From assembly GCA_006503475.1 (NCBI GenBank), contig RSEH01000005.1, positions 205,317 to 269,316 on the forward strand: a DNA stretch of 64,000 nucleotides. The letters are read 5' to 3'. Positions 1-64,000 of the stretch are shown here, piece after piece. Origin of the DNA: Stentor roeselii (lineage: Eukaryota; Ciliophora; Heterotrichea; Heterotrichida; Stentoridae). The notes beneath the pieces were generated by a model. That model was not told the DNA's origin and did no database searches. It worked only from the letters and a program-made list of their open reading frames with translations. The position numbers and the translations under genes were made by a program. How positions within the stretch are numbered: the stretch's first letter is position 1; every line of letters begins with the position of its first letter.

Positions 1-1900
1 GAATCGCGTCACTTGCTTTGTACTCATCCCTCGCTTTGCCAACAGAAAGTCCAACAAAGCGCCTGTTGAGTTCTGGGTTGTAAGTCTTGGCGCCTTGCAT
101 CATTTGTTGTTGTACGTATTTCTCTAAAAAGCCGAAGTTTTGGACCTGGTTGATGTTGTTTTTGAAGTTCAGAGGACGTGATAAACGAGTACAGGTCCCG
201 GCTAATTCATAACAACGTTGTTGGAGGTCCTCGTTTCTAGATGTGCTGAAACGACTTATTAGTTCTCGGCACTCGTCTGATGGAACTCCTTTGCTTAACT
301 TTTGAAGAGCTGTTAACACCCAGCCTTTTGTTGAAGGCTCGTCGAAGGGTTTGAAGAGAAGTTTACAGAGTAAGTCCATTACTGAGTTCACTGCTGATGG
401 AAGGACTGATTCTACGAATTCTCCTAACACCCAGGCGGCTACTTTGAGAAGAGGGTCAGGAACAGTGTCTTCGGTTGATAGGACTTTTAGGTACTCTTCT
501 ACTGTAAAGCTGATTATTTCTCTGTCGTCTCTCCATTCATCGATTAATTTGATTAGGGAGTTGATACTTGATGGTTTTATTAGTTCTGAAGCGGATTGAA
601 ACATGTTATTCATTGTCATTAAATACCATTTTGAGTCTGGTGCGAATTTTTCAGCTAATTCGGAGATTTTTGTGATGATTTCTTGTTTTAAATGAAGGTC
701 GAAACTAGCTGAGTTTAGGATGTTATTGAATTTATCGATTATTACAGTAACATTTCCGGTATTTGTCATTTTGTATAGTAAAGTCATTGTCTTTCTCTTT
801 AATGTCTCGTCTACATCTTCGAGACAGTCGACTACTACAAGTTGATGCCTTACAGCGTAAGTTGGGTTGATTTTTACTATATTGATCAGGGCAGTTATTC
901 CAGTGTGCTTCAAGTTGTTATTTTCGGCTGTGAGTAATCGTGCTACTAGTTGTGCAGCGTTTTCGATTAGGTTGTTGTTTGGGTAGATCTTGGTGATAGT
1001 CTTAAGACACTCATAGACAATAGCATATCCAGCATTGACTCCAGTATCATCAGCTCTTCTCATGACATCCCCCAAGACTTCATACATCTGTTCACTAGCA
1101 CGTTTATCATCTTCCCCAAGCACAGCCAAAAGCTGCAACAATCGAGTTTGAAGCCAAGGAGCCGGCATTCTATGATAATCAAAGTCCCTAGGAAGCCTAT
1201 GATCAATAATCTGCTTTAAAATAACAACAAACGAAGGAATCAACTCTTTACACTTGGGTATAAAAGACTCATCCATCATAATCTGCCCAAAAGCATTTAA
1301 AGTTGCGCCCATGACAGAAGGTTCTTTATCACAAAGAGTCCTTTGAAAGTAAGGAAGATATTCCGATATCATTCCCGGGTTAAGTTTCATAAACCGAGTA
1401 AGAACGATAATCGCTTTTTTCCTAATAATCTCCACAGAATGAGACACAAGTTTCATTATTTGATCAGAAAAAGCATGTAAAAACCCAGAATTGACCAATT
1501 TACAAACAGCTGTCAAAGCTGAAGACACTTCCAAATAATTCGCACTTTGCAAGTCTTTTTGCAAGTTAGCCACTAAAAGAATGAGCAGAGGTGACTCAGC
1601 AGGAAGACAAAGTGCACAAGTCAAATATCCAACCCTTTTACAAACCACACTTCCACCATTCGTCAGGTTAATTGCGTGAATATAAGCGAAAGATGCGTCA
1701 CATCCTAACATTTCTAAGTAAATCGCGCGAATCAACATTTCTTTCATTTTCTTTGGAGGAATTTTGGCTTCAGCGATTTTTACTTTCAATACAGCGCATT
1801 CCTGAGTGATTATTTTGTCTTCTTCTTGCTTGCTTCGAGACTCGCCGATGGACTTGACGAGTTCGAACAACTCTTTTGAGAGGTGGCTTCCAGACGACAT
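1..1900 (-). CDS. AP4E1: AP-4 complex subunit epsilon (N-terminal part, cut by window edge)
   Basis: Large-chain adaptin of the AP-4 vesicle coat, which sorts cargo at the trans-Golgi network. The frame is open from an ATG at 1898-1900 to the left window edge, about 633 codons, so the C-terminal part lies outside. The protein starts MSSGSHLSKELFELVKSIGE and then has the epsilon/gamma adaptin signature (KMKEMLIRAIYLEMLGCDAS, then YIHAINL, KRVGYLTCALCL, LQKDLQS), which matches plant and animal AP-4 epsilon better than AP-1 gamma or AP-2 alpha as I remember them. The rest reads as HEAT/armadillo-type helices. The upstream region holds a purine-rich minisatellite. AP-4 is patchily kept in eukaryotes, so its presence is informative. 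AP-1 gamma is the main alternative. Confidence 0.85.
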   Translation of the reverse strand, partial: MSSGSHLSKELFELVKSIGESRSKQEEDKIITQECAVLKVKIAEAKIPPKKMKEMLIRAIYLEMLGCDASFAYIHAINLTNGGSVVCKRVGYLTCALCLPAESPLLILLVANLQKDLQSANYLEVSSALTAVCKLVNSGFLHAFSDQIMKLVSHSVEIIRKKAIIVLTRFMKLNPGMISEYLPYFQRTLCDKEPSVMGATLNAFGQIMMDESFIPKCKELIPSFVVILKQIIDHRLPRDFDYHRMPAPWLQTRLLQLLAVLGEDDKRASEQMYEVLGDVMRRADDTGVNAGYAIVYECLKTITKIYPNNNLIENAAQLVARLLTAENNNLKHTGITALINIVKINPTYAVRHQLVVVDCLEDVDETLKRKTMTLLYKMTNTGNVTVIIDKFNNILNSASFDLHLKQEIITKISELAEKFAPDSKWYLMTMNNMFQSASELIKPSSINSLIKLIDEWRDDREIISFTVEEYLKVLSTEDTVPDPLLKVAAWVLGEFVESVLPSAVNSVMDLLCKLLFKPFDEPSTKGWVLTALQKLSKGVPSDECRELISRFSTSRNEDLQQRCYELAGTCTRLSRPLNFKNNINQVQNFGFLEKYVQQQMMQGAKTYNPELNRRFVGLSVGKARDEYKASDAI

Positions 1901-1933
1901 TTATGAGAAAGTCTTGGGAAAGGTATTAAGGTT

Positions 1934-2012
1934 AAGAGAAAAGAGAAAAGGTAAAAGAGAAAAGAGAAAAGGTAAAAGAGAAAAGAGAAAAGGTAAAAAA
2001 GAAAAGAGAAAA
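1934..2012. repeat. 21-bp purine-rich minisatellite upstream of AP4E
   Basis: Units of AGAGAAAA and GGTAAAAG alternate with a 21-bp period: GG falls at 1950, 1971 and 1992. On the sense strand of the AP-4 epsilon gene this is a polypyrimidine tract about 35 to 110 nt before the start codon, between that gene and the stop codon of the next one. An open frame through it encodes only a Lys/Arg/Glu repeat and is not a gene. Confidence 0.85.
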
Positions 2013-2052
2013 AAGTGTGAATTAATGAAGGAATAGTTAATTCTACAATAAA

Positions 2053-4560
2053 TTATTGTTTATACTCACGGAAGCTATGAATGGAAGTGTCATTGAAATC
2101 TAGGATTTGCTTACTCGTGTTAAGACTTGGAAGTTCCAGATATTGACTACGACTGTAACGGTTCCTTCTTCTGTTGTTTTCTGATGTTAAGCTTATGTGG
2201 CTCATTGTGGGAGGAGGGACTCGGTCATAAGGCGGCTTGGCAGTCGCAGCTCTCCAAGACTCGTTGATAAAAGTTCCAAGAAGGTTAATCAGCTGCTTTC
2301 TTGTGAAGGTCTTTAAAGAGTACTTGATAGGTGAAGGGTTGTAGTTAATACAAGCCATTTTAAACGCTGACATGACAACAGTATTATTCCCAGAGCAACT
2401 CATACATTCAGTTTTAAGCGACAAGTAGCCTTTATTACTTTGTTTATTCTCAGAAATTCCAATTAAACTCAAATTTTCCCTGTCTTCTTCCTCTTGTGCC
2501 AGAATAGAATGAACCACTCTGCAGAACTCAACAATATTTGCAAGTAATTCACTGACATTGGAAAATTGCAAGTCTACCCTTTCGATGTTTTTTTCTCTTT
2601 CTTTTAGATCTTTCGAGAAATCAGATAAAGTCTTGCTCATATCAATTCGGCTTTGTTTGTTATTTTGGATCAGTTGTTTAATTTCATTGTGCATCAAGGC
2701 GAAGTTTGATACCAGGTCTTGAGAAAAACGGTCAAGAGTTGTGGAAAGCGTTGATTTTGTTTGATCGTTTTGAACTGACAGGTCTTTCGTCTGTGCTTCT
2801 AATAAACTTACTGATGTTTTAAGTGATTCGAGGTCTTGCTCGAGCTTAGAAGGGTCGAAACTAGGTGAAGAAGAACGAGAGTCCTTATTATAAGAACTAC
2901 GAGGCGAGTACTCTTCATCATCTGAGCTCTGGTTACGACTTTTCACTTTTTTTAAAGCAATAACAGAAGAAGCTACAGAAGACTGCGATAAAGGTCTTGA
3001 AGCAACAGGGAAATATAAAGTACTTGTAACGTCTTCTTTCTCTAAAAGCGACCTGCGACTCATGGACTTCTCTTTCTTTAAAATATGAGGAGCAGGAGAA
3101 GGCATTGATAATATTTCTCTGATAGGCTCACGTTCAGGAAGCTGAGAAACAACAGGCAAAGTAGGAGACCTCACAGCTTCTTCGAAAGCTTCTTCAAAAA
3201 AATTGTCTTGCCCAGATTTTGAAGAATCTGGAGGCCGGGCGATACTCGCCCGGCTGGGGACTTCTTCGATTTTGTTAATTGAGTACTTACGAGTAGGGAC
3301 TAAATTACTTGGAATTATCAGAGGCTCGTTTGGAACTACGAAAGTTTCTTGTTTTTCAGTGTTTTCTACTGATTTACGCGAGCCAAGGCTCGCGTCATGA
3401 GGATTTTTTAAAGATTTTTCAGAGATTTTTTCTTTTGAGTTTTTTTCAGTTTTCATTAATTTTTCGTCTTCTTTTTGAACTTCACGTCTTGGTCGAGAAA
3501 GGTCTTTTGTGGTGATTTTCAGGTTTTTAGAGGTTTTTTTAGGGTTTTTCTTTTCTTTTTTAAGAGCTGTCTTGATAGATTGAATCAGATTTTCCCTGCG
3601 CTTAGTGCTTTCCTCATACGCGTCAAGAGCTCTTTTAGAAAGTCCATCAATATCAAGGTAGTCGAACTCAATGTCCGCTTTAAGTGTATCAAACTTAACT
3701 TTATCAAATTCCACAAAAGCAGGAAGGACTTTCGGGTCAATACTGCAAATCGCTTCTGAAATCATTCCCCATGACTCCAAAGGCAGGTAATGATCGAGGT
3801 ATTCTTCAACTTTTTCACTATTTTCAGATAAAACCTTGAAATTCTGAAAGGCTTTATCAATCTCGAACTTTAAACTACGGCCGAATTTTTCGAATTCTTC
3901 GAAAGTGATCATTGAGTCGATTTTAGAGTTGGTTAATTGGAAGTCTTCTTCGATTTTTCGCTTTACCATCTCTACTTCGGCCATGACTTTTGGAATTGCC
4001 ACGCTGTTGAACTCGTCGATTTTTTGAGAGAGTTTTAAGATTCTTTCGTTGATGATGTCCCAAATTTCTTTTGCCTCGCTGCGGGTCTTTTCAAGCTTTT
4101 TGCTTAGGATGCTGTTTTCGTAGAGAAGACCTTCTTTTAGACCGGTCATGCTCTCGTTGTGCTGAAGAAGCTCTTCTTTTAAGGCGGTTACTGAGTCTTC
4201 ACCCATTTTGATTAAGGAACTTAGGTTCTCGTGCTCTTGGGTGTTTAGTTCTAGTTGACCCATTATTGACTCGGTTTTTAAATTTACTATCGCTTCGGTG
4301 TTGTGATGTCCTGCATTTAGTTCTTGAATTGACTTGTACATATCATCCAGTAAAGGCAATTTATTGTTAACCCTAGTCATGCTATATTCCAAAGAGTGCA
4401 GTTTTTCAGTATTTTCCCTGTCACTTCTCTGTAATTTTTCCATAGTTTCATGAACTTCAATAGTCCTTCTAATAGTAGGTGCAATGAGTTCCTGCACCAT
4501 AGCGCGTAGTTTGTTTTCAAAGTTAAACATATCAAAGTCTGACATTATAAATCCAATCAT
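2053..4560 (-). CDS. coiled-coil protein, function unknown
   Basis: Predicted 835 residues. The N-terminal third (about 10-240) is a long charged coiled coil, followed by a short globular segment (about 245-310), a Lys/Ser-rich low-complexity middle (about 325-600), a second coiled coil (about 605-700) and a Cys-containing tail. Residue 6 is also a Met (MSDFDMFNFENK) and is an equally likely start; the ATG-to-ATG gap to the divergent NAA30 gene at 4613 is about 50-70 bp, so both share a short bidirectional promoter. I recognise no family. The architecture suits a cytoskeletal or basal-body scaffold, which is inference only. Confidence 0.7.
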   Translation of the reverse strand: MIGFIMSDFDMFNFENKLRAMVQELIAPTIRRTIEVHETMEKLQRSDRENTEKLHSLEYSMTRVNNKLPLLDDMYKSIQELNAGHHNTEAIVNLKTESIMGQLELNTQEHENLSSLIKMGEDSVTALKEELLQHNESMTGLKEGLLYENSILSKKLEKTRSEAKEIWDIINERILKLSQKIDEFNSVAIPKVMAEVEMVKRKIEEDFQLTNSKIDSMITFEEFEKFGRSLKFEIDKAFQNFKVLSENSEKVEEYLDHYLPLESWGMISEAICSIDPKVLPAFVEFDKVKFDTLKADIEFDYLDIDGLSKRALDAYEESTKRRENLIQSIKTALKKEKKNPKKTSKNLKITTKDLSRPRREVQKEDEKLMKTEKNSKEKISEKSLKNPHDASLGSRKSVENTEKQETFVVPNEPLIIPSNLVPTRKYSINKIEEVPSRASIARPPDSSKSGQDNFFEEAFEEAVRSPTLPVVSQLPEREPIREILSMPSPAPHILKKEKSMSRRSLLEKEDVTSTLYFPVASRPLSQSSVASSVIALKKVKSRNQSSDDEEYSPRSSYNKDSRSSSPSFDPSKLEQDLESLKTSVSLLEAQTKDLSVQNDQTKSTLSTTLDRFSQDLVSNFALMHNEIKQLIQNNKQSRIDMSKTLSDFSKDLKEREKNIERVDLQFSNVSELLANIVEFCRVVHSILAQEEEDRENLSLIGISENKQSNKGYLSLKTECMSCSGNNTVVMSAFKMACINYNPSPIKYSLKTFTRKQLINLLGTFINESWRAATAKPPYDRVPPPTMSHISLTSENNRRRNRYSRSQYLELPSLNTSKQILDFNDTSIHSFREYKQ

Positions 4561-4612
4561 TCACTAATCTCTTATCATCAAAAATCCAACATTCTTAAAG
4601 TTATTAACCCAA

Positions 4613-5119
4613 ATGGACATAAAGTACGTGACCTACTCAGAAGAGAGCCACTTAAACGACCTGATGAAAATGATTGACTCAGAACTATCAGAGCCTTACA
4701 GCATCTTCACATATCGTTACTTTTTATACAACTGGCCACAACTCTGCATATTGGCTTATCAAGACTCTTCTCTTATTGGAGTGATTGTATGTAAAGCTGA
4801 TAAACATAGGAACTCTCTTCGGGGGTATATCGCTATGCTTGCTGTCAAACAAGAACTGAGAAGAGGAGGGATCGGTAGGGTACTCGTCTCTAAGGCGATT
4901 GACGTGATGAAAAGTGAAAAAGTTAATGAAGTTGTTTTGGAAACTGAAGTCACGAATGTGGCTGCTTTGAAACTTTATGATAGTTTTGGATTTGCCAGGG
5001 ATAAACGCTTGCAGAGTTATTATTTAAATGGAAACGATGCTTTTAGGCTCAAGTTGTGGCTTAGTGAAAACGATGAAGGGGCACTGGCGAAAAAAGTAGA
5101 GGAAATTGATGATCAGTAA
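4613..5119 (+). CDS. NAA30: N-alpha-acetyltransferase 30, NatC catalytic subunit
   Basis: GNAT-fold enzyme that acetylates N-terminal Met before hydrophobic residues, as the catalytic subunit of the ribosome-associated NatC complex. The 168-residue protein is almost all catalytic domain: EPYSIFTYRYFLYNWPQLC near residues 27-45, RGYIAMLAV at 70-78, the acetyl-CoA loop R83-R-G-G-I-G88, VVLETEVTNVAALKLYDSFG in the second half and RDKRLQSYYLNGNDAFRLKL near the end. These are the diagnostic NAA30/Mak3 blocks. It lacks the N-terminal extension of animal NAA30 and is about the size of the yeast enzyme. Starts at the first ATG, divergent from the coiled-coil gene on the left. Confidence 0.93.
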   Translation: MDIKYVTYSEESHLNDLMKMIDSELSEPYSIFTYRYFLYNWPQLCILAYQDSSLIGVIVCKADKHRNSLRGYIAMLAVKQELRRGGIGRVLVSKAIDVMKSEKVNEVVLETEVTNVAALKLYDSFGFARDKRLQSYYLNGNDAFRLKLWLSENDEGALAKKVEEIDDQ

Positions 5120-5657
5120 GATTTAGGTTATTTTGGAATGGATTCGCTTTGGAAAACTGGGGGAATTTATTGAGGGACTTGAAGGATTGGATTTGGGTTA
5201 TTGGGGTCAGGGTTGAGGACTTTGTAAATGCTTTCATATTTTCCATTAAATTCAAATTAGCTTTTTAAAGATTTTCGCGGTAAGTAGATAAGTTATAGTC
5301 CTTGTATAAAAATGCTTTAAAATAAGCAGGTCTTGTCTTAACAGAATTGAGTTTTTATTTAACTTCTTGTAAAAATTTTGATTTTTTTGGAGAACCTCCA
5401 ACAAGCCAATCAACCTCCCAAAAATTCCAAAAATATCAAAAACTCAAAATCCCTCAAACCATCTCCAATCCTTACCAAATCGTTAAAAACCCAATTAAAA
5501 TTCAATCAAACCACTGAAACCTGAAGAAAGCCATCATCTTCCAGCTTCAAAAACCAAAAAATGTCAAAATACTTAAAATCCCTAACCATAGAAAAAAACA
5601 GCAATAGACAAATTTCCTCTTGAAGCCTAACCATTTTTGAATGGCCCAAATAAATCA
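5120..5657. other. spacer, no gene seen
   Basis: No convincing frame or exon chain on either strand. The first 130 bp are G/T-rich on the + strand (after the NAA30 stop); 5390-5620 is C/A-rich (before the next + gene). This is the same switch seen in other spacers here. Confidence 0.6.
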
Positions 5658-6253
5658 ATGAAAACAAATGTCCTCAAGTCGCTTCGTGGGCAAGGAAAGC
5701 AAAAAATGATGATCAACAAGGCAATCTCCCGTTTTATCTCAAACACTCAGAAGATAGTTCAAAAAGTAAAACCAGAAGCCAAAATCCTGATAAGGAAAAA
5801 AAGACTTCCAAAAAGACCTAAAAATCACTTATCAAGTCCCAAGTTAACAACAGGAAAAGTGCAAAGTTCCAGATTGATTCAAATTCCTGACTTTCATGGT
5901 AAGTGATAGAGTAGCTAGAAATTCGTTTTTCTGATATACCTGATTCTTTATCGTCATCTGAAGTCACTGACTCGGAAGAGTACCAAGATGTTCACTTCCA
6001 CTTGGAACAAAATGAATACTTTGTTAGGGCCAGACCTGAGATCAGAAAAGTCAAGGCCAATGGAAGGTCAACTGAGAAGATTCATGCAAGGGGAGGGACT
6101 TTGAAGAACTTAGAGAAAAACTTGAGGAAATTGGAAAAATTGGTTCCTGATAACGTTTTTCAAGATTATTTGTATGAAGGCATGCAGTACCTACCCTGGC
6201 CTACTTCACAGAGTGCAGAAAACTTGAATTTGAGTTTTAGTAACCTTACTTAG
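5658..6253 (+). CDS. small basic protein, spliced, function unknown
   Basis: Two frames that must be joined by an intron. Exon 1 begins at the in-frame ATG 5658 (MKTNVLKSLRGQGKQKMMIN) and is strongly basic; an upstream TTG in the same frame is not needed. At 5899 there is a classic donor, GTAAGTGATAG. Only an acceptor at 5918 (a 20-nt intron, 5899-5918) restores the second frame, which runs as HEIRFSDIPDSLSSSEVTDS to the TAG near 6253. The nearer acceptor at 5914 would give a 16-nt intron with A at position 10, but leads to a stop within seven codons. The second half is acidic, then a Leu/Lys helix (LKNLEKNLRKLEKLVPDN). No family recognised. Spliced length about 191 residues with the 20-nt intron. 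Confidence 0.55.
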
Positions 6254-6797
6254 AATTATGGAATTTTCAGTGGTAGAGAGTTATTGATTTTGAAGGAGTT
6301 TTAAGATTTTGATTTTATTTTAATGTTTTTTATTTAGTGTGATGTGGGTTTTTGATGGAGGTGGTGAATGGGTTGTGGGATTTGATTTTGAATTAGATCG
6401 AAAATGTTTTTATTTAGAATTGATATTATATTAGATTTTTAACCAAATCCTTTGATTATGCCAGTAGTTTATGTTGGATTATATGGTTCTATTGTTTTTT
6501 TCTTTAAATCATTATAAATCTTCGTAAAAATGCAAATTTGAAACCAAATGTAATTACTTTGAATCTGGATAATTTCAATCATTCTTCTAAATATAGAAAA
6601 GCAGATTAAATTCCAGTTAGTAAATGATGAGCAAAAACCCTTCTTTAATTTACTCAATTCTTGCATTCACAGTTAATAACCTCAAACTTATCTAAAAATC
6701 TAAAAAACCATTCAAACTTCTGCTTCTTTCAACTAACCTTCATTAATAACCAGCCTTGATTCAAATATTAAATCATCAAATCCATAATAATAATTAA
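6254..6797. other. spacer, no gene seen
   Basis: AT-rich. G/T-rich on the + strand to about 6450 (after the previous + gene), then C/A-rich from about 6650 up to the RING gene. Short minus-strand open frames here have no protein-like composition. Confidence 0.6.
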
Positions 6798-7217
6798 ATG
6801 AACAAAACAAGGTTCAGAAAAAGAGCAAAAACCTGCGGTATCTGTATCAGTGAAGTAGAGTTCCAAGGCGAGCTCGACTGTTGCAAACACGTATTTTGTT
6901 TTGACTGTATAAAGCAATGGTCTAATGTACAATTCATGTAGGTAGAAAACAGTTGTCCCCTTTGTAAAATACGATTTGCTACAATTAAAATGATTCCTCA
7001 CAGAGTATTTTACGCTGACTCGAAAAAAATGCCAGAAACCCTACTCGTTGACAATAAAACTCAAAATATTGAGCTAGACTCTGAAAATTTTCATATATTT
7101 ATCGGAAATGCACAAAGACTCATTCAGGATGAGTTCCAGAGATTGATGAATGTTTTGTAAATTTTATGCAGGAATCAATATAACATGGACCTGAATTCTT
7201 TAAGTCTAGAAATTTAA
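6798..7217 (+). CDS. C3HC4 RING-finger protein (three exons, 15-nt introns)
   Basis: Visible only after splicing: exons 6798-6937, 6953-7156 and 7172-7217, giving 129 residues. Intron 1 (GTAGGTAGAAAACAG) carries an in-frame TAG and lies inside the zinc finger; intron 2 (GTAAATTTTATGCAG) hides the apparent TAA stop. The spliced protein has a complete RING: C13-G-I-C16, C29-x-H31, C34-x2-C37 and C48-P-L-C51, with W41 where RING fingers usually have Trp. The pattern DCCKHVFCFDCIKQW resembles PHRF1/SCAF-type RINGs. The likely role is a ubiquitin ligase; the target is unknown. The C-terminal 75 residues are not recognised. Intron 1 is near certain because it rebuilds the finger; intron 2 rests on its length, ends and A10. 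Confidence 0.85.
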
Positions 7218-7598
7218 TAGAATAATTATGACTTTCGATTGATTCTTCTTTTGATTCTCGTGTTTTGAATTTTGGAGGGCTTGGGGGGCTTGAAAATGAG
7301 ATTTTTTGGAATAGAATTTGGGTTAAAAGAGGAGCAGAATAAGGAAGGGTATTTTTTATAGTTACTTAGGATTTTTAGGGTTATTTGATTTAGGATAAAG
7401 GCTTCTTGATTTCAATAGATCGGTTTATTAAGGAAGTGCTTTTATTATTAATCGATTTATATCTGAATTTCATGATATGAAACAAAATTTTCGATCAGTA
7501 AAGTTATTTGAAGTTACTTCAAGGAAAGGAAACTTTTTGTAGCCAACTTGATGAATAAATTGAATAATATCGAAAAGCCTCAAATATAATAAACTCAA
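7218..7598. other. spacer, no gene seen
   Basis: G/T-rich to about 7420 (a G-run near 7270-7290), then AT-rich. No frame, tRNA or repeat seen. Confidence 0.6.
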
Positions 7599-8762
7599 AT
7601 GAACAGGGTAAAAATCACAAGTATCAGTCTAAACCCTTCAGAAAAACTAGAAGACTACAAAATATCCCTTGAATACGAAGGCCGAGAAGAGAAACTAAAC
7701 GACCCATCAGACTTTTCAATCCCAATAAGTCGTTCAATGCGTTTAATAATCCGTCACAAGCCATCAGAATATTACGAAAGCAGTCATCTCGACAGCAACT
7801 TAATTCTCACCAACCATTCTCTATCACTTCCACTATACAAATCTTCAAGACAAGGAAAAATCCAAGGAAAAGTCCAAGTTTCTTCATTTAACTTATCAGG
7901 CCAAACGACTTGCAACGGTTCAGACCTCTCAGATTCATGCAGCTTTAAAAGTTCTCCTTTCTCCTCATCTGTTGATGAAAGTCCTTCTAACAAAACCACG
8001 ATTTTACAACTCTCTGAAGCAATTAACTCAGAACTGAAAACTTCAGTCATCACCCTCAGACAACTGTTAGAAGTAGAAAAAAACGCAAAGGAAAACCTGG
8101 CTAAAGAGGTTCAAAGACTAAAAAATGAACAAATCATTCAAAAAGATGAACTTTTTAAAAGAGAGAAAAAAGTTTTAAGTGATTTGCAAAGTAATGAAGT
8201 AAGTTTATCTGAATTGAAATTTGAATTGTTGAAGATTAAAACGGAAAACAAAGCCTTGACTGCTGAAAACTCAAGAATTTCAGCGATTTTAAAGGAAAAA
8301 GAAAAGAATTTTGGAAAAAAATCTGAGGATTTGAATTTTCCTCAAGTTTTTGTTGGTTCTGCTGGATTTGTCCCTGCACAGATTGTGAATGACTTGGAAA
8401 AGAAAGAGATGATTATTCGAGAGTTGAGTAAAGAAGTGAATGAACTGAAACTGTTGAATAAATCAATTTTGTTAAACAGACAAATGCAAAAAAATAATGA
8501 TTTAGATGAACTTTTAAACCAAAAAATGAAGAACTTGAAAATGGAGAGCTTGATTACTAAGGATCCTGAACAGAGCTATTTTTGTAATGGTAAAAAAATT
8601 GTTTTAGTTGCGAGGGCTGGACATATTTTATGCAAGTATGGGAATAGTTTTAAAGGTTTTGATGATTACTTGAAGAGTATTGGAATTAATACTCGGAGTA
8701 TTTCGCATAAACGTATTAGGTCAGTCGATTTTCAGAATGAGTTGAATAAGATTTCTAATTAA
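7599..8762 (+). CDS. coiled-coil protein with divergent GAR (GAS2-related)-like C-terminus
   Basis: 387 residues in three parts: an N-terminal globular segment of about 110 residues with beta-like alternation (VKITSISLNPSEKLEDYKIS), a coiled coil from about 145 to 310, and a C-terminal block KKIVLVARAGHILCKYGNSF followed by KGFDDYLKSIG. That last block aligns by eye with the GAR core (R-V-L-R-x-H-x-M-V-R-V-G-G-G-W and a following acidic helix), though the triple Gly is degraded to YGNSF. The better preserved relative at 31108 has the same three-part order. GAR domains bind microtubules, so a link between microtubules or ciliary rootlets and another structure is plausible. Assignment of the GAR part is by analogy and moderate. 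Confidence 0.6.
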   Translation: MNRVKITSISLNPSEKLEDYKISLEYEGREEKLNDPSDFSIPISRSMRLIIRHKPSEYYESSHLDSNLILTNHSLSLPLYKSSRQGKIQGKVQVSSFNLSGQTTCNGSDLSDSCSFKSSPFSSSVDESPSNKTTILQLSEAINSELKTSVITLRQLLEVEKNAKENLAKEVQRLKNEQIIQKDELFKREKKVLSDLQSNEVSLSELKFELLKIKTENKALTAENSRISAILKEKEKNFGKKSEDLNFPQVFVGSAGFVPAQIVNDLEKKEMIIRELSKEVNELKLLNKSILLNRQMQKNNDLDELLNQKMKNLKMESLITKDPEQSYFCNGKKIVLVARAGHILCKYGNSFKGFDDYLKSIGINTRSISHKRIRSVDFQNELNKISN

Positions 8763-9132
8763 TAAAAGAGTAATGATGAGATATTTAATTAAGTTATATT
8801 TTTTGATTGAAGAATGAAATTTGTTTAAGATAAATATATTTAGAGAGAGGAATATGTTTGAAGAAGCAGAAGTATTTTAAATTATGAAAATTTTAGCTAA
8901 TATGTTTGTGAAGGTTATAGAATATCTGTAAAAATGTTAATTATTCATTTCTAGACTTTATGTTTGCAGAGAATCTATTGAATGATAATAAACTCTAGAA
9001 ATTCAAGAAGATACAACTATAATGAACTATTTAATCAAAAAAACTACAAGAAATTTTTAAATCTTCTATATAAAAAAAGATTATAAGACTCCAGCTAAAA
9101 AATATTGAATTAAAACTTAAGAAATCTATTTA
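8763..9132. other. convergent spacer, no gene seen
   Basis: Very AT-rich region between two genes that point toward each other. Nothing recognisable on either strand. Confidence 0.6.
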
Positions 9133-10740
9133 TTACGGCCTGATTTTACCTGTAGCAGGATTTCCAATCAATTTTTGTCTTTCAATTTCACTTTTAGCTA
9201 GTTTCACTCCTAACTCCTGTATCTTCTCATTTGCAACTTTTACCTTCTCTTTATACTCCCTTGCTTTTGACTTGAAAAATTGCACATTTCCTTCAGAGTG
9301 TTTTAATTTTTCTTCTAAATTCTTATAATCTGAATTTTCTCTTCCAAGAGCAGTGAACTTCTCATACTTCGTTTCAATTTGTTGAATTTTGCCGATGTAC
9401 CCTTCATTACTTTTAAGCACTTCATTGTACCTGCCAGTCAAATTCTTCATTTCATTCTGATATCTTTCAATTTCTTCAGCCTTTGCACTTAAGTTCTGCT
9501 TATAAATTTCAACTTCTTTGCTTAAAGACAAGTTTTTTGTTTCTAAGAGCTTCAAGTCTTCTTTCAAGTTACTCACTTCTTGTTTCTTTCTGTCAAGTTC
9601 GTATTTATTTTCTCTGTCAGCTGATTGGCTTTGACTTGTGGACTCTTTTAGTTTTCTTTCTAGCGAATCAATCGTTTTTATCATTTTTTCTCTTTCTTCT
9701 TTATCTTTTGAATACTTTTCTCGTTCATTTTTGGTGAATTCTTTTAGTTTGTTTTCTGATGCGAACTCTTTTTCGTGGATACGGTTTTGAAGAATGTTGA
9801 TTTCTTCTCTGAGTTGTTTTAGTTGGATCTCAGAGGTTTCTAAAGAGTTGCTGGTTGATTCGAGGTCTCTTTTGAGGTTTGAAATTTCTTGAGATTTGGA
9901 TTCTAAAGTCAATTTATATCTGTGAACCTGATCAGCCAAGTCCTTATTCGTAATCTCAAGTTTATCTCTATCAATACTAAAAATCCTAGCTCGATTCCTT
10001 TCATCTTCCAAATCCTTCAAATACTTTCCCTTAAGTTCATTTTTCTCAAATTTCACATTTTCAAGTTTTTTCCTCAAATCCTCAATTTCTTCAAAAGCCT
10101 TCTCATTTTTCAATTTCAATTCTTCCCTTTCCCTCTTAACAACTCTGATAGTCTCCTTATCTGCAGGGTCTTCCAATTTTTCATTTAAAATCTTGATCTG
10201 AGCAAACAAATGTCCAGTTTCATTCGCATATCTTTCTTTCATATCACGAACTTCCCTTTCAGCATCAGTTTTCAATCCATTAAGTTGAAGTTGGCTTAAA
10301 TCAAGTTTTCTTGTCAAGTCATAAATAGTTCCCTGAAGCCGAGCGATTTCATCTTCTTTTGCCTCGACCTGAATTTTCATCGGGCCTTCGATTTCATTGA
10401 CAAGTTTTACACGAAGCCATTCTGAGTCGATTGGAGGGATCATCTTGGTCTGCATTTCTTCGAAGTCACGTTTTCCTTGTTCTAAAGAGGCTTTGAGCTT
10501 TTGAACGTAAAGCTCGTAATAATTCTGAGTTTCTTTCAAGGATTTTAAAGCTTCTGCACACTTGATTTGAGACTCTTGGCATTCTTTCTTTGACCGCTCA
10601 TGATGCAGTTTTAAATTTTCTTGCATTACTTGAAGGGATTCGTTGTCGGACTTGTAACGTTCTAGGATATCGCGGGTTGAGGAAAGGGCTTTTCGAAGTT
10701 CAGCGATTTCGTCTAGAAGTGCATCATAGTTTCTTTCCAT
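9133..10740 (-). CDS. CEP83: CEP83-like centriolar distal appendage protein
   Basis: 535 residues, coiled coil over nearly the full length. Residues about 85-230 line up with the conserved part of human CEP83 as I remember it: FEEMQTKMIPPIDSEWLRVK (human: an L-x-E-M-K-L-Q-I-L-T-P block), EIEGPMKIQ, then repeated R-D-M-K-x-R-Y and KILNEKLEDPADKETIRVVK, followed by REREELKLK. CEP83 anchors basal bodies to the membrane, which fits an organism covered in cilia. Human CEP83 is about 700 residues, so this one is shorter at the C-terminus. It lies 42 bp behind the TPR gene on the same strand. Another coiled-coil centriolar protein is the alternative. Confidence 0.65.
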   Translation of the reverse strand: MERNYDALLDEIAELRKALSSTRDILERYKSDNESLQVMQENLKLHHERSKKECQESQIKCAEALKSLKETQNYYELYVQKLKASLEQGKRDFEEMQTKMIPPIDSEWLRVKLVNEIEGPMKIQVEAKEDEIARLQGTIYDLTRKLDLSQLQLNGLKTDAEREVRDMKERYANETGHLFAQIKILNEKLEDPADKETIRVVKREREELKLKNEKAFEEIEDLRKKLENVKFEKNELKGKYLKDLEDERNRARIFSIDRDKLEITNKDLADQVHRYKLTLESKSQEISNLKRDLESTSNSLETSEIQLKQLREEINILQNRIHEKEFASENKLKEFTKNEREKYSKDKEEREKMIKTIDSLERKLKESTSQSQSADRENKYELDRKKQEVSNLKEDLKLLETKNLSLSKEVEIYKQNLSAKAEEIERYQNEMKNLTGRYNEVLKSNEGYIGKIQQIETKYEKFTALGRENSDYKNLEEKLKHSEGNVQFFKSKAREYKEKVKVANEKIQELGVKLAKSEIERQKLIGNPATGKIRP

Positions 10741-10782
10741 GTTATTAAGATGTATTAGAGTTTTTATCTAATTATGAAATAA

Positions 10783-12876
10783 CTAGTTGAATAGGCTTGA
10801 GAGAGAAGAATGCTTTTTGATTAATGACTCGAATTCTGGTCTTTCTTTAGTGTCGGAGAGTAAGTCTTCATATGAGGATTCCTGGTTTGTCATAAGAACC
10901 AGAGCAGAAAGGTAAAACTGAGCCCTAGGTATAAACTTCTGTTTGATTTTCATCTTAAACTGAAAGCTATTTAAAATCAAAATAAAGTCCTTCAAAGCTA
11001 AAATTCCTTCAAATTCCTTAACCTTATACAAAGCGGAGATTTTTCCAATTTTATATAAATGCACAGGAAAAGTACAAACAAAAAGTGACGAAGAAGTAGT
11101 GGGTAATTTCTCAAGACTTTTCACATTATTATCAGGATTAAGAAAGCAAGAATCCCTGACTTGATTAGCACCTTTAAAGTAATTCGGCCTGGGAATCTGA
11201 CTCGAGTACCTTCGCTGTTTAGGCGATGAGACCATTTCCGAGAAAGTAACAACCATCTGTTCAGCCTTCCTTCTCCCAGTGAGTTCTTCAGTATCATCAG
11301 GAGGTTTGATGATAATTCCGCTATTCTGCCTCGACACAGTCTTCTGGCTTAAAAAAAACAATTCCAAGGGCAGATCAGGATAAATAAACCCAATACAAGT
11401 TAAAATCTTGATAGCATCTTCAAAGCTTTCAAGTCCGACAGTATTTTTCGCGTAAAACAAAATCGTTTTTTCCCACTGGTCAGGTGAAACTTTACTTCCC
11501 GTGATTTTTTTAAGTAGTTCATTATTTTTATTCAAATAAGCAGGATCACTGACACTTCCTAAAATTTTTACTTCATTCATATAATAATTCATTTCAGTCT
11601 CTTGTCGTAACTGTAAAGTTCTCAACTTTTTCAGAGCTTCTGTTGTTTCTTTCGAGCGAATAAGTCTTGTTACTTCCGCATGAAGAACAAAATCCTGGTT
11701 CATATTTCCTGATTTATCAGAATGACTTAAAAACGCGATTTCATGACTGAGAGATTCTGAAATATTTTGCAAAGTCTTCAAATTTTTCTTTGAAAAGTCA
11801 GAAATTGACAGTTTTTTGCAAGTTTTCGCTGCTTTGAAGATCTGGTTTCGGAAATAATAAGTCCTTACTAATAAAAGCTGAGCTTTTGCATTGTGGATGT
11901 TGTCGTATTTCAGATAGGCTTTCAAGGCACCGATTGCGTAATGTGAGATGTTTTGTCGATTGGAATTCACGCAGAACTTTCCGAAATAATAAAGAATTCT
12001 AGAGTATGTCGGGTGTTGCATGTAAGAGTCTTTCAGGTAGTCAAGGCTTTGATTTGTTTTTCCCTGTAAAAACATTATCTTTGAAGAGGTCAACTTCAGA
12101 AAGACTTTAAAGTCTTCAGGGATGTTCGACTTCAGTCTTTCAAAGATTGAGTCGCAAAGTTCTGAAGCTTGTGAAAGGTCTTTTCGAAGAAGATGGGAAA
12201 GGGTTATTAAGTAACAGTCAGCAAGTTGAGGGAATTTATCTATCAACTTTTTGCAGATGTTTAAAATTATCATGTCTTTATCTGGATGACAACTCATTGA
12301 AAATAAATGAATCCAGGCAAGTGACCCGAAAAAATCATCTTTTTCGAATAATTCACTTGCTTTAGACTCAGTCGGATTTTGAAAGACTTTTAAAAGTTCA
12401 GCTTCTTTTTCCCAGTCTTTCGTATTTTTCACTTCTGACATGTTCAGGGTGTTCATATGAAACATTGTGAGACTTTTCCATTTCTGGTACTTTTTCGGGT
12501 TGATTATAACACACTTGGAAATACATTCTAAAGCCAAGTCAAGTTCCCATCTATACAAATGGTATTTAAAAAGGTTAAAATGATCTTCTTCAGATGTTGG
12601 TGAAAGGTTGACTAAAGACTGTTCAATGAACTTGTAAAGTTTTTTTCCTAAAAGAAGATGCAGGGCGATGCTGTCCTTTTGAAAGGAAAAAGAATTTGTC
12701 TTGCTTTTGCAGTAGTCCGGCTCAGTCAATGACTGCTTTTTGTGGTCCCATAATTGTGAGAAGATGGAAGAGGTAGTCTCAGAAAGGTCGAGCTCTGGAA
12801 AGATCGAAGTTTCTTCGCCTAGCTTGTGAATCATTCTTTGTTTGAAGGACCTGGGGGATTCAGGTTGGCCTTTCAT
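10783..12876 (-). CDS. TPR-repeat protein
   Basis: 697 residues, helix-rich. Several degenerate tetratricopeptide units are visible between about 85 and 420 (for example LYRWELDLALECISKCVIIN and LLRKDLSQASELCDSIFERL). The C-terminal 150 residues form a separate segment with two helical hairpins. I cannot name the family; subunits of the anaphase-promoting complex, IFT and BBSome share this look. Its promoter is inside a 108-bp tandem duplication (12887-13100). Confidence 0.7.
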   Translation of the reverse strand: MKGQPESPRSFKQRMIHKLGEETSIFPELDLSETTSSIFSQLWDHKKQSLTEPDYCKSKTNSFSFQKDSIALHLLLGKKLYKFIEQSLVNLSPTSEEDHFNLFKYHLYRWELDLALECISKCVIINPKKYQKWKSLTMFHMNTLNMSEVKNTKDWEKEAELLKVFQNPTESKASELFEKDDFFGSLAWIHLFSMSCHPDKDMIILNICKKLIDKFPQLADCYLITLSHLLRKDLSQASELCDSIFERLKSNIPEDFKVFLKLTSSKIMFLQGKTNQSLDYLKDSYMQHPTYSRILYYFGKFCVNSNRQNISHYAIGALKAYLKYDNIHNAKAQLLLVRTYYFRNQIFKAAKTCKKLSISDFSKKNLKTLQNISESLSHEIAFLSHSDKSGNMNQDFVLHAEVTRLIRSKETTEALKKLRTLQLRQETEMNYYMNEVKILGSVSDPAYLNKNNELLKKITGSKVSPDQWEKTILFYAKNTVGLESFEDAIKILTCIGFIYPDLPLELFFLSQKTVSRQNSGIIIKPPDDTEELTGRRKAEQMVVTFSEMVSSPKQRRYSSQIPRPNYFKGANQVRDSCFLNPDNNVKSLEKLPTTSSSLFVCTFPVHLYKIGKISALYKVKEFEGILALKDFILILNSFQFKMKIKQKFIPRAQFYLSALVLMTNQESSYEDLLSDTKERPEFESLIKKHSSLSSLFN

Positions 12877-12886
12877 TGCTTATTGA

Positions 12887-13100
12887 TTTATTATTCGCCG
12901 AAAATTTAGGAAATATTTTTTTTAAGAAGTAAAAAATTGTCTATAAAAGAAGAGGATTTTAGAAAAGGTTTATATTTTCTTCACTTTTTCACAATTTATT
13001 ATTCGCCGAAAATTTAGGAAATATTTTTTAAGAAGTAAAAAATTTTCTATAAAAGAAGAGGATTTTAGAAAAGGTTTATATTTTCATCACTTTTTCACAA
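12887..13100. repeat. tandem duplication, 108 bp and 106 bp copies
   Basis: Copy 1 is 12887-12994 and copy 2 is 12995-13100. Both start TTTATTATTCGCCGAAAATT and end CACTTTTTCACAA. They differ by a T-run length and a few substitutions only, so the event is recent. The pair lies just upstream of the TPR gene start, and copy 2 contains the TGA stop of the next gene upstream (13095-13097). One copy therefore supplies a stop codon and 3' flank while both sit in the promoter of the downstream gene. Confidence 0.97.
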
Positions 13101-13892
13101 ATTAATTACACTTAAGTCCAAATTAGGGACTCTTGGGCTACTGTGGCATCCAGAATCTCTGGAGAACAGCCTGGAATACTTGGAAGTATAAAAAGAAGAG
13201 ATGTTTGATTCATTTTGTTTTAAACTTTGATGGAGTCTTCCAACAGACTGCTCCTGGACAGCCCTATCGATTCTTTTCCTGCTGTTCCTTACAGTTCCAG
13301 GAGGTTGATAAAGATACTTTCTGTATTTTTCCTTATCATTCAAATAACTGTTAACAACCATTTGGTTCCTTTCACATTTCAGTTCTCCATGATTCATATC
13401 AAAAGTATCGAAATCTTTGAAATATCTCGGCTTGGAACTGATATTATTCCTTTTTTGACTCGTTTTTTGCTTGTCTTGAAGTCTAAACTTCTTCGTGATT
13501 TCACTCAAGTCATCAGCTTGAGGGTCTTCAAGTTTTCTGTTCATTTGAATAAAATGATTCATCACAAATTTAGGTTCTTCATTATAATCCTTATGTCTTC
13601 CAAAAGGCATTTTCGGAAGTTTTACAATACAAGTATTCGAATTGACTTTATGCTCTGATTTCAAGATTAATGATAAATAATCAAGTTTCGGTTGAGACCT
13701 TTTCACTGATTTCGGTTCAGGTCTTTCTGTAGCCGCACCTCGCAAGGCTTCTTTTTCAAGTTTTTCAAGATTTGAAAGCTGAATAGTTTCATTCAGCATT
13801 CTTTTGTTAACAAGCGAGATCTTGTTAGTGAGTTGTTTAAACAATTTCTTATCAACTCTCGGTGGAGTAGAAGTCTCATCATTCGAATCCAT
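13095..13892 (-). CDS. basic protein, function unknown
   Basis: 265 residues, rich in Lys, Arg, Ser and Asn, mostly without predicted fold. It begins MDSNDETSTPPRVDKKLFKQ with a short helix (about 14-50) and ends SSPRVPNLDLSVINL followed by TGA. The stop falls inside copy 2 of the tandem duplication, and TGA as a terminator is one of the observations that support the standard code. It starts only 6 bp after the stop of the gene at 13899-16595, on the same strand. No family recognised. Confidence 0.65.
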   Translation of the reverse strand: MDSNDETSTPPRVDKKLFKQLTNKISLVNKRMLNETIQLSNLEKLEKEALRGAATERPEPKSVKRSQPKLDYLSLILKSEHKVNSNTCIVKLPKMPFGRHKDYNEEPKFVMNHFIQMNRKLEDPQADDLSEITKKFRLQDKQKTSQKRNNISSKPRYFKDFDTFDMNHGELKCERNQMVVNSYLNDKEKYRKYLYQPPGTVRNSRKRIDRAVQEQSVGRLHQSLKQNESNISSFYTSKYSRLFSRDSGCHSSPRVPNLDLSVINL

Positions 13893-13898
13893 TTTTCA

Positions 13899-16595
13899 CT
13901 ATTTCTTTATTTTACGTTTAAACATCGTGATAGATTTAATGACAGTGGCAGTGACAGCGACAGCTTTTTTCGCTTTCTGCTTCCAAACCTTCTGAATTTT
14001 TCGAATGGCGGCTTTGGTGACGACGCGATTTAGAAGAATTTCTTGAAGACATCTGATGAAAGTTTGAGTTGATTGGGTTAGTTCTTCAGCAGTGCGTGAA
14101 ACAGGAAGATGATTTTTCTGGACTTCTTGATACAAAAGCATCACCTGGACCACCTGTTTCCAGAGATGGTTAAAAACCTCTGCCATGTCAAGACCATTGT
14201 AGTACTCAAGAGGCTCCTGTAGTTTTTTCTGTATCAAATCTTCTAACCTCGAAATGCCTTCAAGTAAATCAGGGACTCCTAAACCTTTAACCACTTCTTT
14301 AACCATGGCCAGGGCTTGTTTGTGTCTTTGAAACAATTCGAAGATTTGTAAACTTGCTTTATTTTCTTTATTTTCCGGAATGACTAAACCTTCTGTTAAT
14401 TTCAAAGCTTTGTAATTACCTCTCAGCTGAAGTGCCAGGTAAAAAAAAGAGGACTCATGAGCAGCGATGAGAAAACTAGAACAATTCAAAAAACCTTTAC
14501 TTACCTGCCAGGCCAGACGATACATTTTAATCACTAGCAACTCGCTAACGTCAGGGAAGAGTCCAATGCAAATACTTGAAAAAGCTTTGAAACTGATGCG
14601 TCCAGCATGATTCACAGGCGCCATTAAAAAAGTTTGAGAAAGTCCTAAAAATTTCGCTTTTTTTTCTCTAACGTAAAACTCAACAAGCATTCTTAAAACG
14701 AATCCTGCCTCGACTCCAGACCCTTCTCCAATAATCTTCGACTTAGCAGCCAGTTGAGTCTTGATGTCAAGTCGATCACTGTTAGACAACTTATGCAAAA
14801 CATTGTCAATCACTTCAAATAAATGGCCCTGCTCGATATAGTTCAAACTTGAGAACTTTCCTTGAGTCGTTGAAAGTTGAGGACCTTTAAAGACCAGATG
14901 TCTGCAATGCAAGTAAAAAGCGAGTTCGTCTAAAAGAAGGTCTTCATTGAGAAACTCTTGAAAAGTGAAAAGTTCCCAAATTTTATTCAAGTTGCTTGCT
15001 TTTAAGACACTTAAAAATTTAACTCGAAGGGTGTCAACAGTTTCTCGTTTCCACCATTCAAGTTCAGCAACTTGACGTGTTTTGTCATCAACGCAGAACT
15101 TCCCTAGCCAGGTGAAGACGAAATCTGGAAATCGTGAAGGGACCCGACCTGAAGAAGGACTTGCCAGAAGGTGTTCCGCGTATTTCGAGTCGTAAATGCC
15201 TCGAATGTGAACTTCCAGCCAGTTGGTGAACTGAGGGTCTAAAGAAAACTTGTCTTCAGTTAATTCAAGAAGACCTGCGAACGTCGGACCTGTAAGTCGA
15301 AAAGTGTGAGTCTCGGAAAATGTGAAGCTTTCGATTGTCTCTGGAAATGGGTAGAGATCTGAAATCTTCTCGAATATAGGACCTGTTAAACTTACTATTG
15401 ATGGACCTTCTGAACGTCTTTTAGTGTTGCCTGAAATCAACTCGAGTTCTAATTGGTTGCAACGATGACGTAAGGTGTTGTTTTGCTCTGAAAGTCTCTT
15501 GCATTTCTCGTGATATCCACTTAGTTTCGAGAAGTCTTCAAAAAGCATTAAAAGTCTTTCTCGTTCTAAAAGTTTTTCTAATTTTAACTGATTTTTTTCT
15601 TTTTCTAGTTTTTCTATTGTCAATTGAAAGTTATTTGAAAGATCTGAAAATTTTTTTACGAATTCTTTATCTTCTGATGCTTTTGATTTAATTTCTCCGA
15701 TTTCGTTTTGGAACTTGTAAGTGATTGTTTTTATTTTTTGATTGAGTTTCTCGTTTTTAACACGGAAGTTTTCGCAGAGGTCTTTGAACTTTTGAACGTC
15801 AGCTGAAAGGGATTCTGATTTTGACTGTGAGTTGAGGGTAGAGAGGTGACTTTCTAGAAGAGTCACTTTTTCTGTCAGTTTCGCTTTTTCGATCTCGAAT
15901 TGACTTTTTATTAATTCAGTTGATGGAAGCTTTGGAAGTTTTTTCGGAGGAGGGGATTTTATCGGCTTTATCAAAGGTTTCTCGATGTTTTGAAGGTCTT
16001 CTCGTAATTTCGAGTTTTCTTGTCTTAAAAAGTCGATTTCTGACTTGAAGGCCTGTTTTTGATCTGCAAAGTCCACACAAAAACTTCGAAGTTTCTGTAA
16101 GATTTGGAAAAACCAGTCCAAAACTGTTATTTTCGTGAATTCAGATAAACTTGAATGAGAAAAACATGAATTACAAGACTCGTCGATTGTTAAGTTCAGG
16201 GCTTCGAGTTTTTTTGAAGAAAGTTTTGAAAGGATTTCTTTTTGCTTGGTTTGAAGAGTTTTCCATTTGTTGAGAAAAGATGTGATGTTTTTTTCTTCTG
16301 ATTTTTCAGATCTCTCGGTTTTTTGAGGCTCTTCTACCTTCGGGAGTAAATCAGTCACTGTCACTTTTCGCGTTCGAGTCACTGAACTGCTCTTTCGTAA
16401 ATGCTCGGATTGTTGAACTGAGTTCAGAAGGTTTATTGACTTCAGATTTTTTGACTTTGAAGACTTTTTTTTGACTTGGTTTGCTTTTTTACCTGAGAAA
16501 AAATCGGTGCTTAGAAGTTTTTGGGTTGAGTTTTGAAGATGTGAGTCTTTTGAAAGTTTTTGGTTCGGGGAAAATTCAAAAAGAATTGTTGACAT
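13899..16595 (-). CDS. large coiled-coil protein with C-terminal helical domain
   Basis: 898 residues: a basic disordered N-terminus (1-100), coiled coil (about 190-385), then a folded region to the end. The folded part contains a stretch (about 650-730) that looks like paired EF-hand-like helices without good calcium loops, and an IQ-like basic helix near the C-terminus (RVVTKAAIRKIQKVWKQKAK). A calmodulin-regulated cytoskeletal protein is possible but is inference. No family recognised. The tRNA-like gene follows 28 bp upstream on the same strand. Confidence 0.7.
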   Translation of the reverse strand: MSTILFEFSPNQKLSKDSHLQNSTQKLLSTDFFSGKKANQVKKKSSKSKNLKSINLLNSVQQSEHLRKSSSVTRTRKVTVTDLLPKVEEPQKTERSEKSEEKNITSFLNKWKTLQTKQKEILSKLSSKKLEALNLTIDESCNSCFSHSSLSEFTKITVLDWFFQILQKLRSFCVDFADQKQAFKSEIDFLRQENSKLREDLQNIEKPLIKPIKSPPPKKLPKLPSTELIKSQFEIEKAKLTEKVTLLESHLSTLNSQSKSESLSADVQKFKDLCENFRVKNEKLNQKIKTITYKFQNEIGEIKSKASEDKEFVKKFSDLSNNFQLTIEKLEKEKNQLKLEKLLERERLLMLFEDFSKLSGYHEKCKRLSEQNNTLRHRCNQLELELISGNTKRRSEGPSIVSLTGPIFEKISDLYPFPETIESFTFSETHTFRLTGPTFAGLLELTEDKFSLDPQFTNWLEVHIRGIYDSKYAEHLLASPSSGRVPSRFPDFVFTWLGKFCVDDKTRQVAELEWWKRETVDTLRVKFLSVLKASNLNKIWELFTFQEFLNEDLLLDELAFYLHCRHLVFKGPQLSTTQGKFSSLNYIEQGHLFEVIDNVLHKLSNSDRLDIKTQLAAKSKIIGEGSGVEAGFVLRMLVEFYVREKKAKFLGLSQTFLMAPVNHAGRISFKAFSSICIGLFPDVSELLVIKMYRLAWQVSKGFLNCSSFLIAAHESSFFYLALQLRGNYKALKLTEGLVIPENKENKASLQIFELFQRHKQALAMVKEVVKGLGVPDLLEGISRLEDLIQKKLQEPLEYYNGLDMAEVFNHLWKQVVQVMLLYQEVQKNHLPVSRTAEELTQSTQTFIRCLQEILLNRVVTKAAIRKIQKVWKQKAKKAVAVTATVIKSITMFKRKIKK

Positions 16596-16623
16596 CGAAT
16601 ATTATTTGAGAAAATTTAAAAGG

Positions 16624-16692
16624 TCTAAGGCCAGGAATCGAACCTGGTGAATAGCGGTGATCTTCTATCGCCGTGCGCCAACACACCTTAGA
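16624..16692 (-). tRNA. tRNA-like gene, short and irregular; isotype uncertain (GAA possible)
   Basis: Minus-strand 69-nt element. The acceptor stem TCTAAGG/CCTTAGA pairs over 7 bp and the T arm CCAGG-TTCGATT-CCTGG is perfect with a canonical B box. A T-run follows 4-5 nt downstream, as a Pol III terminator should. The middle is wrong for a normal tRNA: only about 36 nt separate position 9 from the T arm, the D stem is at most 3 bp and the best anticodon stem (GGCGA/TCACC) has one C-A mismatch. That fold would expose GAA (Phe), but position 33 would be A instead of the usual T. It may be a degenerate tRNA, a truncated tRNA or a tRNA-like RNA. Confidence 0.6.
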
Positions 16693-16948
16693 TATAAATA
16701 ATACAATTTATCCATTCAAAAACAGTGCTCCTATCAAAAAACTCAGAAAAATCTTTTTTAAAAAGATTCAAAAACACCAAATTTTAAATCAAAACACTCT
16801 ACCATCCTCTTAAAAAATCTCTCAATTTCTTAAAAAAAAATTCAATTCCCAAGTCAAAATATTCCTAACTCCAAGTTACTTATCCATTTATAATAAGCCA
16901 ATTGTATTACTGATCATTAATTTAAATAACCAAATAAAGTCGATTCTC

Positions 16949-17701
16949 CTAACATCTAAATTTTATATTGACAGGCTTCAACACTTCCTTCTCATCCTTA
17001 ATTCCTTTTTTAATCTGAAACAGAACAAAGATCTTTTCCTTCCTCTGCACCATTCTCTTGAACTTATTCAAATTTATCTTAGAAGTGACTAAATCATCCT
17101 CAAAGACATTAATTTTTTCATTTCCATAACAAAGATTTCCACATCTATGCGAAAAACTGTATCTTTTCACCTCCCCTTCAAGAACTTTTTCATCAACGAC
17201 TTCTTCAACCAAGGCGCATCTTTCTTTGCGTCTTTTAAATCTTTCAAGTGGAGGAGGAAGGAGCTGAACACAAGGATACTCATTTTCTAAATCAAGTCTT
17301 TTCCAGGAATCTTCTTCTTCTGTCTCGGTTATTGTCTGAACTGAGTCAAAAAAACGACTTTTGAAGCTGGATTCTGGTTTTTTCGAGACACTTTGACTGA
17401 AAATTTTCAAATTTCTGCAGTCACTTCGAGATCTTCTTTTGTTTTTTTGATTTGACTCATTGATTGGCTCCTCTGGGCAAAGCTCGCCTAGTAGGTAGAG
17501 TTCTGTCATTGTTAAAGAACTGTCAAAAAATATTGTATTGGACTTTAATGATGCTAGTGGCATGTTTGTGACTTGGAATTCGCTCGGTGATGCACCTGAT
17601 GACAAAGTTGAGGGATAGTTTATTGGTTTTGGCTTCACCTTAGTCGAGATCTTGGGTGCTGAAAAAGAGTTTATTTTTAAAGGATTTACCATATTTACCA
17701 A
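16949..17701 (-). CDS. hypothetical protein
   Basis: 250 residues. N-terminal Pro/Ser-rich stretch, a Lys/Arg patch with possible nuclear-localisation character (KNKRRSRSDCRNLK near 85-100), an acidic-Trp segment (TETEEEDSWKRLDLENEYPC), then a basic, more folded C-terminus. No family recognised. The start at 17701 is the only one that keeps the length; a second Met follows three codons later. Confidence 0.6.
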   Translation of the reverse strand: MVNMVNPLKINSFSAPKISTKVKPKPINYPSTLSSGASPSEFQVTNMPLASLKSNTIFFDSSLTMTELYLLGELCPEEPINESNQKNKRRSRSDCRNLKIFSQSVSKKPESSFKSRFFDSVQTITETEEEDSWKRLDLENEYPCVQLLPPPLERFKRRKERCALVEEVVDEKVLEGEVKRYSFSHRCGNLCYGNEKINVFEDDLVTSKINLNKFKRMVQRKEKIFVLFQIKKGIKDEKEVLKPVNIKFRC

Positions 17702-17825
17702 TCATTTCTCCTTCATAATTTCATGCTGATTAGATTTCCATCAGAAATTCAAAATAAAAGACAAAGAATTCAACTTCCTGGAAGATTAAAACTAATTCTG
17801 AATGTTTAACAGATCTAGATATTAT

Positions 17826-19307
17826 CTATGGAAAACGATAACTTGTGGAGTTTGGCCTAGCAGCAATCAAATCAGCGAGCGACGAAGTTTTAAGCGATTT
17901 GCTAACTTCCTTGATTTTCATATCTTTTCCAGAATTTTCATCAAAATCAATTCCAAAGGTCATCGAGTATCTTCCAGTGACTTCTAAAACCCTTTTATGC
18001 ATATCAAACGTGAGACTTGAAACCAGTTCAAATTTCGTCTGCATCATCGCAATAGTCTTAATCAACAAAATAAACTCATTACTTCTCTCTTCAATTAAGA
18101 CCAGTTCTTGTATTTCCTTGAAACTTTCCTCAATACTTTTAAGTCTTTCCTCACAATTCGCAAGCATATCACTCAAAAAAACTCCAGGAGAGTCGATTTG
18201 ATTGAATCCATCAGCACGTTCACATCGATCAAAGACTTTCACAGCATCCTTGATAAACAAACTGATATTCCCTTGAAACTTTTTCACAATTTCTAAACTA
18301 GCTTTACATCTTTTTTCAGCAGTTTGAACTTTTCGAGCAAAAGCAAAAAGTTCTTGAAGTCGATTTTTTATATCATCTTTGAATTTCGTGATTTTACTTA
18401 AAGTATTTTCAGCTTGAATCAAGCAATTTTCATTGTTTTCAATTTGATTTTTAAGTCCAAAAAGATTATCTTTTTCAGTTTGGTTGAAATTATCAATCAT
18501 TTTATCCGAGAAGTTCTGATAAGGGACGAAAGCCACATTTCCCTGAACAGAAGGTGTTAAAGGTCCTTGTCCTCCAAAGCTGGGGGTGGGTGGGTTGTTG
18601 AAGAGCGAAGACTGTCCGAAGAGGCTTCCTGAGTTGGCTCCGAACAAAGGAGCTCCTTGCGGTGCGTTGCTCGTCTGGCCGAATAAACTCGTCGTTGGGG
18701 TCGAGCCGAACATGCTTCCACTCGGGTTCGCTCCGAATAGTCCTGGCTGGCTCCCTCCTTGAGTCGAGGCTCCTGACGCCCCGAACAAGCCACTCGTCGC
18801 GCTGCCCCCTCCGAAGAGGCCTCCTGTTGTAGACCCTGACCCGAATAAGCCCCCAGCGTTGCCACCTGTCGCTGGAGATGGACCTGCACCCATTGTGTTT
18901 GGAGCACCTCCGGAAGGAACTGAATTAAATAACCCTGGCTGGACTGAAGTTTGACCAGTTGATGGACTTGCTCCGAATATGGTTCCTGTTGATGAAGGAC
19001 CTTGATTACTGAGTAAAGTCCCATTATTGCTTGAGCCGAATAGGGATGATGAAGGAGCTGTTGTTGAATTGCCGAATAAACTGGAACCTACTGAGGCGGT
19101 TGAGGATGGATTACTGAATAAAGTATTGACACCTACTTGAGGACCACCCTGGCTTGGGGTTGAGCTGAATAAACTTGAAGTTTGTCCTGATGGCTGACCG
19201 AATAAACTACTACCTTGTCCAGAGGGCTGGGAAAAAAGTCCTCCTGTCGGTGCAGGTTGCTGGAGAAAGCTATTCGCCGGGTTAGCAGGATTCTGAAAAA
19301 GTGCCAT
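17826..19307 (-). CDS. NUP58: FG nucleoporin of the central channel, Nup58/Nup49 type
   Basis: 493 residues. Residues 1-250 are a low-complexity FG domain with about twenty GLFG, SLFG or LFG motifs separated by Gly/Ser/Thr/Gln spacers. Residues about 260-470 form the coiled-coil anchor: PYQNFSDKMIDNFNQTEKDN, then helices ending in FELVSSLTFDMHKRVLEVTG. The layout and the C-terminal helices match yeast Nup49 and animal Nup58, which trimerise with Nup54 and Nup62 to fill the pore with FG mesh. The FG half is visibly more GC-rich than its surroundings because of Gly and Pro codons. It starts 9 bp after the stop of the golgin gene. Nup54 or Nup62 are less likely. Confidence 0.78.
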   Translation of the reverse strand: MALFQNPANPANSFLQQPAPTGGLFSQPSGQGSSLFGQPSGQTSSLFSSTPSQGGPQVGVNTLFSNPSSTASVGSSLFGNSTTAPSSSLFGSSNNGTLLSNQGPSSTGTIFGASPSTGQTSVQPGLFNSVPSGGAPNTMGAGPSPATGGNAGGLFGSGSTTGGLFGGGSATSGLFGASGASTQGGSQPGLFGANPSGSMFGSTPTTSLFGQTSNAPQGAPLFGANSGSLFGQSSLFNNPPTPSFGGQGPLTPSVQGNVAFVPYQNFSDKMIDNFNQTEKDNLFGLKNQIENNENCLIQAENTLSKITKFKDDIKNRLQELFAFARKVQTAEKRCKASLEIVKKFQGNISLFIKDAVKVFDRCERADGFNQIDSPGVFLSDMLANCEERLKSIEESFKEIQELVLIEERSNEFILLIKTIAMMQTKFELVSSLTFDMHKRVLEVTGRYSMTFGIDFDENSGKDMKIKEVSKSLKTSSLADLIAARPNSTSYRFP

Positions 19308-19316
19308 ATTATAAAA

Positions 19317-21278
19317 TTACCCCCTCGAAAGATACCCAGAAAAACTAGAGAAAAACCCTGACTCTGTCGAAGGATTCAAACGAATTCTTTCATTATTCGG
19401 CATTCCAAGCATCTCAGCCAAAGCCGCCAGCATCTGAGCCTTGGCATTAGCGGAGTATTTATCACTCGTATAACTCAACAAAAAGGTGCTAACAACACGT
19501 TTGTCAATCATTTTTTCATTAGCAAGAGTTTCCTGTTCAATCCTCCTAAGCAGTGCATCAGCTTCTCTCTTAACATGTTCATTTTCTCTAATCTTAAGTA
19601 AAAGTCCTTCTTTTTCATTTTCAAAAAATAAAGAACGATTTTTTAAAAGTTCTTCAGCATCTTGAAGGCTATTTTTAAGATTTTTTACAGTTTCTTCAGT
19701 TTCCCTTAAATTTGCTGCAGTTTTTTCTTTGTCCATTGTAAGTCTGTCGATTCTGGCGAGGTTTATCGAGTTTTGTTGACTGAGACATCCGAGGTTTTTT
19801 TCGAGTTCTTCAAGTTTTTTCACTTTATTTGCAAGTTGAATGTTTTCGACTCTCAGGTCTTTTATTTCGTTTTGTAAGTCTTTGATGCGCTTTTCTGAGT
19901 CTTTAAGTTTGCAAGTTGATTTTTCTTCGGATTCTTTGAGTTTTGATGAGAACTGTGAAGTTACTTCTTCTAGGTTTTTCTTGGAAGCTGATTTGTACTG
20001 GTCTGAAGTGGTTTTCAGCTCTGAAAGTTCTGAGTTTAAGATGCTGGTGGCTTCTTGGAAAGAATTTATAAGCTGCTCCTTCTCGGTTAGGGTCTGACTT
20101 AGAGCTTTCACACGTTTGTTCAAGTTGGATATCGTGAAATTCAGTTTTCCGACCTTTTCTTTCTTTTTTCCCACCTTTTTCTCATTTTTTTCTAGATTTT
20201 CCTTTAAAATTTTCAAGTTTTCCTTCATTTTCTCAATTTCTCCCATCAACTCTCTCACCTGCTTCATTAATCGAGGATTCTCATCTTTTAACTCCTGACA
20301 AATTTTTATTTCTTCACTATTTTTTCCTATTTCTTCAATTAACACCTCAATCCTCTTATCTTTTTTCACATTGATTTTAAAAAGGTCTTCTTTTTCCCTA
20401 AGAACTTTCTGAAGTTTTATTTCTGACTCTTGGACACTTTTTTCTGAATTTTTTAAAGAAACCTTGCATTCATTAAGAGTATTTATGAAGATTTTTCGAA
20501 AATCGTCAAGATTTTTGCCTTCTTTTCCAATAGACCTTGCTGAGCCTTGAAAGGCGCGAAGACTGTCTTCATAGTACTTGCACTGAGTGAATATAAACTC
20601 TTGTATATCCTCCAGTCCCAGTTGTTCAACTTTAACAGAAGGCAAAGCAAGTCCCAGGCTTTCAAAACTTGTCTTCAACGTCAAAAAAATATCAGAAATC
20701 GATTTCTGTACTCTTGCCTTGTACTTATTGAAAGAGTCAGAAGATGTGAAAAGTGCCGACTCAGTTGTTGAGAGTTTTAACGAAAGGTCTGAATTTTGAA
20801 CTTGCAACTTCTCGATTTCGGATTTAAGGACTTTTGAATCTGCTTCTGATGATTGTTTTATTAAGGAAAAAGATTGCTGGGACTCGGTAAGACTGGAAAG
20901 AAGAAAGTTTTGAGTTTGAGTTGATTGTTTTAGTTCAGATCTGGTCGATTCCAGCTGGTCTCTCAGGGTGCAAAGTTCTTTTGAAAGCTCTGAAGAGGTA
21001 ATCGACGGGTCTTCTGATGTCCCGCCGATGATTATCTTGAAATTTATCAGGTCAGGCTTTTCTTTAAGCATTTTTTCGATGATGTCTTTGTAGTTCGAGA
21101 TTTCTTCTGTGTTTTGGTCAAGTTTTCGCTTTAGCAGAAGATTTGCTCGTTGTAAGGTTTTCAGGTTTTGATCTGAAGACTTCTCTGATGATGTGTCTGC
21201 CGGCATTTCTTTGGCCATTTCTGTGATGCCTTTTTTTGCGGAATTTAAAGCTTCAGCTGCTTTGTTTGCGATCCACAT
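19317..21278 (-). CDS. GRAB-domain golgin (GMAP-210/Rud3-like)
   Basis: 653 residues. After MWIANKAAEALNSAKKGITE, which resembles the amphipathic N-terminus of GRAB golgins, residues about 35-570 are coiled coil. The C-terminal block NEKMIDKRVVSTFLLSYTSD...MLAALAEMLGMPNNERIRL fits the GRAB (GRIP-related Arf-binding) domain: an Asp-x-Arg-x-Val helix followed by a second helix and a terminal Leu. GRAB golgins bind Arf1-GTP on cis-Golgi membranes and tether vesicles. Together with AP-4 this indicates a developed Golgi sorting system. The closest alternative is a GRIP domain, but the conserved Tyr of GRIP is not evident. Confidence 0.72.
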   Translation of the reverse strand: MWIANKAAEALNSAKKGITEMAKEMPADTSSEKSSDQNLKTLQRANLLLKRKLDQNTEEISNYKDIIEKMLKEKPDLINFKIIIGGTSEDPSITSSELSKELCTLRDQLESTRSELKQSTQTQNFLLSSLTESQQSFSLIKQSSEADSKVLKSEIEKLQVQNSDLSLKLSTTESALFTSSDSFNKYKARVQKSISDIFLTLKTSFESLGLALPSVKVEQLGLEDIQEFIFTQCKYYEDSLRAFQGSARSIGKEGKNLDDFRKIFINTLNECKVSLKNSEKSVQESEIKLQKVLREKEDLFKINVKKDKRIEVLIEEIGKNSEEIKICQELKDENPRLMKQVRELMGEIEKMKENLKILKENLEKNEKKVGKKKEKVGKLNFTISNLNKRVKALSQTLTEKEQLINSFQEATSILNSELSELKTTSDQYKSASKKNLEEVTSQFSSKLKESEEKSTCKLKDSEKRIKDLQNEIKDLRVENIQLANKVKKLEELEKNLGCLSQQNSINLARIDRLTMDKEKTAANLRETEETVKNLKNSLQDAEELLKNRSLFFENEKEGLLLKIRENEHVKREADALLRRIEQETLANEKMIDKRVVSTFLLSYTSDKYSANAKAQMLAALAEMLGMPNNERIRLNPSTESGFFSSFSGYLSRG

Positions 21279-21571
21279 TTATTGATTACTTGCTGGGTTT
21301 CTGGATTTGGAACTTTAGAGGGCTTGATTTAGGCTTTACATTTTCAGATGATTTTGGGAGTTTTTAGGTATTGGAAGGTTGGGTTTTAATATGGATATCT
21401 TTGCTAGGAATGAAGGTTTTCTTCCATTTACTTTAGCTGACTTATCCCTAGTCCATCCCAATCCACCCCTATCTAATCCATTCTCTCATCGCCATAACCA
21501 GCTAATCCCAAAAAAATCCTGCAACTCCTAAACCACAAATCCAAAAATCCAATATTCTAACCCTATCTAAC

Positions 21572-22135
21572 TTAAGCCTTAAAGCCACAAGAACTTCTTC
21601 TTCCTCTCGCCTTCTCAAACTTCCTTCCCTTGCTCCTGACATAAGGTCTGGCCTTGGACCCATGAGCACCAGGAGACTGTCCGAAATGTTTATACACTTC
21701 TCTGGCATTCCTCTTGCCTCTGAGCAAAACAGTTCCAGCTCCAGTGGGATTGTTTTGAGCGAACTGGTCAAAAGTGATGCACTGTCCTCCAGCGCTTTGT
21801 ATTCTTTGTCTTGCAGTCTCGGAGAACTTCAAAGCAACGATGTTCAGTTTAGGAACCACGACAAGTCTCGCATCGTCAAGCACGTTTCCGACGACGACGC
21901 AAGTCTTTGCCTCTTTTCCTGCCATGTATTTGGCGATGTGCTTCAAGCTTAGGGGCTGTCTGTTGTTTCTGCTCATTGCCAGTCGTTTACTGATTGCTTT
22001 GTTGAACTTGGAAGGAGTTCTTCTTGCCAAAAACTTGTACAATTTGATGAGAAGCCTTAAGTAAAGGTTTGTGGATGTGACCTTTCGGGTGTTCTTATCC
22101 CATTTCTTTCCTCCTGCTTCTTTGTCCACTCCCAT
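21572..22135 (-). CDS. RPL18: 60S ribosomal protein eL18
   Basis: 187 residues, the expected length (about 188 in animals). Opens [20 protein letters not shown], continues with LYRFLARRT-like [20 protein letters not shown] and [10 protein letters not shown], and ends [20 protein letters not shown] followed by RRSSCGFKA. This is a clear eL18 of the large ribosomal subunit. Starts 52 bp from the divergent membrane-protein gene at 22188. Codon use favours a small set (AAG, CTT, TCC), as expected for a highly expressed gene. Confidence 0.98.
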
Positions 22136-22187
22136 TTATTATGGCTGAAAATGACTCAGGGTTTTCAACACGTGTTTTATAATTATT
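22136..22187. promoter_or_regulatory. 52-bp bidirectional promoter (eL18 / GPR180-like)
   Basis: The whole space between two divergent start codons is 52 bp, so both promoters and both 5' leaders must fit or overlap here. One gene is a highly expressed ribosomal protein and the other a membrane receptor-like protein. Inferred from position only. Confidence 0.6.
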
Positions 22188-23414
22188 ATGCTTAGACTTG
22201 TCCTGCTGGCCACTCTTTGCTCTGCCAAATTCGTGTCGACTGCTTTAAGTCTTAGCTCTGAAGAAGGCTGGAAGTATGTCACGAAATTCGCTGCTAAGAT
22301 GGGAAAGTCACATTGGGAAATGAAAGCAAAACTAATGAAGCCAATAGAGTCCTCCAGCACAGAATCAATGGACTTTGAAGGAACAATTTATATCGATAAA
22401 AAGTGGAAAAATGCTCTTGAGGCTCAAGGATGTGAAGAAAAAGAACTATCTTCAAAAAAGCAATCAACTTTAAGTGTTCCTCTAAATGGTGAATGGTCAA
22501 ATACAATTGAAGGGTCTCTAATCTCTAACATGAGAACTCATTTTTGGTACTTCGCAATATCAAACTGTGAGTTAAGTGAAAGATATAAACTAAGAATCGA
22601 GATGAAAATCATAAATTCCGATGGTTCTGAGTTCTCAGCAGAAGAAGCTTACCTTGAATATATTTATCTTGTCCTTCTAATAGTGTCATTTGTAGGACTT
22701 TCTGGAAACATGCATCGTCTTATTTCAAAATTCAAACAAACAGATGACCTAGAGAACAATTTATTGATTTTAAACATTTCAATCGCCTGCACATTCATCG
22801 GGATCTTATTTGAAGTGATCCACATCTGGGTATACGCTTATAACGGCAAAGGAGTCGTTGTACTTGATGTCTTTTACCAGGTCTTCGAGGTGCTTTCCTC
22901 GATTTTAATCAGCATTCTTTTGATCATCATTGCGAGTGGGTGGACTTTGAAGTTTAAGGAATTTCCAGATGCTGATATTTATGTCCCGATATCTTTGTTT
23001 GTTGTTGTTCTTAACCTCATGATTGTTGGACTGGGAAGAATCACTGAAGATACTTATTATAAGAACAGTGACTATGAAAGTCTTCCTGGGTATTGTTTGG
23101 TCGTCATGAGAGTCATTCTTTGGGCTTGGTTTGTTTATCTTGTCAGAGATTTGCAGAATGGAGCGAGTTTAAAACTGCAGAATTTCTTGTTTCGGTTTAA
23201 TTTCATGGCTTCGGCTTACTTTTTAGCTTTACCTGGTGTTGTACTTTTTAGCTGGGTGTTCGAACCGTATGTGAGGAATCAAGTGGTTATCATTTCAGTT
23301 AATTTGATTCAGATAGTTGTCTTTGCATTTTTGACGCATCTTTTCAGTGAAAAAAGCACTTTTTATAAGATCTCTACCATGTCAGACAGTGTGTTGCCTG
23401 GGAAGTATCAGTAA
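22188..23414 (+). CDS. GPR180/TMEM145-type seven-transmembrane protein
   Basis: 408 residues. Signal peptide MLRLVLLATLCSAKFVSTAL, an extracytoplasmic beta-rich domain (about 20-155, containing GTIYIDKKWKNAL and HFWYFAISNCE), then seven hydrophobic segments between about 160 and 385 (YIYLVLLIVSFVGLSGNMHR; ILNISIACTFIGILFEVIHI; ILISILLIIIASGWTLKF, and so on). The order, and the GWTL motif in TM4, fit the GPR180/TMEM145 branch of the GOST family (Golgi-dynamics-domain seven-pass proteins). Related proteins act in secretory-pathway trafficking, possibly as receptors. GPR107/108 is the alternative. Confidence 0.75.
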   Translation: MLRLVLLATLCSAKFVSTALSLSSEEGWKYVTKFAAKMGKSHWEMKAKLMKPIESSSTESMDFEGTIYIDKKWKNALEAQGCEEKELSSKKQSTLSVPLNGEWSNTIEGSLISNMRTHFWYFAISNCELSERYKLRIEMKIINSDGSEFSAEEAYLEYIYLVLLIVSFVGLSGNMHRLISKFKQTDDLENNLLILNISIACTFIGILFEVIHIWVYAYNGKGVVVLDVFYQVFEVLSSILISILLIIIASGWTLKFKEFPDADIYVPISLFVVVLNLMIVGLGRITEDTYYKNSDYESLPGYCLVVMRVILWAWFVYLVRDLQNGASLKLQNFLFRFNFMASAYFLALPGVVLFSWVFEPYVRNQVVIISVNLIQIVVFAFLTHLFSEKSTFYKISTMSDSVLPGKYQ

Positions 23415-23682
23415 TAATAAAATTTTTACATAGGGTAGAGAAGGGATAATTTCATTAATTTAACAAGTGGTTACTATTTCATATAAAATCAATTATGTCA
23501 AACTTAACATATTTAACACATCCAATATAAAATCATCTTATTTCCTAAAAATATCAAAAACACCAAAAAGAGAATAATTAATTTTCGTATTTTACCTTCA
23601 TTTAAATCCGTAACTCCACTTTTACAATAAACCTAAAATATTCCCATTTCATTTAAATTTTACTTCAGTTAATAATTCCGAG

Positions 23683-24138
23683 ATGGACAATTTTCCCCTG
23701 AAAATGTTTTCAAGAGTCGGTCGAAACAGTTCTTCCAGATTAAAAATCCTAAAAGACCCTCTGAAAATATTTAAAGACCATCCAAGACTAACACCCACCA
23801 AAAAAGTCTTCCTCAATTCAAAGTCGCGCCTGAACACGTCCCAAAATTTAACCTCATCAAACTCTCTGATAAAGCCTTCAAAAGCTCCTGCATCACCAAC
23901 ATCCTCATTTTTAGCAACATCCCGTGAGAAGTGGTACAACCCATACATAAACCACGACACAATATCTCCAAAGTCCAAGACTCCAAAATCAAGACCAACT
24001 CTTCCAATGATCCAGGTGATCAATTATCGAATAAAAGAACTTCGCAATTCCAACCGTTTAAAACTTTCAGAAACTCACAAAAAAGGACTGAAAAATTTGA
24101 AGATTTCTCAAGATTCTTCTGATTCTCTGTCATCATGA
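23683..24138 (+). CDS. small basic Ser-rich protein
   Basis: 151 residues, start MDNFPLKMFSRVGRNSSSRL. Composition is Lys/Ser/Pro/Asn-rich with no predicted fold, except a helical end KELRNSNRLKLSETHKKGLK. It ends in TGA, 8 bp before the stop codon of the convergent ING gene. The other strand also has a long frame, but its hydrophobic, Phe-rich composition fits an antisense shadow. The C/A-rich 5' flank supports the + strand. No family recognised. Confidence 0.5.
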   Translation: MDNFPLKMFSRVGRNSSSRLKILKDPLKIFKDHPRLTPTKKVFLNSKSRLNTSQNLTSSNSLIKPSKAPASPTSSFLATSREKWYNPYINHDTISPKSKTPKSRPTLPMIQVINYRIKELRNSNRLKLSETHKKGLKNLKISQDSSDSLSS

Positions 24139-24146
24139 TTAATCAA

Positions 24147-24809
24147 TTATCTATTTTTTATTCCCCCCTTCTTCTTGTCTTCTTCGCAGTCCTGACAAAA
24201 CCAAGATCCACTGGGTTGGGCAGTGAGTCCAGCGCATTCCATATGAAACCATCCTCTTTTGCACTAAATAAGACTTACCTTTGGCCCTTCACATTCAATC
24301 ATCTCGCCGTAGGACCCTTTGCCGCAGTAGCAGTAGACTTTGTTGTCTTCTCCTTGCATGTCATCTTGCATGTCGAGAGATTCCATGTAAATCCCGTAGT
24401 CTGACTCGAAGAGAGAATTGCTTTTGTCTAGTTTCACTTTTTTTAGGTTTCGCTCTTCGGCTGTTTCGAGATCGGCTGAAATGTCTTTCTTGTATGAGTC
24501 TAGGTCTTGCTTTAAACGAGATAGGTGAAATTCGACCATGTCTAACAATTGCTTTGCCACTGCGACTTTTTCTTCGGAAAAGTTTAAAGCTTTTTGGTGA
24601 CGGTCACGGATTAGTGAAAGAAGTTCAGAGTTTTCGAATATTCCTCCGGACTCTTTTTTTAGACTTGAGAAGTAGTCGGATGACATTGTTTGGGACTCAT
24701 CTGCCACTATCTTCGCTTTTTCATCAAGAAGTTTAAGAAGCTCAAGTGATCTACACACTTCCCCAGGCAGGTAGTTGACACTATTTACAAATTCTTCTAA
24801 AAAAGACAT
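24147..24809 (-). CDS. ING-family PHD-finger protein (spliced)
   Basis: Exons 24279-24809 and 24147-24263 (minus strand) give 215 residues. The 15-nt intron 24264-24278 (GTAAGTCTTATTTAG in sense) interrupts the PHD finger; splicing rebuilds it completely: C160-Y-C162 near the start, IECEGPKCKRGWFHMECAGL, and SWFCQDCEED. The N-terminal 110 residues (FVNSVNYLPGEVCRSLELLK onward) are the ING helical domain. ING proteins recruit histone acetyltransferase or deacetylase complexes to chromatin by reading H3K4me3; the PHD aromatic Tyr at the start of YCYCGKGSYGEMIECE is retained. Without splicing the finger would lack its last four ligands. Confidence 0.95.
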
Positions 24810-24921
24810 TTTTCGATGAAAATTGGAGATAATGAAATTAATTCATTCTTATCTAATAATAAATACCACCTCCCAATGACCTCTCCTCTAAATTCCCTCC
24901 TTTAAACCCTTCTAAATAAAA

Positions 24922-26424
24922 ATGTTAATCAATCCTTTCAACTACAACATCGGAATTCTAGGTCACATCGATTCAGGCAAAACGAGTTTAGTGCGAGTTC
25001 TAAGTTCAATCCTCTCAACAGCAGCTCTAGACAAGCACCCTGAGTCCAAAAAGCGAGGAATAACTCTAGACTTAGGTTTTTCCGCAATGATGTTTCCAAT
25101 GCCCGAGCGTCTTTCAAGTACTTTCACTTCTTTGCAGTTCACATTAGTTGACTGTCCAGGCCACGCAAGTCTGATCCGTACTATAATAGCAGGAGCTTCA
25201 ATAATAGACAAAATGCTTTTAGTGATCGACGCGACAAAAGGTGTTCAGACTCAAACCGCAGAGTGCATTGTGATCTCAGAACTTCTTCTTTCCTCTTCTC
25301 TTCTAGTCGTCATCAACAAAATCGACCTGGTCGACAGTTCTCATCTTGAACAAGTGGAAAAAAGAGTGAGACTCGTCTTAAGCAAGACAAAATTTCGGAA
25401 TTCTTTTGATTTGGTAAAGGTTTCAGCGAATCCGAAGCAAGGAGAGCCAGTTAACATTCAGCAGTTGCTGGATGTACTTGTGGGAAGTATTCAAGAGTTG
25501 CCTGATAGAAGCTCGTCTGAGAGTTTTTACTGTGAAGTCGACCATTGTTTTCCTGTAAAAGGACTTGGATGTGTTTTAACTGGGACTATCTTGAGAGGGT
25601 CGGTTTCAGTCAACGACTCTATCGAGCTGTTGTCTTTGAACACAGTGAAAAAGGTGAAGTCCATCCAGAGTTTCCATCAAAATATCGGCAAAGCCTCGAA
25701 GGGAGACCGGGTGGGAATCTGCATCGGGCCTTTCGATTCAAGCCAAATTGAAAGAGGAGTCATTTGCACTCCAGGGTCAGTCAGACTTCTCAACTCTTGT
25801 GTGATGAAGGTTGAGAAAATCCAGTACTTTAAACATCAAATCACTGGAAAAAGCAAATATCACATCACTTGTGGAAATCAGACTGTTATGGGAACTTGTG
25901 TCTTTTTCTCTGCAAATAACTCGGATTTCGACCCTCAGCAGGTCTTTCAATATGAAAATGAACTGGTTGAAACTAAAGATAAACACTTTTTCGCTTTACT
26001 TCGACTTGAATCGCCTATCAATGAACCTTTAAACAATAGTCTTCTCATTGGCTCTAAGTTTGACTTGGACTGTAACGCGAAACAATGTCGCATTGCCTTT
26101 TGGGGAAGGATAAATTGTGTAAATCCAGAAATTTCTCATCGTTTCTTGAAAATATCGAAAGAAAAGAGGAAAATTGGGAAAGTTGAAAGGATTGTTGACC
26201 AGTTCACAGCTATTGCTTGTGAAATGTTCAGCAAAGAAACTGATATCTCCAAGTTTCAAGGACTTAAGGTCACTGTTGAAGGAAGGGAAGCTGTCATTGT
26301 TGGAAGTTTTGGAAAAAGTGGAAAGTTTAAAATCAGCTTTAATGGAGAAGATGCTGTTTTAGGAGAGGTTGAGTTGAAGTTTAAGAAACTTCTCTGGGAT
26401 AAGACGAATGCTCTTGTTCAGTAA
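24922..26424 (+). CDS. EEFSEC: selenocysteine-specific elongation factor eEFSec
   Basis: GTPase that delivers selenocysteinyl-tRNA to UGA codons with a SECIS element. 500 residues (human about 596). G1 loop G14-H-I-D-S-G-K-T-S22, the switch region with SKKRGITLDLGFS (the KxxGIT-D-L-G-F motif diagnostic for SelB/eEFSec), G3 DCPGHASL, G4 NKID. Domains II and III follow (EVDHCFPVKGLGCVLTGTIL, then FWGRI). The C-terminal domain IV is shorter than in animals. Its presence implies the organism makes selenoproteins and so keeps UGA as a stop/Sec codon, consistent with the standard code seen here. The RNA polymerase gene begins 13 bp downstream. Confidence 0.93.
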   Translation: MLINPFNYNIGILGHIDSGKTSLVRVLSSILSTAALDKHPESKKRGITLDLGFSAMMFPMPERLSSTFTSLQFTLVDCPGHASLIRTIIAGASIIDKMLLVIDATKGVQTQTAECIVISELLLSSSLLVVINKIDLVDSSHLEQVEKRVRLVLSKTKFRNSFDLVKVSANPKQGEPVNIQQLLDVLVGSIQELPDRSSSESFYCEVDHCFPVKGLGCVLTGTILRGSVSVNDSIELLSLNTVKKVKSIQSFHQNIGKASKGDRVGICIGPFDSSQIERGVICTPGSVRLLNSCVMKVEKIQYFKHQITGKSKYHITCGNQTVMGTCVFFSANNSDFDPQQVFQYENELVETKDKHFFALLRLESPINEPLNNSLLIGSKFDLDCNAKQCRIAFWGRINCVNPEISHRFLKISKEKRKIGKVERIVDQFTAIACEMFSKETDISKFQGLKVTVEGREAVIVGSFGKSGKFKISFNGEDAVLGEVELKFKKLLWDKTNALVQ

Positions 26425-26437
26425 ATGTTCGGAATAA

Positions 26438-29185
26438 ATGAATAAATATGAGTTTACTATTAACTTTGTCAGGCTGCAGCTTGGAATTATTCTTGATAAA
26501 TCGATTTTTAGAGCTTCAATTTTTGGAGATATCTCGATTTCTAAACCTGAGAGTGAACCTATTTTGTATTTTACTTTGGACTCTCAAGGCCAAAGACTGG
26601 AAGTGCATTCAAACAGTATCCAAGAGGTAATCAGAGTAGAAGAAGAAGAAATTTACTACGTAATCCTCAAAAGAAGACCCACAATAAAATCAATAGAAGC
26701 ATCCAGAGACTTTTGGAACCAAGACATCTTAGAATTCGAAAACGAAGACCCTTATCTTTCCCTGATCCTTCCTCATTTCCTAGTAACTCGTTTAGAGTTC
26801 ACCGAAAGACCATCAGAATTTTTAAAATTTCTTCAAAAATCTCGAATTCCAATCTTCCTGGGTTTTTTCACAGACACCAACATGAAAGAATACCCGATCC
26901 GTTTAACCAGAAGGTTCTGGATGGTTCCCTGGGAGGTAAAATACGCGATTTTTATGCTTTTAACCAACCGAAAAATGACAATCGACGACCTGACCGAAGA
27001 TAACCTGAAACTCTTATCAAAAATCATCAACATCGAGAAACTTCTCGAAAATCTTTTCTATTCCTCGAAAAACTTCTCATTCGAGAACCTTCAAGAAACA
27101 GCTCACATGGACAGATACCGTGAAATAGTTCCAGGAGGTCATATAAGTGTCAGAAAGCTGCTCATAACACCCAGTTGCATTATTTTCATGCCTCACGAAA
27201 TTGATTTAGGCAACCGCGCAATCCGTGACAAAGACACAAATTTCTTCATTAGAGTAAATTTCGTTGATGAGTACAACGATCGCAGCACCTGGGACAGATG
27301 CCCTCGAGTTCTGGAAAGATTCAAAAAATTACTTCGAGGATTCGGGGTTCTTGGAAGGCATTTTGAATTTTTAGGATTTTCAAACTCGCAGATGAGAAAT
27401 CATTCTTGTTGGCTTGTAAACCCGAATATGGATTTTAATGGGGAAAGTTTGAGAGAGTCTTTTGGAAAGTTTGATAATATTACTTCGGTCTGCAAATATG
27501 CAAGTCGATTAGGACTTTGCTTTTCAGGGACTCATGGAACGATAAATATCAACCTTTTAAGAGTTTTTAAGATAGAAGATATAAAACACAACGGGTACAC
27601 CTTTAGTGACGGCATCGGGATAATAAGTGGAGATTTATTTGAGCAGGTGATACAATCGATTTATATAAAAGAAACCCAGAAAATATCAGCACTTCAAATA
27701 AGAATCTGTGGATGTAAAGGTGTTCTGGCAGTAGACCCTAATGTAGAGACAGGAATTTATGTAAGAGGCAGTATGAATAAGTTTCATTCAGAACACTCCA
27801 GACTTGAACTCTGTTCATACGCAGTGGCTCATCCAGGGTACTTAAACCGTCAAATCATCTTAATCTTAAACGGCTTAGGCATTCCCAACAAAGTCTTCCT
27901 CGACCTGCAACACGAGATGATAAACGAGATCCGCAGTACTCTGACCTCCGAAAAAGCCGCTTGCGAGTTACTAAAAAAGACTTACCCCAGTTACTACAAA
28001 GACATAATCTTCATGTTAGAACATGGAGTCTCTCTCACAGACGATGCTTATTTACGAGGAATGATTAACGCTTTTTTTTTATCAAATTTCAAACTCATCA
28101 AGTCCAAAGCCAGGATTTTCGCTCCTGACTCTAAACTTCTGATGGGCGTGCTTGATGAGTATGGTTGTCTTGAATATGGAGAGGTCTTCATACAGATCTC
28201 TGAGGATAGAGATTCCAAAGTGATCGAACATCGAATCGCTATTGGTAAGAATCCTTGTTACCACCCTGGAGACATCAGGGTGTTAAATGCGGTGTCTAGG
28301 CCACAGTTGATGCACTTGCACAATGTCGTCGTCTTTCCACAGAAAGGGCCCAGGCCGCATCCAAATGAATGCTCAGGCTCTGACCTTGACGGCGACCTTT
28401 ACTTCGTCACTTGGAACCCTTTGCTAATCCCAGAAGAAAGCAAAGATGCGATGAACTACATTTCACCCGCTGAACTAAACGACTCAAATCCAAGCATGGT
28501 CGAAAAAGTCATCGACTTTTTCGCTACTTTCATGGCAAGTGAAAATATCGGCAGAATTTCAAATGCACATTTAATCTGGGCTGATAGTAAAGGAATTTTC
28601 AGTGAAGAGGCCTTGGAACTTGCAAGGTTGACCTCTGTCGCTGTTGACTACCCGAAAACTGGAGTTCCTGCAGAGTTGCCGCAAAAGTTGAGGATTAACA
28701 GATGGCCGGATTTTATGGAGAAAAGTAATAAAATGAGTTATCCTTCTCAAGGGATTATTGGAGTGCTTTGGAGAGATTGTGTTTTGGAGGACTTTGATTA
28801 TCGGGTTAAGCATGAGATGGATAGGAAGAGACTTTTTAATGGATATGAAAAGTTTTTGTCGTTTGCTAAGGAACTTTACAGTTTTTATGTTAGTAAAATG
28901 CAGAAACTTGTGCATCAGTATGACTCTCAGAATGAACTTTTCTTGATCACTGGACAAACTGGTGAAAACTCTAGAAGGAAAATGAGGTATGATGATGATA
29001 TTCAGATACAGAACCTTGTTAGTTGTTATCGAGAAGAGGTTCTTAAAATGTTTTGCTTAAAATCGAATAGTTTAACTGAAAGAAGACAAATTGCCTCGGC
29101 AAGTTATTTCGTCGCTTATTCTAAGAAAAAGAAGACTTTTTTGTCATTTCCTTGGATTTTTCATGAATACCTAATAATTAACTAG
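26438..29185 (+). CDS. cellular RNA-dependent RNA polymerase (RDR/QDE-1 class)
   Basis: 915 residues. The catalytic signature is CSGSDLDGDLYFVTW with the metal-binding D649-L-D651-G-D653, preceded by the conserved block VVFPQKGPRPHPNECSG. Upstream motifs include YTFSDGIGIISGDL and ALQIRICGCKGVLAVDP, both typical of eukaryotic RdRPs. The C-terminal 250 residues are the usual helical lobe. Such enzymes make double-stranded RNA for Dicer; in ciliates they feed siRNA or scan-RNA pathways. The protein is intact and in the usual RDR size range. Starts 13 bp after the eEFSec stop, so its 5' leader must overlap that gene. Confidence 0.95.
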   Translation: MNKYEFTINFVRLQLGIILDKSIFRASIFGDISISKPESEPILYFTLDSQGQRLEVHSNSIQEVIRVEEEEIYYVILKRRPTIKSIEASRDFWNQDILEFENEDPYLSLILPHFLVTRLEFTERPSEFLKFLQKSRIPIFLGFFTDTNMKEYPIRLTRRFWMVPWEVKYAIFMLLTNRKMTIDDLTEDNLKLLSKIINIEKLLENLFYSSKNFSFENLQETAHMDRYREIVPGGHISVRKLLITPSCIIFMPHEIDLGNRAIRDKDTNFFIRVNFVDEYNDRSTWDRCPRVLERFKKLLRGFGVLGRHFEFLGFSNSQMRNHSCWLVNPNMDFNGESLRESFGKFDNITSVCKYASRLGLCFSGTHGTININLLRVFKIEDIKHNGYTFSDGIGIISGDLFEQVIQSIYIKETQKISALQIRICGCKGVLAVDPNVETGIYVRGSMNKFHSEHSRLELCSYAVAHPGYLNRQIILILNGLGIPNKVFLDLQHEMINEIRSTLTSEKAACELLKKTYPSYYKDIIFMLEHGVSLTDDAYLRGMINAFFLSNFKLIKSKARIFAPDSKLLMGVLDEYGCLEYGEVFIQISEDRDSKVIEHRIAIGKNPCYHPGDIRVLNAVSRPQLMHLHNVVVFPQKGPRPHPNECSGSDLDGDLYFVTWNPLLIPEESKDAMNYISPAELNDSNPSMVEKVIDFFATFMASENIGRISNAHLIWADSKGIFSEEALELARLTSVAVDYPKTGVPAELPQKLRINRWPDFMEKSNKMSYPSQGIIGVLWRDCVLEDFDYRVKHEMDRKRLFNGYEKFLSFAKELYSFYVSKMQKLVHQYDSQNELFLITGQTGENSRRKMRYDDDIQIQNLVSCYREEVLKMFCLKSNSLTERRQIASASYFVAYSKKKKTFLSFPWIFHEYLIIN

Positions 29186-29572
29186 GATGGAGTATCATAA
29201 AATTAACAGAGAAATAAAAATTTCTAATAGTTTTAATAATTTTTTCAAATTAATTTAGTTATTAAATTATAATAATGAAAAATCTTATTATTTTAACCTT
29301 TAGTCTCTTATTGTTCGAAGTTATGAAAAAGATACTGATTCATTCCAATTCAATCAAAAAAACCTCATCAGCTCTCTAAAAACCATTCAATTCCTCCATC
29401 CTCACCCCATCCCTTCCTCAATCTAATCTCATCAAAAGCCTCCAAATTCAACCTTTTCCAACTCCTTGCATCAGTTCAACCCCCTTCAAGCTGAAAGTGC
29501 TACAAATCAATCATTTTCTCCAAAATATACCTAAAACGAAAGGTCCATATTTATTCAACATATAAATAATAA
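29186..29572. other. spacer, no gene seen
   Basis: AT-rich to 29340, then pyrimidine/C-A-rich 29340-29560 ahead of the next + gene. No frame or repeat worth naming. Confidence 0.6.
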
Positions 29573-30205
29573 ATGTCAAAACAAGTCAAGCGTGGTCGAA
29601 AACAAGAAAAATTTTCAAGTCTTTCAAAAGAGTTCCTGAAAAAAGGAAAACTGATCAGATGCAAACCGAAGCCCTTCGCAGACGACATAAGCAAGATGTT
29701 TATCAGAAAACTTTCAAAAAATTCAGGTTTTTGCAAAGAACTCGATGACCTGCTTCGTGAATTAAGAAAATTCCAGAACTTTCGAAAATCTTCATCGAAC
29801 CGTAAAGCGAAAACAATAATTGATGCACTGGCTTCAAGACAAGACTTGCTTCAGAAGATAAAAAATCGATTTTTGATTCAAGATAATTGGAAGGACCAGT
29901 TGGAAAGTTATTTAAAAATTTGTTATTCCGGTACTAGAAGTAAGGACCTGGCCTTGAAAGAGCTAATTGATGAGATTTTCAGGTATATCGGACTAGATGA
30001 AAAAATTGAAACTTTTCAGGTTTTTCAAGATTCTTCTGGCTTGGAATGGTTCACTGCTGAGTCCAGTGAAACTGGCAAGCCTTTGATGGACTTAGAAGAG
30101 GTTTTCGTGGGTTTCGCTGATGAGACTGCAGGACACGTCACAAGTTTTAAAAGCACTTTCGAAACCATTGATATTGATGAAGTGCTGAAAAATTTAATTG
30201 ATTAA
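29573..30205 (+). CDS. hypothetical protein
   Basis: 210 residues. Basic N-terminal 80 residues, then a helical region (LVSRQDLLQKIKNRF-like, YLKICYSGTRSKDLALKELI) and an acidic C-terminus with ITVEDIDEV-like TIDIDEVLKNLID. No motif recognised; the helical middle could be a protein-binding domain. Convergent with the kinase gene, 22 bp between stop codons. Confidence 0.65.
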   Translation: MSKQVKRGRKQEKFSSLSKEFLKKGKLIRCKPKPFADDISKMFIRKLSKNSGFCKELDDLLRELRKFQNFRKSSSNRKAKTIIDALASRQDLLQKIKNRFLIQDNWKDQLESYLKICYSGTRSKDLALKELIDEIFRYIGLDEKIETFQVFQDSSGLEWFTAESSETGKPLMDLEEVFVGFADETAGHVTSFKSTFETIDIDEVLKNLID

Positions 30206-30227
30206 TAATAATAATAGAGTTGAATTA

Positions 30228-31067
30228 TTAAAGCTCTTCTAAAACTTCTGACATTGAAAGTCGTTCATCTGGCTGGTCTTTCAGCATCTTTTCCAGTAAA
30301 TCTTTTAAATGAAAACTGATTCTTTTATCAGCTCTCGCTTCAACTTTTCTCCAAAAAGACTCAGGCCGTTTTTGCAGTTCTTGATAAAGTCGATCGTCAG
30401 GAGAAGCTCGATGAAATGCTGGAAATCCGAAAAAAACAGGGAAAAACGTGCATCCTGCAGCGAAGACATCAGTTTTTTCAGGTAAATAAAGGTCTTTACG
30501 AATCACTTCAGGAGCTCTGTAGTAGTTGCTGCCAGTCCAACAGTTTGAAAAGTCAATCGTGGGCTGGACTAACTCAAAATCAATGATTTTAACGACGCCT
30601 TCATTGGTAATCAGCAGGTTTTCAAGTCGAACGTCACAGTGGGCAAGGCCTTTCGAATGCATGAATTCGAGTCCTGAAGCGATTTGCTTGCATATTCCTT
30701 TTCCGACTTCTTCTTCAAGGCCATTGTTGTGAGTGCGCATCAGACCTAAGAGGTTACCTTGAGGGAAGTACTCAGTGATGAAGGCGGAACAGTCGTGAGA
30801 GTGAGAAGCACTTTTGATGTAAAGTGAATTCGCTGATGTCTCTGAAAGTGAAATTATGTTTTTGTGTGATAAAAGGGGAATTGTAGATAATTCTTTAAAA
30901 AATTCTTCTGATTGGTTCTGATTTTGATTCAAGTTTAAACTTTTGAATAATTTGCAAACTTTTAATGATCGGTCTTGAGTTTGGACCAGGAAGACTTTTG
31001 TTGAGTTTTTATTGGTGAACTTTTGAACCACACGAAAATTTGAATTGTTTGAGTTAAAGATAATCAT
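30228..31067 (-). CDS. protein kinase with altered DFG motif
   Basis: 279 residues, essentially one kinase domain. Seen: ATP-lysine K36 in RSLKVCKLF, catalytic loop H143-C-D145-V-R-L-E-N150, metal loop D163-F-E165 (Gly of DFG replaced by Glu), A-P-E at 185-187 and TDVFAAGCTFFPVFFG for the F-helix. The Gly-rich loop is poor (FRVVQKFTNKNSTKVFLV). HRD is HCD. Lys, catalytic Asp and Asn are kept, so it may still be active, but DFE is unusual. Stentor is known for a very large kinome, and this looks like a lineage-specific copy. Closest type by eye is the CAMK/ULK-like group. Confidence 0.85.
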   Translation of the reverse strand: MIIFNSNNSNFRVVQKFTNKNSTKVFLVQTQDRSLKVCKLFKSLNLNQNQNQSEEFFKELSTIPLLSHKNIISLSETSANSLYIKSASHSHDCSAFITEYFPQGNLLGLMRTHNNGLEEEVGKGICKQIASGLEFMHSKGLAHCDVRLENLLITNEGVVKIIDFELVQPTIDFSNCWTGSNYYRAPEVIRKDLYLPEKTDVFAAGCTFFPVFFGFPAFHRASPDDRLYQELQKRPESFWRKVEARADKRISFHLKDLLEKMLKDQPDERLSMSEVLEEL

Positions 31068-31107
31068 TTTTAACTATTTCTAGAAAATTTATAAATTTAA
31101 ATTAGAT

Positions 31108-32106
31108 TCAACTTCGCAATGAAGTGACTGAACTTGCTGTACTCGCTCGCTTGTGAGATGCTACTCTGGGTAAAAGGCTTTTTTTCATGAAGTCATCGAT
31201 TTGCTCGAAGCCTCCACCGACACGAACGAGTAAATTTCCATTTTTTAATGTGATGAACACCTTACGTCCGCTGATATTGTAAAGGTTGTCTGCATCTTTA
31301 ATGATTTTTCCTGGAGGCTTGTTTTTTTTAATGTATTCCTGAAGAGCTTGATGAGTTGATCTTGGGTTGTTCCTTTCGAAGTGCTCTGAAGATGTTCTTT
31401 TGTTAGATTCCTGTGATTTTATACGAGTTTGCAAAGAAGTTTTTTCCTGTTTTTTCATCAAAAAATGATTTTCTTTTTCACCGTCAGGAGAAGTGGAATT
31501 TTTTGTTTCAAGGGTCAAATTTTTTTTACTTTCTTTTATTTTTTCATTGATAAGGCTTTCCAAGAACTCCTCTCTTAATTTCGCGTTATTTTTATGCTCT
31601 TCGAAGTCCTCTGCTAATTTTTTCAGCTGAAGTTTCAAAGAAGAGGCTTGAGCAGCAGCTTCTTCATATTTGGCTTTAAAGTATTCAAGTTCTTTAGAAT
31701 GAGAATTTTTTAGGTCAGAGTAAAAATTTAGTTTTTTTTTCTGATTTTCTGAGTCTTCGCTTTCACTTTCTGAGAGTTCTTTCACTGGAGTAAGAGTTTC
31801 TGAAACAAAAACTAAAAGTCTCGGCTTTTTTACATCAACTGGAAGACTTTTGAAGACTTCTTTCGGGTTGGAGCTGAAGGGAAGCCATTGGAAATCATCT
31901 GTTGGAAGCAGGTCGGTTAAAAAACAAGAAGTGCAAAGGATTGATTTGTCTGAACTGTTTATTATATTTAATCTTAGTGGAATTCCTTTGGGTACTAAAA
32001 AATTTGAGTTGGACAAAGAACTGCAAAAATTTGTTGATTCGCTTTGAATTAGTAGCTCGATTGATTCTTGGATCCCTTCTGTTCGGATTAAGCTTAATTT
32101 TAACAT
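31108..32106 (-). CDS. coiled-coil protein with C-terminal GAR (GAS2-related) domain
   Basis: 332 residues with the same plan as the protein at 7599: an N-terminal beta-type segment (about 1-110), a coiled coil (about 125-205), a basic linker and a C-terminal GAR-like domain, LYNISGRKVFITLKNGNLLV followed by RVGGGFEQIDDFMKKSLLPR. The RVGGG triplet and the preceding beta strands are the hallmark of the microtubule-binding GAR domain of GAS2 proteins. It ends in a Ser-rich tail. Likely a cortical or basal-body microtubule linker. Ends 40 bp from the kinase gene on the same strand. Confidence 0.75.
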   Translation of the reverse strand: MLKLSLIRTEGIQESIELLIQSESTNFCSSLSNSNFLVPKGIPLRLNIINSSDKSILCTSCFLTDLLPTDDFQWLPFSSNPKEVFKSLPVDVKKPRLLVFVSETLTPVKELSESESEDSENQKKKLNFYSDLKNSHSKELEYFKAKYEEAAAQASSLKLQLKKLAEDFEEHKNNAKLREEFLESLINEKIKESKKNLTLETKNSTSPDGEKENHFLMKKQEKTSLQTRIKSQESNKRTSSEHFERNNPRSTHQALQEYIKKNKPPGKIIKDADNLYNISGRKVFITLKNGNLLVRVGGGFEQIDDFMKKSLLPRVASHKRASTASSVTSLRS

Positions 32107-32765
32107 TTTTAAATAGTTCGTTGGATTATTTAAACTAGGCTCGAGGGATTCTGCTGTGGATAATAATTAAATTTTATGGTTGGGAGTGTTTGAATCATCT
32201 TTGGATAGATTCACAAGATTTTGGTTTACTTTTGTTGAATCAACTTATTAACAAAAATTATCTAAATCATTTAAAAATCTTTCGATTTCATGAAAAGACA
32301 TCTAAATTTTAATCAGGCAATTTCCTACTCCAAGATAGAAACGAAAAATATGTTAAAATAGGAGAGTTAAATAATTATATCTATTTAGAATTTATTTTTC
32401 CAAGATTTTTGAAACTTGGGAATTTCAATAAGTTATCTATGCGACAATTTTATTAAGGCATTCCAAAATCTCTAAAAATATCAAAATTCTCATAATTTTC
32501 AGTTTTATCATCGAAATTCTAAAAAATCGTTATTTTCTGCTGAAGCACTTTGAAGTCCCTACACTCAGAAATAATTGATCAACAATTATTCTATCACAGG
32601 ATCCTAATAATTTTATTTTATTTTAAATCTGTTTACTTCCCGAATTCTTTAATCCTGGAATTAAAACTAATCTTTTCTTAGCCGCATAACTAAACAATTT
32701 AAATCCTCTAATCTTCTAAACCCATATTTCTTAAATACCCCTAACCACAAAAGAATTCCCAGATA
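32107..32765. other. divergent spacer, no gene seen
   Basis: 659 bp between two divergent starts. AT-rich with a C/A-rich stretch from about 32640 before the CXC gene and G/T character near 32120-32230 behind the other start. No RNA gene recognised. Confidence 0.6.
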
Positions 32766-33236
32766 ATGGATTCAAAAGGAATCATTATGAACAAGAATTC
32801 AAATTGCCCAACCGAAGATACTTTTGCCCAATATTGTCTCCAAACACTGACTCCTTTGATCAGCTTTCCATTATACTCAGATGACTGGGAAATGATAAAG
32901 TCTCAAAACACTCCTTGCAATTGTTCAAAGAGTGGTTGTCTAAAGCTATACTGTGAGTGTTTCGCCAAAGGAAAATACTGCCGAGGCTGCAACTGCATCA
33001 ATTGTTTCAATGTTCCTGAATACGAGACTCTTAGGTCAAAAGCAGTGGCGAGACTAGTAAATAGAAATTCTGAAGCCTTTTTGAATGAAAAGAAGGCCTC
33101 CAGAGGCTGTACTTGCAAAAAGTCAGGATGCTTGAAAAAGTACTGCAGGTGCCACTTGAATGGCAAGTCATGTGACGAGCTTTGCAAGTGCACAGGGTGT
33201 AAAAATTTGGGTAAGGCTCAGATTGAACACCCCTAA
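32766..33236 (+). CDS. CXC/CRC-domain protein (tesmin/LIN54/TSO1 type)
   Basis: 156 residues. Two cysteine-rich CXC repeats: residues 51-80 (CNCSKSGCLKLYCECF..., ending CNCINC) and 115-145 (CTCKKSGCLKKYCRCH..., ending CKCTGC), joined by a 34-residue linker. Each keeps the K-S-x-C-L-K-x-Y-C signature and its zinc-binding Cys. This pair is the DNA-binding CRC domain of LIN54 (DREAM complex), tesmin and plant TSO1, which reads the CHR-type TTYGAA promoter element and controls cell-cycle genes. The protein is little more than the domain plus 50 N-terminal residues, much shorter than animal LIN54. One of several ciliate copies is likely. Confidence 0.93.
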   Translation: MDSKGIIMNKNSNCPTEDTFAQYCLQTLTPLISFPLYSDDWEMIKSQNTPCNCSKSGCLKLYCECFAKGKYCRGCNCINCFNVPEYETLRSKAVARLVNRNSEAFLNEKKASRGCTCKKSGCLKKYCRCHLNGKSCDELCKCTGCKNLGKAQIEHP

Positions 33237-33841
33237 TTAAGTTAATTTAAGGTATCATCGGTAAGATCTTTTTCAATGATTTTCTGGAAAGATTTAACTT
33301 TGCTTGAGAGATTCTTTAAAGAAGGTTTTTTTGAATATTTTAAATTCTAGGCATTATATATGGAGGAAGTTGCTTCATCTTCTGAAGGCTTTGTATTTTA
33401 AGTTGTTTTAAGGATTGGTAGAGGATTTGAGGATTTTGGGATATTTTAACGATGGTTTAAAATTGGATATTTGATGAGATAATAAAATATGTTAGTGATA
33501 TTAAACAGGATTCTTTGAAGATTGAATTGATTGGAAAGAGAGGAGATATGATAATCATTAATCTGCTCGTTTTCGATTATAAGTGCATGATTGAAGGACC
33601 ATAAAGTTTTTACTAGAGTAATTATTATTTTATCTCAAAAGATAGTACTAGTTCTGAGTATAATAAATAAAATTTTAATTACTACTTGAAAAATGACTGT
33701 TTTTGATTAAGCTTCTTTTGAAATAATCGATAAAAATATTCAAAAATAGAAATTAATGGTTAATTATTCACAACTCATTCTGGAATTTGTTGAATTTTCA
33801 TAAAATAAACTACAACTATTAACTCATCTACATATAAATAT
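33237..33841. other. convergent spacer, no gene seen
   Basis: 605 bp. G/T-rich on the + strand to about 33480 behind the CXC gene, then AT-rich. No frame or RNA gene seen. Confidence 0.6.
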
Positions 33842-35284
33842 CTACTTTTTCTTTGACCCTTGCTTCTCATTCCTTTCCTTTTCTTTTATTTCCTTAATCT
33901 TCTTCATTTTCATTTGTTTGATTTCCTTCGCTGCTTGAGTCCTATAAAAGATATTATTTCCCAGATGAGGACTACTAGCAAGAAGTTGCGATCTTTTATT
34001 AATAGTGGGGGTAAAACTGAAGTCATTCACAATTTTTTCCTGTTCATGTTTTAAAATAAACATTTTTTCATGAGTTCCAAGTCTTCCATAAAGTCCTTCC
34101 ATCATTTGACTGAATTCATCGACTTCGAACTCTTTTTCACTTTTTTCAATTTCTTCCAAGACCGGAGCCATGATAAGTACACTTTCCCTGTCAAACCCTT
34201 CAATACTGATTGACTGTGCCGAGATCTTCCCATCGTGATCCGAGTCCATTTTTAGAAAAATCTCCTGAAACCTATTTTTTTTCAGTTTTTCGAAGAGTTT
34301 TTCAGTCTTTTCGCTAGTTTGAACAGTTTCTTTAACAGTTTCAGGTTCATTTTTTTTATTCTGAGTTCTGAAATAATAAAGTTCTTCCCAAATATTCCTC
34401 TGAGACTTTTCATTTTCTTTCTTTCCAGTGTTAGGAAAGAATAGTTTTTGTCCAGTTTGTTTATCAAAATCAGAATAAAGTTCATTTCTCAGTTTCTCAA
34501 TTTCCACTTCAGTCTTCACCTTAGAACTATACAACCTTTCCACAAGAGCATCCGCATCATCATTCTTCGCAATAGAAATTTTCGAACTAAGTCCAGTTTT
34601 ATTCATTTTTTTCATTTCTTCAGAGTTTTTCCTTTTCGCGATTCCTTCCTTGTAAAGTTCACTAAAAACATTTTTCCTTGAATGTTTTTTTGACCTTTCC
34701 GAGATCATAGGCACGAAATAGCATTCTTTCATTTCTTGTTCTTCTTTCGTTGATTTTAACTTCTCGATAAGGTCCTGACTTCTTTTGATCCTTGTTTCGC
34801 GGTTCGAGTTTTTCGCGATTTCGATTGAATTTTTGCTGATAACTGGATGAAAAGATTGCGTTGAAAGGTTTTCTTTTTCTTGCAGTTTTTTTTCTGAGTT
34901 ATTTCTTTGAGTCTCTTTGAATTCAAGTCCTTTTTCGTAGAGCAGTTGTCCGTAGTTGAAGTTTTGAGTCTTTCTGGAAGACTCAGAGTACCGATAAGAA
35001 TGTTTCATTAACCTGTCGGTCAAGGCGGACAAGGAACTCGCTTTACTTTTGATAGACGGAGAACTTGACTTCTGACTTGAGACTTTCCGTGACCTGCGGT
35101 AGTTGCTTTGTTGGGTTTTTAACAGATTCACCAGGTTTTCATGGATTGACTGGTCCAGGTTGTGAGATGAGACGAATGAAGTCGCGATTTGCTCAGCGTC
35201 GTCGTTTTGTCGAAGAAGGATCGTGCCTTGGTTGCCTTCAGATATTTCGACAGTGATTTTTAAAATTTCAGGGTTTGCTTCCAT
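33842..35284 (-). CDS. EF-hand protein with basic coiled-coil body
   Basis: 480 residues. N-terminal segment (about 8-62, ILKITVEISEGNQGTILLRQ and then a helix LDQSIHENLVNLL) resembles a PFU- or ubiquitin-like cap often found on ciliate cytoskeletal proteins. Long basic repeats with motifs of the form F-x-P-x-I-S follow (FHPVISKNS, FVPMISERS, FTPTINKRS). One EF-hand, D-S-D-H-D-G-K-I-S near residue 358, is a full calcium loop; a partner loop is weak. Calcium-regulated axonemal or cortical function is likely but inferred. Its divergent neighbour starts at 35411. Confidence 0.7.
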   Translation of the reverse strand: MEANPEILKITVEISEGNQGTILLRQNDDAEQIATSFVSSHNLDQSIHENLVNLLKTQQSNYRRSRKVSSQKSSSPSIKSKASSLSALTDRLMKHSYRYSESSRKTQNFNYGQLLYEKGLEFKETQRNNSEKKLQEKENLSTQSFHPVISKNSIEIAKNSNRETRIKRSQDLIEKLKSTKEEQEMKECYFVPMISERSKKHSRKNVFSELYKEGIAKRKNSEEMKKMNKTGLSSKISIAKNDDADALVERLYSSKVKTEVEIEKLRNELYSDFDKQTGQKLFFPNTGKKENEKSQRNIWEELYYFRTQNKKNEPETVKETVQTSEKTEKLFEKLKKNRFQEIFLKMDSDHDGKISAQSISIEGFDRESVLIMAPVLEEIEKSEKEFEVDEFSQMMEGLYGRLGTHEKMFILKHEQEKIVNDFSFTPTINKRSQLLASSPHLGNNIFYRTQAAKEIKQMKMKKIKEIKEKERNEKQGSKKK

Positions 35285-35410
35285 TTATACGTTAAGACTA
35301 CTCAGTTATTTTGGAAATGTTTTTATTTTAGGTTTTTTTGGAGGAATGGATGAAAGATTGATGATTGAAGAAGATTTGATTTAGTAATTTTTTAGAGTTT
35401 TATTAAAATT

Positions 35411-36008
35411 ATGGAAAGTCCGAGATTTTATCACCAGTCAAACTCGCCGAGTTTTATTAGACTTCAACAACAGATTTATAGGAAAGAGGAAAGATCTTTA
35501 GGACTTTCGGATACTCCTCTTCGGCTTCGTTTTGAATCTTACTTCAAGGAAAAAGTAGAAAATTTTCAGGTGAGTCCCCAGCCTGCTCCTGAAATAACTT
35601 CACAGGTTGCTCAGGTGACTCCTCAAGTGACATTGAAGAGTACACCTCAGTTAAATTCTCAGATGACTCCTCGGATGATCCTCGGATGCTCCTCAGATGA
35701 CTCCTCTGAAGGTAAGAATTCCTACAATCAACGAGAGTTCAGTTCAGGAAGCAAGATCAGTTCATCTATTCACCCCCAGTCCTCTTCGAAGTCAAGAAAA
35801 AAAAACAGAGGACTTATACCGTTCGCGTATATCTGCAGCAACAAAGTCGAAAGACCTGCCAATTAATCCCAAGGGTGAAATCAAGTTATTTCCTTCAGTT
35901 TTTTACAATAAAAACCAGGACTTGATGAAAAGACTCAATCGTGATTTGAACACAAAAAGGATTATAAAAGGAAAAGGTTATGGAAAGTCTTATATATTTA
36001 ATGATTAA
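35411..36008 (+). pseudogene. hypothetical gene broken by a frame change in a 12-nt coding repeat
   Basis: The first frame runs from ATG 35411 to a stop at 35866; the biologically plausible C-terminus (KGEIKLFPSVFYNKNQDLMK, ending KGYGKSYIFND) is in another frame open from about 35679 to 36008. No 15- or 16-nt intron connects them. Instead, four units of a 12-nt repeat (35660-35705) change length: 12, 11, 11, 12. Two missing bases shift the frame exactly as needed. So either the copy here is frameshifted or the assembly lost two bases. If continuous, the product is about 198 residues with a Gln/Val/Thr/Pro repeat in the middle. The stop codon overlaps the stop of the convergent gene in one TTAA. 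Confidence 0.6.
35660..35705. repeat. 12-nt coding repeat with two 11-nt units
   Basis: Units: CAGATGACTCCT (35660-35671), CGGATGATCCT (35672-35682), CGGATGCTCCT (35683-35693), CAGATGACTCCT (35694-35705). The intact unit encodes Gln-Met-Thr-Pro. Looser relatives (CAGGTGACTCCT) lie just upstream. Confidence 0.9.
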
Positions 36009-39000
36009 TCTATTTGATTCACTGTCCACACATTAACTCTTGGCTGGTTTCCAACCTGCTCGTTTTCCATGAAAGAGTTGTAAGGGTTCTTCGGACAGAG
36101 AATATCGATGCTTTTATCGGCAAAGTCCTCATTATTTGACTTGTAAGTGCAATCGACTTTAATACCTTCTTCATTGTTAATCGAAATTTTGCATTTTTTT
36201 CTTAATAAAATTTTTTCTTTCAACTTGTTGAAAATTTTTGTGCTCATCACTACAGAAAAAACTGAAGTGAAGAAAAACTTAGACCAATAAATCAAAAAAA
36301 GCAGATTTAAAATGAATAAAAGCCACCCTATGACTATTTTAGAGTCTTCTGAAATGTCTGTTGAAAAGATGATTCCTCCGCAAGAGTAAAGAATAAGAAC
36401 AAAGATGCAGTATCGTTCTAGTTTATTGATACTTTCCTTCTCATAAGGTCGAAAGTTCACATGAATAGTGAGTGAAAATATAAGGATCACCATGATTCCC
36501 AGTCCTTGCACAGTGATCCCTGCGGAAATAAGCAAGATAGAAACGACTCGAATTAAAAATTTCCTTATGATGATCAACAGTTCCCAGTAAAAAAACTCTT
36601 GCTTGTAACCAGCGAAGAGCATTTTGTACTTAATCATGTTGTTGACATCCATGAGGTTCTTTCTATGAAAGAACAGACTTGAAAAAATGATAACAGGGAC
36701 TGACACACACCAGATCACCAGTCCAGGAACTCCAACATAAAGCAGACCTTTCATATGAGAGCCTTCAAAGCACTTAGTTGAAAGATTCGAGGTGTTCCAG
36801 TACTCGTCGTTGATTTTCTTGCAGCTGAAAATAGATAAAATCGAGTTGGAAACTGAAGTATGAAACAATAAAACTACCACAACACAGGTTGACACAAAAT
36901 GGACTTTCATATACTTTGAAGTCTTTTTAACTAGTCCGATGATAGTCCAGATAATAAAAATGACTGTAATGAGAACGAAAGGAAATAAAACTGTTACCGC
37001 ATTGGAAGTCACAAAAGAGTCTTGAGACGAGTTTATCTCTGAACAACTCAAGTTAATCACCTGGGTAGAAGACTCCCCCACCGCAGTTGAAAAGTCAAAA
37101 AGATACAAAATCGATATGGGCCACTTCAAGTCAATAGAAGCGAGGACCAAGATATTCTGACAGTAGTGCACCAGGATCTTTAACAGCAAAGCGATTTCAC
37201 TTTTGGGCTTGTTTGTGTTCTTGATGTTCGAAAAGACCATAAAGCTGATGAGTCCTGCAATGATGGCTCCTGCGACAGAGACAATCAACCAACTGAGCCA
37301 GTACTCAGGACACTTGGTGCAGTTGTAGCTGCCTTTCAACTTAAACCCAGGAAGACAACTGCCACAAAGAGTTCCTGTGTAGCTGTACGCGCAGTTGCTT
37401 TCCACACCTTCCGCGCCTTCGAGACAAGCCTTTCTATTCGAGCAAGGGTAAAAGTTTTCCGGAAATGAAGGATGCGCCCAGTACCCCGCAGCAGGGAAAA
37501 TCAAATTTTTCCCTTTGCAGACTGCTGAACCAGGACAAGCCTTGCAGAATCTGTCATTAACATTAAGAGAATAAGTGTTATTTTCACAGACCTTGCAAGA
37601 GTTTTCTCTCGACAGGACCTCTCCCACAACACATTCTCTGAAACTGAGCTCAAACGAGTGTAACTTCAAAGAATCAGCAGAAATTATCTGAAATTCAATG
37701 GATTTTCCTGGCTCTGTCAAAATTGTCAAACCTTCAGTCGAAAGAACTCCTTGATTTGATAAAAGGTTTTTTGGGCCTTTTAAGACTGCTGATGAATTCA
37801 GGGCCTGGATTTCAAAGGATGTGAAGTTATCGCTGGAAATCGTTTGGTTTAGGGAATCTTGAAGTAAAAATAAGAGACTTTTCAGTCCTTCTCCGCTTGT
37901 TTGGCTGTAGTTGTTTGAATTTGAAGGGATTATTTCCAGTAGAGGAGTCGCTTGAATTGGCCCGTGGACTGCGTAGTTGTTTTCGTAGGAACAGTTTGAT
38001 ATCGAAATTTTACAATCTGAGTGAAAAATCACTCCGCCTTGTAAAGCTTTGTTATTCTCGAAGGTTGAGGAATCTAAGAAAACTTCAGAATTTGATGAAA
38101 AAATGCAACCGCCTTGGTTCCCTGAGTTGTTTTGAAATCTGCAGTCTGTGCATTGAAAAGTTGAATTGATTACTTGGAACACAGAATTTCTGAAAGATGA
38201 AAAATTGGAAGAAGTGATTAAAGTTTTCGATTTTTCTATCAAAAGACTGGACTTTCCTTGGGTTAGGGTGGAAGAAGTGATGACTAGTTCTGAGTTTGAT
38301 AAAATCATTGAATGAAGATTGTTTATTCGACTTTCGGTGAAAGTTATTTTAGAGTCTTGAATAGATGTGGAGAGACTGTCTTCCAGGAGAAGATCGTTGA
38401 ATACAAGTGAAGAACTGGCTGAATGAAGCTGGCCTTTTGATGATGAAATCCGCAGAGAACTCGAAGTTAGACTTGAGGATGAAAGGTCGAGTAATGAATC
38501 AGTGATATTTGTCAGGTCGATGTCGTTCAAGGTAATATTTGTTTCAGTCATTTGAAGAAATGAAGAAATATCGGAATATTGACTCTTTTCGATCTCAATT
38601 TCAGAAGATACTGCTGTGATGTAAACTCGACCCCCGTCGTTCAATGTCGAAACATTTGTGAAGTGGCTCTCAGAATAACCCAGTTCAAATATTGAACTGG
38701 CTTGGTTTGATTCAGTAACAAGTCCTTCAAAAAAGGTTTTTCCGCTGTAAATGGAAATCAATGCACGATTTTTGCAGTCATTTTTTTTTAGAATCACTTG
38801 AGACATGGTCGAGTTCTCGACATAAGAAAAGTCTATTAAAGACCCTTTGTTCTGCAAAATATTCTGAGAAAAAATCGAGTTTGAAACAATCAAAAACGAG
38901 TTTTGATGAACACTGATTAAATTAAACTCAGGCTGGTTCTGATCAAATTCGCAGTTTTCAATCATGGCTAAAGCATTTTCAAGACTAAAAACCTTTCCTT

Positions 39001-41704
39001 GGTTTTTGGAAAATTTCACAGATTTCCAAATACTTTTCTGTAATATGTTAGGATTTTGATGAATTAAGAACACGTCATTAGAATTTTCAGAGACTTCGCA
39101 GTTGATAAAACTTAGCTGGTCTGAATTTTCGTTGTTAAAAAAAATGATTGGAGAATTTCGAAGTGATTTTTTATTCGATATGAAAGAGGACCTGATGAAA
39201 GTGACTTGGCCTTGAAGCATATTAAAATAAAAAATGCCTCGATCTAATTATTTCTTACAATTTGTGGAAATCATTGAAGTAATCAAACAATCTTCAAATT
39301 TCACTAATTTTAACGTAGTGTTTAAATCAGTAGAAAAAGACGAGGGACTTTTCGCAGACGCTAAACTGAAATTGCTTGATTTGAACACAATTTCTGAATC
39401 AAGTTTCTGAGACGATTTCAAAAAAACATCAACAGGACCGATTCCTGAATTATTCAGAAACGAGCACTGTTCGACTAAGAGTTTACTTGAATAGTTCAAA
39501 GGCTCAAGGGTGACGAGAGACTCGAGGCTTGTACTATGCTGAAAGACTGAAAATTTGATTAAAAGTTCAGAAGCTTTCACCTTGATCGCCGGTTGTTTGA
39601 GTTCCAAGAACTTTGAATTGTTTATCGTTAAATTCTGAGCATTTTCAGAGAATATCGAAGCGTTTTTATATGAAGTGTTGAAAAACAGAAAATTATTCAA
39701 TTGAACTGAATGTGAAGAACTCGCGTTGATGAAAGCTCCTGAAAGACCCCCACTGTTCTGTACTTCAATCTTCGAAAATTCGTGTAAGCCCTTCAGTGAG
39801 TAGATTTCAATTATCGAGTGCTCAAAGAAAGACTCATAAACCTGCACTTGTGTAACGAGAACATTTTCATTATTTTTAAAGTAAAAAAAACCAGGTAAAA
39901 AATTTGAACTGTAAAATTCTGGATCGAGTAGCGAGCTTTGAAGTTCTCCAAAAGTTTTAAAAATTGTGACATTTGAAATAAAAGTATCGAAATTTTCTTC
40001 AAGGTGAATCATTTTCAATGAGACTCTTGAGTTTGTAACATTGACTGAATTGATCTTTAGCTTTGGCCCGGCGCTGATGTATTTTTTTTTGCTGTTGAAA
40101 ACTACTTCTGCAGGTAAGGGAAAAATATCATAATTAGATACATTTATCAAGGCCTCAAAATTCATGTTTGACTCAACAAAGTGAATGTTTTGGATGAGAA
40201 TGTCGTTCATCAACATCTGTAGTTTTAAAAACAAAATGTTACTGTAAAACTCTGACTTGCTTAAATGAACTCCATCGATTAATGACTTTGACTTGTTGAT
40301 AGCTAAAAAGTTTGAAAGATGTTCTAATTTTACCACATTCATGTTGATCAAAGATGAGTTAGATACATGGATGCTTGAAACTGAAAACTGACTCAGTTTT
40401 TTTAAAAAAATCAAACTTAAATAGCCAGAGTTGTTTATTATTACTCGATTGAAAGTTATGTTCTCGATTAATGCATTTTCTATCATATTTAAAGATATTC
40501 CTTGAAAGATCACTGGATCAACGCACGGGTATCTGACAAAGTTACTGTTCTTTGAATTAATTTCATTGAAAACCACATTTTTAATGACTACTTTTGCAGT
40601 GTTGTAAGAAGTGCTGAATTTTTGTTCGATGTTATTGACGAACCTTTTTAATGTTTTAGCCTGAGGATCAGAAACAGAAAAAACATCTGCAAACATTTCA
40701 CAGTTATCAAAAGTGACATTCACCACTTCTACCCCACTTTGAGTAGCCTTCACAAAAGACCCGAAGTGTCCATATCTTCGAACATGAATCCCATGAAAGT
40801 GACTATTTTTCACATTAATCAAAGAAAAAATAACGAGACTATCTTTCGATGAGCAAAAGTCTCTATAGTCAAAAGAATTTATTTCATTCTCAGTCGCTAA
40901 CTCTCCATCAAAATTCCAGCAAAGTTCATCAGCACATTCCCAAGAAAACACAAACATGCAAATTTTCTTCTTGCAGTTCAATTCAAACATTTCCGAGCCA
41001 TCGAACTCAACATCAGAAACAGAAAAATACTTCAAGTTGCTCATTTCAAAAGCAGTCGAAATGCGATGAGTCCTGATTTCAGTTCGATCGCCAATCAAAG
41101 CAAGTCCCACATCAAAATCAAAGAAAACAGTTTGAGTGAGGTAATGAATTCCAGGTGACAAGTGAAGGAAGAAAAGGCCTTCAGAGTAAATACTGTTTAA
41201 AGCTTCGTCGATGGAGCCGAAGGGAGAAGTTTCAGAGCCATCTCCAGAAGAGTTCTGAGAAATGTACAGATGAAAGTCGCAGTCTCCCAGGTCCAGTTGG
41301 CACTCTTGAGTCAAGCAGTTCAAGTCGCAGAGCCCGTCGCCCAGTTGACTAGTTAAACACCCTTCCGAGCAATAAAACTCGCAGTCTCCGCCGTCGAAGC
41401 CGCAAGATTCTGTGTTGCACTCGAAGTCGCAGAAGCCGTCTCCGATAAAGCTTTCGTCACAGTTTTCGTTGCAGTTGTTGAAACAGTCGAGGTGGTCGTA
41501 AGAGCATTCTGAGGTGAAACATTGAGGCTCGCAATGGTTGTTGTTTAGAAGAATGTCGATGCAGCCTGGACTGCACCCGTTGCAGTCACCGAAGTCGTAA
41601 AATAAGTCCTTTCGGTTGCATTTTAAATCGCAGGTGCCATCTTGTCTACATTTTGAAGCTATGCTTGAGTTCGCAGAGTAAAGAGTTAAGAGGAAGAAAA
41701 TCAT
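36005..41704 (-). CDS. giant surface protein: LNR repeats, beta-helix, Cys-rich region, multi-pass membrane domain (spliced)
   Basis: Two long frames joined by a 15-nt intron at 39244-39258 (GTAAGAAATAATTAG in sense); exons 39259-41704 and 36005-39243 give 1,894 residues. N-terminus: signal peptide MIFFLLTLYSANSSIAS, four Lin12/Notch repeats (about 18-150, e.g. GDGFCDFECNTESCGFDGGD), then a long right-handed beta-helix with short I/F/N-rich rungs. After about 1,330 comes a Cys-rich module (CKVCENNTYSLN, CKACPGSAVCKGK, GTLCGSCLPGF), then about eight or nine hydrophobic segments and a short cytosolic tail. The plan is a known ciliate/oomycete receptor-like type, but LNRs at the front are notable. 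Likely a cell-surface or contractile-vacuole/vesicle membrane protein; ligand unknown. Confidence 0.88.
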
Positions 41705-41924
41705 TTATAAGGTTGATGCTAAATCTTTTTATATCTTGTTGAACTTCAAGTGAGGAATGATTTTTAGAAATTTGATAAAGACTAAAGTTTTTTTGTTTTT
41801 TGGATTTATTGAGTTTTGAGGTATTTCGGTTTTAATACTTTTGAAGTATTTGGTTTTAATAATTTGAGGTATTTTGGAGTTTATTGTTAACTTTTGGGAG
41901 TTAAGGGACTTACCTTATTTAATA

Positions 41925-42233
41925 CTAATAATCAAACACAAACTTTTTTAAAAAATAACTCGGAGATGTTGTATCAAGCTCCTTGATTCTGGAAAATGTT
42001 TTAGAAAGGTCTGGAAAATCTTCCGAGGTTTTATCACGGATCACTTTTTTTCTTTTCATATTTCTAAACTTGACTATGGCGAGAGGATAAGGCATTCTTA
42101 ACACAGCGATATTATTTTTCCTCTCAAGAGCAACTTCCTCACGTTTCTCTGATTTTCACTTACTATGTATATATATTCTATTTTTTGTTCCAATTGGAAA
42201 AACTGCAGTACTAGAGCTTCGGAACCTTTCCAT
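41925..42233 (-). CDS. 97-residue hypothetical protein (spliced)
   Basis: Found by joining exons 42164-42233 and 41925-42148 across a 15-nt intron at 42149-42163 (GTAAGTGAAAATCAG in sense, A at position 10). The protein starts MERFRSSSTAVFPIGTKNRI, has a helical, strongly basic middle (KKREEVALERKNNIAVLRMP) and ends SYFLKKFVFDY. Its ATG follows the TAA of the RAP-domain gene with no base between (TAAATG). No family recognised. Without the intron the first frame meets a TGA, so the splice is needed for any coding sense. Confidence 0.75.
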
Positions 42234-43283
42234 TTATTTGATTTTAAGTAATCTAAGTTTCTTTTTCAAGAAAATCATTTTTTCGGTTTGGTCAACAAAG
42301 CGATTCCACTCAACAAACGAAATACTTCCTATTCGAATTTTATTCTTTTTCAGTAAGTTTTGCTTGAGTTTGATAGAAGGAATAAGTGATTCATTATCAA
42401 GAGCTTCTTGTTTATCATGGTAATCATAGATCAGAAAGTGACTTGGCCCATACAAGTCAAATCCCAAGTTGAGATTCTTATTGTAAAAGTCAACAAGATA
42501 GGCATCACTGATGTTTACATTAGTCTCATAATCCATCATCGTCTTCAAAACAAAATCAACTTCTCTCTGCATTTTGTTAACCGAAAGTAACCCAATATTA
42601 ATTAAACTTGGTTTCGCTATATTCTGGGTAACTTTCGAAAGCGCGTCATCAATCATCAGCTCCAAAGCAACCAAGATAACATTTCCAACTCTTTGCAGGC
42701 CTTCCGTGGAGACCGCATATTTGATGATTCTGAGTTTTTCGATATCATTGAAGTGAGAACCAGTAGAAAAAGAAATAAGTTTTCTCCACAAAGGTTCATC
42801 ATATTTATTCAAACAACACAAATCAAACAAAGCCTGAACGAGCCACTCATCACTAGGAGGCTGCAATTTTTCAATAGAATTTAAAATCATATCAGTAGTA
42901 GTATCTCTAAAATAATAGTTGTTTATCGTCAGAATATTAAGCAGCATGAACCAAGACTCACTGGAGAGAAACCGAGCTGAATTCGGAATAGACCGGCATA
43001 ATTTCGTGGCAATTTGTTTGTTAATGCAATAGTTGGATTTCTGAAGCCAGTACACAATTTTAACGAAGTCATTAATCTCGAAATCATAGACATCAAGAGC
43101 CATTGAGTAGTCCAAATAAATCTCCTGCTCTAGCTCAGTCCTCAGACTAAGCTGCATCGATTTCGATTTTTGATAAGATTCCAGAGCGCTCGCTACCAGG
43201 TTCAGGTTTTTCGGCTCGGATTTCAAATCTTTGACCACTTCTCGGGCGAATCGAAGAAGCTCTTTCGTAGTACTGGCGAGCAT
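42234..43283 (-). CDS. RAP-domain protein (organellar RNA metabolism)
   Basis: 349 residues, all-helical repeats to about 265, then the RAP domain: LGFDLYGPSHFLIYDYHDKQ, then IKLKQNLLKKNKIRIGSISF and VEWNRFVDQTEKMIFLKKKL. The G-P-S-H-F pair and the terminal W-x4-K...YL-like end are typical. RAP proteins (FASTK-like, OPR-type) bind RNA in mitochondria or plastids; with no plastid here, a mitochondrial ribosome or RNA-processing role is expected. N-terminal targeting is plausible (basic, Ser/Thr start MLASTTKELLRFAREV). Starts 7 bp after the stop of the RRM gene. Confidence 0.8.
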   Translation of the reverse strand: MLASTTKELLRFAREVVKDLKSEPKNLNLVASALESYQKSKSMQLSLRTELEQEIYLDYSMALDVYDFEINDFVKIVYWLQKSNYCINKQIATKLCRSIPNSARFLSSESWFMLLNILTINNYYFRDTTTDMILNSIEKLQPPSDEWLVQALFDLCCLNKYDEPLWRKLISFSTGSHFNDIEKLRIIKYAVSTEGLQRVGNVILVALELMIDDALSKVTQNIAKPSLINIGLLSVNKMQREVDFVLKTMMDYETNVNISDAYLVDFYNKNLNLGFDLYGPSHFLIYDYHDKQEALDNESLIPSIKLKQNLLKKNKIRIGSISFVEWNRFVDQTEKMIFLKKKLRLLKIK

Positions 43284-43290
43284 TTTTATA

Positions 43291-44238
43291 TTACAAGGAT
43301 TTCAGGTTATTAGATTTAGAATATTGCAAAATCATCGGCTTTCCTTTCAAAGGGAATCCGAAAAACGTGGATTTTATCTTACTTGCTATTAAAGGAGAAC
43401 CTAAGTGGAGGAAACCTTGGCCTTTCAGTTTTCCTTCAAGCAGCTGAAGAGATAGAGACTCGCTTGGATAAACTTTTTGGAATAGGGCCAAAAGCTCGCT
43501 TTGTGTGCAGCTTTTTGGTAAATTGAATAAAAACAACGAAGCTGCCGGAGGCTCTTCTCGGCACTTTTGAAGAAGTTTCTCAGGAATGTTGTTTAAAGAG
43601 ATGCATTGAGATTTTATTTCCACTTCAGATAAGTATTCGTCGAATGAAATGTTGGAAAAGTCGACTGGACAATATTCAGTTTGAGGTTCATCGACGAAAA
43701 ACTCTCTGGGTCTTTTACATGGCAGGTCTTCAGATTTGCGCTTCAGTCCTTGCAAATACTCATTTTTTTTCAAATTTTCTCTGCAGAGGTCGGAGATATT
43801 CGCGAATTTTACGTTAATAACTGCCAAGTCTTCCAAAAGTGCGAGTTTATTTTTTTGGTTTAATCTTTTGTTTTCTTTTTGTTCTTTCATCTGCTTTTCT
43901 TTGAAATAATTGAGCATCTCTGATATCGCCTGTGTTGATAAAAGACTCAACTCGTCGTTTTCGAGGATTTGAGTTGTTTTGTTGCAGACGAAGTCCAGGA
44001 TTGTGTGGAATAAAAAGCTCGGCTTCGCCTTTTCTTCTTGGATTTCCTCTGCTTTTACAAATGGAGGAGGCAGCAGAAGTTCTTTCATCAGGTCGCAGGT
44101 TTTTTCGTAAAAGACTTGAACAGCCATCAAACTTTTGCTGATGTTTTGGACTGTTGCCCAGTTGGCTCTCGGGTACCCCATGAAAATAACTTTATTAAAT
44201 AAGTGACTTTTCACTGTGGAGCCAATGAAGAGATTCAT
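43291..44238 (-). CDS. RNPC3: RNPC3-like (U11/U12-65K) protein lacking the first RRM
   Basis: The frame is open from 44361, but that start would overlap the divergent gene and its first 41 residues lie in AT-rich spacer-like DNA, so I prefer Met at 44238 (315 residues). Two blocks match human RNPC3 as I remember it: YPRANWATVQNISKSLMAVQ-VFYEKTCDLMKELLLPPPF (human has ...A-S-V-P-K-F-Y-V-Q-V-L-H-L-M-N-K-M-N-L-P-T-P-F), and the C-terminal RRM ASLFLFNLPKSCTQSELLAL ... KLKGQGFLHL ... GFPLKGKPMILQYSK. That RRM contacts U12 and U6atac RNA in the minor spliceosome. The usual N-terminal RRM is not present upstream. U1A/U2B''-type RRM proteins are the main alternative. Confidence 0.6.
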   Translation of the reverse strand: MNLFIGSTVKSHLFNKVIFMGYPRANWATVQNISKSLMAVQVFYEKTCDLMKELLLPPPFVKAEEIQEEKAKPSFLFHTILDFVCNKTTQILENDELSLLSTQAISEMLNYFKEKQMKEQKENKRLNQKNKLALLEDLAVINVKFANISDLCRENLKKNEYLQGLKRKSEDLPCKRPREFFVDEPQTEYCPVDFSNISFDEYLSEVEIKSQCISLNNIPEKLLQKCREEPPAASLFLFNLPKSCTQSELLALFQKVYPSESLSLQLLEGKLKGQGFLHLGSPLIASKIKSTFFGFPLKGKPMILQYSKSNNLKSL

Positions 44239-44325
44239 GAAATTAGAAAAAATTAAAATTTGTTTCTTCCTTGTTTTTTGAGCTTTTCTACAAGATTCAC
44301 TTGTCTTAATGAAAATAATTTTTGA

Positions 44326-44859
44326 ATGTGGAGGCCTTTCACACTGAGTCTTGCAAGCCATTCTTATGAAAACTTCCTGAAAAAAATAGGAAGAGCTGAA
44401 AGTGCTCCATTGAAAAATCGAAAAGATCAGGACAAGTCCAAAGCGACTTCATGTGAAATTTTATCTGATGAGGCCAGACAGAGAATCACTGATTTTGAAA
44501 ATCTGAAGAAAAAGGTGAAGCTTCAAAGGGAAACCAGAAAACAACAGGAGATTTTAAAGATCAAACAAAAGGAGATACAAATCAAGGTCGACAGAGAAAA
44601 GCAGAAAAAAATGAAACTTAGAAGAATGGAAGATTTGAAAAGACTTAGAGCTTTTTCTAGCTGCAGACCAAATCGAGTCACTCCCAGCAAAGGAGTCTTT
44701 GCCATGACTTGTGTGGAAGACTGCAGAAAGCTGAATAAAGGAGATCTTATGAAAGAAATGAAGAGAATCAACAAGAACTATATCAACACTCTAAAGATTA
44801 ACTGGACAGACAATAAAGTGGGTCTTTATAAGGAAAGGAGAGGGAAAAGTAGTTTGTAA
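44326..44859 (+). CDS. small basic helical protein
   Basis: 177 residues. N-terminal MWRPFTLSLASHSYENFLKK, then a long, highly charged helix (about 50-110, FENLKKKVKLQRETRKQQEI) and a basic tail. The frame is better than the opposing one over the same bases, so the start at 44326 is kept and the opposing gene is trimmed. Convergent with the RING gene, 2 bp between stop codons. No family recognised. Confidence 0.65.
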   Translation: MWRPFTLSLASHSYENFLKKIGRAESAPLKNRKDQDKSKATSCEILSDEARQRITDFENLKKKVKLQRETRKQQEILKIKQKEIQIKVDREKQKKMKLRRMEDLKRLRAFSSCRPNRVTPSKGVFAMTCVEDCRKLNKGDLMKEMKRINKNYINTLKINWTDNKVGLYKERRGKSSL

Positions 44860-44861
44860 AA

Positions 44862-45632
44862 CTATTTGGATTTATTATCGGCTCTTTGAAGTTTCTCGTC
44901 TAATGATTTGAGCTCGTCTTTAGTTTCTATTAATTTTGTCTTAAAGATGCTAGCGTCTACATCTTCGCAGTTTTTTCGAGTTTTAAGAAATTTCACTTTA
45001 TCTTCAACGCTCATGCTTTTTGTGTTCATCTGGGTTTGTTTGAAGTACTCCATATGATGGTAAATTTCAAATTCTTTCATCTTTTCTCGTCTAAAATTTT
45101 CAATTGTTTCTAATTTGGTCTTGATTTCCTGGTGATTTTCTTTTAATTTAGATAGGTTTAAGCAGAACTTCGAATAATCGGCTTTCATTTCTTCGATGGG
45201 AGGATTGATTTTTTGCTTTTTGTCTAAAAGATATTCGAATAGTTCTACAAAAATATGTTTTTTCATTGCTTTGAAGCCTTTTATTCGGTCTTTTTCGATA
45301 AGTTTGTGTTTTTCACAGTAAAGTTTTAGTGTCGAGGGTTCTAATTGACTGGCTAGGGTGTTGTGCACACAACATTTGTAGCTAGCTTTGTCTTTTATTA
45401 ATGATATCATCGATTCTTCTATCGGAAAGTCTTCATTTTTAAGGTTATCTTCGATTACTTGAGGATTTTTAGCATCTCCTTGAGCCTTGGATTGACATGT
45501 GCTGCAAAGAACCGAGAGACAATTCAATTTCATGTAATCAGCACATTCTTTACAAAGTAAATGATCACAGGATAGCTTTAAAGGGAGATTCTCTTCCAAG
45601 TTGAATTCTTTGTTGCAGAATTGACAATTCAT
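44862..45632 (-). CDS. RING-finger protein with C-terminal coiled coil (TRIM-like)
   Basis: 256 residues. N-terminal RING: C3-x2-C6, then C22-D-H24, C27-x2-C30, C43-x2-C46. A region with further paired Cys/His (C88-C-x-H, L-Y-C-x2-H) looks like a B-box. Residues 150-250 are coiled coil. The RING/B-box/coiled-coil order is that of TRIM ubiquitin ligases, minimal in size. Substrate unknown. Confidence 0.75.
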   Translation of the reverse strand: MNCQFCNKEFNLEENLPLKLSCDHLLCKECADYMKLNCLSVLCSTCQSKAQGDAKNPQVIEDNLKNEDFPIEESMISLIKDKASYKCCVHNTLASQLEPSTLKLYCEKHKLIEKDRIKGFKAMKKHIFVELFEYLLDKKQKINPPIEEMKADYSKFCLNLSKLKENHQEIKTKLETIENFRREKMKEFEIYHHMEYFKQTQMNTKSMSVEDKVKFLKTRKNCEDVDASIFKTKLIETKDELKSLDEKLQRADNKSK

Positions 45633-45882
45633 TATACTAATTAATATAAATATAGAAGAATAAAACTCATTGAAAACCTTGAATAATGATAATCTCTCGA
45701 TTTTTGGTAAAATAATTAGTTTTATTGAGTTTTTATGAATATGTTTAGATGCAAAGGAAAATTACTTTTGCTCAATTCCTTGTAATATAATCGATTAAAT
45801 ATGAATCTCAGAAATAAACTTCCCTCCAGATAAGACCTTTAAAATAAACCTCGTTAATTGATTAGTATATTAAAAAAACAAT

Positions 45883-46833
45883 TCAAAGTCTATTTTGTAT
45901 TGACTCCATCATAAGCAACGCATAAAAATCTTTGCATTCAATACTTTTATAAGACTTTCTCAGATAACTTGCAAGCTGAGACCTAACAAGTCGATTATCA
46001 TAAGAGCGTTCCTGCGCTTCTCTTAACTCACTAGACAACACAATAGGAGTAGCTTTATCAATAAAAGGAAACAAGACAGTAGCCGCCAATATTTTTCTAA
46101 ACTTGTCAGAGACTATCAAAGACCATCCAATATCAAACGTGGGATTTTCATTAAACTCTTCAAGTAACCCAAGGGCAGCAACTCCATATTTCCTCATTTT
46201 TTTCACAGCGATTTTGCAGTCAGTGGAAGAAGCAAGCGAAGTATTCTTCGACTTGAGCACATCCAGAAACAAAGTCGTCAAACAATAAATATTGCAACAA
46301 GCAGCTTTCGTATAACGACTTGGCCTCTCTCCCCTGATGATCTCGTTGAACTCTTCGCTGACAGCCTCGACATGCTTCTCAGCGCTTTCGTATTTCCTAT
46401 CACGAAAAAACGCCAGGGCCGAAACAAAAGAATGGGCGAGGACCAAGTCTTTCGTGATGTTGCTTTCAGGTCTGCACTCCATGATCAGACTTTCAGCGTC
46501 ATATAAAAACTTCAGAGAACTGGGATAGTCCCCGATGACCACCATGAAAAATCCCGTGTTGAGGTAAAGCAAGACTCTTCCTTTCCATGCCTTTTGCAAG
46601 GCTCCGGCGTTGAAATAGGTTTTAAGGTCGATGCACAGGGCTTTGTGAAGAACTGCGAAGGCTGTTTTCTGCATCTCGAACTGGCAAAATACTACAAATA
46701 ATGAGTTGCATCTGTTGATGAACCGCTTGTAAAGCCGAGTTGCTTTGGCACTTCCTTTTGAAAGTTTATCAAGAAGAAGCTTCTCCAGGGTTTCGGTGAA
46801 AGACAACACCTCGGCTACAGTGTATTCTTTCAT
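45883..46833 (-). CDS. helical-repeat (TPR-like) protein
   Basis: 316 residues, almost all alpha-helical. Repeats of the form LYLNTGFFMVVIGDYPSSLK and FFRDRKYESAEKHVEAVSEE suggest degenerate TPR units. No catalytic motif. The ATG is 5 bp from the divergent ATG of the LRR/CNBD gene; the next Met is about 53 codons in, so either the start or the promoter arrangement is unusual. Confidence 0.6.
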   Translation of the reverse strand: MKEYTVAEVLSFTETLEKLLLDKLSKGSAKATRLYKRFINRCNSLFVVFCQFEMQKTAFAVLHKALCIDLKTYFNAGALQKAWKGRVLLYLNTGFFMVVIGDYPSSLKFLYDAESLIMECRPESNITKDLVLAHSFVSALAFFRDRKYESAEKHVEAVSEEFNEIIRGERPSRYTKAACCNIYCLTTLFLDVLKSKNTSLASSTDCKIAVKKMRKYGVAALGLLEEFNENPTFDIGWSLIVSDKFRKILAATVLFPFIDKATPIVLSSELREAQERSYDNRLVRSQLASYLRKSYKSIECKDFYALLMMESIQNRL

Positions 46834-46838
46834 TTATA
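46834..46838. promoter_or_regulatory. 5-bp gap between divergent start codons
   Basis: The sequence between the ATGs at 46831-46833 (minus) and 46839-46841 (plus) is TTATA. If both starts are right, each promoter and leader lies inside the other gene. Inferred from position only. Confidence 0.4.
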
Positions 46839-49800
46839 ATGATTTTTTCTAGTGACCCGAATAAGAAACGATCTGTGCTTAAAAGGGTCTTTTCTCAATC
46901 TAAATTCACTTTGCCGCCGATTAATCCGAAAACTGGATCACTTAGGACTTTTCTTAGTGTTGATGACTTTCGAAGAGCTACTGGATGTGGGGAGGACTTG
47001 AAGGAGATGAAGGAATTGAAAGATTTAAAAGAAGGGAAAATTGGGCAAGAGCCTTGTCGAAATAGGAAGCGGAAACTTTATTTAACGATGAATGAAGAAC
47101 TTAGCAGCAATGTTAATAAAGAGTCATCATTTAAGATGAGTGGTAGTGAAGATCAAAACGAATCCACTGACGAAAGGAAGACCTTACTCTATGATAAACA
47201 TCTAATAAACCGTCAAAAAGCTGCAGCAAACATCTGCAAACTGATAGTCGACGATGTTGCGAGTAAATTCTCTAAAAATCTTCCAGATGAAAGACCACTT
47301 CAAAAGTTGAGTAAAAGCGACAGATATGTGAAAGAACTAGTAGAAAAAACACAAGAAATCCCAGATTTCGCAGGAAAATTCGAACTAATAAGCGAAAGAT
47401 CTCAAGAAACATACCTAAAAACCTTTAAAAAAGCAGTCCAGACCAAAAAAATAGATCTGCGCTCAAGAGAAGCGGAAGAAAGAAACATGGAAGAAATAGT
47501 TCTTCACCGAATCAGCAAAAGTAAAGAAAAAAGCACGCGAGAAGAGCCGACTCAACAAGTGGCAGACTTAAAAAATCTCTTACCAGAAAAGCAAGATTTT
47601 TTCAATCATCACCGAACCGAATTTTCCTCAATTTTGCAGAACTTTCCTAAAATAGTTCAAATAGAGAAGCCGAGCAGTTACTATTCAGTCCTTCTACAAA
47701 AGATCGAACTATCATCTCCCAACGTTCCAAGGCACCTGCGGACCAGAAAGTTCATCATCAATTTTTCTCAAGACTGCATCAGTCTGCCGAACACCCGCCT
47801 TGACAGCAGCCTGGTGAACTACATAGTCTTGCACTTCAACTCATGGGAAACTCTCACAAAACTCGACCTGAGCTACAACAACATCGGCGACAAGTCAGTC
47901 GCTTTTCTTATCAGGGCTCTCGCAAGTTTCAGCTTAAGTTTAGAATATCTGGACTTGTCCTTCACTCAGAGCGCTTCGATGACTGCTGTGACTTTGCAGG
48001 AAACTCTTCAGTTTTCAACCTGCCAGGTCCAAAACTTGAAAGTCGAGGGGAATTTATTTAAAGATGAAGGGATTTGCTCAGTTATTTTAGGACTGTTGGG
48101 GAATAGTTCAGTGCAATACGTGAACATCGCAGATAATCAAATAGAAAGTCCTGGAGGCGTCGCAATTAGCAAGTTGGTGAGGATTAACAGAAGTTTGAAA
48201 GGACTCAACTGCTCGAAAAGTGAGATCTCAGGATCTGCTTTTAGAGAAATCTGCAGAAGTCTGATCATCAACCAGGACATCAGGAGCTTTTCTGCGAACA
48301 GCTGTAAACTGAATGACTCGGATGCGAAAGAAATGGGCCACATGATTAATAGAAATATGAAACTGCAGCAACTTTGTGTTATTCACAACAAGTTTTCCAG
48401 TAATGCGCTTCAGTGGTTTAAATACGGCCTGCATCGAAACCGAGGACTGGTCCACCTCGCTTTGAGCGGGAATAAAAAAATCACGCTTTCCTTGCTGGAG
48501 GAGCTGAAAAAAGACCTCACGGGTCATGATGTCGATATCGGAAAAGAGGACGATTTTTACAAAACAGCAGAAGGTAATAATTTATTATTATTAAAGTATT
48601 TTTCACTTTTCATGAACTTGAGTCTTCCTGATCACCACAGGTCCTGCTCGAATTTTTACTCTTGCAAGCAGGTCAACAAGCGACTTACTGAAGACATAAA
48701 AAATGCGAGTCTTCGACTAGTAAAAAGGGAAAATTCTCGCAAAAAGATTCTGATCGAATCCCAAACAATCGACAAAATCCGTTCGCCTCTTTTTTACATT
48801 TCAAAGGCGAGAAAACAATACATAAACAGCCAAAGCTTGTCCACAGCCTGCAGCAAGTCAGTGATAAATGCAAGTTTCTCCCAAAACAACTCAAAAATAC
48901 TTAAAAAGTTCTCAAATCAAGAGTCAACAAGTCAAGCTCAAAACATCTACTCAAACCCAGAAAACCTTCCCAACTGGCTTGTGCAACGAGTGGATTTCAA
49001 AGAAGTAGTCTTCAACCTGAACCAGAACAAAATTTACGTTCCGAGCATCTTCGAAGAACACGTCAATTCACGCACTTCAGAGCAGAAAAAAGTGCTCATC
49101 GAGTGGATCAGAAGTCTGAAGTTCTTCTCGAAAATTTCTTATAAAGTCATTCAAGACGTCTGTGATAAACTGAAAAAAGAAGAAGTCCCTTCTGGCACTG
49201 AAATCATTCGAAAAGGGGACAGAGGCGACTGCATTTTTATTATTTTCTCAGGAACTGCTGATATTTTTCTTGAACCGGGAGTACTTCACTGCAAAGTCGC
49301 TGAAAAAGAAGTGATCGGCGAACAGGCCTTGGACAATGCGAAGCCGAGAAACGCAACAGTTGTCGCGACCACTGACATGATTTTATTCAAGTTGGATAAA
49401 TTCGACTACGACACGATTTTACTGAACATCAAGAAGCAGGAAAAGTCAGAAAATCTTAAATTTTTAGAAAAAATCGAATTTTTCTGTGAGTGGTCGCATT
49501 TGAAAATGCAAAACTTCGTCTTCCACATCCTTCAAAAGACCTACTCAGAAGGAAAAATCATTTTTGACAGAGGAGACCCAGCTGATACCTTTTTCATCAT
49601 CAAGTCCGGAGAAGTCGAAATCCAGGCTTACGTTAAACTCGTCGAAAACAACTGCTGGCCTGTCGGGTGGAAAGAATGGAAAGTCACTGAAATAAAAAAA
49701 GAATGCATCGTCAGTCTCATCAGGCTCGGACCGGGAGACTTCTTCGGAGAGCCGTGTCTTTTATCAAAAACTCCAAGACTCACAAGAGCGATTTCTCTGA

Positions 49801-50204
49801 GTAACACCCTGCTGCTGACCATCAACAAAGACGAGTTTTTTTCGATATTTGGGAAAAAAGACATTAACAACTTGCTGGAGTCTTCGAAGTACCAGATCCC
49901 GAACCACGAGTCTTTGAGAAAAAAGCTGATATGTGAGTTGGAACAGAAGAAAAGCACCGTAAGTTTCAAGTAGCACCAGGCCTTGCTTTCAAGTTTGAAT
50001 GTGGACTACAAGTACTCCGAGTCGCGAGAGTCGTTACTCGATGAAAAGACCAAGAAAATGAAGAACTGGATACAAGGAATGAAAAAGCGAAAGAAACTCG
50101 AGGCTGAAAATTTTAAAAGACGAGTTGTCTCTGAACAGAAAAAGCGACTTGAAATCAGTTCAGTGAAGGACCTGCAGCATTACTTCAGGACTATGAATGA
50201 TTAG
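46839..50204 (+). CDS. LRR protein with two cyclic-nucleotide-binding domains (spliced)
   Basis: Two frames joined by the 15-nt intron at 49959-49973 (GTAAGTTTCAAGTAG); exons 46839-49958 and 49974-50204 give 1,116 residues. N-terminus basic and disordered to about 320; ribonuclease-inhibitor-type LRRs about 324-568 (LTKLDLSYNNIGD, LEYLDLSFTQSAS, VQYVNIADNQIES); two CNBDs about 768-870 and 893-1015. Each has G-E (IGEQAL; FFGEPCLL) and the phosphate-binding R (KPRNATVV; TPRLTRA). cAMP or cGMP binding is therefore likely. The C-terminal helix is coiled-coil-like. With SPAG17 13 bp downstream, an axonemal or ciliary role is a reasonable inference. Confidence 0.88.
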
Positions 50205-50217
50205 TAAGCAGTTATAA

Positions 50218-53200
50218 ATGGGAGTCAAGAAGAAAGAAGAGAAAAAACAGGAAGACGTCATCGATATCAGCACTTTACCGCCTTGCAAAACTCTTATCGC
50301 GAGTTTCACTTGTCACCCTTACCTCGCTGCCTTGAACAAACACTTGAAAGTCCCTGATTTCAAAACAATCACAAGAGAAGACCTGTTGTTGGCGCTTAAG
50401 GAAAAGTCAGTTGAACCCTCAGCTCAAAGTCTGGCAGCGGCCTGCAAGTCAAAAGTCGACGAACTGACTATTCCGATAAGAAAAGAAAAAAAAGACTCTC
50501 CCCGGAAAGACGAGGGACGATTCGACCTGATTTTTCTGTTGAAGAACTACCCGGTGACTGCTGAGGAGTGCATTGAACTTGACAGTTCAGAGCTTTTCCT
50601 TGAAATCTTTCTTTATCTCAGGCCGCACAAGGGAAAGATTTCCAACCACTTTTCAAGGAAACTCGATATTTTCAATGCAAAAGTCGGGGAACTGGCAAAT
50701 GCAGGAAGCGACACAAGCGCACTTGTTGTGCCTGTTTTGCCTGATTTGTACCCTGGAGCTCTGACTACTCTTCATTCGTTTTCCATTCAGAAAAACAATT
50801 ACCAACAAATCGTGATCGCTGTTGAAGAGTTCGAAACTGACGAGGACCTCGAGTTCAAAGAAGAGGTCAAAGAGGAAAAAGAAGAAGTCAAGAAAAAAGA
50901 CGTCAAAGCTCCTGTCAAAAAAGGAGAAGAGCCGAAGGAGGAAGAAATCGACCCGAATGACCCGAAAATCAAGTTTTGTCATGCGTCGATGGACAAAATC
51001 AAGTTCTTGATTAACTCGAGAATTGAGTATGAAAGTTGGAAAAGAAGTTTAAATTTTGTACCTCTCTTCCCTGAATCACGGAAGAACGAGTTGAGACCTT
51101 CTAAATCCCAGGTGTCTGTTGGAAGCTCGACGAAAAGGTCAGACCACGAGAAGGTCGTGTCAAGTCTTGACGATCTTCAGAAACAATGGGATTTTTCTTA
51201 TTACTATGCCTGTATTTCTCACTTTCCTGAAGGAATTGCTGATTACTTATCAGTCCTAGCTTGCATTTTCAGGTGGATTTCAAGGGACTCTCTTCATTCA
51301 GCTATTTTCCACGAAACCAAGGAAGAACCTGAACCTATTCATATCATCGAATTTAACAACTTCATAGAAAAAAAGGCAGCAGGTTCGAAATTTTACTTCA
51401 GTAATGAACTTTTACCTGAGACATTGAAAACAGTCTTCAAAAGCCTGATCATTCCTGAAGCGGTTCCAAAGTATCTGGTTTTAAACGAGGATCAAAGAGT
51501 TTCACTTTCCAACAGTCTTCAACATTTTTCAATCTTTGATTCAGTACACTTCGAAAGATGCTTAAATCTTTTAAACTTCGAAAAGTTGCTGTCGAGAATC
51601 CATCCAGAGCGCACCTGGAACCTTGGTGACCGAAACTTCCAAGAAACTTTTAACATGGTTGACTTTTCCCAAGTTTTCCTGAAACTGAAGGTTTACGAGC
51701 CTGAAATTTTGACAGAGTACATCGAAAGAACTGACTCTCTTTTGTTAGTAGTGCTGTTTCGAACACCTCCTGGCAGGATTATCAGAAAGTCCTGGAAAAG
51801 TCCTTGGAAAGTATGTCCCAACTTCGCTCAGTACCTTTCAACCTTCGAAAAGACTGAAGCTGAGAACTTTTACAGCATTGACCCGAAACTTGTAGGAAGC
51901 ATCAAAGAAAGAGTGAAGATCATGTACCCGGCAGACAACAGTGTCATCAAAATGATAGAGTATCATATTTCATCAAAAAGACAAGAGTTCAGTGAAAGTC
52001 CCTGGAGTCCTCGATACCGTCCGATAGTTTACAAGGACAACTGGTACTTCGGGGTCAGGAACACTGGAAAAAGTGAGTTTTGGGCCAGGTTCGAAAAACA
52101 GAGCATTTTAGCTGAAATGAACGAAAACGGACTGGAGCTGAACTTCACGATGGATTCGGGACTTCTGGTGAAAATCCTGCCTAATGGCGAAATTCTGCAG
52201 CAAAAACCTGGAAGTGACGAAAGTAGTCGAGTTGTATTCCCCAACGGCTCGGTTGGACTTTATAAGAAAGACGGAGGAATCACCCTGCTGATGCCCAGGG
52301 GCGAGGTGTCTCAGTACGGCAAGGACAAGTTGTGGATCATCACGAACAACAAGGGCAAAAGAGTCGCCAAAAGAGGCCGGCAATTGTTTCCTTTAGACCC
52401 TATCCAAGTGAGCACTCAGATCGACGCTGAAACCTTGGCAAGTGTCATTGTCCGAGACGATCTTGTCTTGAGTCTCAGCTTCAGCGACGGGTCGACAGGA
52501 GTTCTTCATGAAGACGGGACACGGATCTACACTTCGAACGACAAAGCCACGGTCTTCGTCGAGTCTCCAGGATTCGCCCCTGTCAGGATCTACAAAGACC
52601 CGATCAAGGCCAGGCAAAACACAGTCATCGGCCTGGGAAGCTCTGATTCAGGACTTGGCGCTGAAGACATCATGCTTCGGTCGAATGATGGAGTTTTGAT
52701 TGAAGTCATTCTTCCTAACAACACTAAAATTCAGAGTTTTGTGCAAAAACAAGAACTGGAAGCTTATAACCAGTTTTCTGTTAATAGGATCAACTTGGTC
52801 CAACAACCTGATGGAGCTATACTTAAAACTTCTCAGGATGGAGAAGTTGTTTTGATTACTGCTGAAGCTCGTGATACCCTTGCTGGGATTTCAGGAAAAG
52901 ATGCTTATTTTTTTGATGTTTTTACTTTGCCTGAAGAGAGAAATTCGGGAGTTTATACTGCACGGGTTGATCAGGGTAGGGTCTTTACTAAGGATAATGA
53001 AGGGAATTACTTTGAAGTTACGACTGAAGGCAAAGCTATTGAACGACTTGCGGTTTCTTTGAATGTTGAAGATACTGAACCTGAATCGCCTGTGTTTGAG
53101 GGAGAAGAATATATTGACCCTGAGTGCAAGTTTCTACCTCCTCCGACAACCATCATAGCTCCAAGACTCTTTTTAATACACAAAAATGAAGTCACTGAAT

Positions 53201-53769
53201 TCTTGGAATACTCACAGCTTGAATACCATTTTCGGAACTTCAAAGGAAGTTACACTAGAGAAGAATGCAAAAAGTTTATTTCTCACACCTGGGTTCAACA
53301 AAGAACTGAACAGGAAGTCTTTGCTTTTCCATCATCTCCATTCGAAAAGTACTCTTTACCGAAACTAGTTAAGCCCATGCTTCAGACTTTGATTGTCGGT
53401 GAAAAACCGAAAAATGTGATCTTTGAGAGAAGGATAGTTAAAGAGTTCTGGAAAATGGATGAAGACAAACGAAAAAGCGTGCAACAAAGTCTAGACAAGT
53501 TCGATCAGTGGAAAACTGAAAGGATGGAGGAAAAGAAAAAAAATGAAATCACTGATCCGAGAAATGAAGGAGAACTTTCAAGGTTCTCCTCTTTCATTGG
53601 AAGACTAGCTAAGTTCAGGGGAGTTGTTGAAGTTAAACATGAAAAAGATGAAAATCAAGATGATAAAATTTCTGAGTTTATTGTTGAGTTGAGTGATGAT
53701 GAGGGGCATGTGAGTGATAGACCTGGAAATGGGAATAAAGTCAACGCTTTTAAAATTGAATCGGCTTGA
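50218..53769 (+). CDS. SPAG17: SPAG17/PF6-like central-apparatus axonemal protein
   Basis: 1,183 residues. Lys/Glu-rich linker at about 217-260. The C-terminal half has the repeated beta-type pattern characteristic of SPAG17: LLVKILPNGEILQQKPGSDE, VVFPNGSVGLYKKDGGITLL, DGVLIEVILPNNTKIQSF and DGAILKTSQDGEVVLI, followed by PPTTIIAPRLFLIHKNEVTE, where SPAG17 has P-R-L-F-I-V-x-R-D-G. SPAG17 (PF6 in Chlamydomonas) builds the C1a projection of the central pair and controls beating. The frame ends in TGA, an important sign of the standard code. It is shorter than animal SPAG17 (about 2,200 residues). Confidence 0.75.
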   Translation: MGVKKKEEKKQEDVIDISTLPPCKTLIASFTCHPYLAALNKHLKVPDFKTITREDLLLALKEKSVEPSAQSLAAACKSKVDELTIPIRKEKKDSPRKDEGRFDLIFLLKNYPVTAEECIELDSSELFLEIFLYLRPHKGKISNHFSRKLDIFNAKVGELANAGSDTSALVVPVLPDLYPGALTTLHSFSIQKNNYQQIVIAVEEFETDEDLEFKEEVKEEKEEVKKKDVKAPVKKGEEPKEEEIDPNDPKIKFCHASMDKIKFLINSRIEYESWKRSLNFVPLFPESRKNELRPSKSQVSVGSSTKRSDHEKVVSSLDDLQKQWDFSYYYACISHFPEGIADYLSVLACIFRWISRDSLHSAIFHETKEEPEPIHIIEFNNFIEKKAAGSKFYFSNELLPETLKTVFKSLIIPEAVPKYLVLNEDQRVSLSNSLQHFSIFDSVHFERCLNLLNFEKLLSRIHPERTWNLGDRNFQETFNMVDFSQVFLKLKVYEPEILTEYIERTDSLLLVVLFRTPPGRIIRKSWKSPWKVCPNFAQYLSTFEKTEAENFYSIDPKLVGSIKERVKIMYPADNSVIKMIEYHISSKRQEFSESPWSPRYRPIVYKDNWYFGVRNTGKSEFWARFEKQSILAEMNENGLELNFTMDSGLLVKILPNGEILQQKPGSDESSRVVFPNGSVGLYKKDGGITLLMPRGEVSQYGKDKLWIITNNKGKRVAKRGRQLFPLDPIQVSTQIDAETLASVIVRDDLVLSLSFSDGSTGVLHEDGTRIYTSNDKATVFVESPGFAPVRIYKDPIKARQNTVIGLGSSDSGLGAEDIMLRSNDGVLIEVILPNNTKIQSFVQKQELEAYNQFSVNRINLVQQPDGAILKTSQDGEVVLITAEARDTLAGISGKDAYFFDVFTLPEERNSGVYTARVDQGRVFTKDNEGNYFEVTTEGKAIERLAVSLNVEDTEPESPVFEGEEYIDPECKFLPPPTTIIAPRLFLIHKNEVTEFLEYSQLEYHFRNFKGSYTREECKKFISHTWVQQRTEQEVFAFPSSPFEKYSLPKLVKPMLQTLIVGEKPKNVIFERRIVKEFWKMDEDKRKSVQQSLDKFDQWKTERMEEKKKNEITDPRNEGELSRFSSFIGRLAKFRGVVEVKHEKDENQDDKISEFIVELSDDEGHVSDRPGNGNKVNAFKIESA

Positions 53770-55781
53770 TCAAATTAGTAATTAATTGAAAGTAGTGAAA
53801 TTTTTATTATATTTGAATTTAGATGTTTGAATGACTAGATGAATATGGTTGAATGATTTTAATTAAACTTTCATTTTTAAAGATTTCATAGAGATATTAG
53901 AATCATAATATATAAATAAGGACACTCATTGATAAATAATGATGATTTATATGAGATAAACAAATGCTTAATGAATTAGTTTATTTTTCATCATAAAGTA
54001 TTGATTATATTATCATTTCATTAAATACTTCTAAATTTGTAACTGTTTGTGCCCTGGTTAATTTAGACTGATGTAAGTAATGATCATCAATAAAATTGAA
54101 CATAATTTTCGGAGTTCAGTAAATTATTAATTTTTAGTTAATCTGGTTCAGCTTTATTAAAGTTTCAGACAAATATATAGCAAATAAAAAAAATTCACAT
54201 GAAATATTCTTGAAGAAGTGGGTAACTATATTAATCAACTAATATTAAATACTTAATGATTTTTTCAATATTAATATCTATTGTGATCTTTGGATTCCTT
54301 CATTGATTCTTACTTGAATTAGTAAAAAATCAGAAATTAAACTTAGATGAATCAGAGTTATATTTGGATAATAATTCAATTATTATAACTTTCTTTTTTA
54401 TTATGGAAATAAAATTTTTTATTTGCATGATTTTTGAAAATAATCTATTTAATATTCGAGGATATTAAATGATAATGTTGCTGAATTGGCCTTAAGAAAT
54501 AGAGTTTAAACTATACCACTTAATTTTAAAAATTTAAAAAAATGGAAAATTAAGCCTTATTTTTGGCAATAGCTTCAAAATTTTGAGTGCTAATCTTCCT
54601 AAATAATTAAAAATTGTTTACTTCTAGAATTTCGTACTCGAATATCTCAAATTCAGATATTTTGGTTAGTTTGAGTATATAAGAGTTTATCATTACTGAT
54701 TGAATTTGTAACTTGGATGATATTCTTTCGAAAAAATCGATTCATCAAGAATTAATTAAACTGGATATTTTTGTCTCAAGCAATCCTCATGAAAAGACAC
54801 ATGTAGAGGTAAATAATCTGATAATTCAATTGAAATCACTCACAAGGAACCCTAAAGTCTTCAAAGTGTTTCATTCAATGAATATATAGTACAGAGGTCG
54901 ATAAATGGTCTATGCTACGAGAAAATGAGGAATTTAGCATACCTAAATTATAGCGCTGTCACGGGACACAGCATTGAGTTCGAAAGTCAATCAGAACAGT
55001 TGAATTGTTGGTAATCGTAGCATCATCACTTGATCGCCTACCAACAACTTGAATTGAATTTTTGAATTTATTATGAAGAGTTATTCTAAATTAGATTTAC
55101 CTCTTTTAAATAAATTATATTAATTTCGAAACCTTCAAATGCCTAGAATATATTTGTATGAATATCAATTTATTATAATAGTTGATTCTATAAACTTTTC
55201 AAAGTGAGTTCTTGATAGATATATAAAATTGAGAAAAGAAATATAATGAAGTCTATTTAATTAAGAGATTTTAATGAAAGAACTAATTAACATTCATACA
55301 AAGACCCATAAAATGATAAATCTAAATAACAAGTTGAAAATTTTATTACAGCTCCAAAGCAAATAATCTTCAACCTTCAAAGAGTATAAAAATTAATAAT
55401 CGTTGAAGGAATTATTTATCAAAACAAAAATTATTAATTTAATTAAAACAATTTATAGCCAGCAATTTAAAATAACTCAGAATTAGATATTTCAACCTAA
55501 ACATTGTTGAATCAGTTTCTTTCATCTTATTCTTTAAAAATTGTCAGTTAGCTAAAAGATATCGCTAATATTATCGAAGATTTAAGATAGTTAGAAACAT
55601 CTACTATCAAAAATTTCCAAGTTCAATCAATTCTTAATCTTAGCAGACGCTGAGACCATTAATATCAATAATAAACAAATTTTAAATTAAAATATGCTCA
55701 ATGTTTAATTATCTTTAAGTTCAAATGCCTGAGACGATAAAAATTACCTTAAATTAATAACTCCATCATATGCTAATTATT
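53770..55781. other. AT-rich 2-kb intergenic region with a more complex island
   Basis: No gene found on either strand. Most of it is very AT-rich, unlike the other short spacers. An island of more mixed composition near 54890-55060 contains two 9-bp inverted repeats and is listed separately. Confidence 0.6.
54900..55060. other. possible structured RNA or palindromic site
   Basis: ATGCTACGA (54912-54920) is the exact reverse complement of TCGTAGCAT (55015-55023), and TTGTTGGTA (55005-55013) of TACCAACAA (55039-55047). The second arm of the first pair lies in the loop of the second, a pseudoknot-like layout. A hairpin GCTGT...ACAGC sits between. The strand is unknown; no snRNA, SRP or RNase P consensus was recognised. 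Confidence 0.3.
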
Positions 55782-58700
55782 CTAAATAACTAATAAAATA
55801 GCTAGAGCCAAAGCGAATAAATTTCTTGAAAGACTCGAGTAATTTTTATCATCAAATTTCAAATAAGTCACCTCAGTGCTAATCACTTTAGAACATTTTG
55901 GAATCCCTGGATACTCATTGCAAATAATACAACTAAATTGAAAGTAACCATAATCATCAAATACGTTAGTAAAATTCCAATTTAGATAGTCCGCTTTTTT
56001 CTCGAAAACACTTTTTTTTCTATTAATAATTCCATCATCTTGAAATCCATTCACATAAACTTCTTTGATTGTGGCTTTAGACTCATTGCTAGTTTTAACA
56101 GTGCAAAAAATTGTACCATTGATAGAAGATTGAAATTCAAGGACCAAAAACTCTTCAGTTTCATCCCAGGACTTTTTGGTGAATGATGGTTCTGGGTAAT
56201 CATCAGCGCTGATTTCGCTTAATTTAATTTCACTGCCAAATATATCTTTTAAGGATTTTTCGTTTAAGTTGATTATTTCTTTTGGGGATAATTTTGAAAA
56301 AGGATTGGCATAAAAGGTTAAAGTGATAGAGTCTTTAAGCACTCGTTTTTTAGATGATTCTTCACTCAGGAAACACAAATTGACTTCTAAGGCTATCGCT
56401 ATTGTTTCTTGAGAAGTGCAGGAATATTTTTCAGCCGATTCAATAGTTAGTATAGCATGAGAAGGAAGTTGATTGGTCATTACTTCTAAAAAATCATAAT
56501 TTATATTTTTGCTTAGTTCTTCATAAGCAAAAATAAATTGATAATTTGAGTTTGGAAATAAGCAATTAAATGATGCGATAAAGCCACTTCCTTCATTAAT
56601 GAAACTTTTACCATATATGGAAATTTTGGTCGCTATATCCATCAGATTAGCAACTACTTCATTGTAGTTTTCGAAATTGTTAATAGCATTTAAATATTCG
56701 TTAATGATATCCTCAGTATATTCATCTGGAGTTGAATAATAATAATTTTCATAATTTAAGCTTTCGAAAGTTATATTATTTTTTTCAACCATTTCACTAG
56801 AAAATAAAGCCCAAGAAATCACTCCTCCAATCATTGCTTCATAATGAACATCAAAGCCAAAATGAGTTAAATTTTCTATAGTAACTAAAAAGTTAGAATT
56901 ATTTTGAGAATAATCATAATCTTCATTTAAAATGATACTAAATGATAATTCACTATTATCAATTAAATAAGATTGGTAGCCGTAATTTATTCTGGAATAT
57001 ATTTCATAAGTTTCATAATGGTAGCAAATTTCACATGAAACAAAAAAGAAGCTTTCATTGTAATTTTTATTTATAATAACAGGGTTGGGGTTTGTATATA
57101 TATATGCATTTTCAGAGGAAAAATATATTTCAAGATCCCCTTGTACAGTTATCATAAGATCATCTTGATCGAGGTAAACTCTTATTGGAGAGCTGTAATA
57201 ATATTCAGGAAATTCAAATATATTTCGTTCTAATGAAAGCTTAACAGTAATTTGAGCAACTTGAATAAAAGTAATTTTTGGTTCCTGATATTCATATTTT
57301 ATGCAGCTGAAATAATCGGAATACTTAATTTTCCACACAATTTTATAAAGACCACTTGGTATATAATGTGGAACTGATATGTAAAATTCTACTTTAGGGT
57401 TAGCGTAGCTTAGAAAATAAGTGCCATCATCACTTAATTCAAAATGTGTTGAGTTATTTTCGTCATCAAGTTCCGATGCAACAAGCATCAAGTTAAAAGC
57501 CTCAACCTTTCCATTTTCAGTCTCTATAATAAAAGGTCCATTTTTGAACCCTGAGTAAGCAGCAATAAATTTTCCTCCATTAACAATAACATATGGATCA
57601 TTCGAAACTGATGCATCTTTTTCATTAAAACTAACAAAAGCTGCATTTAAATTTCCAGTAGAAATTGAAATAATATCACTATAAGTACTAGATAAGTAGA
57701 GTTCGAATGATTTACTAGTCAAATCAAAACTATTTGATTCATAAACCCAACTGTTTCGAATGAATCCTGAATCAGGGATTGGAAGATTGTATAATGTAAC
57801 AATCATCCAATCAGGATTTTCCGAAATTGTGGTTCTACCAAAATCCAAATATATTTTGTTGTCAAAAACCTTACAATCAAGAAATTTCTGTGACTCTGTG
57901 CTTAAATCTGTAGTTCCAGAACATTGTACTGTTTTTAACAATTTCATGTCGAAAGATTCAGGAATACTAAAAATAATATCTAAATTATCCCAAATACTAT
58001 CAGGTATTTTCTCAAAATTATCATTGAACTTCACCCATAACTTTATAATGCACTCTACTCCTGATTCAATCATTTGAGTGTGATACAAATCAATAGCAGT
58101 TAAATAATTTTCATCAAACTGAACTATCGATGAGTAATGTGGCTGAAAAAGGAATTTTCCATTACTATCAGTAATATAAAGATTAAACCAGGCATCATTA
58201 AGTCCATTATTCAATAAAATTTCAAAAGTTATCAGTTCCCCAGCTTTGACCTTGCCATTATGTTTGCAATGAATAGTCCACTGTGATACATAACAAATAG
58301 TAATTTGGCTTTCTTTATTCCTATAATTGAGCAGAGGATAATCAAAATTTTGAAGTCTTACAGCAGGTCCAGGAATAGACTGAAGGGAACCTCGCACTTC
58401 TAGATTGATCCAAAATCCTTCAGAAAAACTTTGACTGACTAGTAACTCAAAACTATACCATGATGGAAATCCAGGAGTTTTCAATTCAGGGTAAAATTCA
58501 AAAGAATCAATCACAAGTTCAGGAGAATTCTTGACTTCATATTTTTGGTCGGCCGCGTTTGTTTTGGTATCTTTTATGATGACAGTCATATCAAAATCAT
58601 CACTGATCACTGTCACCAGAACAGGACTCAAGTCCGATGTATTCTTTTCAACAGTCAGACAATTCCTAAGAAAAACATTAAAATTTTGGTCTTTTTGAAT

Positions 58701-61700
58701 TTCTTTTGCAATAAAAAAACTCAAAACTCCATCAGCTATGGAAGCTAAACTAAAAGAGTGGCTAGTCCACAGGTTTTCTTGAAGTGAAATTTTATCGTAA
58801 AAGTTTCCTTCAATAAGCACATTCGACTTGGCAGGAATCGTGCAATTTGTTTTGAAAGTCAGGAAAAATGAGGCATCTTTCGTGCCCAGAACGTTTGGAT
58901 AGACCCATGTCGTTGCTTTGGATACACCTTGCGTTGCGGAGAATGAATCTTTTGGGTAGGTGGTTGTCTCGTTTCCTGGGTTTATCCAGCGGAGGTAAAC
59001 TTTAGAGCTTTTATATATATTTATGCTCGAGAAACCTTGGAAGGGTGAGTTTGTGCCTGCCACTGGACGAGGCACATTGGAAATTAGGACTGAGAATGTG
59101 GTACTTGGCGAGATTTTATCTTTTGTTTCAGATGATGTCCATATCCCGGATGATATTGTTCCTTTGAGAATTGTTGTACCTGCCTTTACTGTCCAATCTT
59201 TATTTTGAGTCGATTTCCATTTATCAAGAGTAATAGAAACAATCGATCCAGCACTAACAGCTATAGAAGTTTTAAACTCAATTTTCACATCAGTAGTTCT
59301 CAAATTATAAACAAAATTCGAAATATTGGCAGGTGAATAATTCATAACACTAATCAATTCAGGATTAACCAGAACTGATGCTTGAAGCGTAGTACAACTT
59401 GAATTTGAAAAGTTATCAGCATATGTAAAAGCAAAGTAATACTTCTGGTTCTCCTGAACTTTAATCTCTCTCCAAGTTGTGACAGCCAAAACTTCCAACG
59501 ATGTCTTTGTCGCTGTTTCATTAACAGTTCCAAAGTTATCTTTGAAGTAAACATTATATGGAAATTCATTATTCAATGAAGATATTGAAACGAATCTTGA
59601 GTCTTTTGTGCTGAATCCACTTGGAAGGATTAAAATCGCTGAATAAGCCGCAGAAAGGTACTGACCGTCTGAGTTCAGGTCATACTGTACTGCGGATTTA
59701 AGAGTTATGTTGAGTTGGACTTCTGAAGTGACTTTTGAAGAAATTTCTGTTATGGATGGTGAACCGATCCCTGAATAATCTGCGGAAGTTGTTGCTATTG
59801 AGGTTCCAGTCGCGCTGAATATTATGAAAGAAGATTCTATAGACTTAACGTTGGCTTTTATGTAGATGTTTACTGTTAGCTTTGAGGAAAGAGTCAATTT
59901 AGGAAGAGGCAAAATGATTGAGACTTTCTCTGATGATAAGGAGAGTTCACTGTTTTGAAAAAGCGTCCCATTTGAAGATACTTTAAGGTTCTGATTCGTT
60001 GAAGGGAATGAGTCTCCGTGATTTAAACCAAATATAGTGAATAGGTTAAGATATGATGTACCATTGAAAAATTCGTATATTGTTGTTAAAGAGGTATCTG
60101 AAGGTGTTGTCCATTCAATAGTATCATAATTAACCTTTACAGGACTACCATCAGCCAGTAAGTTTTTACACAGTAAATCAACAGTCGAATTTAGTTTCCT
60201 ACTTTTAAATGAAAGTAAAGAAGTTCCATAATAGTAATTAGTAGAATTTTTTATCTTTATAATTGCTTCTAATGGTTTTTGGTTAGGAAATAACGGAGTA
60301 AACATTTTCCTGGGGGTATCTTTAGTTCCACCACCGATATATAGAATCACTGGCTTTCCCTGATAAGAAGAAGCCATGATAGTGAAAGTAATTTTTCCGT
60401 TATCAACTGTTACTATTCCTTCAATTGACTTAGAGTCAGAGACAGTAGTAGATTTGAATCCAGCCACTGCAGTGTCATTGTAGCTAATTCCCCACAAAGT
60501 GGGGTACATAACAATCCGATTTTGAAGAGCCGATAACCCAGCAATGCAGGGCATATAAATATTAATCACAGTCTCATTCAGTAGAGTTATTTTAGGAGTG
60601 AATGTAATAACCATTCCAAAATCACCGGCTGAGCTTATATCAGTCACTTGATTTATTGAGTTTTGTGCTTCGACCAGCCAAATATTCGCACTGGTTAGAA
60701 GATTATCAGGAGAAATTACAATATCATAAAGAAATTCGCTATTAATCCCAGTGATGACAGAAGAACTATTCATATATATTGAAATGGAGCCGTTGATGAA
60801 GGTTTTGGTTGTACTGATCGTCAAGTAGTTCACGATTGTGATCAAAGACCCTTCAGGAATACCTTCGTTTGTGTTGGAGGTCACGATTACTTGAGTGCTT
60901 GAGTTCACTTTAGTTGTCACGTTTGCGTCACTTGACCAGAAAAGCATCGGGTTGGCTTGTAGCTTAGTTGTTCCTCCTACACCTGCAGCTGAAAATGTTC
61001 CCGTATAGACTCCGAAATTATTTACTGTGACTCCATTGTAGTTCACAACTATTTTTCCTTCCGCGGGGATGAACATATTGATTTTGAATGTTAAATTCCA
61101 GTATGTGCTCAGACCGTTTAGTATCATTGAGTTCGATTCGAAAGCATCCTGGTTCAAAGGGAACCAAATTATGACTTCACTATTGTAATAATCGTTGTTA
61201 AGTGAGAGTCCATTTCCAAAACACCTACCAATTAGAGCATTAGTTCCATATCTCCTAGCTTCTATAATCCAAGAAAGACTCTCCGACCTTAAATTAGAAC
61301 TTTGAAGAGTTAGAATCTCAAACTTGAAATATTTACTATAAAATTGAAAGCTTTCTTCTTTAAACCCAAACAAATAAACAGCAGTAACATATTGATCGCT
61401 ATTATACTCAAAATAAGTTTTCATCTTGTAAGTTTCGTCAGATTCAAGCTCGATATAAGCATTCAAATTTTCAATAAAAATCGGTCTTTTGGGTATCAAA
61501 ACAAAGTAATCATTTTGAAAAATAATTTCATCCCTCAAATTCACAAACATAATCAAAGTAACTGTTTCTTTTGTATTAGAATTCAAGGTGTAATCCTCTA
61601 ATTCAATCTGCATAGTGTATTCCCTTGATAGCTCTGAATCTGGCCAAAGTCCTATGAACCCAGCATTACTATCCCGAGCGAGAATCTGGCCTGAAGGGGA

Positions 61701-62054
61701 TTCGGCTATAATGAAATCGATCGGGCCAAATACTAAATTCGAGTCACTTGATGAAAATATGCATGGACAAGAGGCTTTCCAGTCGTGATCTCCTGAGAAA
61801 CGATTGAGAGAACAGTCGGAATATGTAACATTTCGCGGGATCTTCAGACCTGCGTAGTAACCTGAAAGGTCTTCAACCACGTCTTCTAGGCTGAAGTAAA
61901 AATAAACGATTGACGCTGAATTTACGAAGTTCGAGTCCAGCTCGAATCTACTTCGCACCCAGGTCTTTGGCCAGCTTATCTGCAGAGGCCCTGAATTAAT
62001 TTCGAAGCTTTCTAACCCCAAGGAGACCCTAAACAGCAAAAGAGTTACCAACAT
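55782..62054 (-). CDS. giant secreted, probably GPI-anchored surface protein
   Basis: 2,090 residues, the largest frame here and the last gene before the telomere. Signal peptide MLVTLLLFRVSLGLESFEIN and a C-terminal hydrophobic end (NYSSLSRNLFALALAILLVI) with no cytosolic tail, the arrangement of a GPI-anchor signal. Between them are many Ser/Thr/Asn-rich beta-type modules (repeated I-x-I-x-x-P and T-x-T-x-x-x-I-x-I patterns) and plentiful N-x-S/T sites; no membrane segment and few Cys. A Tyr/Asn-rich stretch is near 1,690-1,830. I cannot name a family. Surface coat or antigen-type protein is the natural reading for a single-anchor protein of this size; the subtelomeric position fits. Function is inference. 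Confidence 0.8.
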   Translation of the reverse strand: MLVTLLLFRVSLGLESFEINSGPLQISWPKTWVRSRFELDSNFVNSASIVYFYFSLEDVVEDLSGYYAGLKIPRNVTYSDCSLNRFSGDHDWKASCPCIFSSSDSNLVFGPIDFIIAESPSGQILARDSNAGFIGLWPDSELSREYTMQIELEDYTLNSNTKETVTLIMFVNLRDEIIFQNDYFVLIPKRPIFIENLNAYIELESDETYKMKTYFEYNSDQYVTAVYLFGFKEESFQFYSKYFKFEILTLQSSNLRSESLSWIIEARRYGTNALIGRCFGNGLSLNNDYYNSEVIIWFPLNQDAFESNSMILNGLSTYWNLTFKINMFIPAEGKIVVNYNGVTVNNFGVYTGTFSAAGVGGTTKLQANPMLFWSSDANVTTKVNSSTQVIVTSNTNEGIPEGSLITIVNYLTISTTKTFINGSISIYMNSSSVITGINSEFLYDIVISPDNLLTSANIWLVEAQNSINQVTDISSAGDFGMVITFTPKITLLNETVINIYMPCIAGLSALQNRIVMYPTLWGISYNDTAVAGFKSTTVSDSKSIEGIVTVDNGKITFTIMASSYQGKPVILYIGGGTKDTPRKMFTPLFPNQKPLEAIIKIKNSTNYYYGTSLLSFKSRKLNSTVDLLCKNLLADGSPVKVNYDTIEWTTPSDTSLTTIYEFFNGTSYLNLFTIFGLNHGDSFPSTNQNLKVSSNGTLFQNSELSLSSEKVSIILPLPKLTLSSKLTVNIYIKANVKSIESSFIIFSATGTSIATTSADYSGIGSPSITEISSKVTSEVQLNITLKSAVQYDLNSDGQYLSAAYSAILILPSGFSTKDSRFVSISSLNNEFPYNVYFKDNFGTVNETATKTSLEVLAVTTWREIKVQENQKYYFAFTYADNFSNSSCTTLQASVLVNPELISVMNYSPANISNFVYNLRTTDVKIEFKTSIAVSAGSIVSITLDKWKSTQNKDWTVKAGTTILKGTISSGIWTSSETKDKISPSTTFSVLISNVPRPVAGTNSPFQGFSSINIYKSSKVYLRWINPGNETTTYPKDSFSATQGVSKATTWVYPNVLGTKDASFFLTFKTNCTIPAKSNVLIEGNFYDKISLQENLWTSHSFSLASIADGVLSFFIAKEIQKDQNFNVFLRNCLTVEKNTSDLSPVLVTVISDDFDMTVIIKDTKTNAADQKYEVKNSPELVIDSFEFYPELKTPGFPSWYSFELLVSQSFSEGFWINLEVRGSLQSIPGPAVRLQNFDYPLLNYRNKESQITICYVSQWTIHCKHNGKVKAGELITFEILLNNGLNDAWFNLYITDSNGKFLFQPHYSSIVQFDENYLTAIDLYHTQMIESGVECIIKLWVKFNDNFEKIPDSIWDNLDIIFSIPESFDMKLLKTVQCSGTTDLSTESQKFLDCKVFDNKIYLDFGRTTISENPDWMIVTLYNLPIPDSGFIRNSWVYESNSFDLTSKSFELYLSSTYSDIISISTGNLNAAFVSFNEKDASVSNDPYVIVNGGKFIAAYSGFKNGPFIIETENGKVEAFNLMLVASELDDENNSTHFELSDDGTYFLSYANPKVEFYISVPHYIPSGLYKIVWKIKYSDYFSCIKYEYQEPKITFIQVAQITVKLSLERNIFEFPEYYYSSPIRVYLDQDDLMITVQGDLEIYFSSENAYIYTNPNPVIINKNYNESFFFVSCEICYHYETYEIYSRINYGYQSYLIDNSELSFSIILNEDYDYSQNNSNFLVTIENLTHFGFDVHYEAMIGGVISWALFSSEMVEKNNITFESLNYENYYYSTPDEYTEDIINEYLNAINNFENYNEVVANLMDIATKISIYGKSFINEGSGFIASFNCLFPNSNYQFIFAYEELSKNINYDFLEVMTNQLPSHAILTIESAEKYSCTSQETIAIALEVNLCFLSEESSKKRVLKDSITLTFYANPFSKLSPKEIINLNEKSLKDIFGSEIKLSEISADDYPEPSFTKKSWDETEEFLVLEFQSSINGTIFCTVKTSNESKATIKEVYVNGFQDDGIINRKKSVFEKKADYLNWNFTNVFDDYGYFQFSCIICNEYPGIPKCSKVISTEVTYLKFDDKNYSSLSRNLFALALAILLVI

Positions 62055-63925
62055 TTATAGGATTAATATATTCTATATTTTTCATATTTTGCGAGATAAA
62101 TTATTTTGGAAATGGGAATTTTGTCTTAGGTCTAGATTAAGGAAATTTGATATATTTATTTTTTAGAACTTCTGATTGTTAAAAGACTTTTAAGTTTTAG
62201 TAAAGAGTTATGTGTATATTTTTTTTACTGTATGCTTAACTTAGCTAATTTGAATAAAATTTCCTCTTATAATAATTTGATTTCAAATTTTTTGAATCGT
62301 ATCATTAATTTTATAAAATTCAGTTCAATTAGATGGATTTGTGATAAAATAATTAATTAAAAAACTAACTTCTAAAAATTTTCAACTCAAGTATTTTTAT
62401 GGTCCGAGTTGAGAACAGTAAGTGGTTTTCTAAAAACTTTGCTAATCTATTGAACAATATATCTTAAAAGAATTGAATCAAAGAGAAATCTGAACTAAGA
62501 AAGATTATATAGACTGAAATTATATATAGAGGTTCGAACTAGATTAATATGTAATAAATGATCTGGTTGTGATGAATTATATCTTATAAAGTAATTTTTA
62601 CTGGTAATCAACATGAATACTTCGAATTATAAACAACTGGCATCCTTAAACTTTATGGGCTCCAGCAAGGCATTGATATTATTGCATATTGTCCGAAGTT
62701 TATCAAAGTAACCTTGAATTCCCCAATAATTCCCCAAGAATATGAACATTTCCAACACTTAACATATCCAGAGATATCGTACCTAACGAATTTAAAATTA
62801 TATATCCCAACAAATGCCCTATATGAACATAGAATCAACTTTTGTAATGATTAAATCCTTATGAACAACGAAAGTAACTTCAATAGGTTCTACAGCAACG
62901 AAAGTTGATTGATGGAGTTTGGAATTTGTAAGATAAGACCTGATAAACTAATGCAAGACCATGGCTCAGCCATCAGCACATTTCGAAAGTTATTCTCTAT
63001 CATCACCGTTGAAAGATACACAAAAGTAAAGAGGAAATCAGGTTGCTTTATGAATCCCCGGCCTTCCTCGGGTGTACCTTTACATCCACGAGGGTTTATG
63101 TCACACTATAAAATATATTGAGGCAAAAGGGCAATATTCATCCGCCCATGGATGAGATGAGACTCTATCGATCAGCGATTCAGTTGCTGCAAGGCTTTCA
63201 TTCCCATGGTCATTGACTCTGATTCAGTGGATAAAGATAACGATTTGCATTCTTGAATCGAAGCTCTTAGGTGCAGTGAAGTGGTTCAGAAGAGAACTCC
63301 AGTTAAATTCAAGTTAGTTTCTTCCTGAATCAACGAACTGGACATTAGTTAACTGGCTTATCCTACTATCGTTGAAACCCAACCAGTCTTATGATGACTT
63401 CCATTATAATTAAGCTGAGTTATCTAGCTCGTAAGTGATTGAGAGGCAACTTCTTCTGTATCGTTTAGGATTATTTTGAGCACTAAATCAGAAATGTTAC
63501 CTGACTTTTCACTGTGTTTCTAATCGCTAAAGGATTTTTAATTCTTGGTTTTATAGTTTTTGATCAAAAAACTTTAAAAGAGTTGCTAATATTAGTCCTT
63601 TCTTTGTTTATATAATAGATACTTGCACTAAACTTTAGAGGGCATATATTGGATAACAAAAATTTCACAAAACTTCAGAAAAATGATCCAATCTAATTCT
63701 AAATTTTAAAATATTTGAGCATTGAATTGGCTATATTGGGTCTTTTTGAATCCTATTTAGCATGTACCCTTCCTGTAATAACACTTAGATTAGCAAAACT
63801 TTTTTTAATATAAAATGCATAAATGAAAATCCTTGTTGAGTACATCATTTTTTTCTAGAGTTATATAATTTTATTTAATACTGACTAATATTATTTAATA
63901 CTATTTGTTCAATTACAAAATTGAT
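62055..63925. other. subtelomeric spacer with decayed coding-like island
   Basis: AT-rich except 62630-63480, where base composition and codon-like texture resemble coding DNA but stops are frequent. The best stretch is an open frame at 62633-62854 (+ strand) without ATG, reading LYGLQQGIDIIAYCPKFIKV and on to INFCND. It looks like an exon or pseudogene fragment. No transposase or reverse transcriptase motif seen. No intact gene found. Confidence 0.5.
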
Positions 63926-64000
63926 GGTGTTAGGGTGTTAGGGTGTTAGGGTGTTAGGGTGTTAGGGTGTTAGGGTGTTAGGGTGTTAGGGTGTTAGGGT
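63926..64000 (+). repeat. telomere, (GGTGTTAG)n
   Basis: About 9.4 perfect 8-nt units run to the window edge, G-rich strand toward the end, so this is a real chromosome terminus. The complement, CCCTAACA, is the repeat I recall for the heterotrichs Stentor and Blepharisma and differs from Tetrahymena (CCCCAA) and Oxytricha (CCCCAAAA). Confidence 0.98.

Follow-up and report, generated by a model that had tools for sequence, protein, structure and literature searches.

Fifteen-nucleotide introns with a near-invariant adenosine at position 10 in the ciliate Stentor roeselii

Short introns of heterotrichs and the Stentor roeselii window

Introns of heterotrich ciliates are described as about 95% 15 bp long, the remainder being 16 bp (PMC11441545). 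In the S. coeruleus report, 8806 introns are listed, of which 8173 are 15 nt and 633 are 16 nt; a putative branch-point A stands at position 10 in 8005 introns and at position 11 (A11) in 442 of the 16-nt ones, and a lariat ring of 10-11 nt with a 5-nt tail was proposed (PMC9505925). The same report describes conserved snRNA motifs and a branch region that is enriched in U and, in its account, has no strong consensus (PMC9505925). Slabodnick et al. 2017 are credited with suggesting the branch point (PMC10946202). A literature search, judged mostly on titles and the openings of abstracts, found no branch mapping in any heterotrich.

Here, we have analysed a stretch of 64,000 nt of the Stentor roeselii genome (the window; positions 205317-269316 of contig RSEH01000005.1, the end of the window being the end of the contig) and followed its introns through the 44.39-Mb assembly of 522 contigs. 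That 15-nt introns with an A at position 10 (A10) are real and strongly supported in Stentor is already published (PMC9505925). To this our study makes some useful additions, namely a test of the strictness of A10 that is free of annotation, a G-poor surround of A10, the apparent absence of a 16-nt class, and a probable correction of an intron boundary in a RING gene. As in the S. coeruleus report, the introns are 15 nt long, begin with GTA, end with AG and carry A10 in nearly all 15-nt cases, the genetic code is standard, conserved motifs occur in U1, U2 and U6, and the branch region that is U-enriched there is pyrimidine-leaning here (PMC9505925). Unlike there, the A+T content of the introns is about 69% (listed GTAA forms) against a published 75.63% (PMC9505925). 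Blepharisma stoltei resembles S. roeselii in that its introns are reported as predominantly 15 and 16 bp, and its somatic genome of 41 Mb can be counted as a further likeness to the 44.4-Mb assembly (PMC9942806). Loxodes magnus, of the sister group of heterotrichs, shares very short spliceosomal introns and differs in their mode, which is given as 17 bp with lengths below 16 bp described as negligible (PMC11441545).

The last bases of the window (63926..64000, plus strand, at the contig end) are a telomere repeat with the 8-nt unit GGTGTTAG (equal to TGTTAGGG, CCCTAACA on the other strand). Stentor telomeres are of the CCCTAACA type. The telomere of B. stoltei is reported to be a permutation of this unit (PMC9942806). 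Among 35 long frames, five end in TGA, and the next in-frame stop follows within 10 codons in four of them and at 19 in the other; since further stops come so soon, TGA behaves as a stop, unlike in Blepharisma, where UGA is given as tryptophan (PMC9942806). The standard code and the telomere type fit a standard-code heterotrich. Searches of the window with Rfam and with ARAGORN (bacterial code) gave no matches.

Candidate introns of the window and their genes

The earlier note had described six stretches of exactly 15 nt that begin with GTA, end with YAG and carry A10. All six are present letter for letter, three per strand, and five begin with GTAA as it said, the remaining one beginning with GTAG. 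Its statement that each restores a reading frame stands in that an in-frame stop is removed by every one of them (unspliced, the stops are TAG at offset 1 for the stretch starting at 6938, TAA at 1 for 7157, TAG at 12 for 24264, TAA at 8 for 39244, TGA at 5 for 42149 and TAG at 12 for 49959), but no frame is shifted, 15 being 5 x 3. Since such an intron shifts no frame, an unaided reader could hardly spot introns of another kind than those containing a stop; for the same reason, introns free of stops escape detection based on frames.

Support is strong for three of the six. The intron GTAAGTCTTATTTAG (24264..24278, minus strand, phase 0) splits the PHD finger of an ING-like gene, and the spliced protein matches the Pfam families PHD-1st_NSD (7.5e-08) and ING (N-terminal; 7e-06), both over the cut-off, while PF00628 PHD (5e-05, 23.7 bits) falls just below its cut-off of 24. 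The intron GTAAGAAATAATTAG (39244..39258, minus strand, phase 1) removes a TAA and belongs to the strict frame-restoring set described below; it joins the frame at 39259-41704 with one ending at 36005 into a reading frame of about 1890 aa, the flanking open frames being 2446 nt and 3236 nt long, with LNR (Notch) domains in the first exon. The intron GTAAGTTTCAAGTAG (49959..49973, plus strand, phase 0) removes a TAG near the 3' end of a gene at 46839-50201 (plus strand) that encodes leucine-rich repeats and cyclic-nucleotide-binding domains; the open frames on its two sides are 3159 nt and 228 nt, with a 1040-codon frame before the intron.

Support is moderate for the RING intron and for the intron GTAAATTTTATGCAG (7157..7171, plus strand, phase 2), which removes a TAA, is followed by an open frame of only 43 nt and would leave a last exon of about 14 codons. 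The candidate GTAAGTGAAAATCAG (42149..42163, minus strand, phase 1), which removes a TGA, is weakly supported: its frames are 70 nt and 221 nt, the resulting gene is 97 aa, and a Pfam search with this 97-aa product returned no family match. Codon usage of the small exons, this one included, was uninformative; with a score of about zero for even the PHD exon, the method has no power here.

The RING intron has two overlapping versions. The earlier note placed it at 6938..6952 (plus strand, GTAGGTAGAAAACAG); the letters are as claimed, and this version is probably not the one used. The other, GTACAATTCATGTAG at 6927..6941 (plus strand), also has 15 nt, A10 and GTA..YAG ends; it removes an in-frame TAG between open frames, and the RING finger is kept either way. 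For 6927-6941 against 6938-6952, the spliced proteins score 34.8 against 31.3 bits with zf-RING_2, 31.7 against 29.1 with zf-C3HC4 and 26.9 against 20.2 with zf-C3HC4_2 (Pfam), and several further RING models point in the same direction; zf-RING_UBOX (17.3 against 19.3) and zf-C3HC4_4 (10.8 against 12.2) point in the opposite one. Solved structures are mixed, the top match giving 32.1 against 30.8 bits, while RNF24 (26.3 against 28.0) and TRIM21 (6s53; 24.4 against 25.1) favour 6938-6952. The intron-profile scores are poor for both, with a small advantage for 6927-6941 (-1.5 against -2.4). As 6927-6941 scores above its rival on most Pfam RING models, the comparison of sequences suggests that the RING intron is probably 6927-6941. 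The claim that two of the six rebuild zinc fingers holds for the PHD finger, which 24264-24278 splits, and for a RING finger that is kept, the boundary of the latter being probably displaced.

Could these stretches be short germline-limited elements (IESs) remaining in the assembly? Ciliate genomes are described as carrying IESs, some of them intragenic (PMC9942806), but GTA..YAG ends and A10 are features of splice sites and here lie on the sense strand of genes, and a telomere at the contig end and long open frames are what is expected of a somatic genome. We regard this origin as scarcely credible.

Other features of the window were recorded in passing. The product of a single open frame at 26438-29185 (plus strand) matches PF05183 over profile positions 1-581 of 582 (2.3e-165) and is an RNA-dependent RNA polymerase, an enzyme linked to RNA silencing. 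Two minus-strand frames, 43291-44361 and 42234-43283 (RAP domain), are separated by 7 bp and would be joined by a 22-nt GT..AG stretch that lacks A at -6 (43273-43294, minus strand), so that they are either two close genes or one gene with an odd intron. A 106-bp unit occurs in two tandem copies at 12886-13104, mostly between two open frames.

Intron length and A10 across the genome

A at position -6 (counted back from the 3' end) is found in 1807 of the 6959 GTAA..YAG 16-mers of the whole genome, a background rate of 0.26. Six A10 out of six would have a chance probability of about 3e-4 for this named position and of about 0.003 for any of the nine free positions. Since the six had been chosen by eye, counts over the whole genome are the better test. 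We counted the pattern GTAA N(k) A NN YAG on both strands of the assembly and found 1826 matches (936+890) at 14 nt, 6239 (3103+3136) at 15 nt, 1807 (913+894) at 16 nt and 1813 (937+876) at 17 nt. The neighbouring lengths agree within about 1% and give a baseline of about 1815, so that the surplus at 15 nt is about 4424, or some 53 standard errors. The genome-wide enrichment of A10 at 15 nt, which the earlier note had proposed as a check, is thus found far beyond the six cases, and 15 nt is the dominant length class among those counted genome-wide (14 to 17 nt) and in the scan of 234 kb, which extended to 30 nt. A reversed-pattern control was dropped as a baseline in favour of the neighbouring lengths, GTAA and AATG being unequally frequent; it exceeded the pattern in every count but that of 15-nt GTAA forms with A10, where the pattern gave 6239 and the control 3924.

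A10 is close to absolute in this surplus. When the base at -6 is C, G or T, there are 4980 matches (2476+2504) at 15 nt against 5152 (2531+2621) at 16 nt, a difference of -172 +/- 101; as 15-mers lacking A10 show no excess, nearly all of the surplus carries it. We estimate that GTAA introns without A10 make up at most about 2%, allowing for a possible mismatch of a few per cent between the 15- and 16-nt baselines, 15 being the one multiple of three among the lengths counted genome-wide. The shortfall itself, at 1.7 standard errors, may be noise or an effect of multiples of three on the baseline. Introns beginning with GTA and then C, G or T add a surplus of 732 +/- 90 (4409 with A at -6 at 15 nt against 3677 at 16 nt, this single neighbour serving as the baseline), so that GTAA accounts for about 86% and the other GTA forms for about 14% of the surplus. 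These figures suggest that the genome holds about 5150 GTA-type introns, or about 7 per 64 kb, consistent with the six reported in the window.

The counts also bear on whether the six are chance GT..AG strings that happen to lie at stop codons. About 1815 such strings are expected per genome, which is about 29% of the 15-nt GTAA A10 matches, and the candidate at 42149 is especially weak; but about 71% of the matches are excess, two of the six rebuild zinc fingers, and the predicted density of about 7 introns per 64 kb compares with 6 found. Chance as the source of the six is very improbable.

Unlike in S. coeruleus, a 16-nt class is not apparent: the excess of 16-nt GTAA forms with A11 is -12 +/- 52, against about 220 expected from the published 5% (PMC9505925). 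A single frame-restoring 16-nt candidate with A11 was found, GTAATTTATTAATCAG (7953-7968 of L017, minus strand), which joins frames of 1749 nt and 594 nt.

An independent check gave a consistent picture. In 233,717 bases (the window and L001-L017), we sought all GT..AG pieces of 11-30 nt whose removal would take out an in-frame stop and fuse open frames, demanding neither GTA, YAG nor A10. Under strict limits (at least 300 nt before, 150 after and 900 in all) there were nine pieces of 15 nt, all nine with A10 and GTA..YAG, and 0-3 at each of the 19 other lengths (19 in total, of which some have an end in common with a 15-nt piece). When 150 nt sufficed before as well as after the piece and the total stayed at 900, 13 were of 15 nt (A10 in 11) and the other lengths had 1 to 8; when the total was lowered to 400, there were 18 at 15 nt (A10 in 14, GTA..YAG in 14 of the 18) and 2 to 15 at the others. 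Since chance pieces accumulate as the limits loosen, the frame test is informative only when they are strict. An earlier scan of the window only, for GT..AG of 12-30 nt, had returned chance matches for the most part, and the stricter form in 234 kb was adopted for that reason.

When GTA..YAG was demanded and the limits were set at 60 nt per side and a total of 300 nt, 27 pieces of 15 nt were retained and 24 of them had A10, two being the overlapping versions of the RING intron; the three others are L004 plus 5620, L010 minus 864 and window plus 46164. The introns at 7157 (short after the intron) and 42149 (short on one side or in all) do not pass this filter. Because GTA and YAG are fixed in the genome-wide patterns, these ends were assessed within the 234 kb, where GTG, GTT and GTC forms showed no rise at 15 nt (23, 52 and 30 with A at -6).

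The surroundings of A10 and the placement of the branch

To describe the bases around A10, we took 100 listed sequences of the 6239 15-nt A10 matches (the first in contig order), corrected them for 29% chance matches and used 50 listed 16-mers as background. After correction, among these 100, G drops to roughly zero at positions 7-9 and 11, and pyrimidines are raised at 7-9, the background being small; with 127 sample sequences as background instead, G comes to about 0 to 7% at the same four positions. The raw counts of G there are 28/400 against 50/200 (Fisher p about 2e-09, positions treated as independent), and positions 8 and 9 are both pyrimidines in 59 of the 100 A10 15-mers compared with 13 of 50 16-mers and 15 of 50 15-mers without A10. 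The 234-kb sample shows the same direction more weakly (10/140 against 79/508, p 0.009). Among 22 frame-restoring introns, G is present twice at position 7, once each at 8 and 9, and twice at 11. G around A10 is avoided, not forbidden.

The canonical snRNAs of the major spliceosome covered by our search, U1, U2 and U6, are present in the genome, each with at least one match over the family cut-off: U2 at 142.6 bits with GUAGUA intact, U6 at 97.1 bits with ACAGAGA intact and U1 at 84.9 bits with ACUUACCU intact. UACUA-A-C is the complement of the U2 GUAGUA. Agreement with it is not raised around A10, the mean being 1.74 of 6 in 100 A10 sites and 1.88 of 6 in 50 control 16-mers among the listed matches. 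That agreement stays flat although the U2 motif is intact, together with the avoidance of G, indicates that A10 is marked by its position and a G-poor surround and not by complementarity. The proposal that the branch is found by a ruler instead of consensus strength is thus borne out as regards UACUAAC, but the introns do keep their GTA and YAG ends and a weak G-poor, pyrimidine-leaning patch near A10. That the distance would be measured from the 3' end is what the published Stentor class of 16-nt introns with A11 points to, this class being the only discriminator between the two ends.

The earlier note had further suggested a branch point at a fixed distance. A10 is near-absolute genome-wide, and its role in branching we infer from this invariance and from its position, of which the argument in the S. 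coeruleus report also appears to consist (PMC9505925). Could A10 instead form part of an extended signal at the 3' splice site (A N N Y A G), recognised by a protein or an snRNA, with the branch on another A or at a variable place? Invariance cannot separate the two, as an A needed by a reader of the 3' splice site would look identical, and alternative As are frequent at positions 3 and 4 and within 5-9. Yet among the free positions of the pattern the surplus sits on A10, lariat chemistry requires a branch, and A9 is no substitute for A10, occurring at about the chance level in 15-mers that lack A10 (1180/4980, 24%). We consider an extended signal of this kind unlikely.

We argue that, with high probability, these are ordinary U2-type heterotrich introns compressed to one length of 15 nt, in which A10 is most likely the branch adenosine and is placed mainly by geometry. 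The 5' end, GTA(A), would be read by U1 and then by U6. U2 would set A10 as the nucleophile, with YAG two bases further on, and the product would be a lariat ring of 10 nt with a 5-nt tail. Placement would be mainly geometric, with the branch A at position -6, and the weak G-poor surround may assist.

A stricter form of this reading is conceivable but rather doubtful: the genome may have just one intron length and an A10 that is essentially without exception (GTAA introns without A10 and 16-nt GTAA forms with A11 each at most about 2%), and the branch may be chosen by distance and avoidance of G around the A, with no contribution from complementarity to U2. If this were true, branch-point choice by geometry would be tighter in S. 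roeselii than in any other known case. More generally, introns of 15 nt test how the very large spliceosome fits two splice sites and a branch, and with a fixed A10 the position of the branch could be predicted for almost all introns and thereby tested directly.
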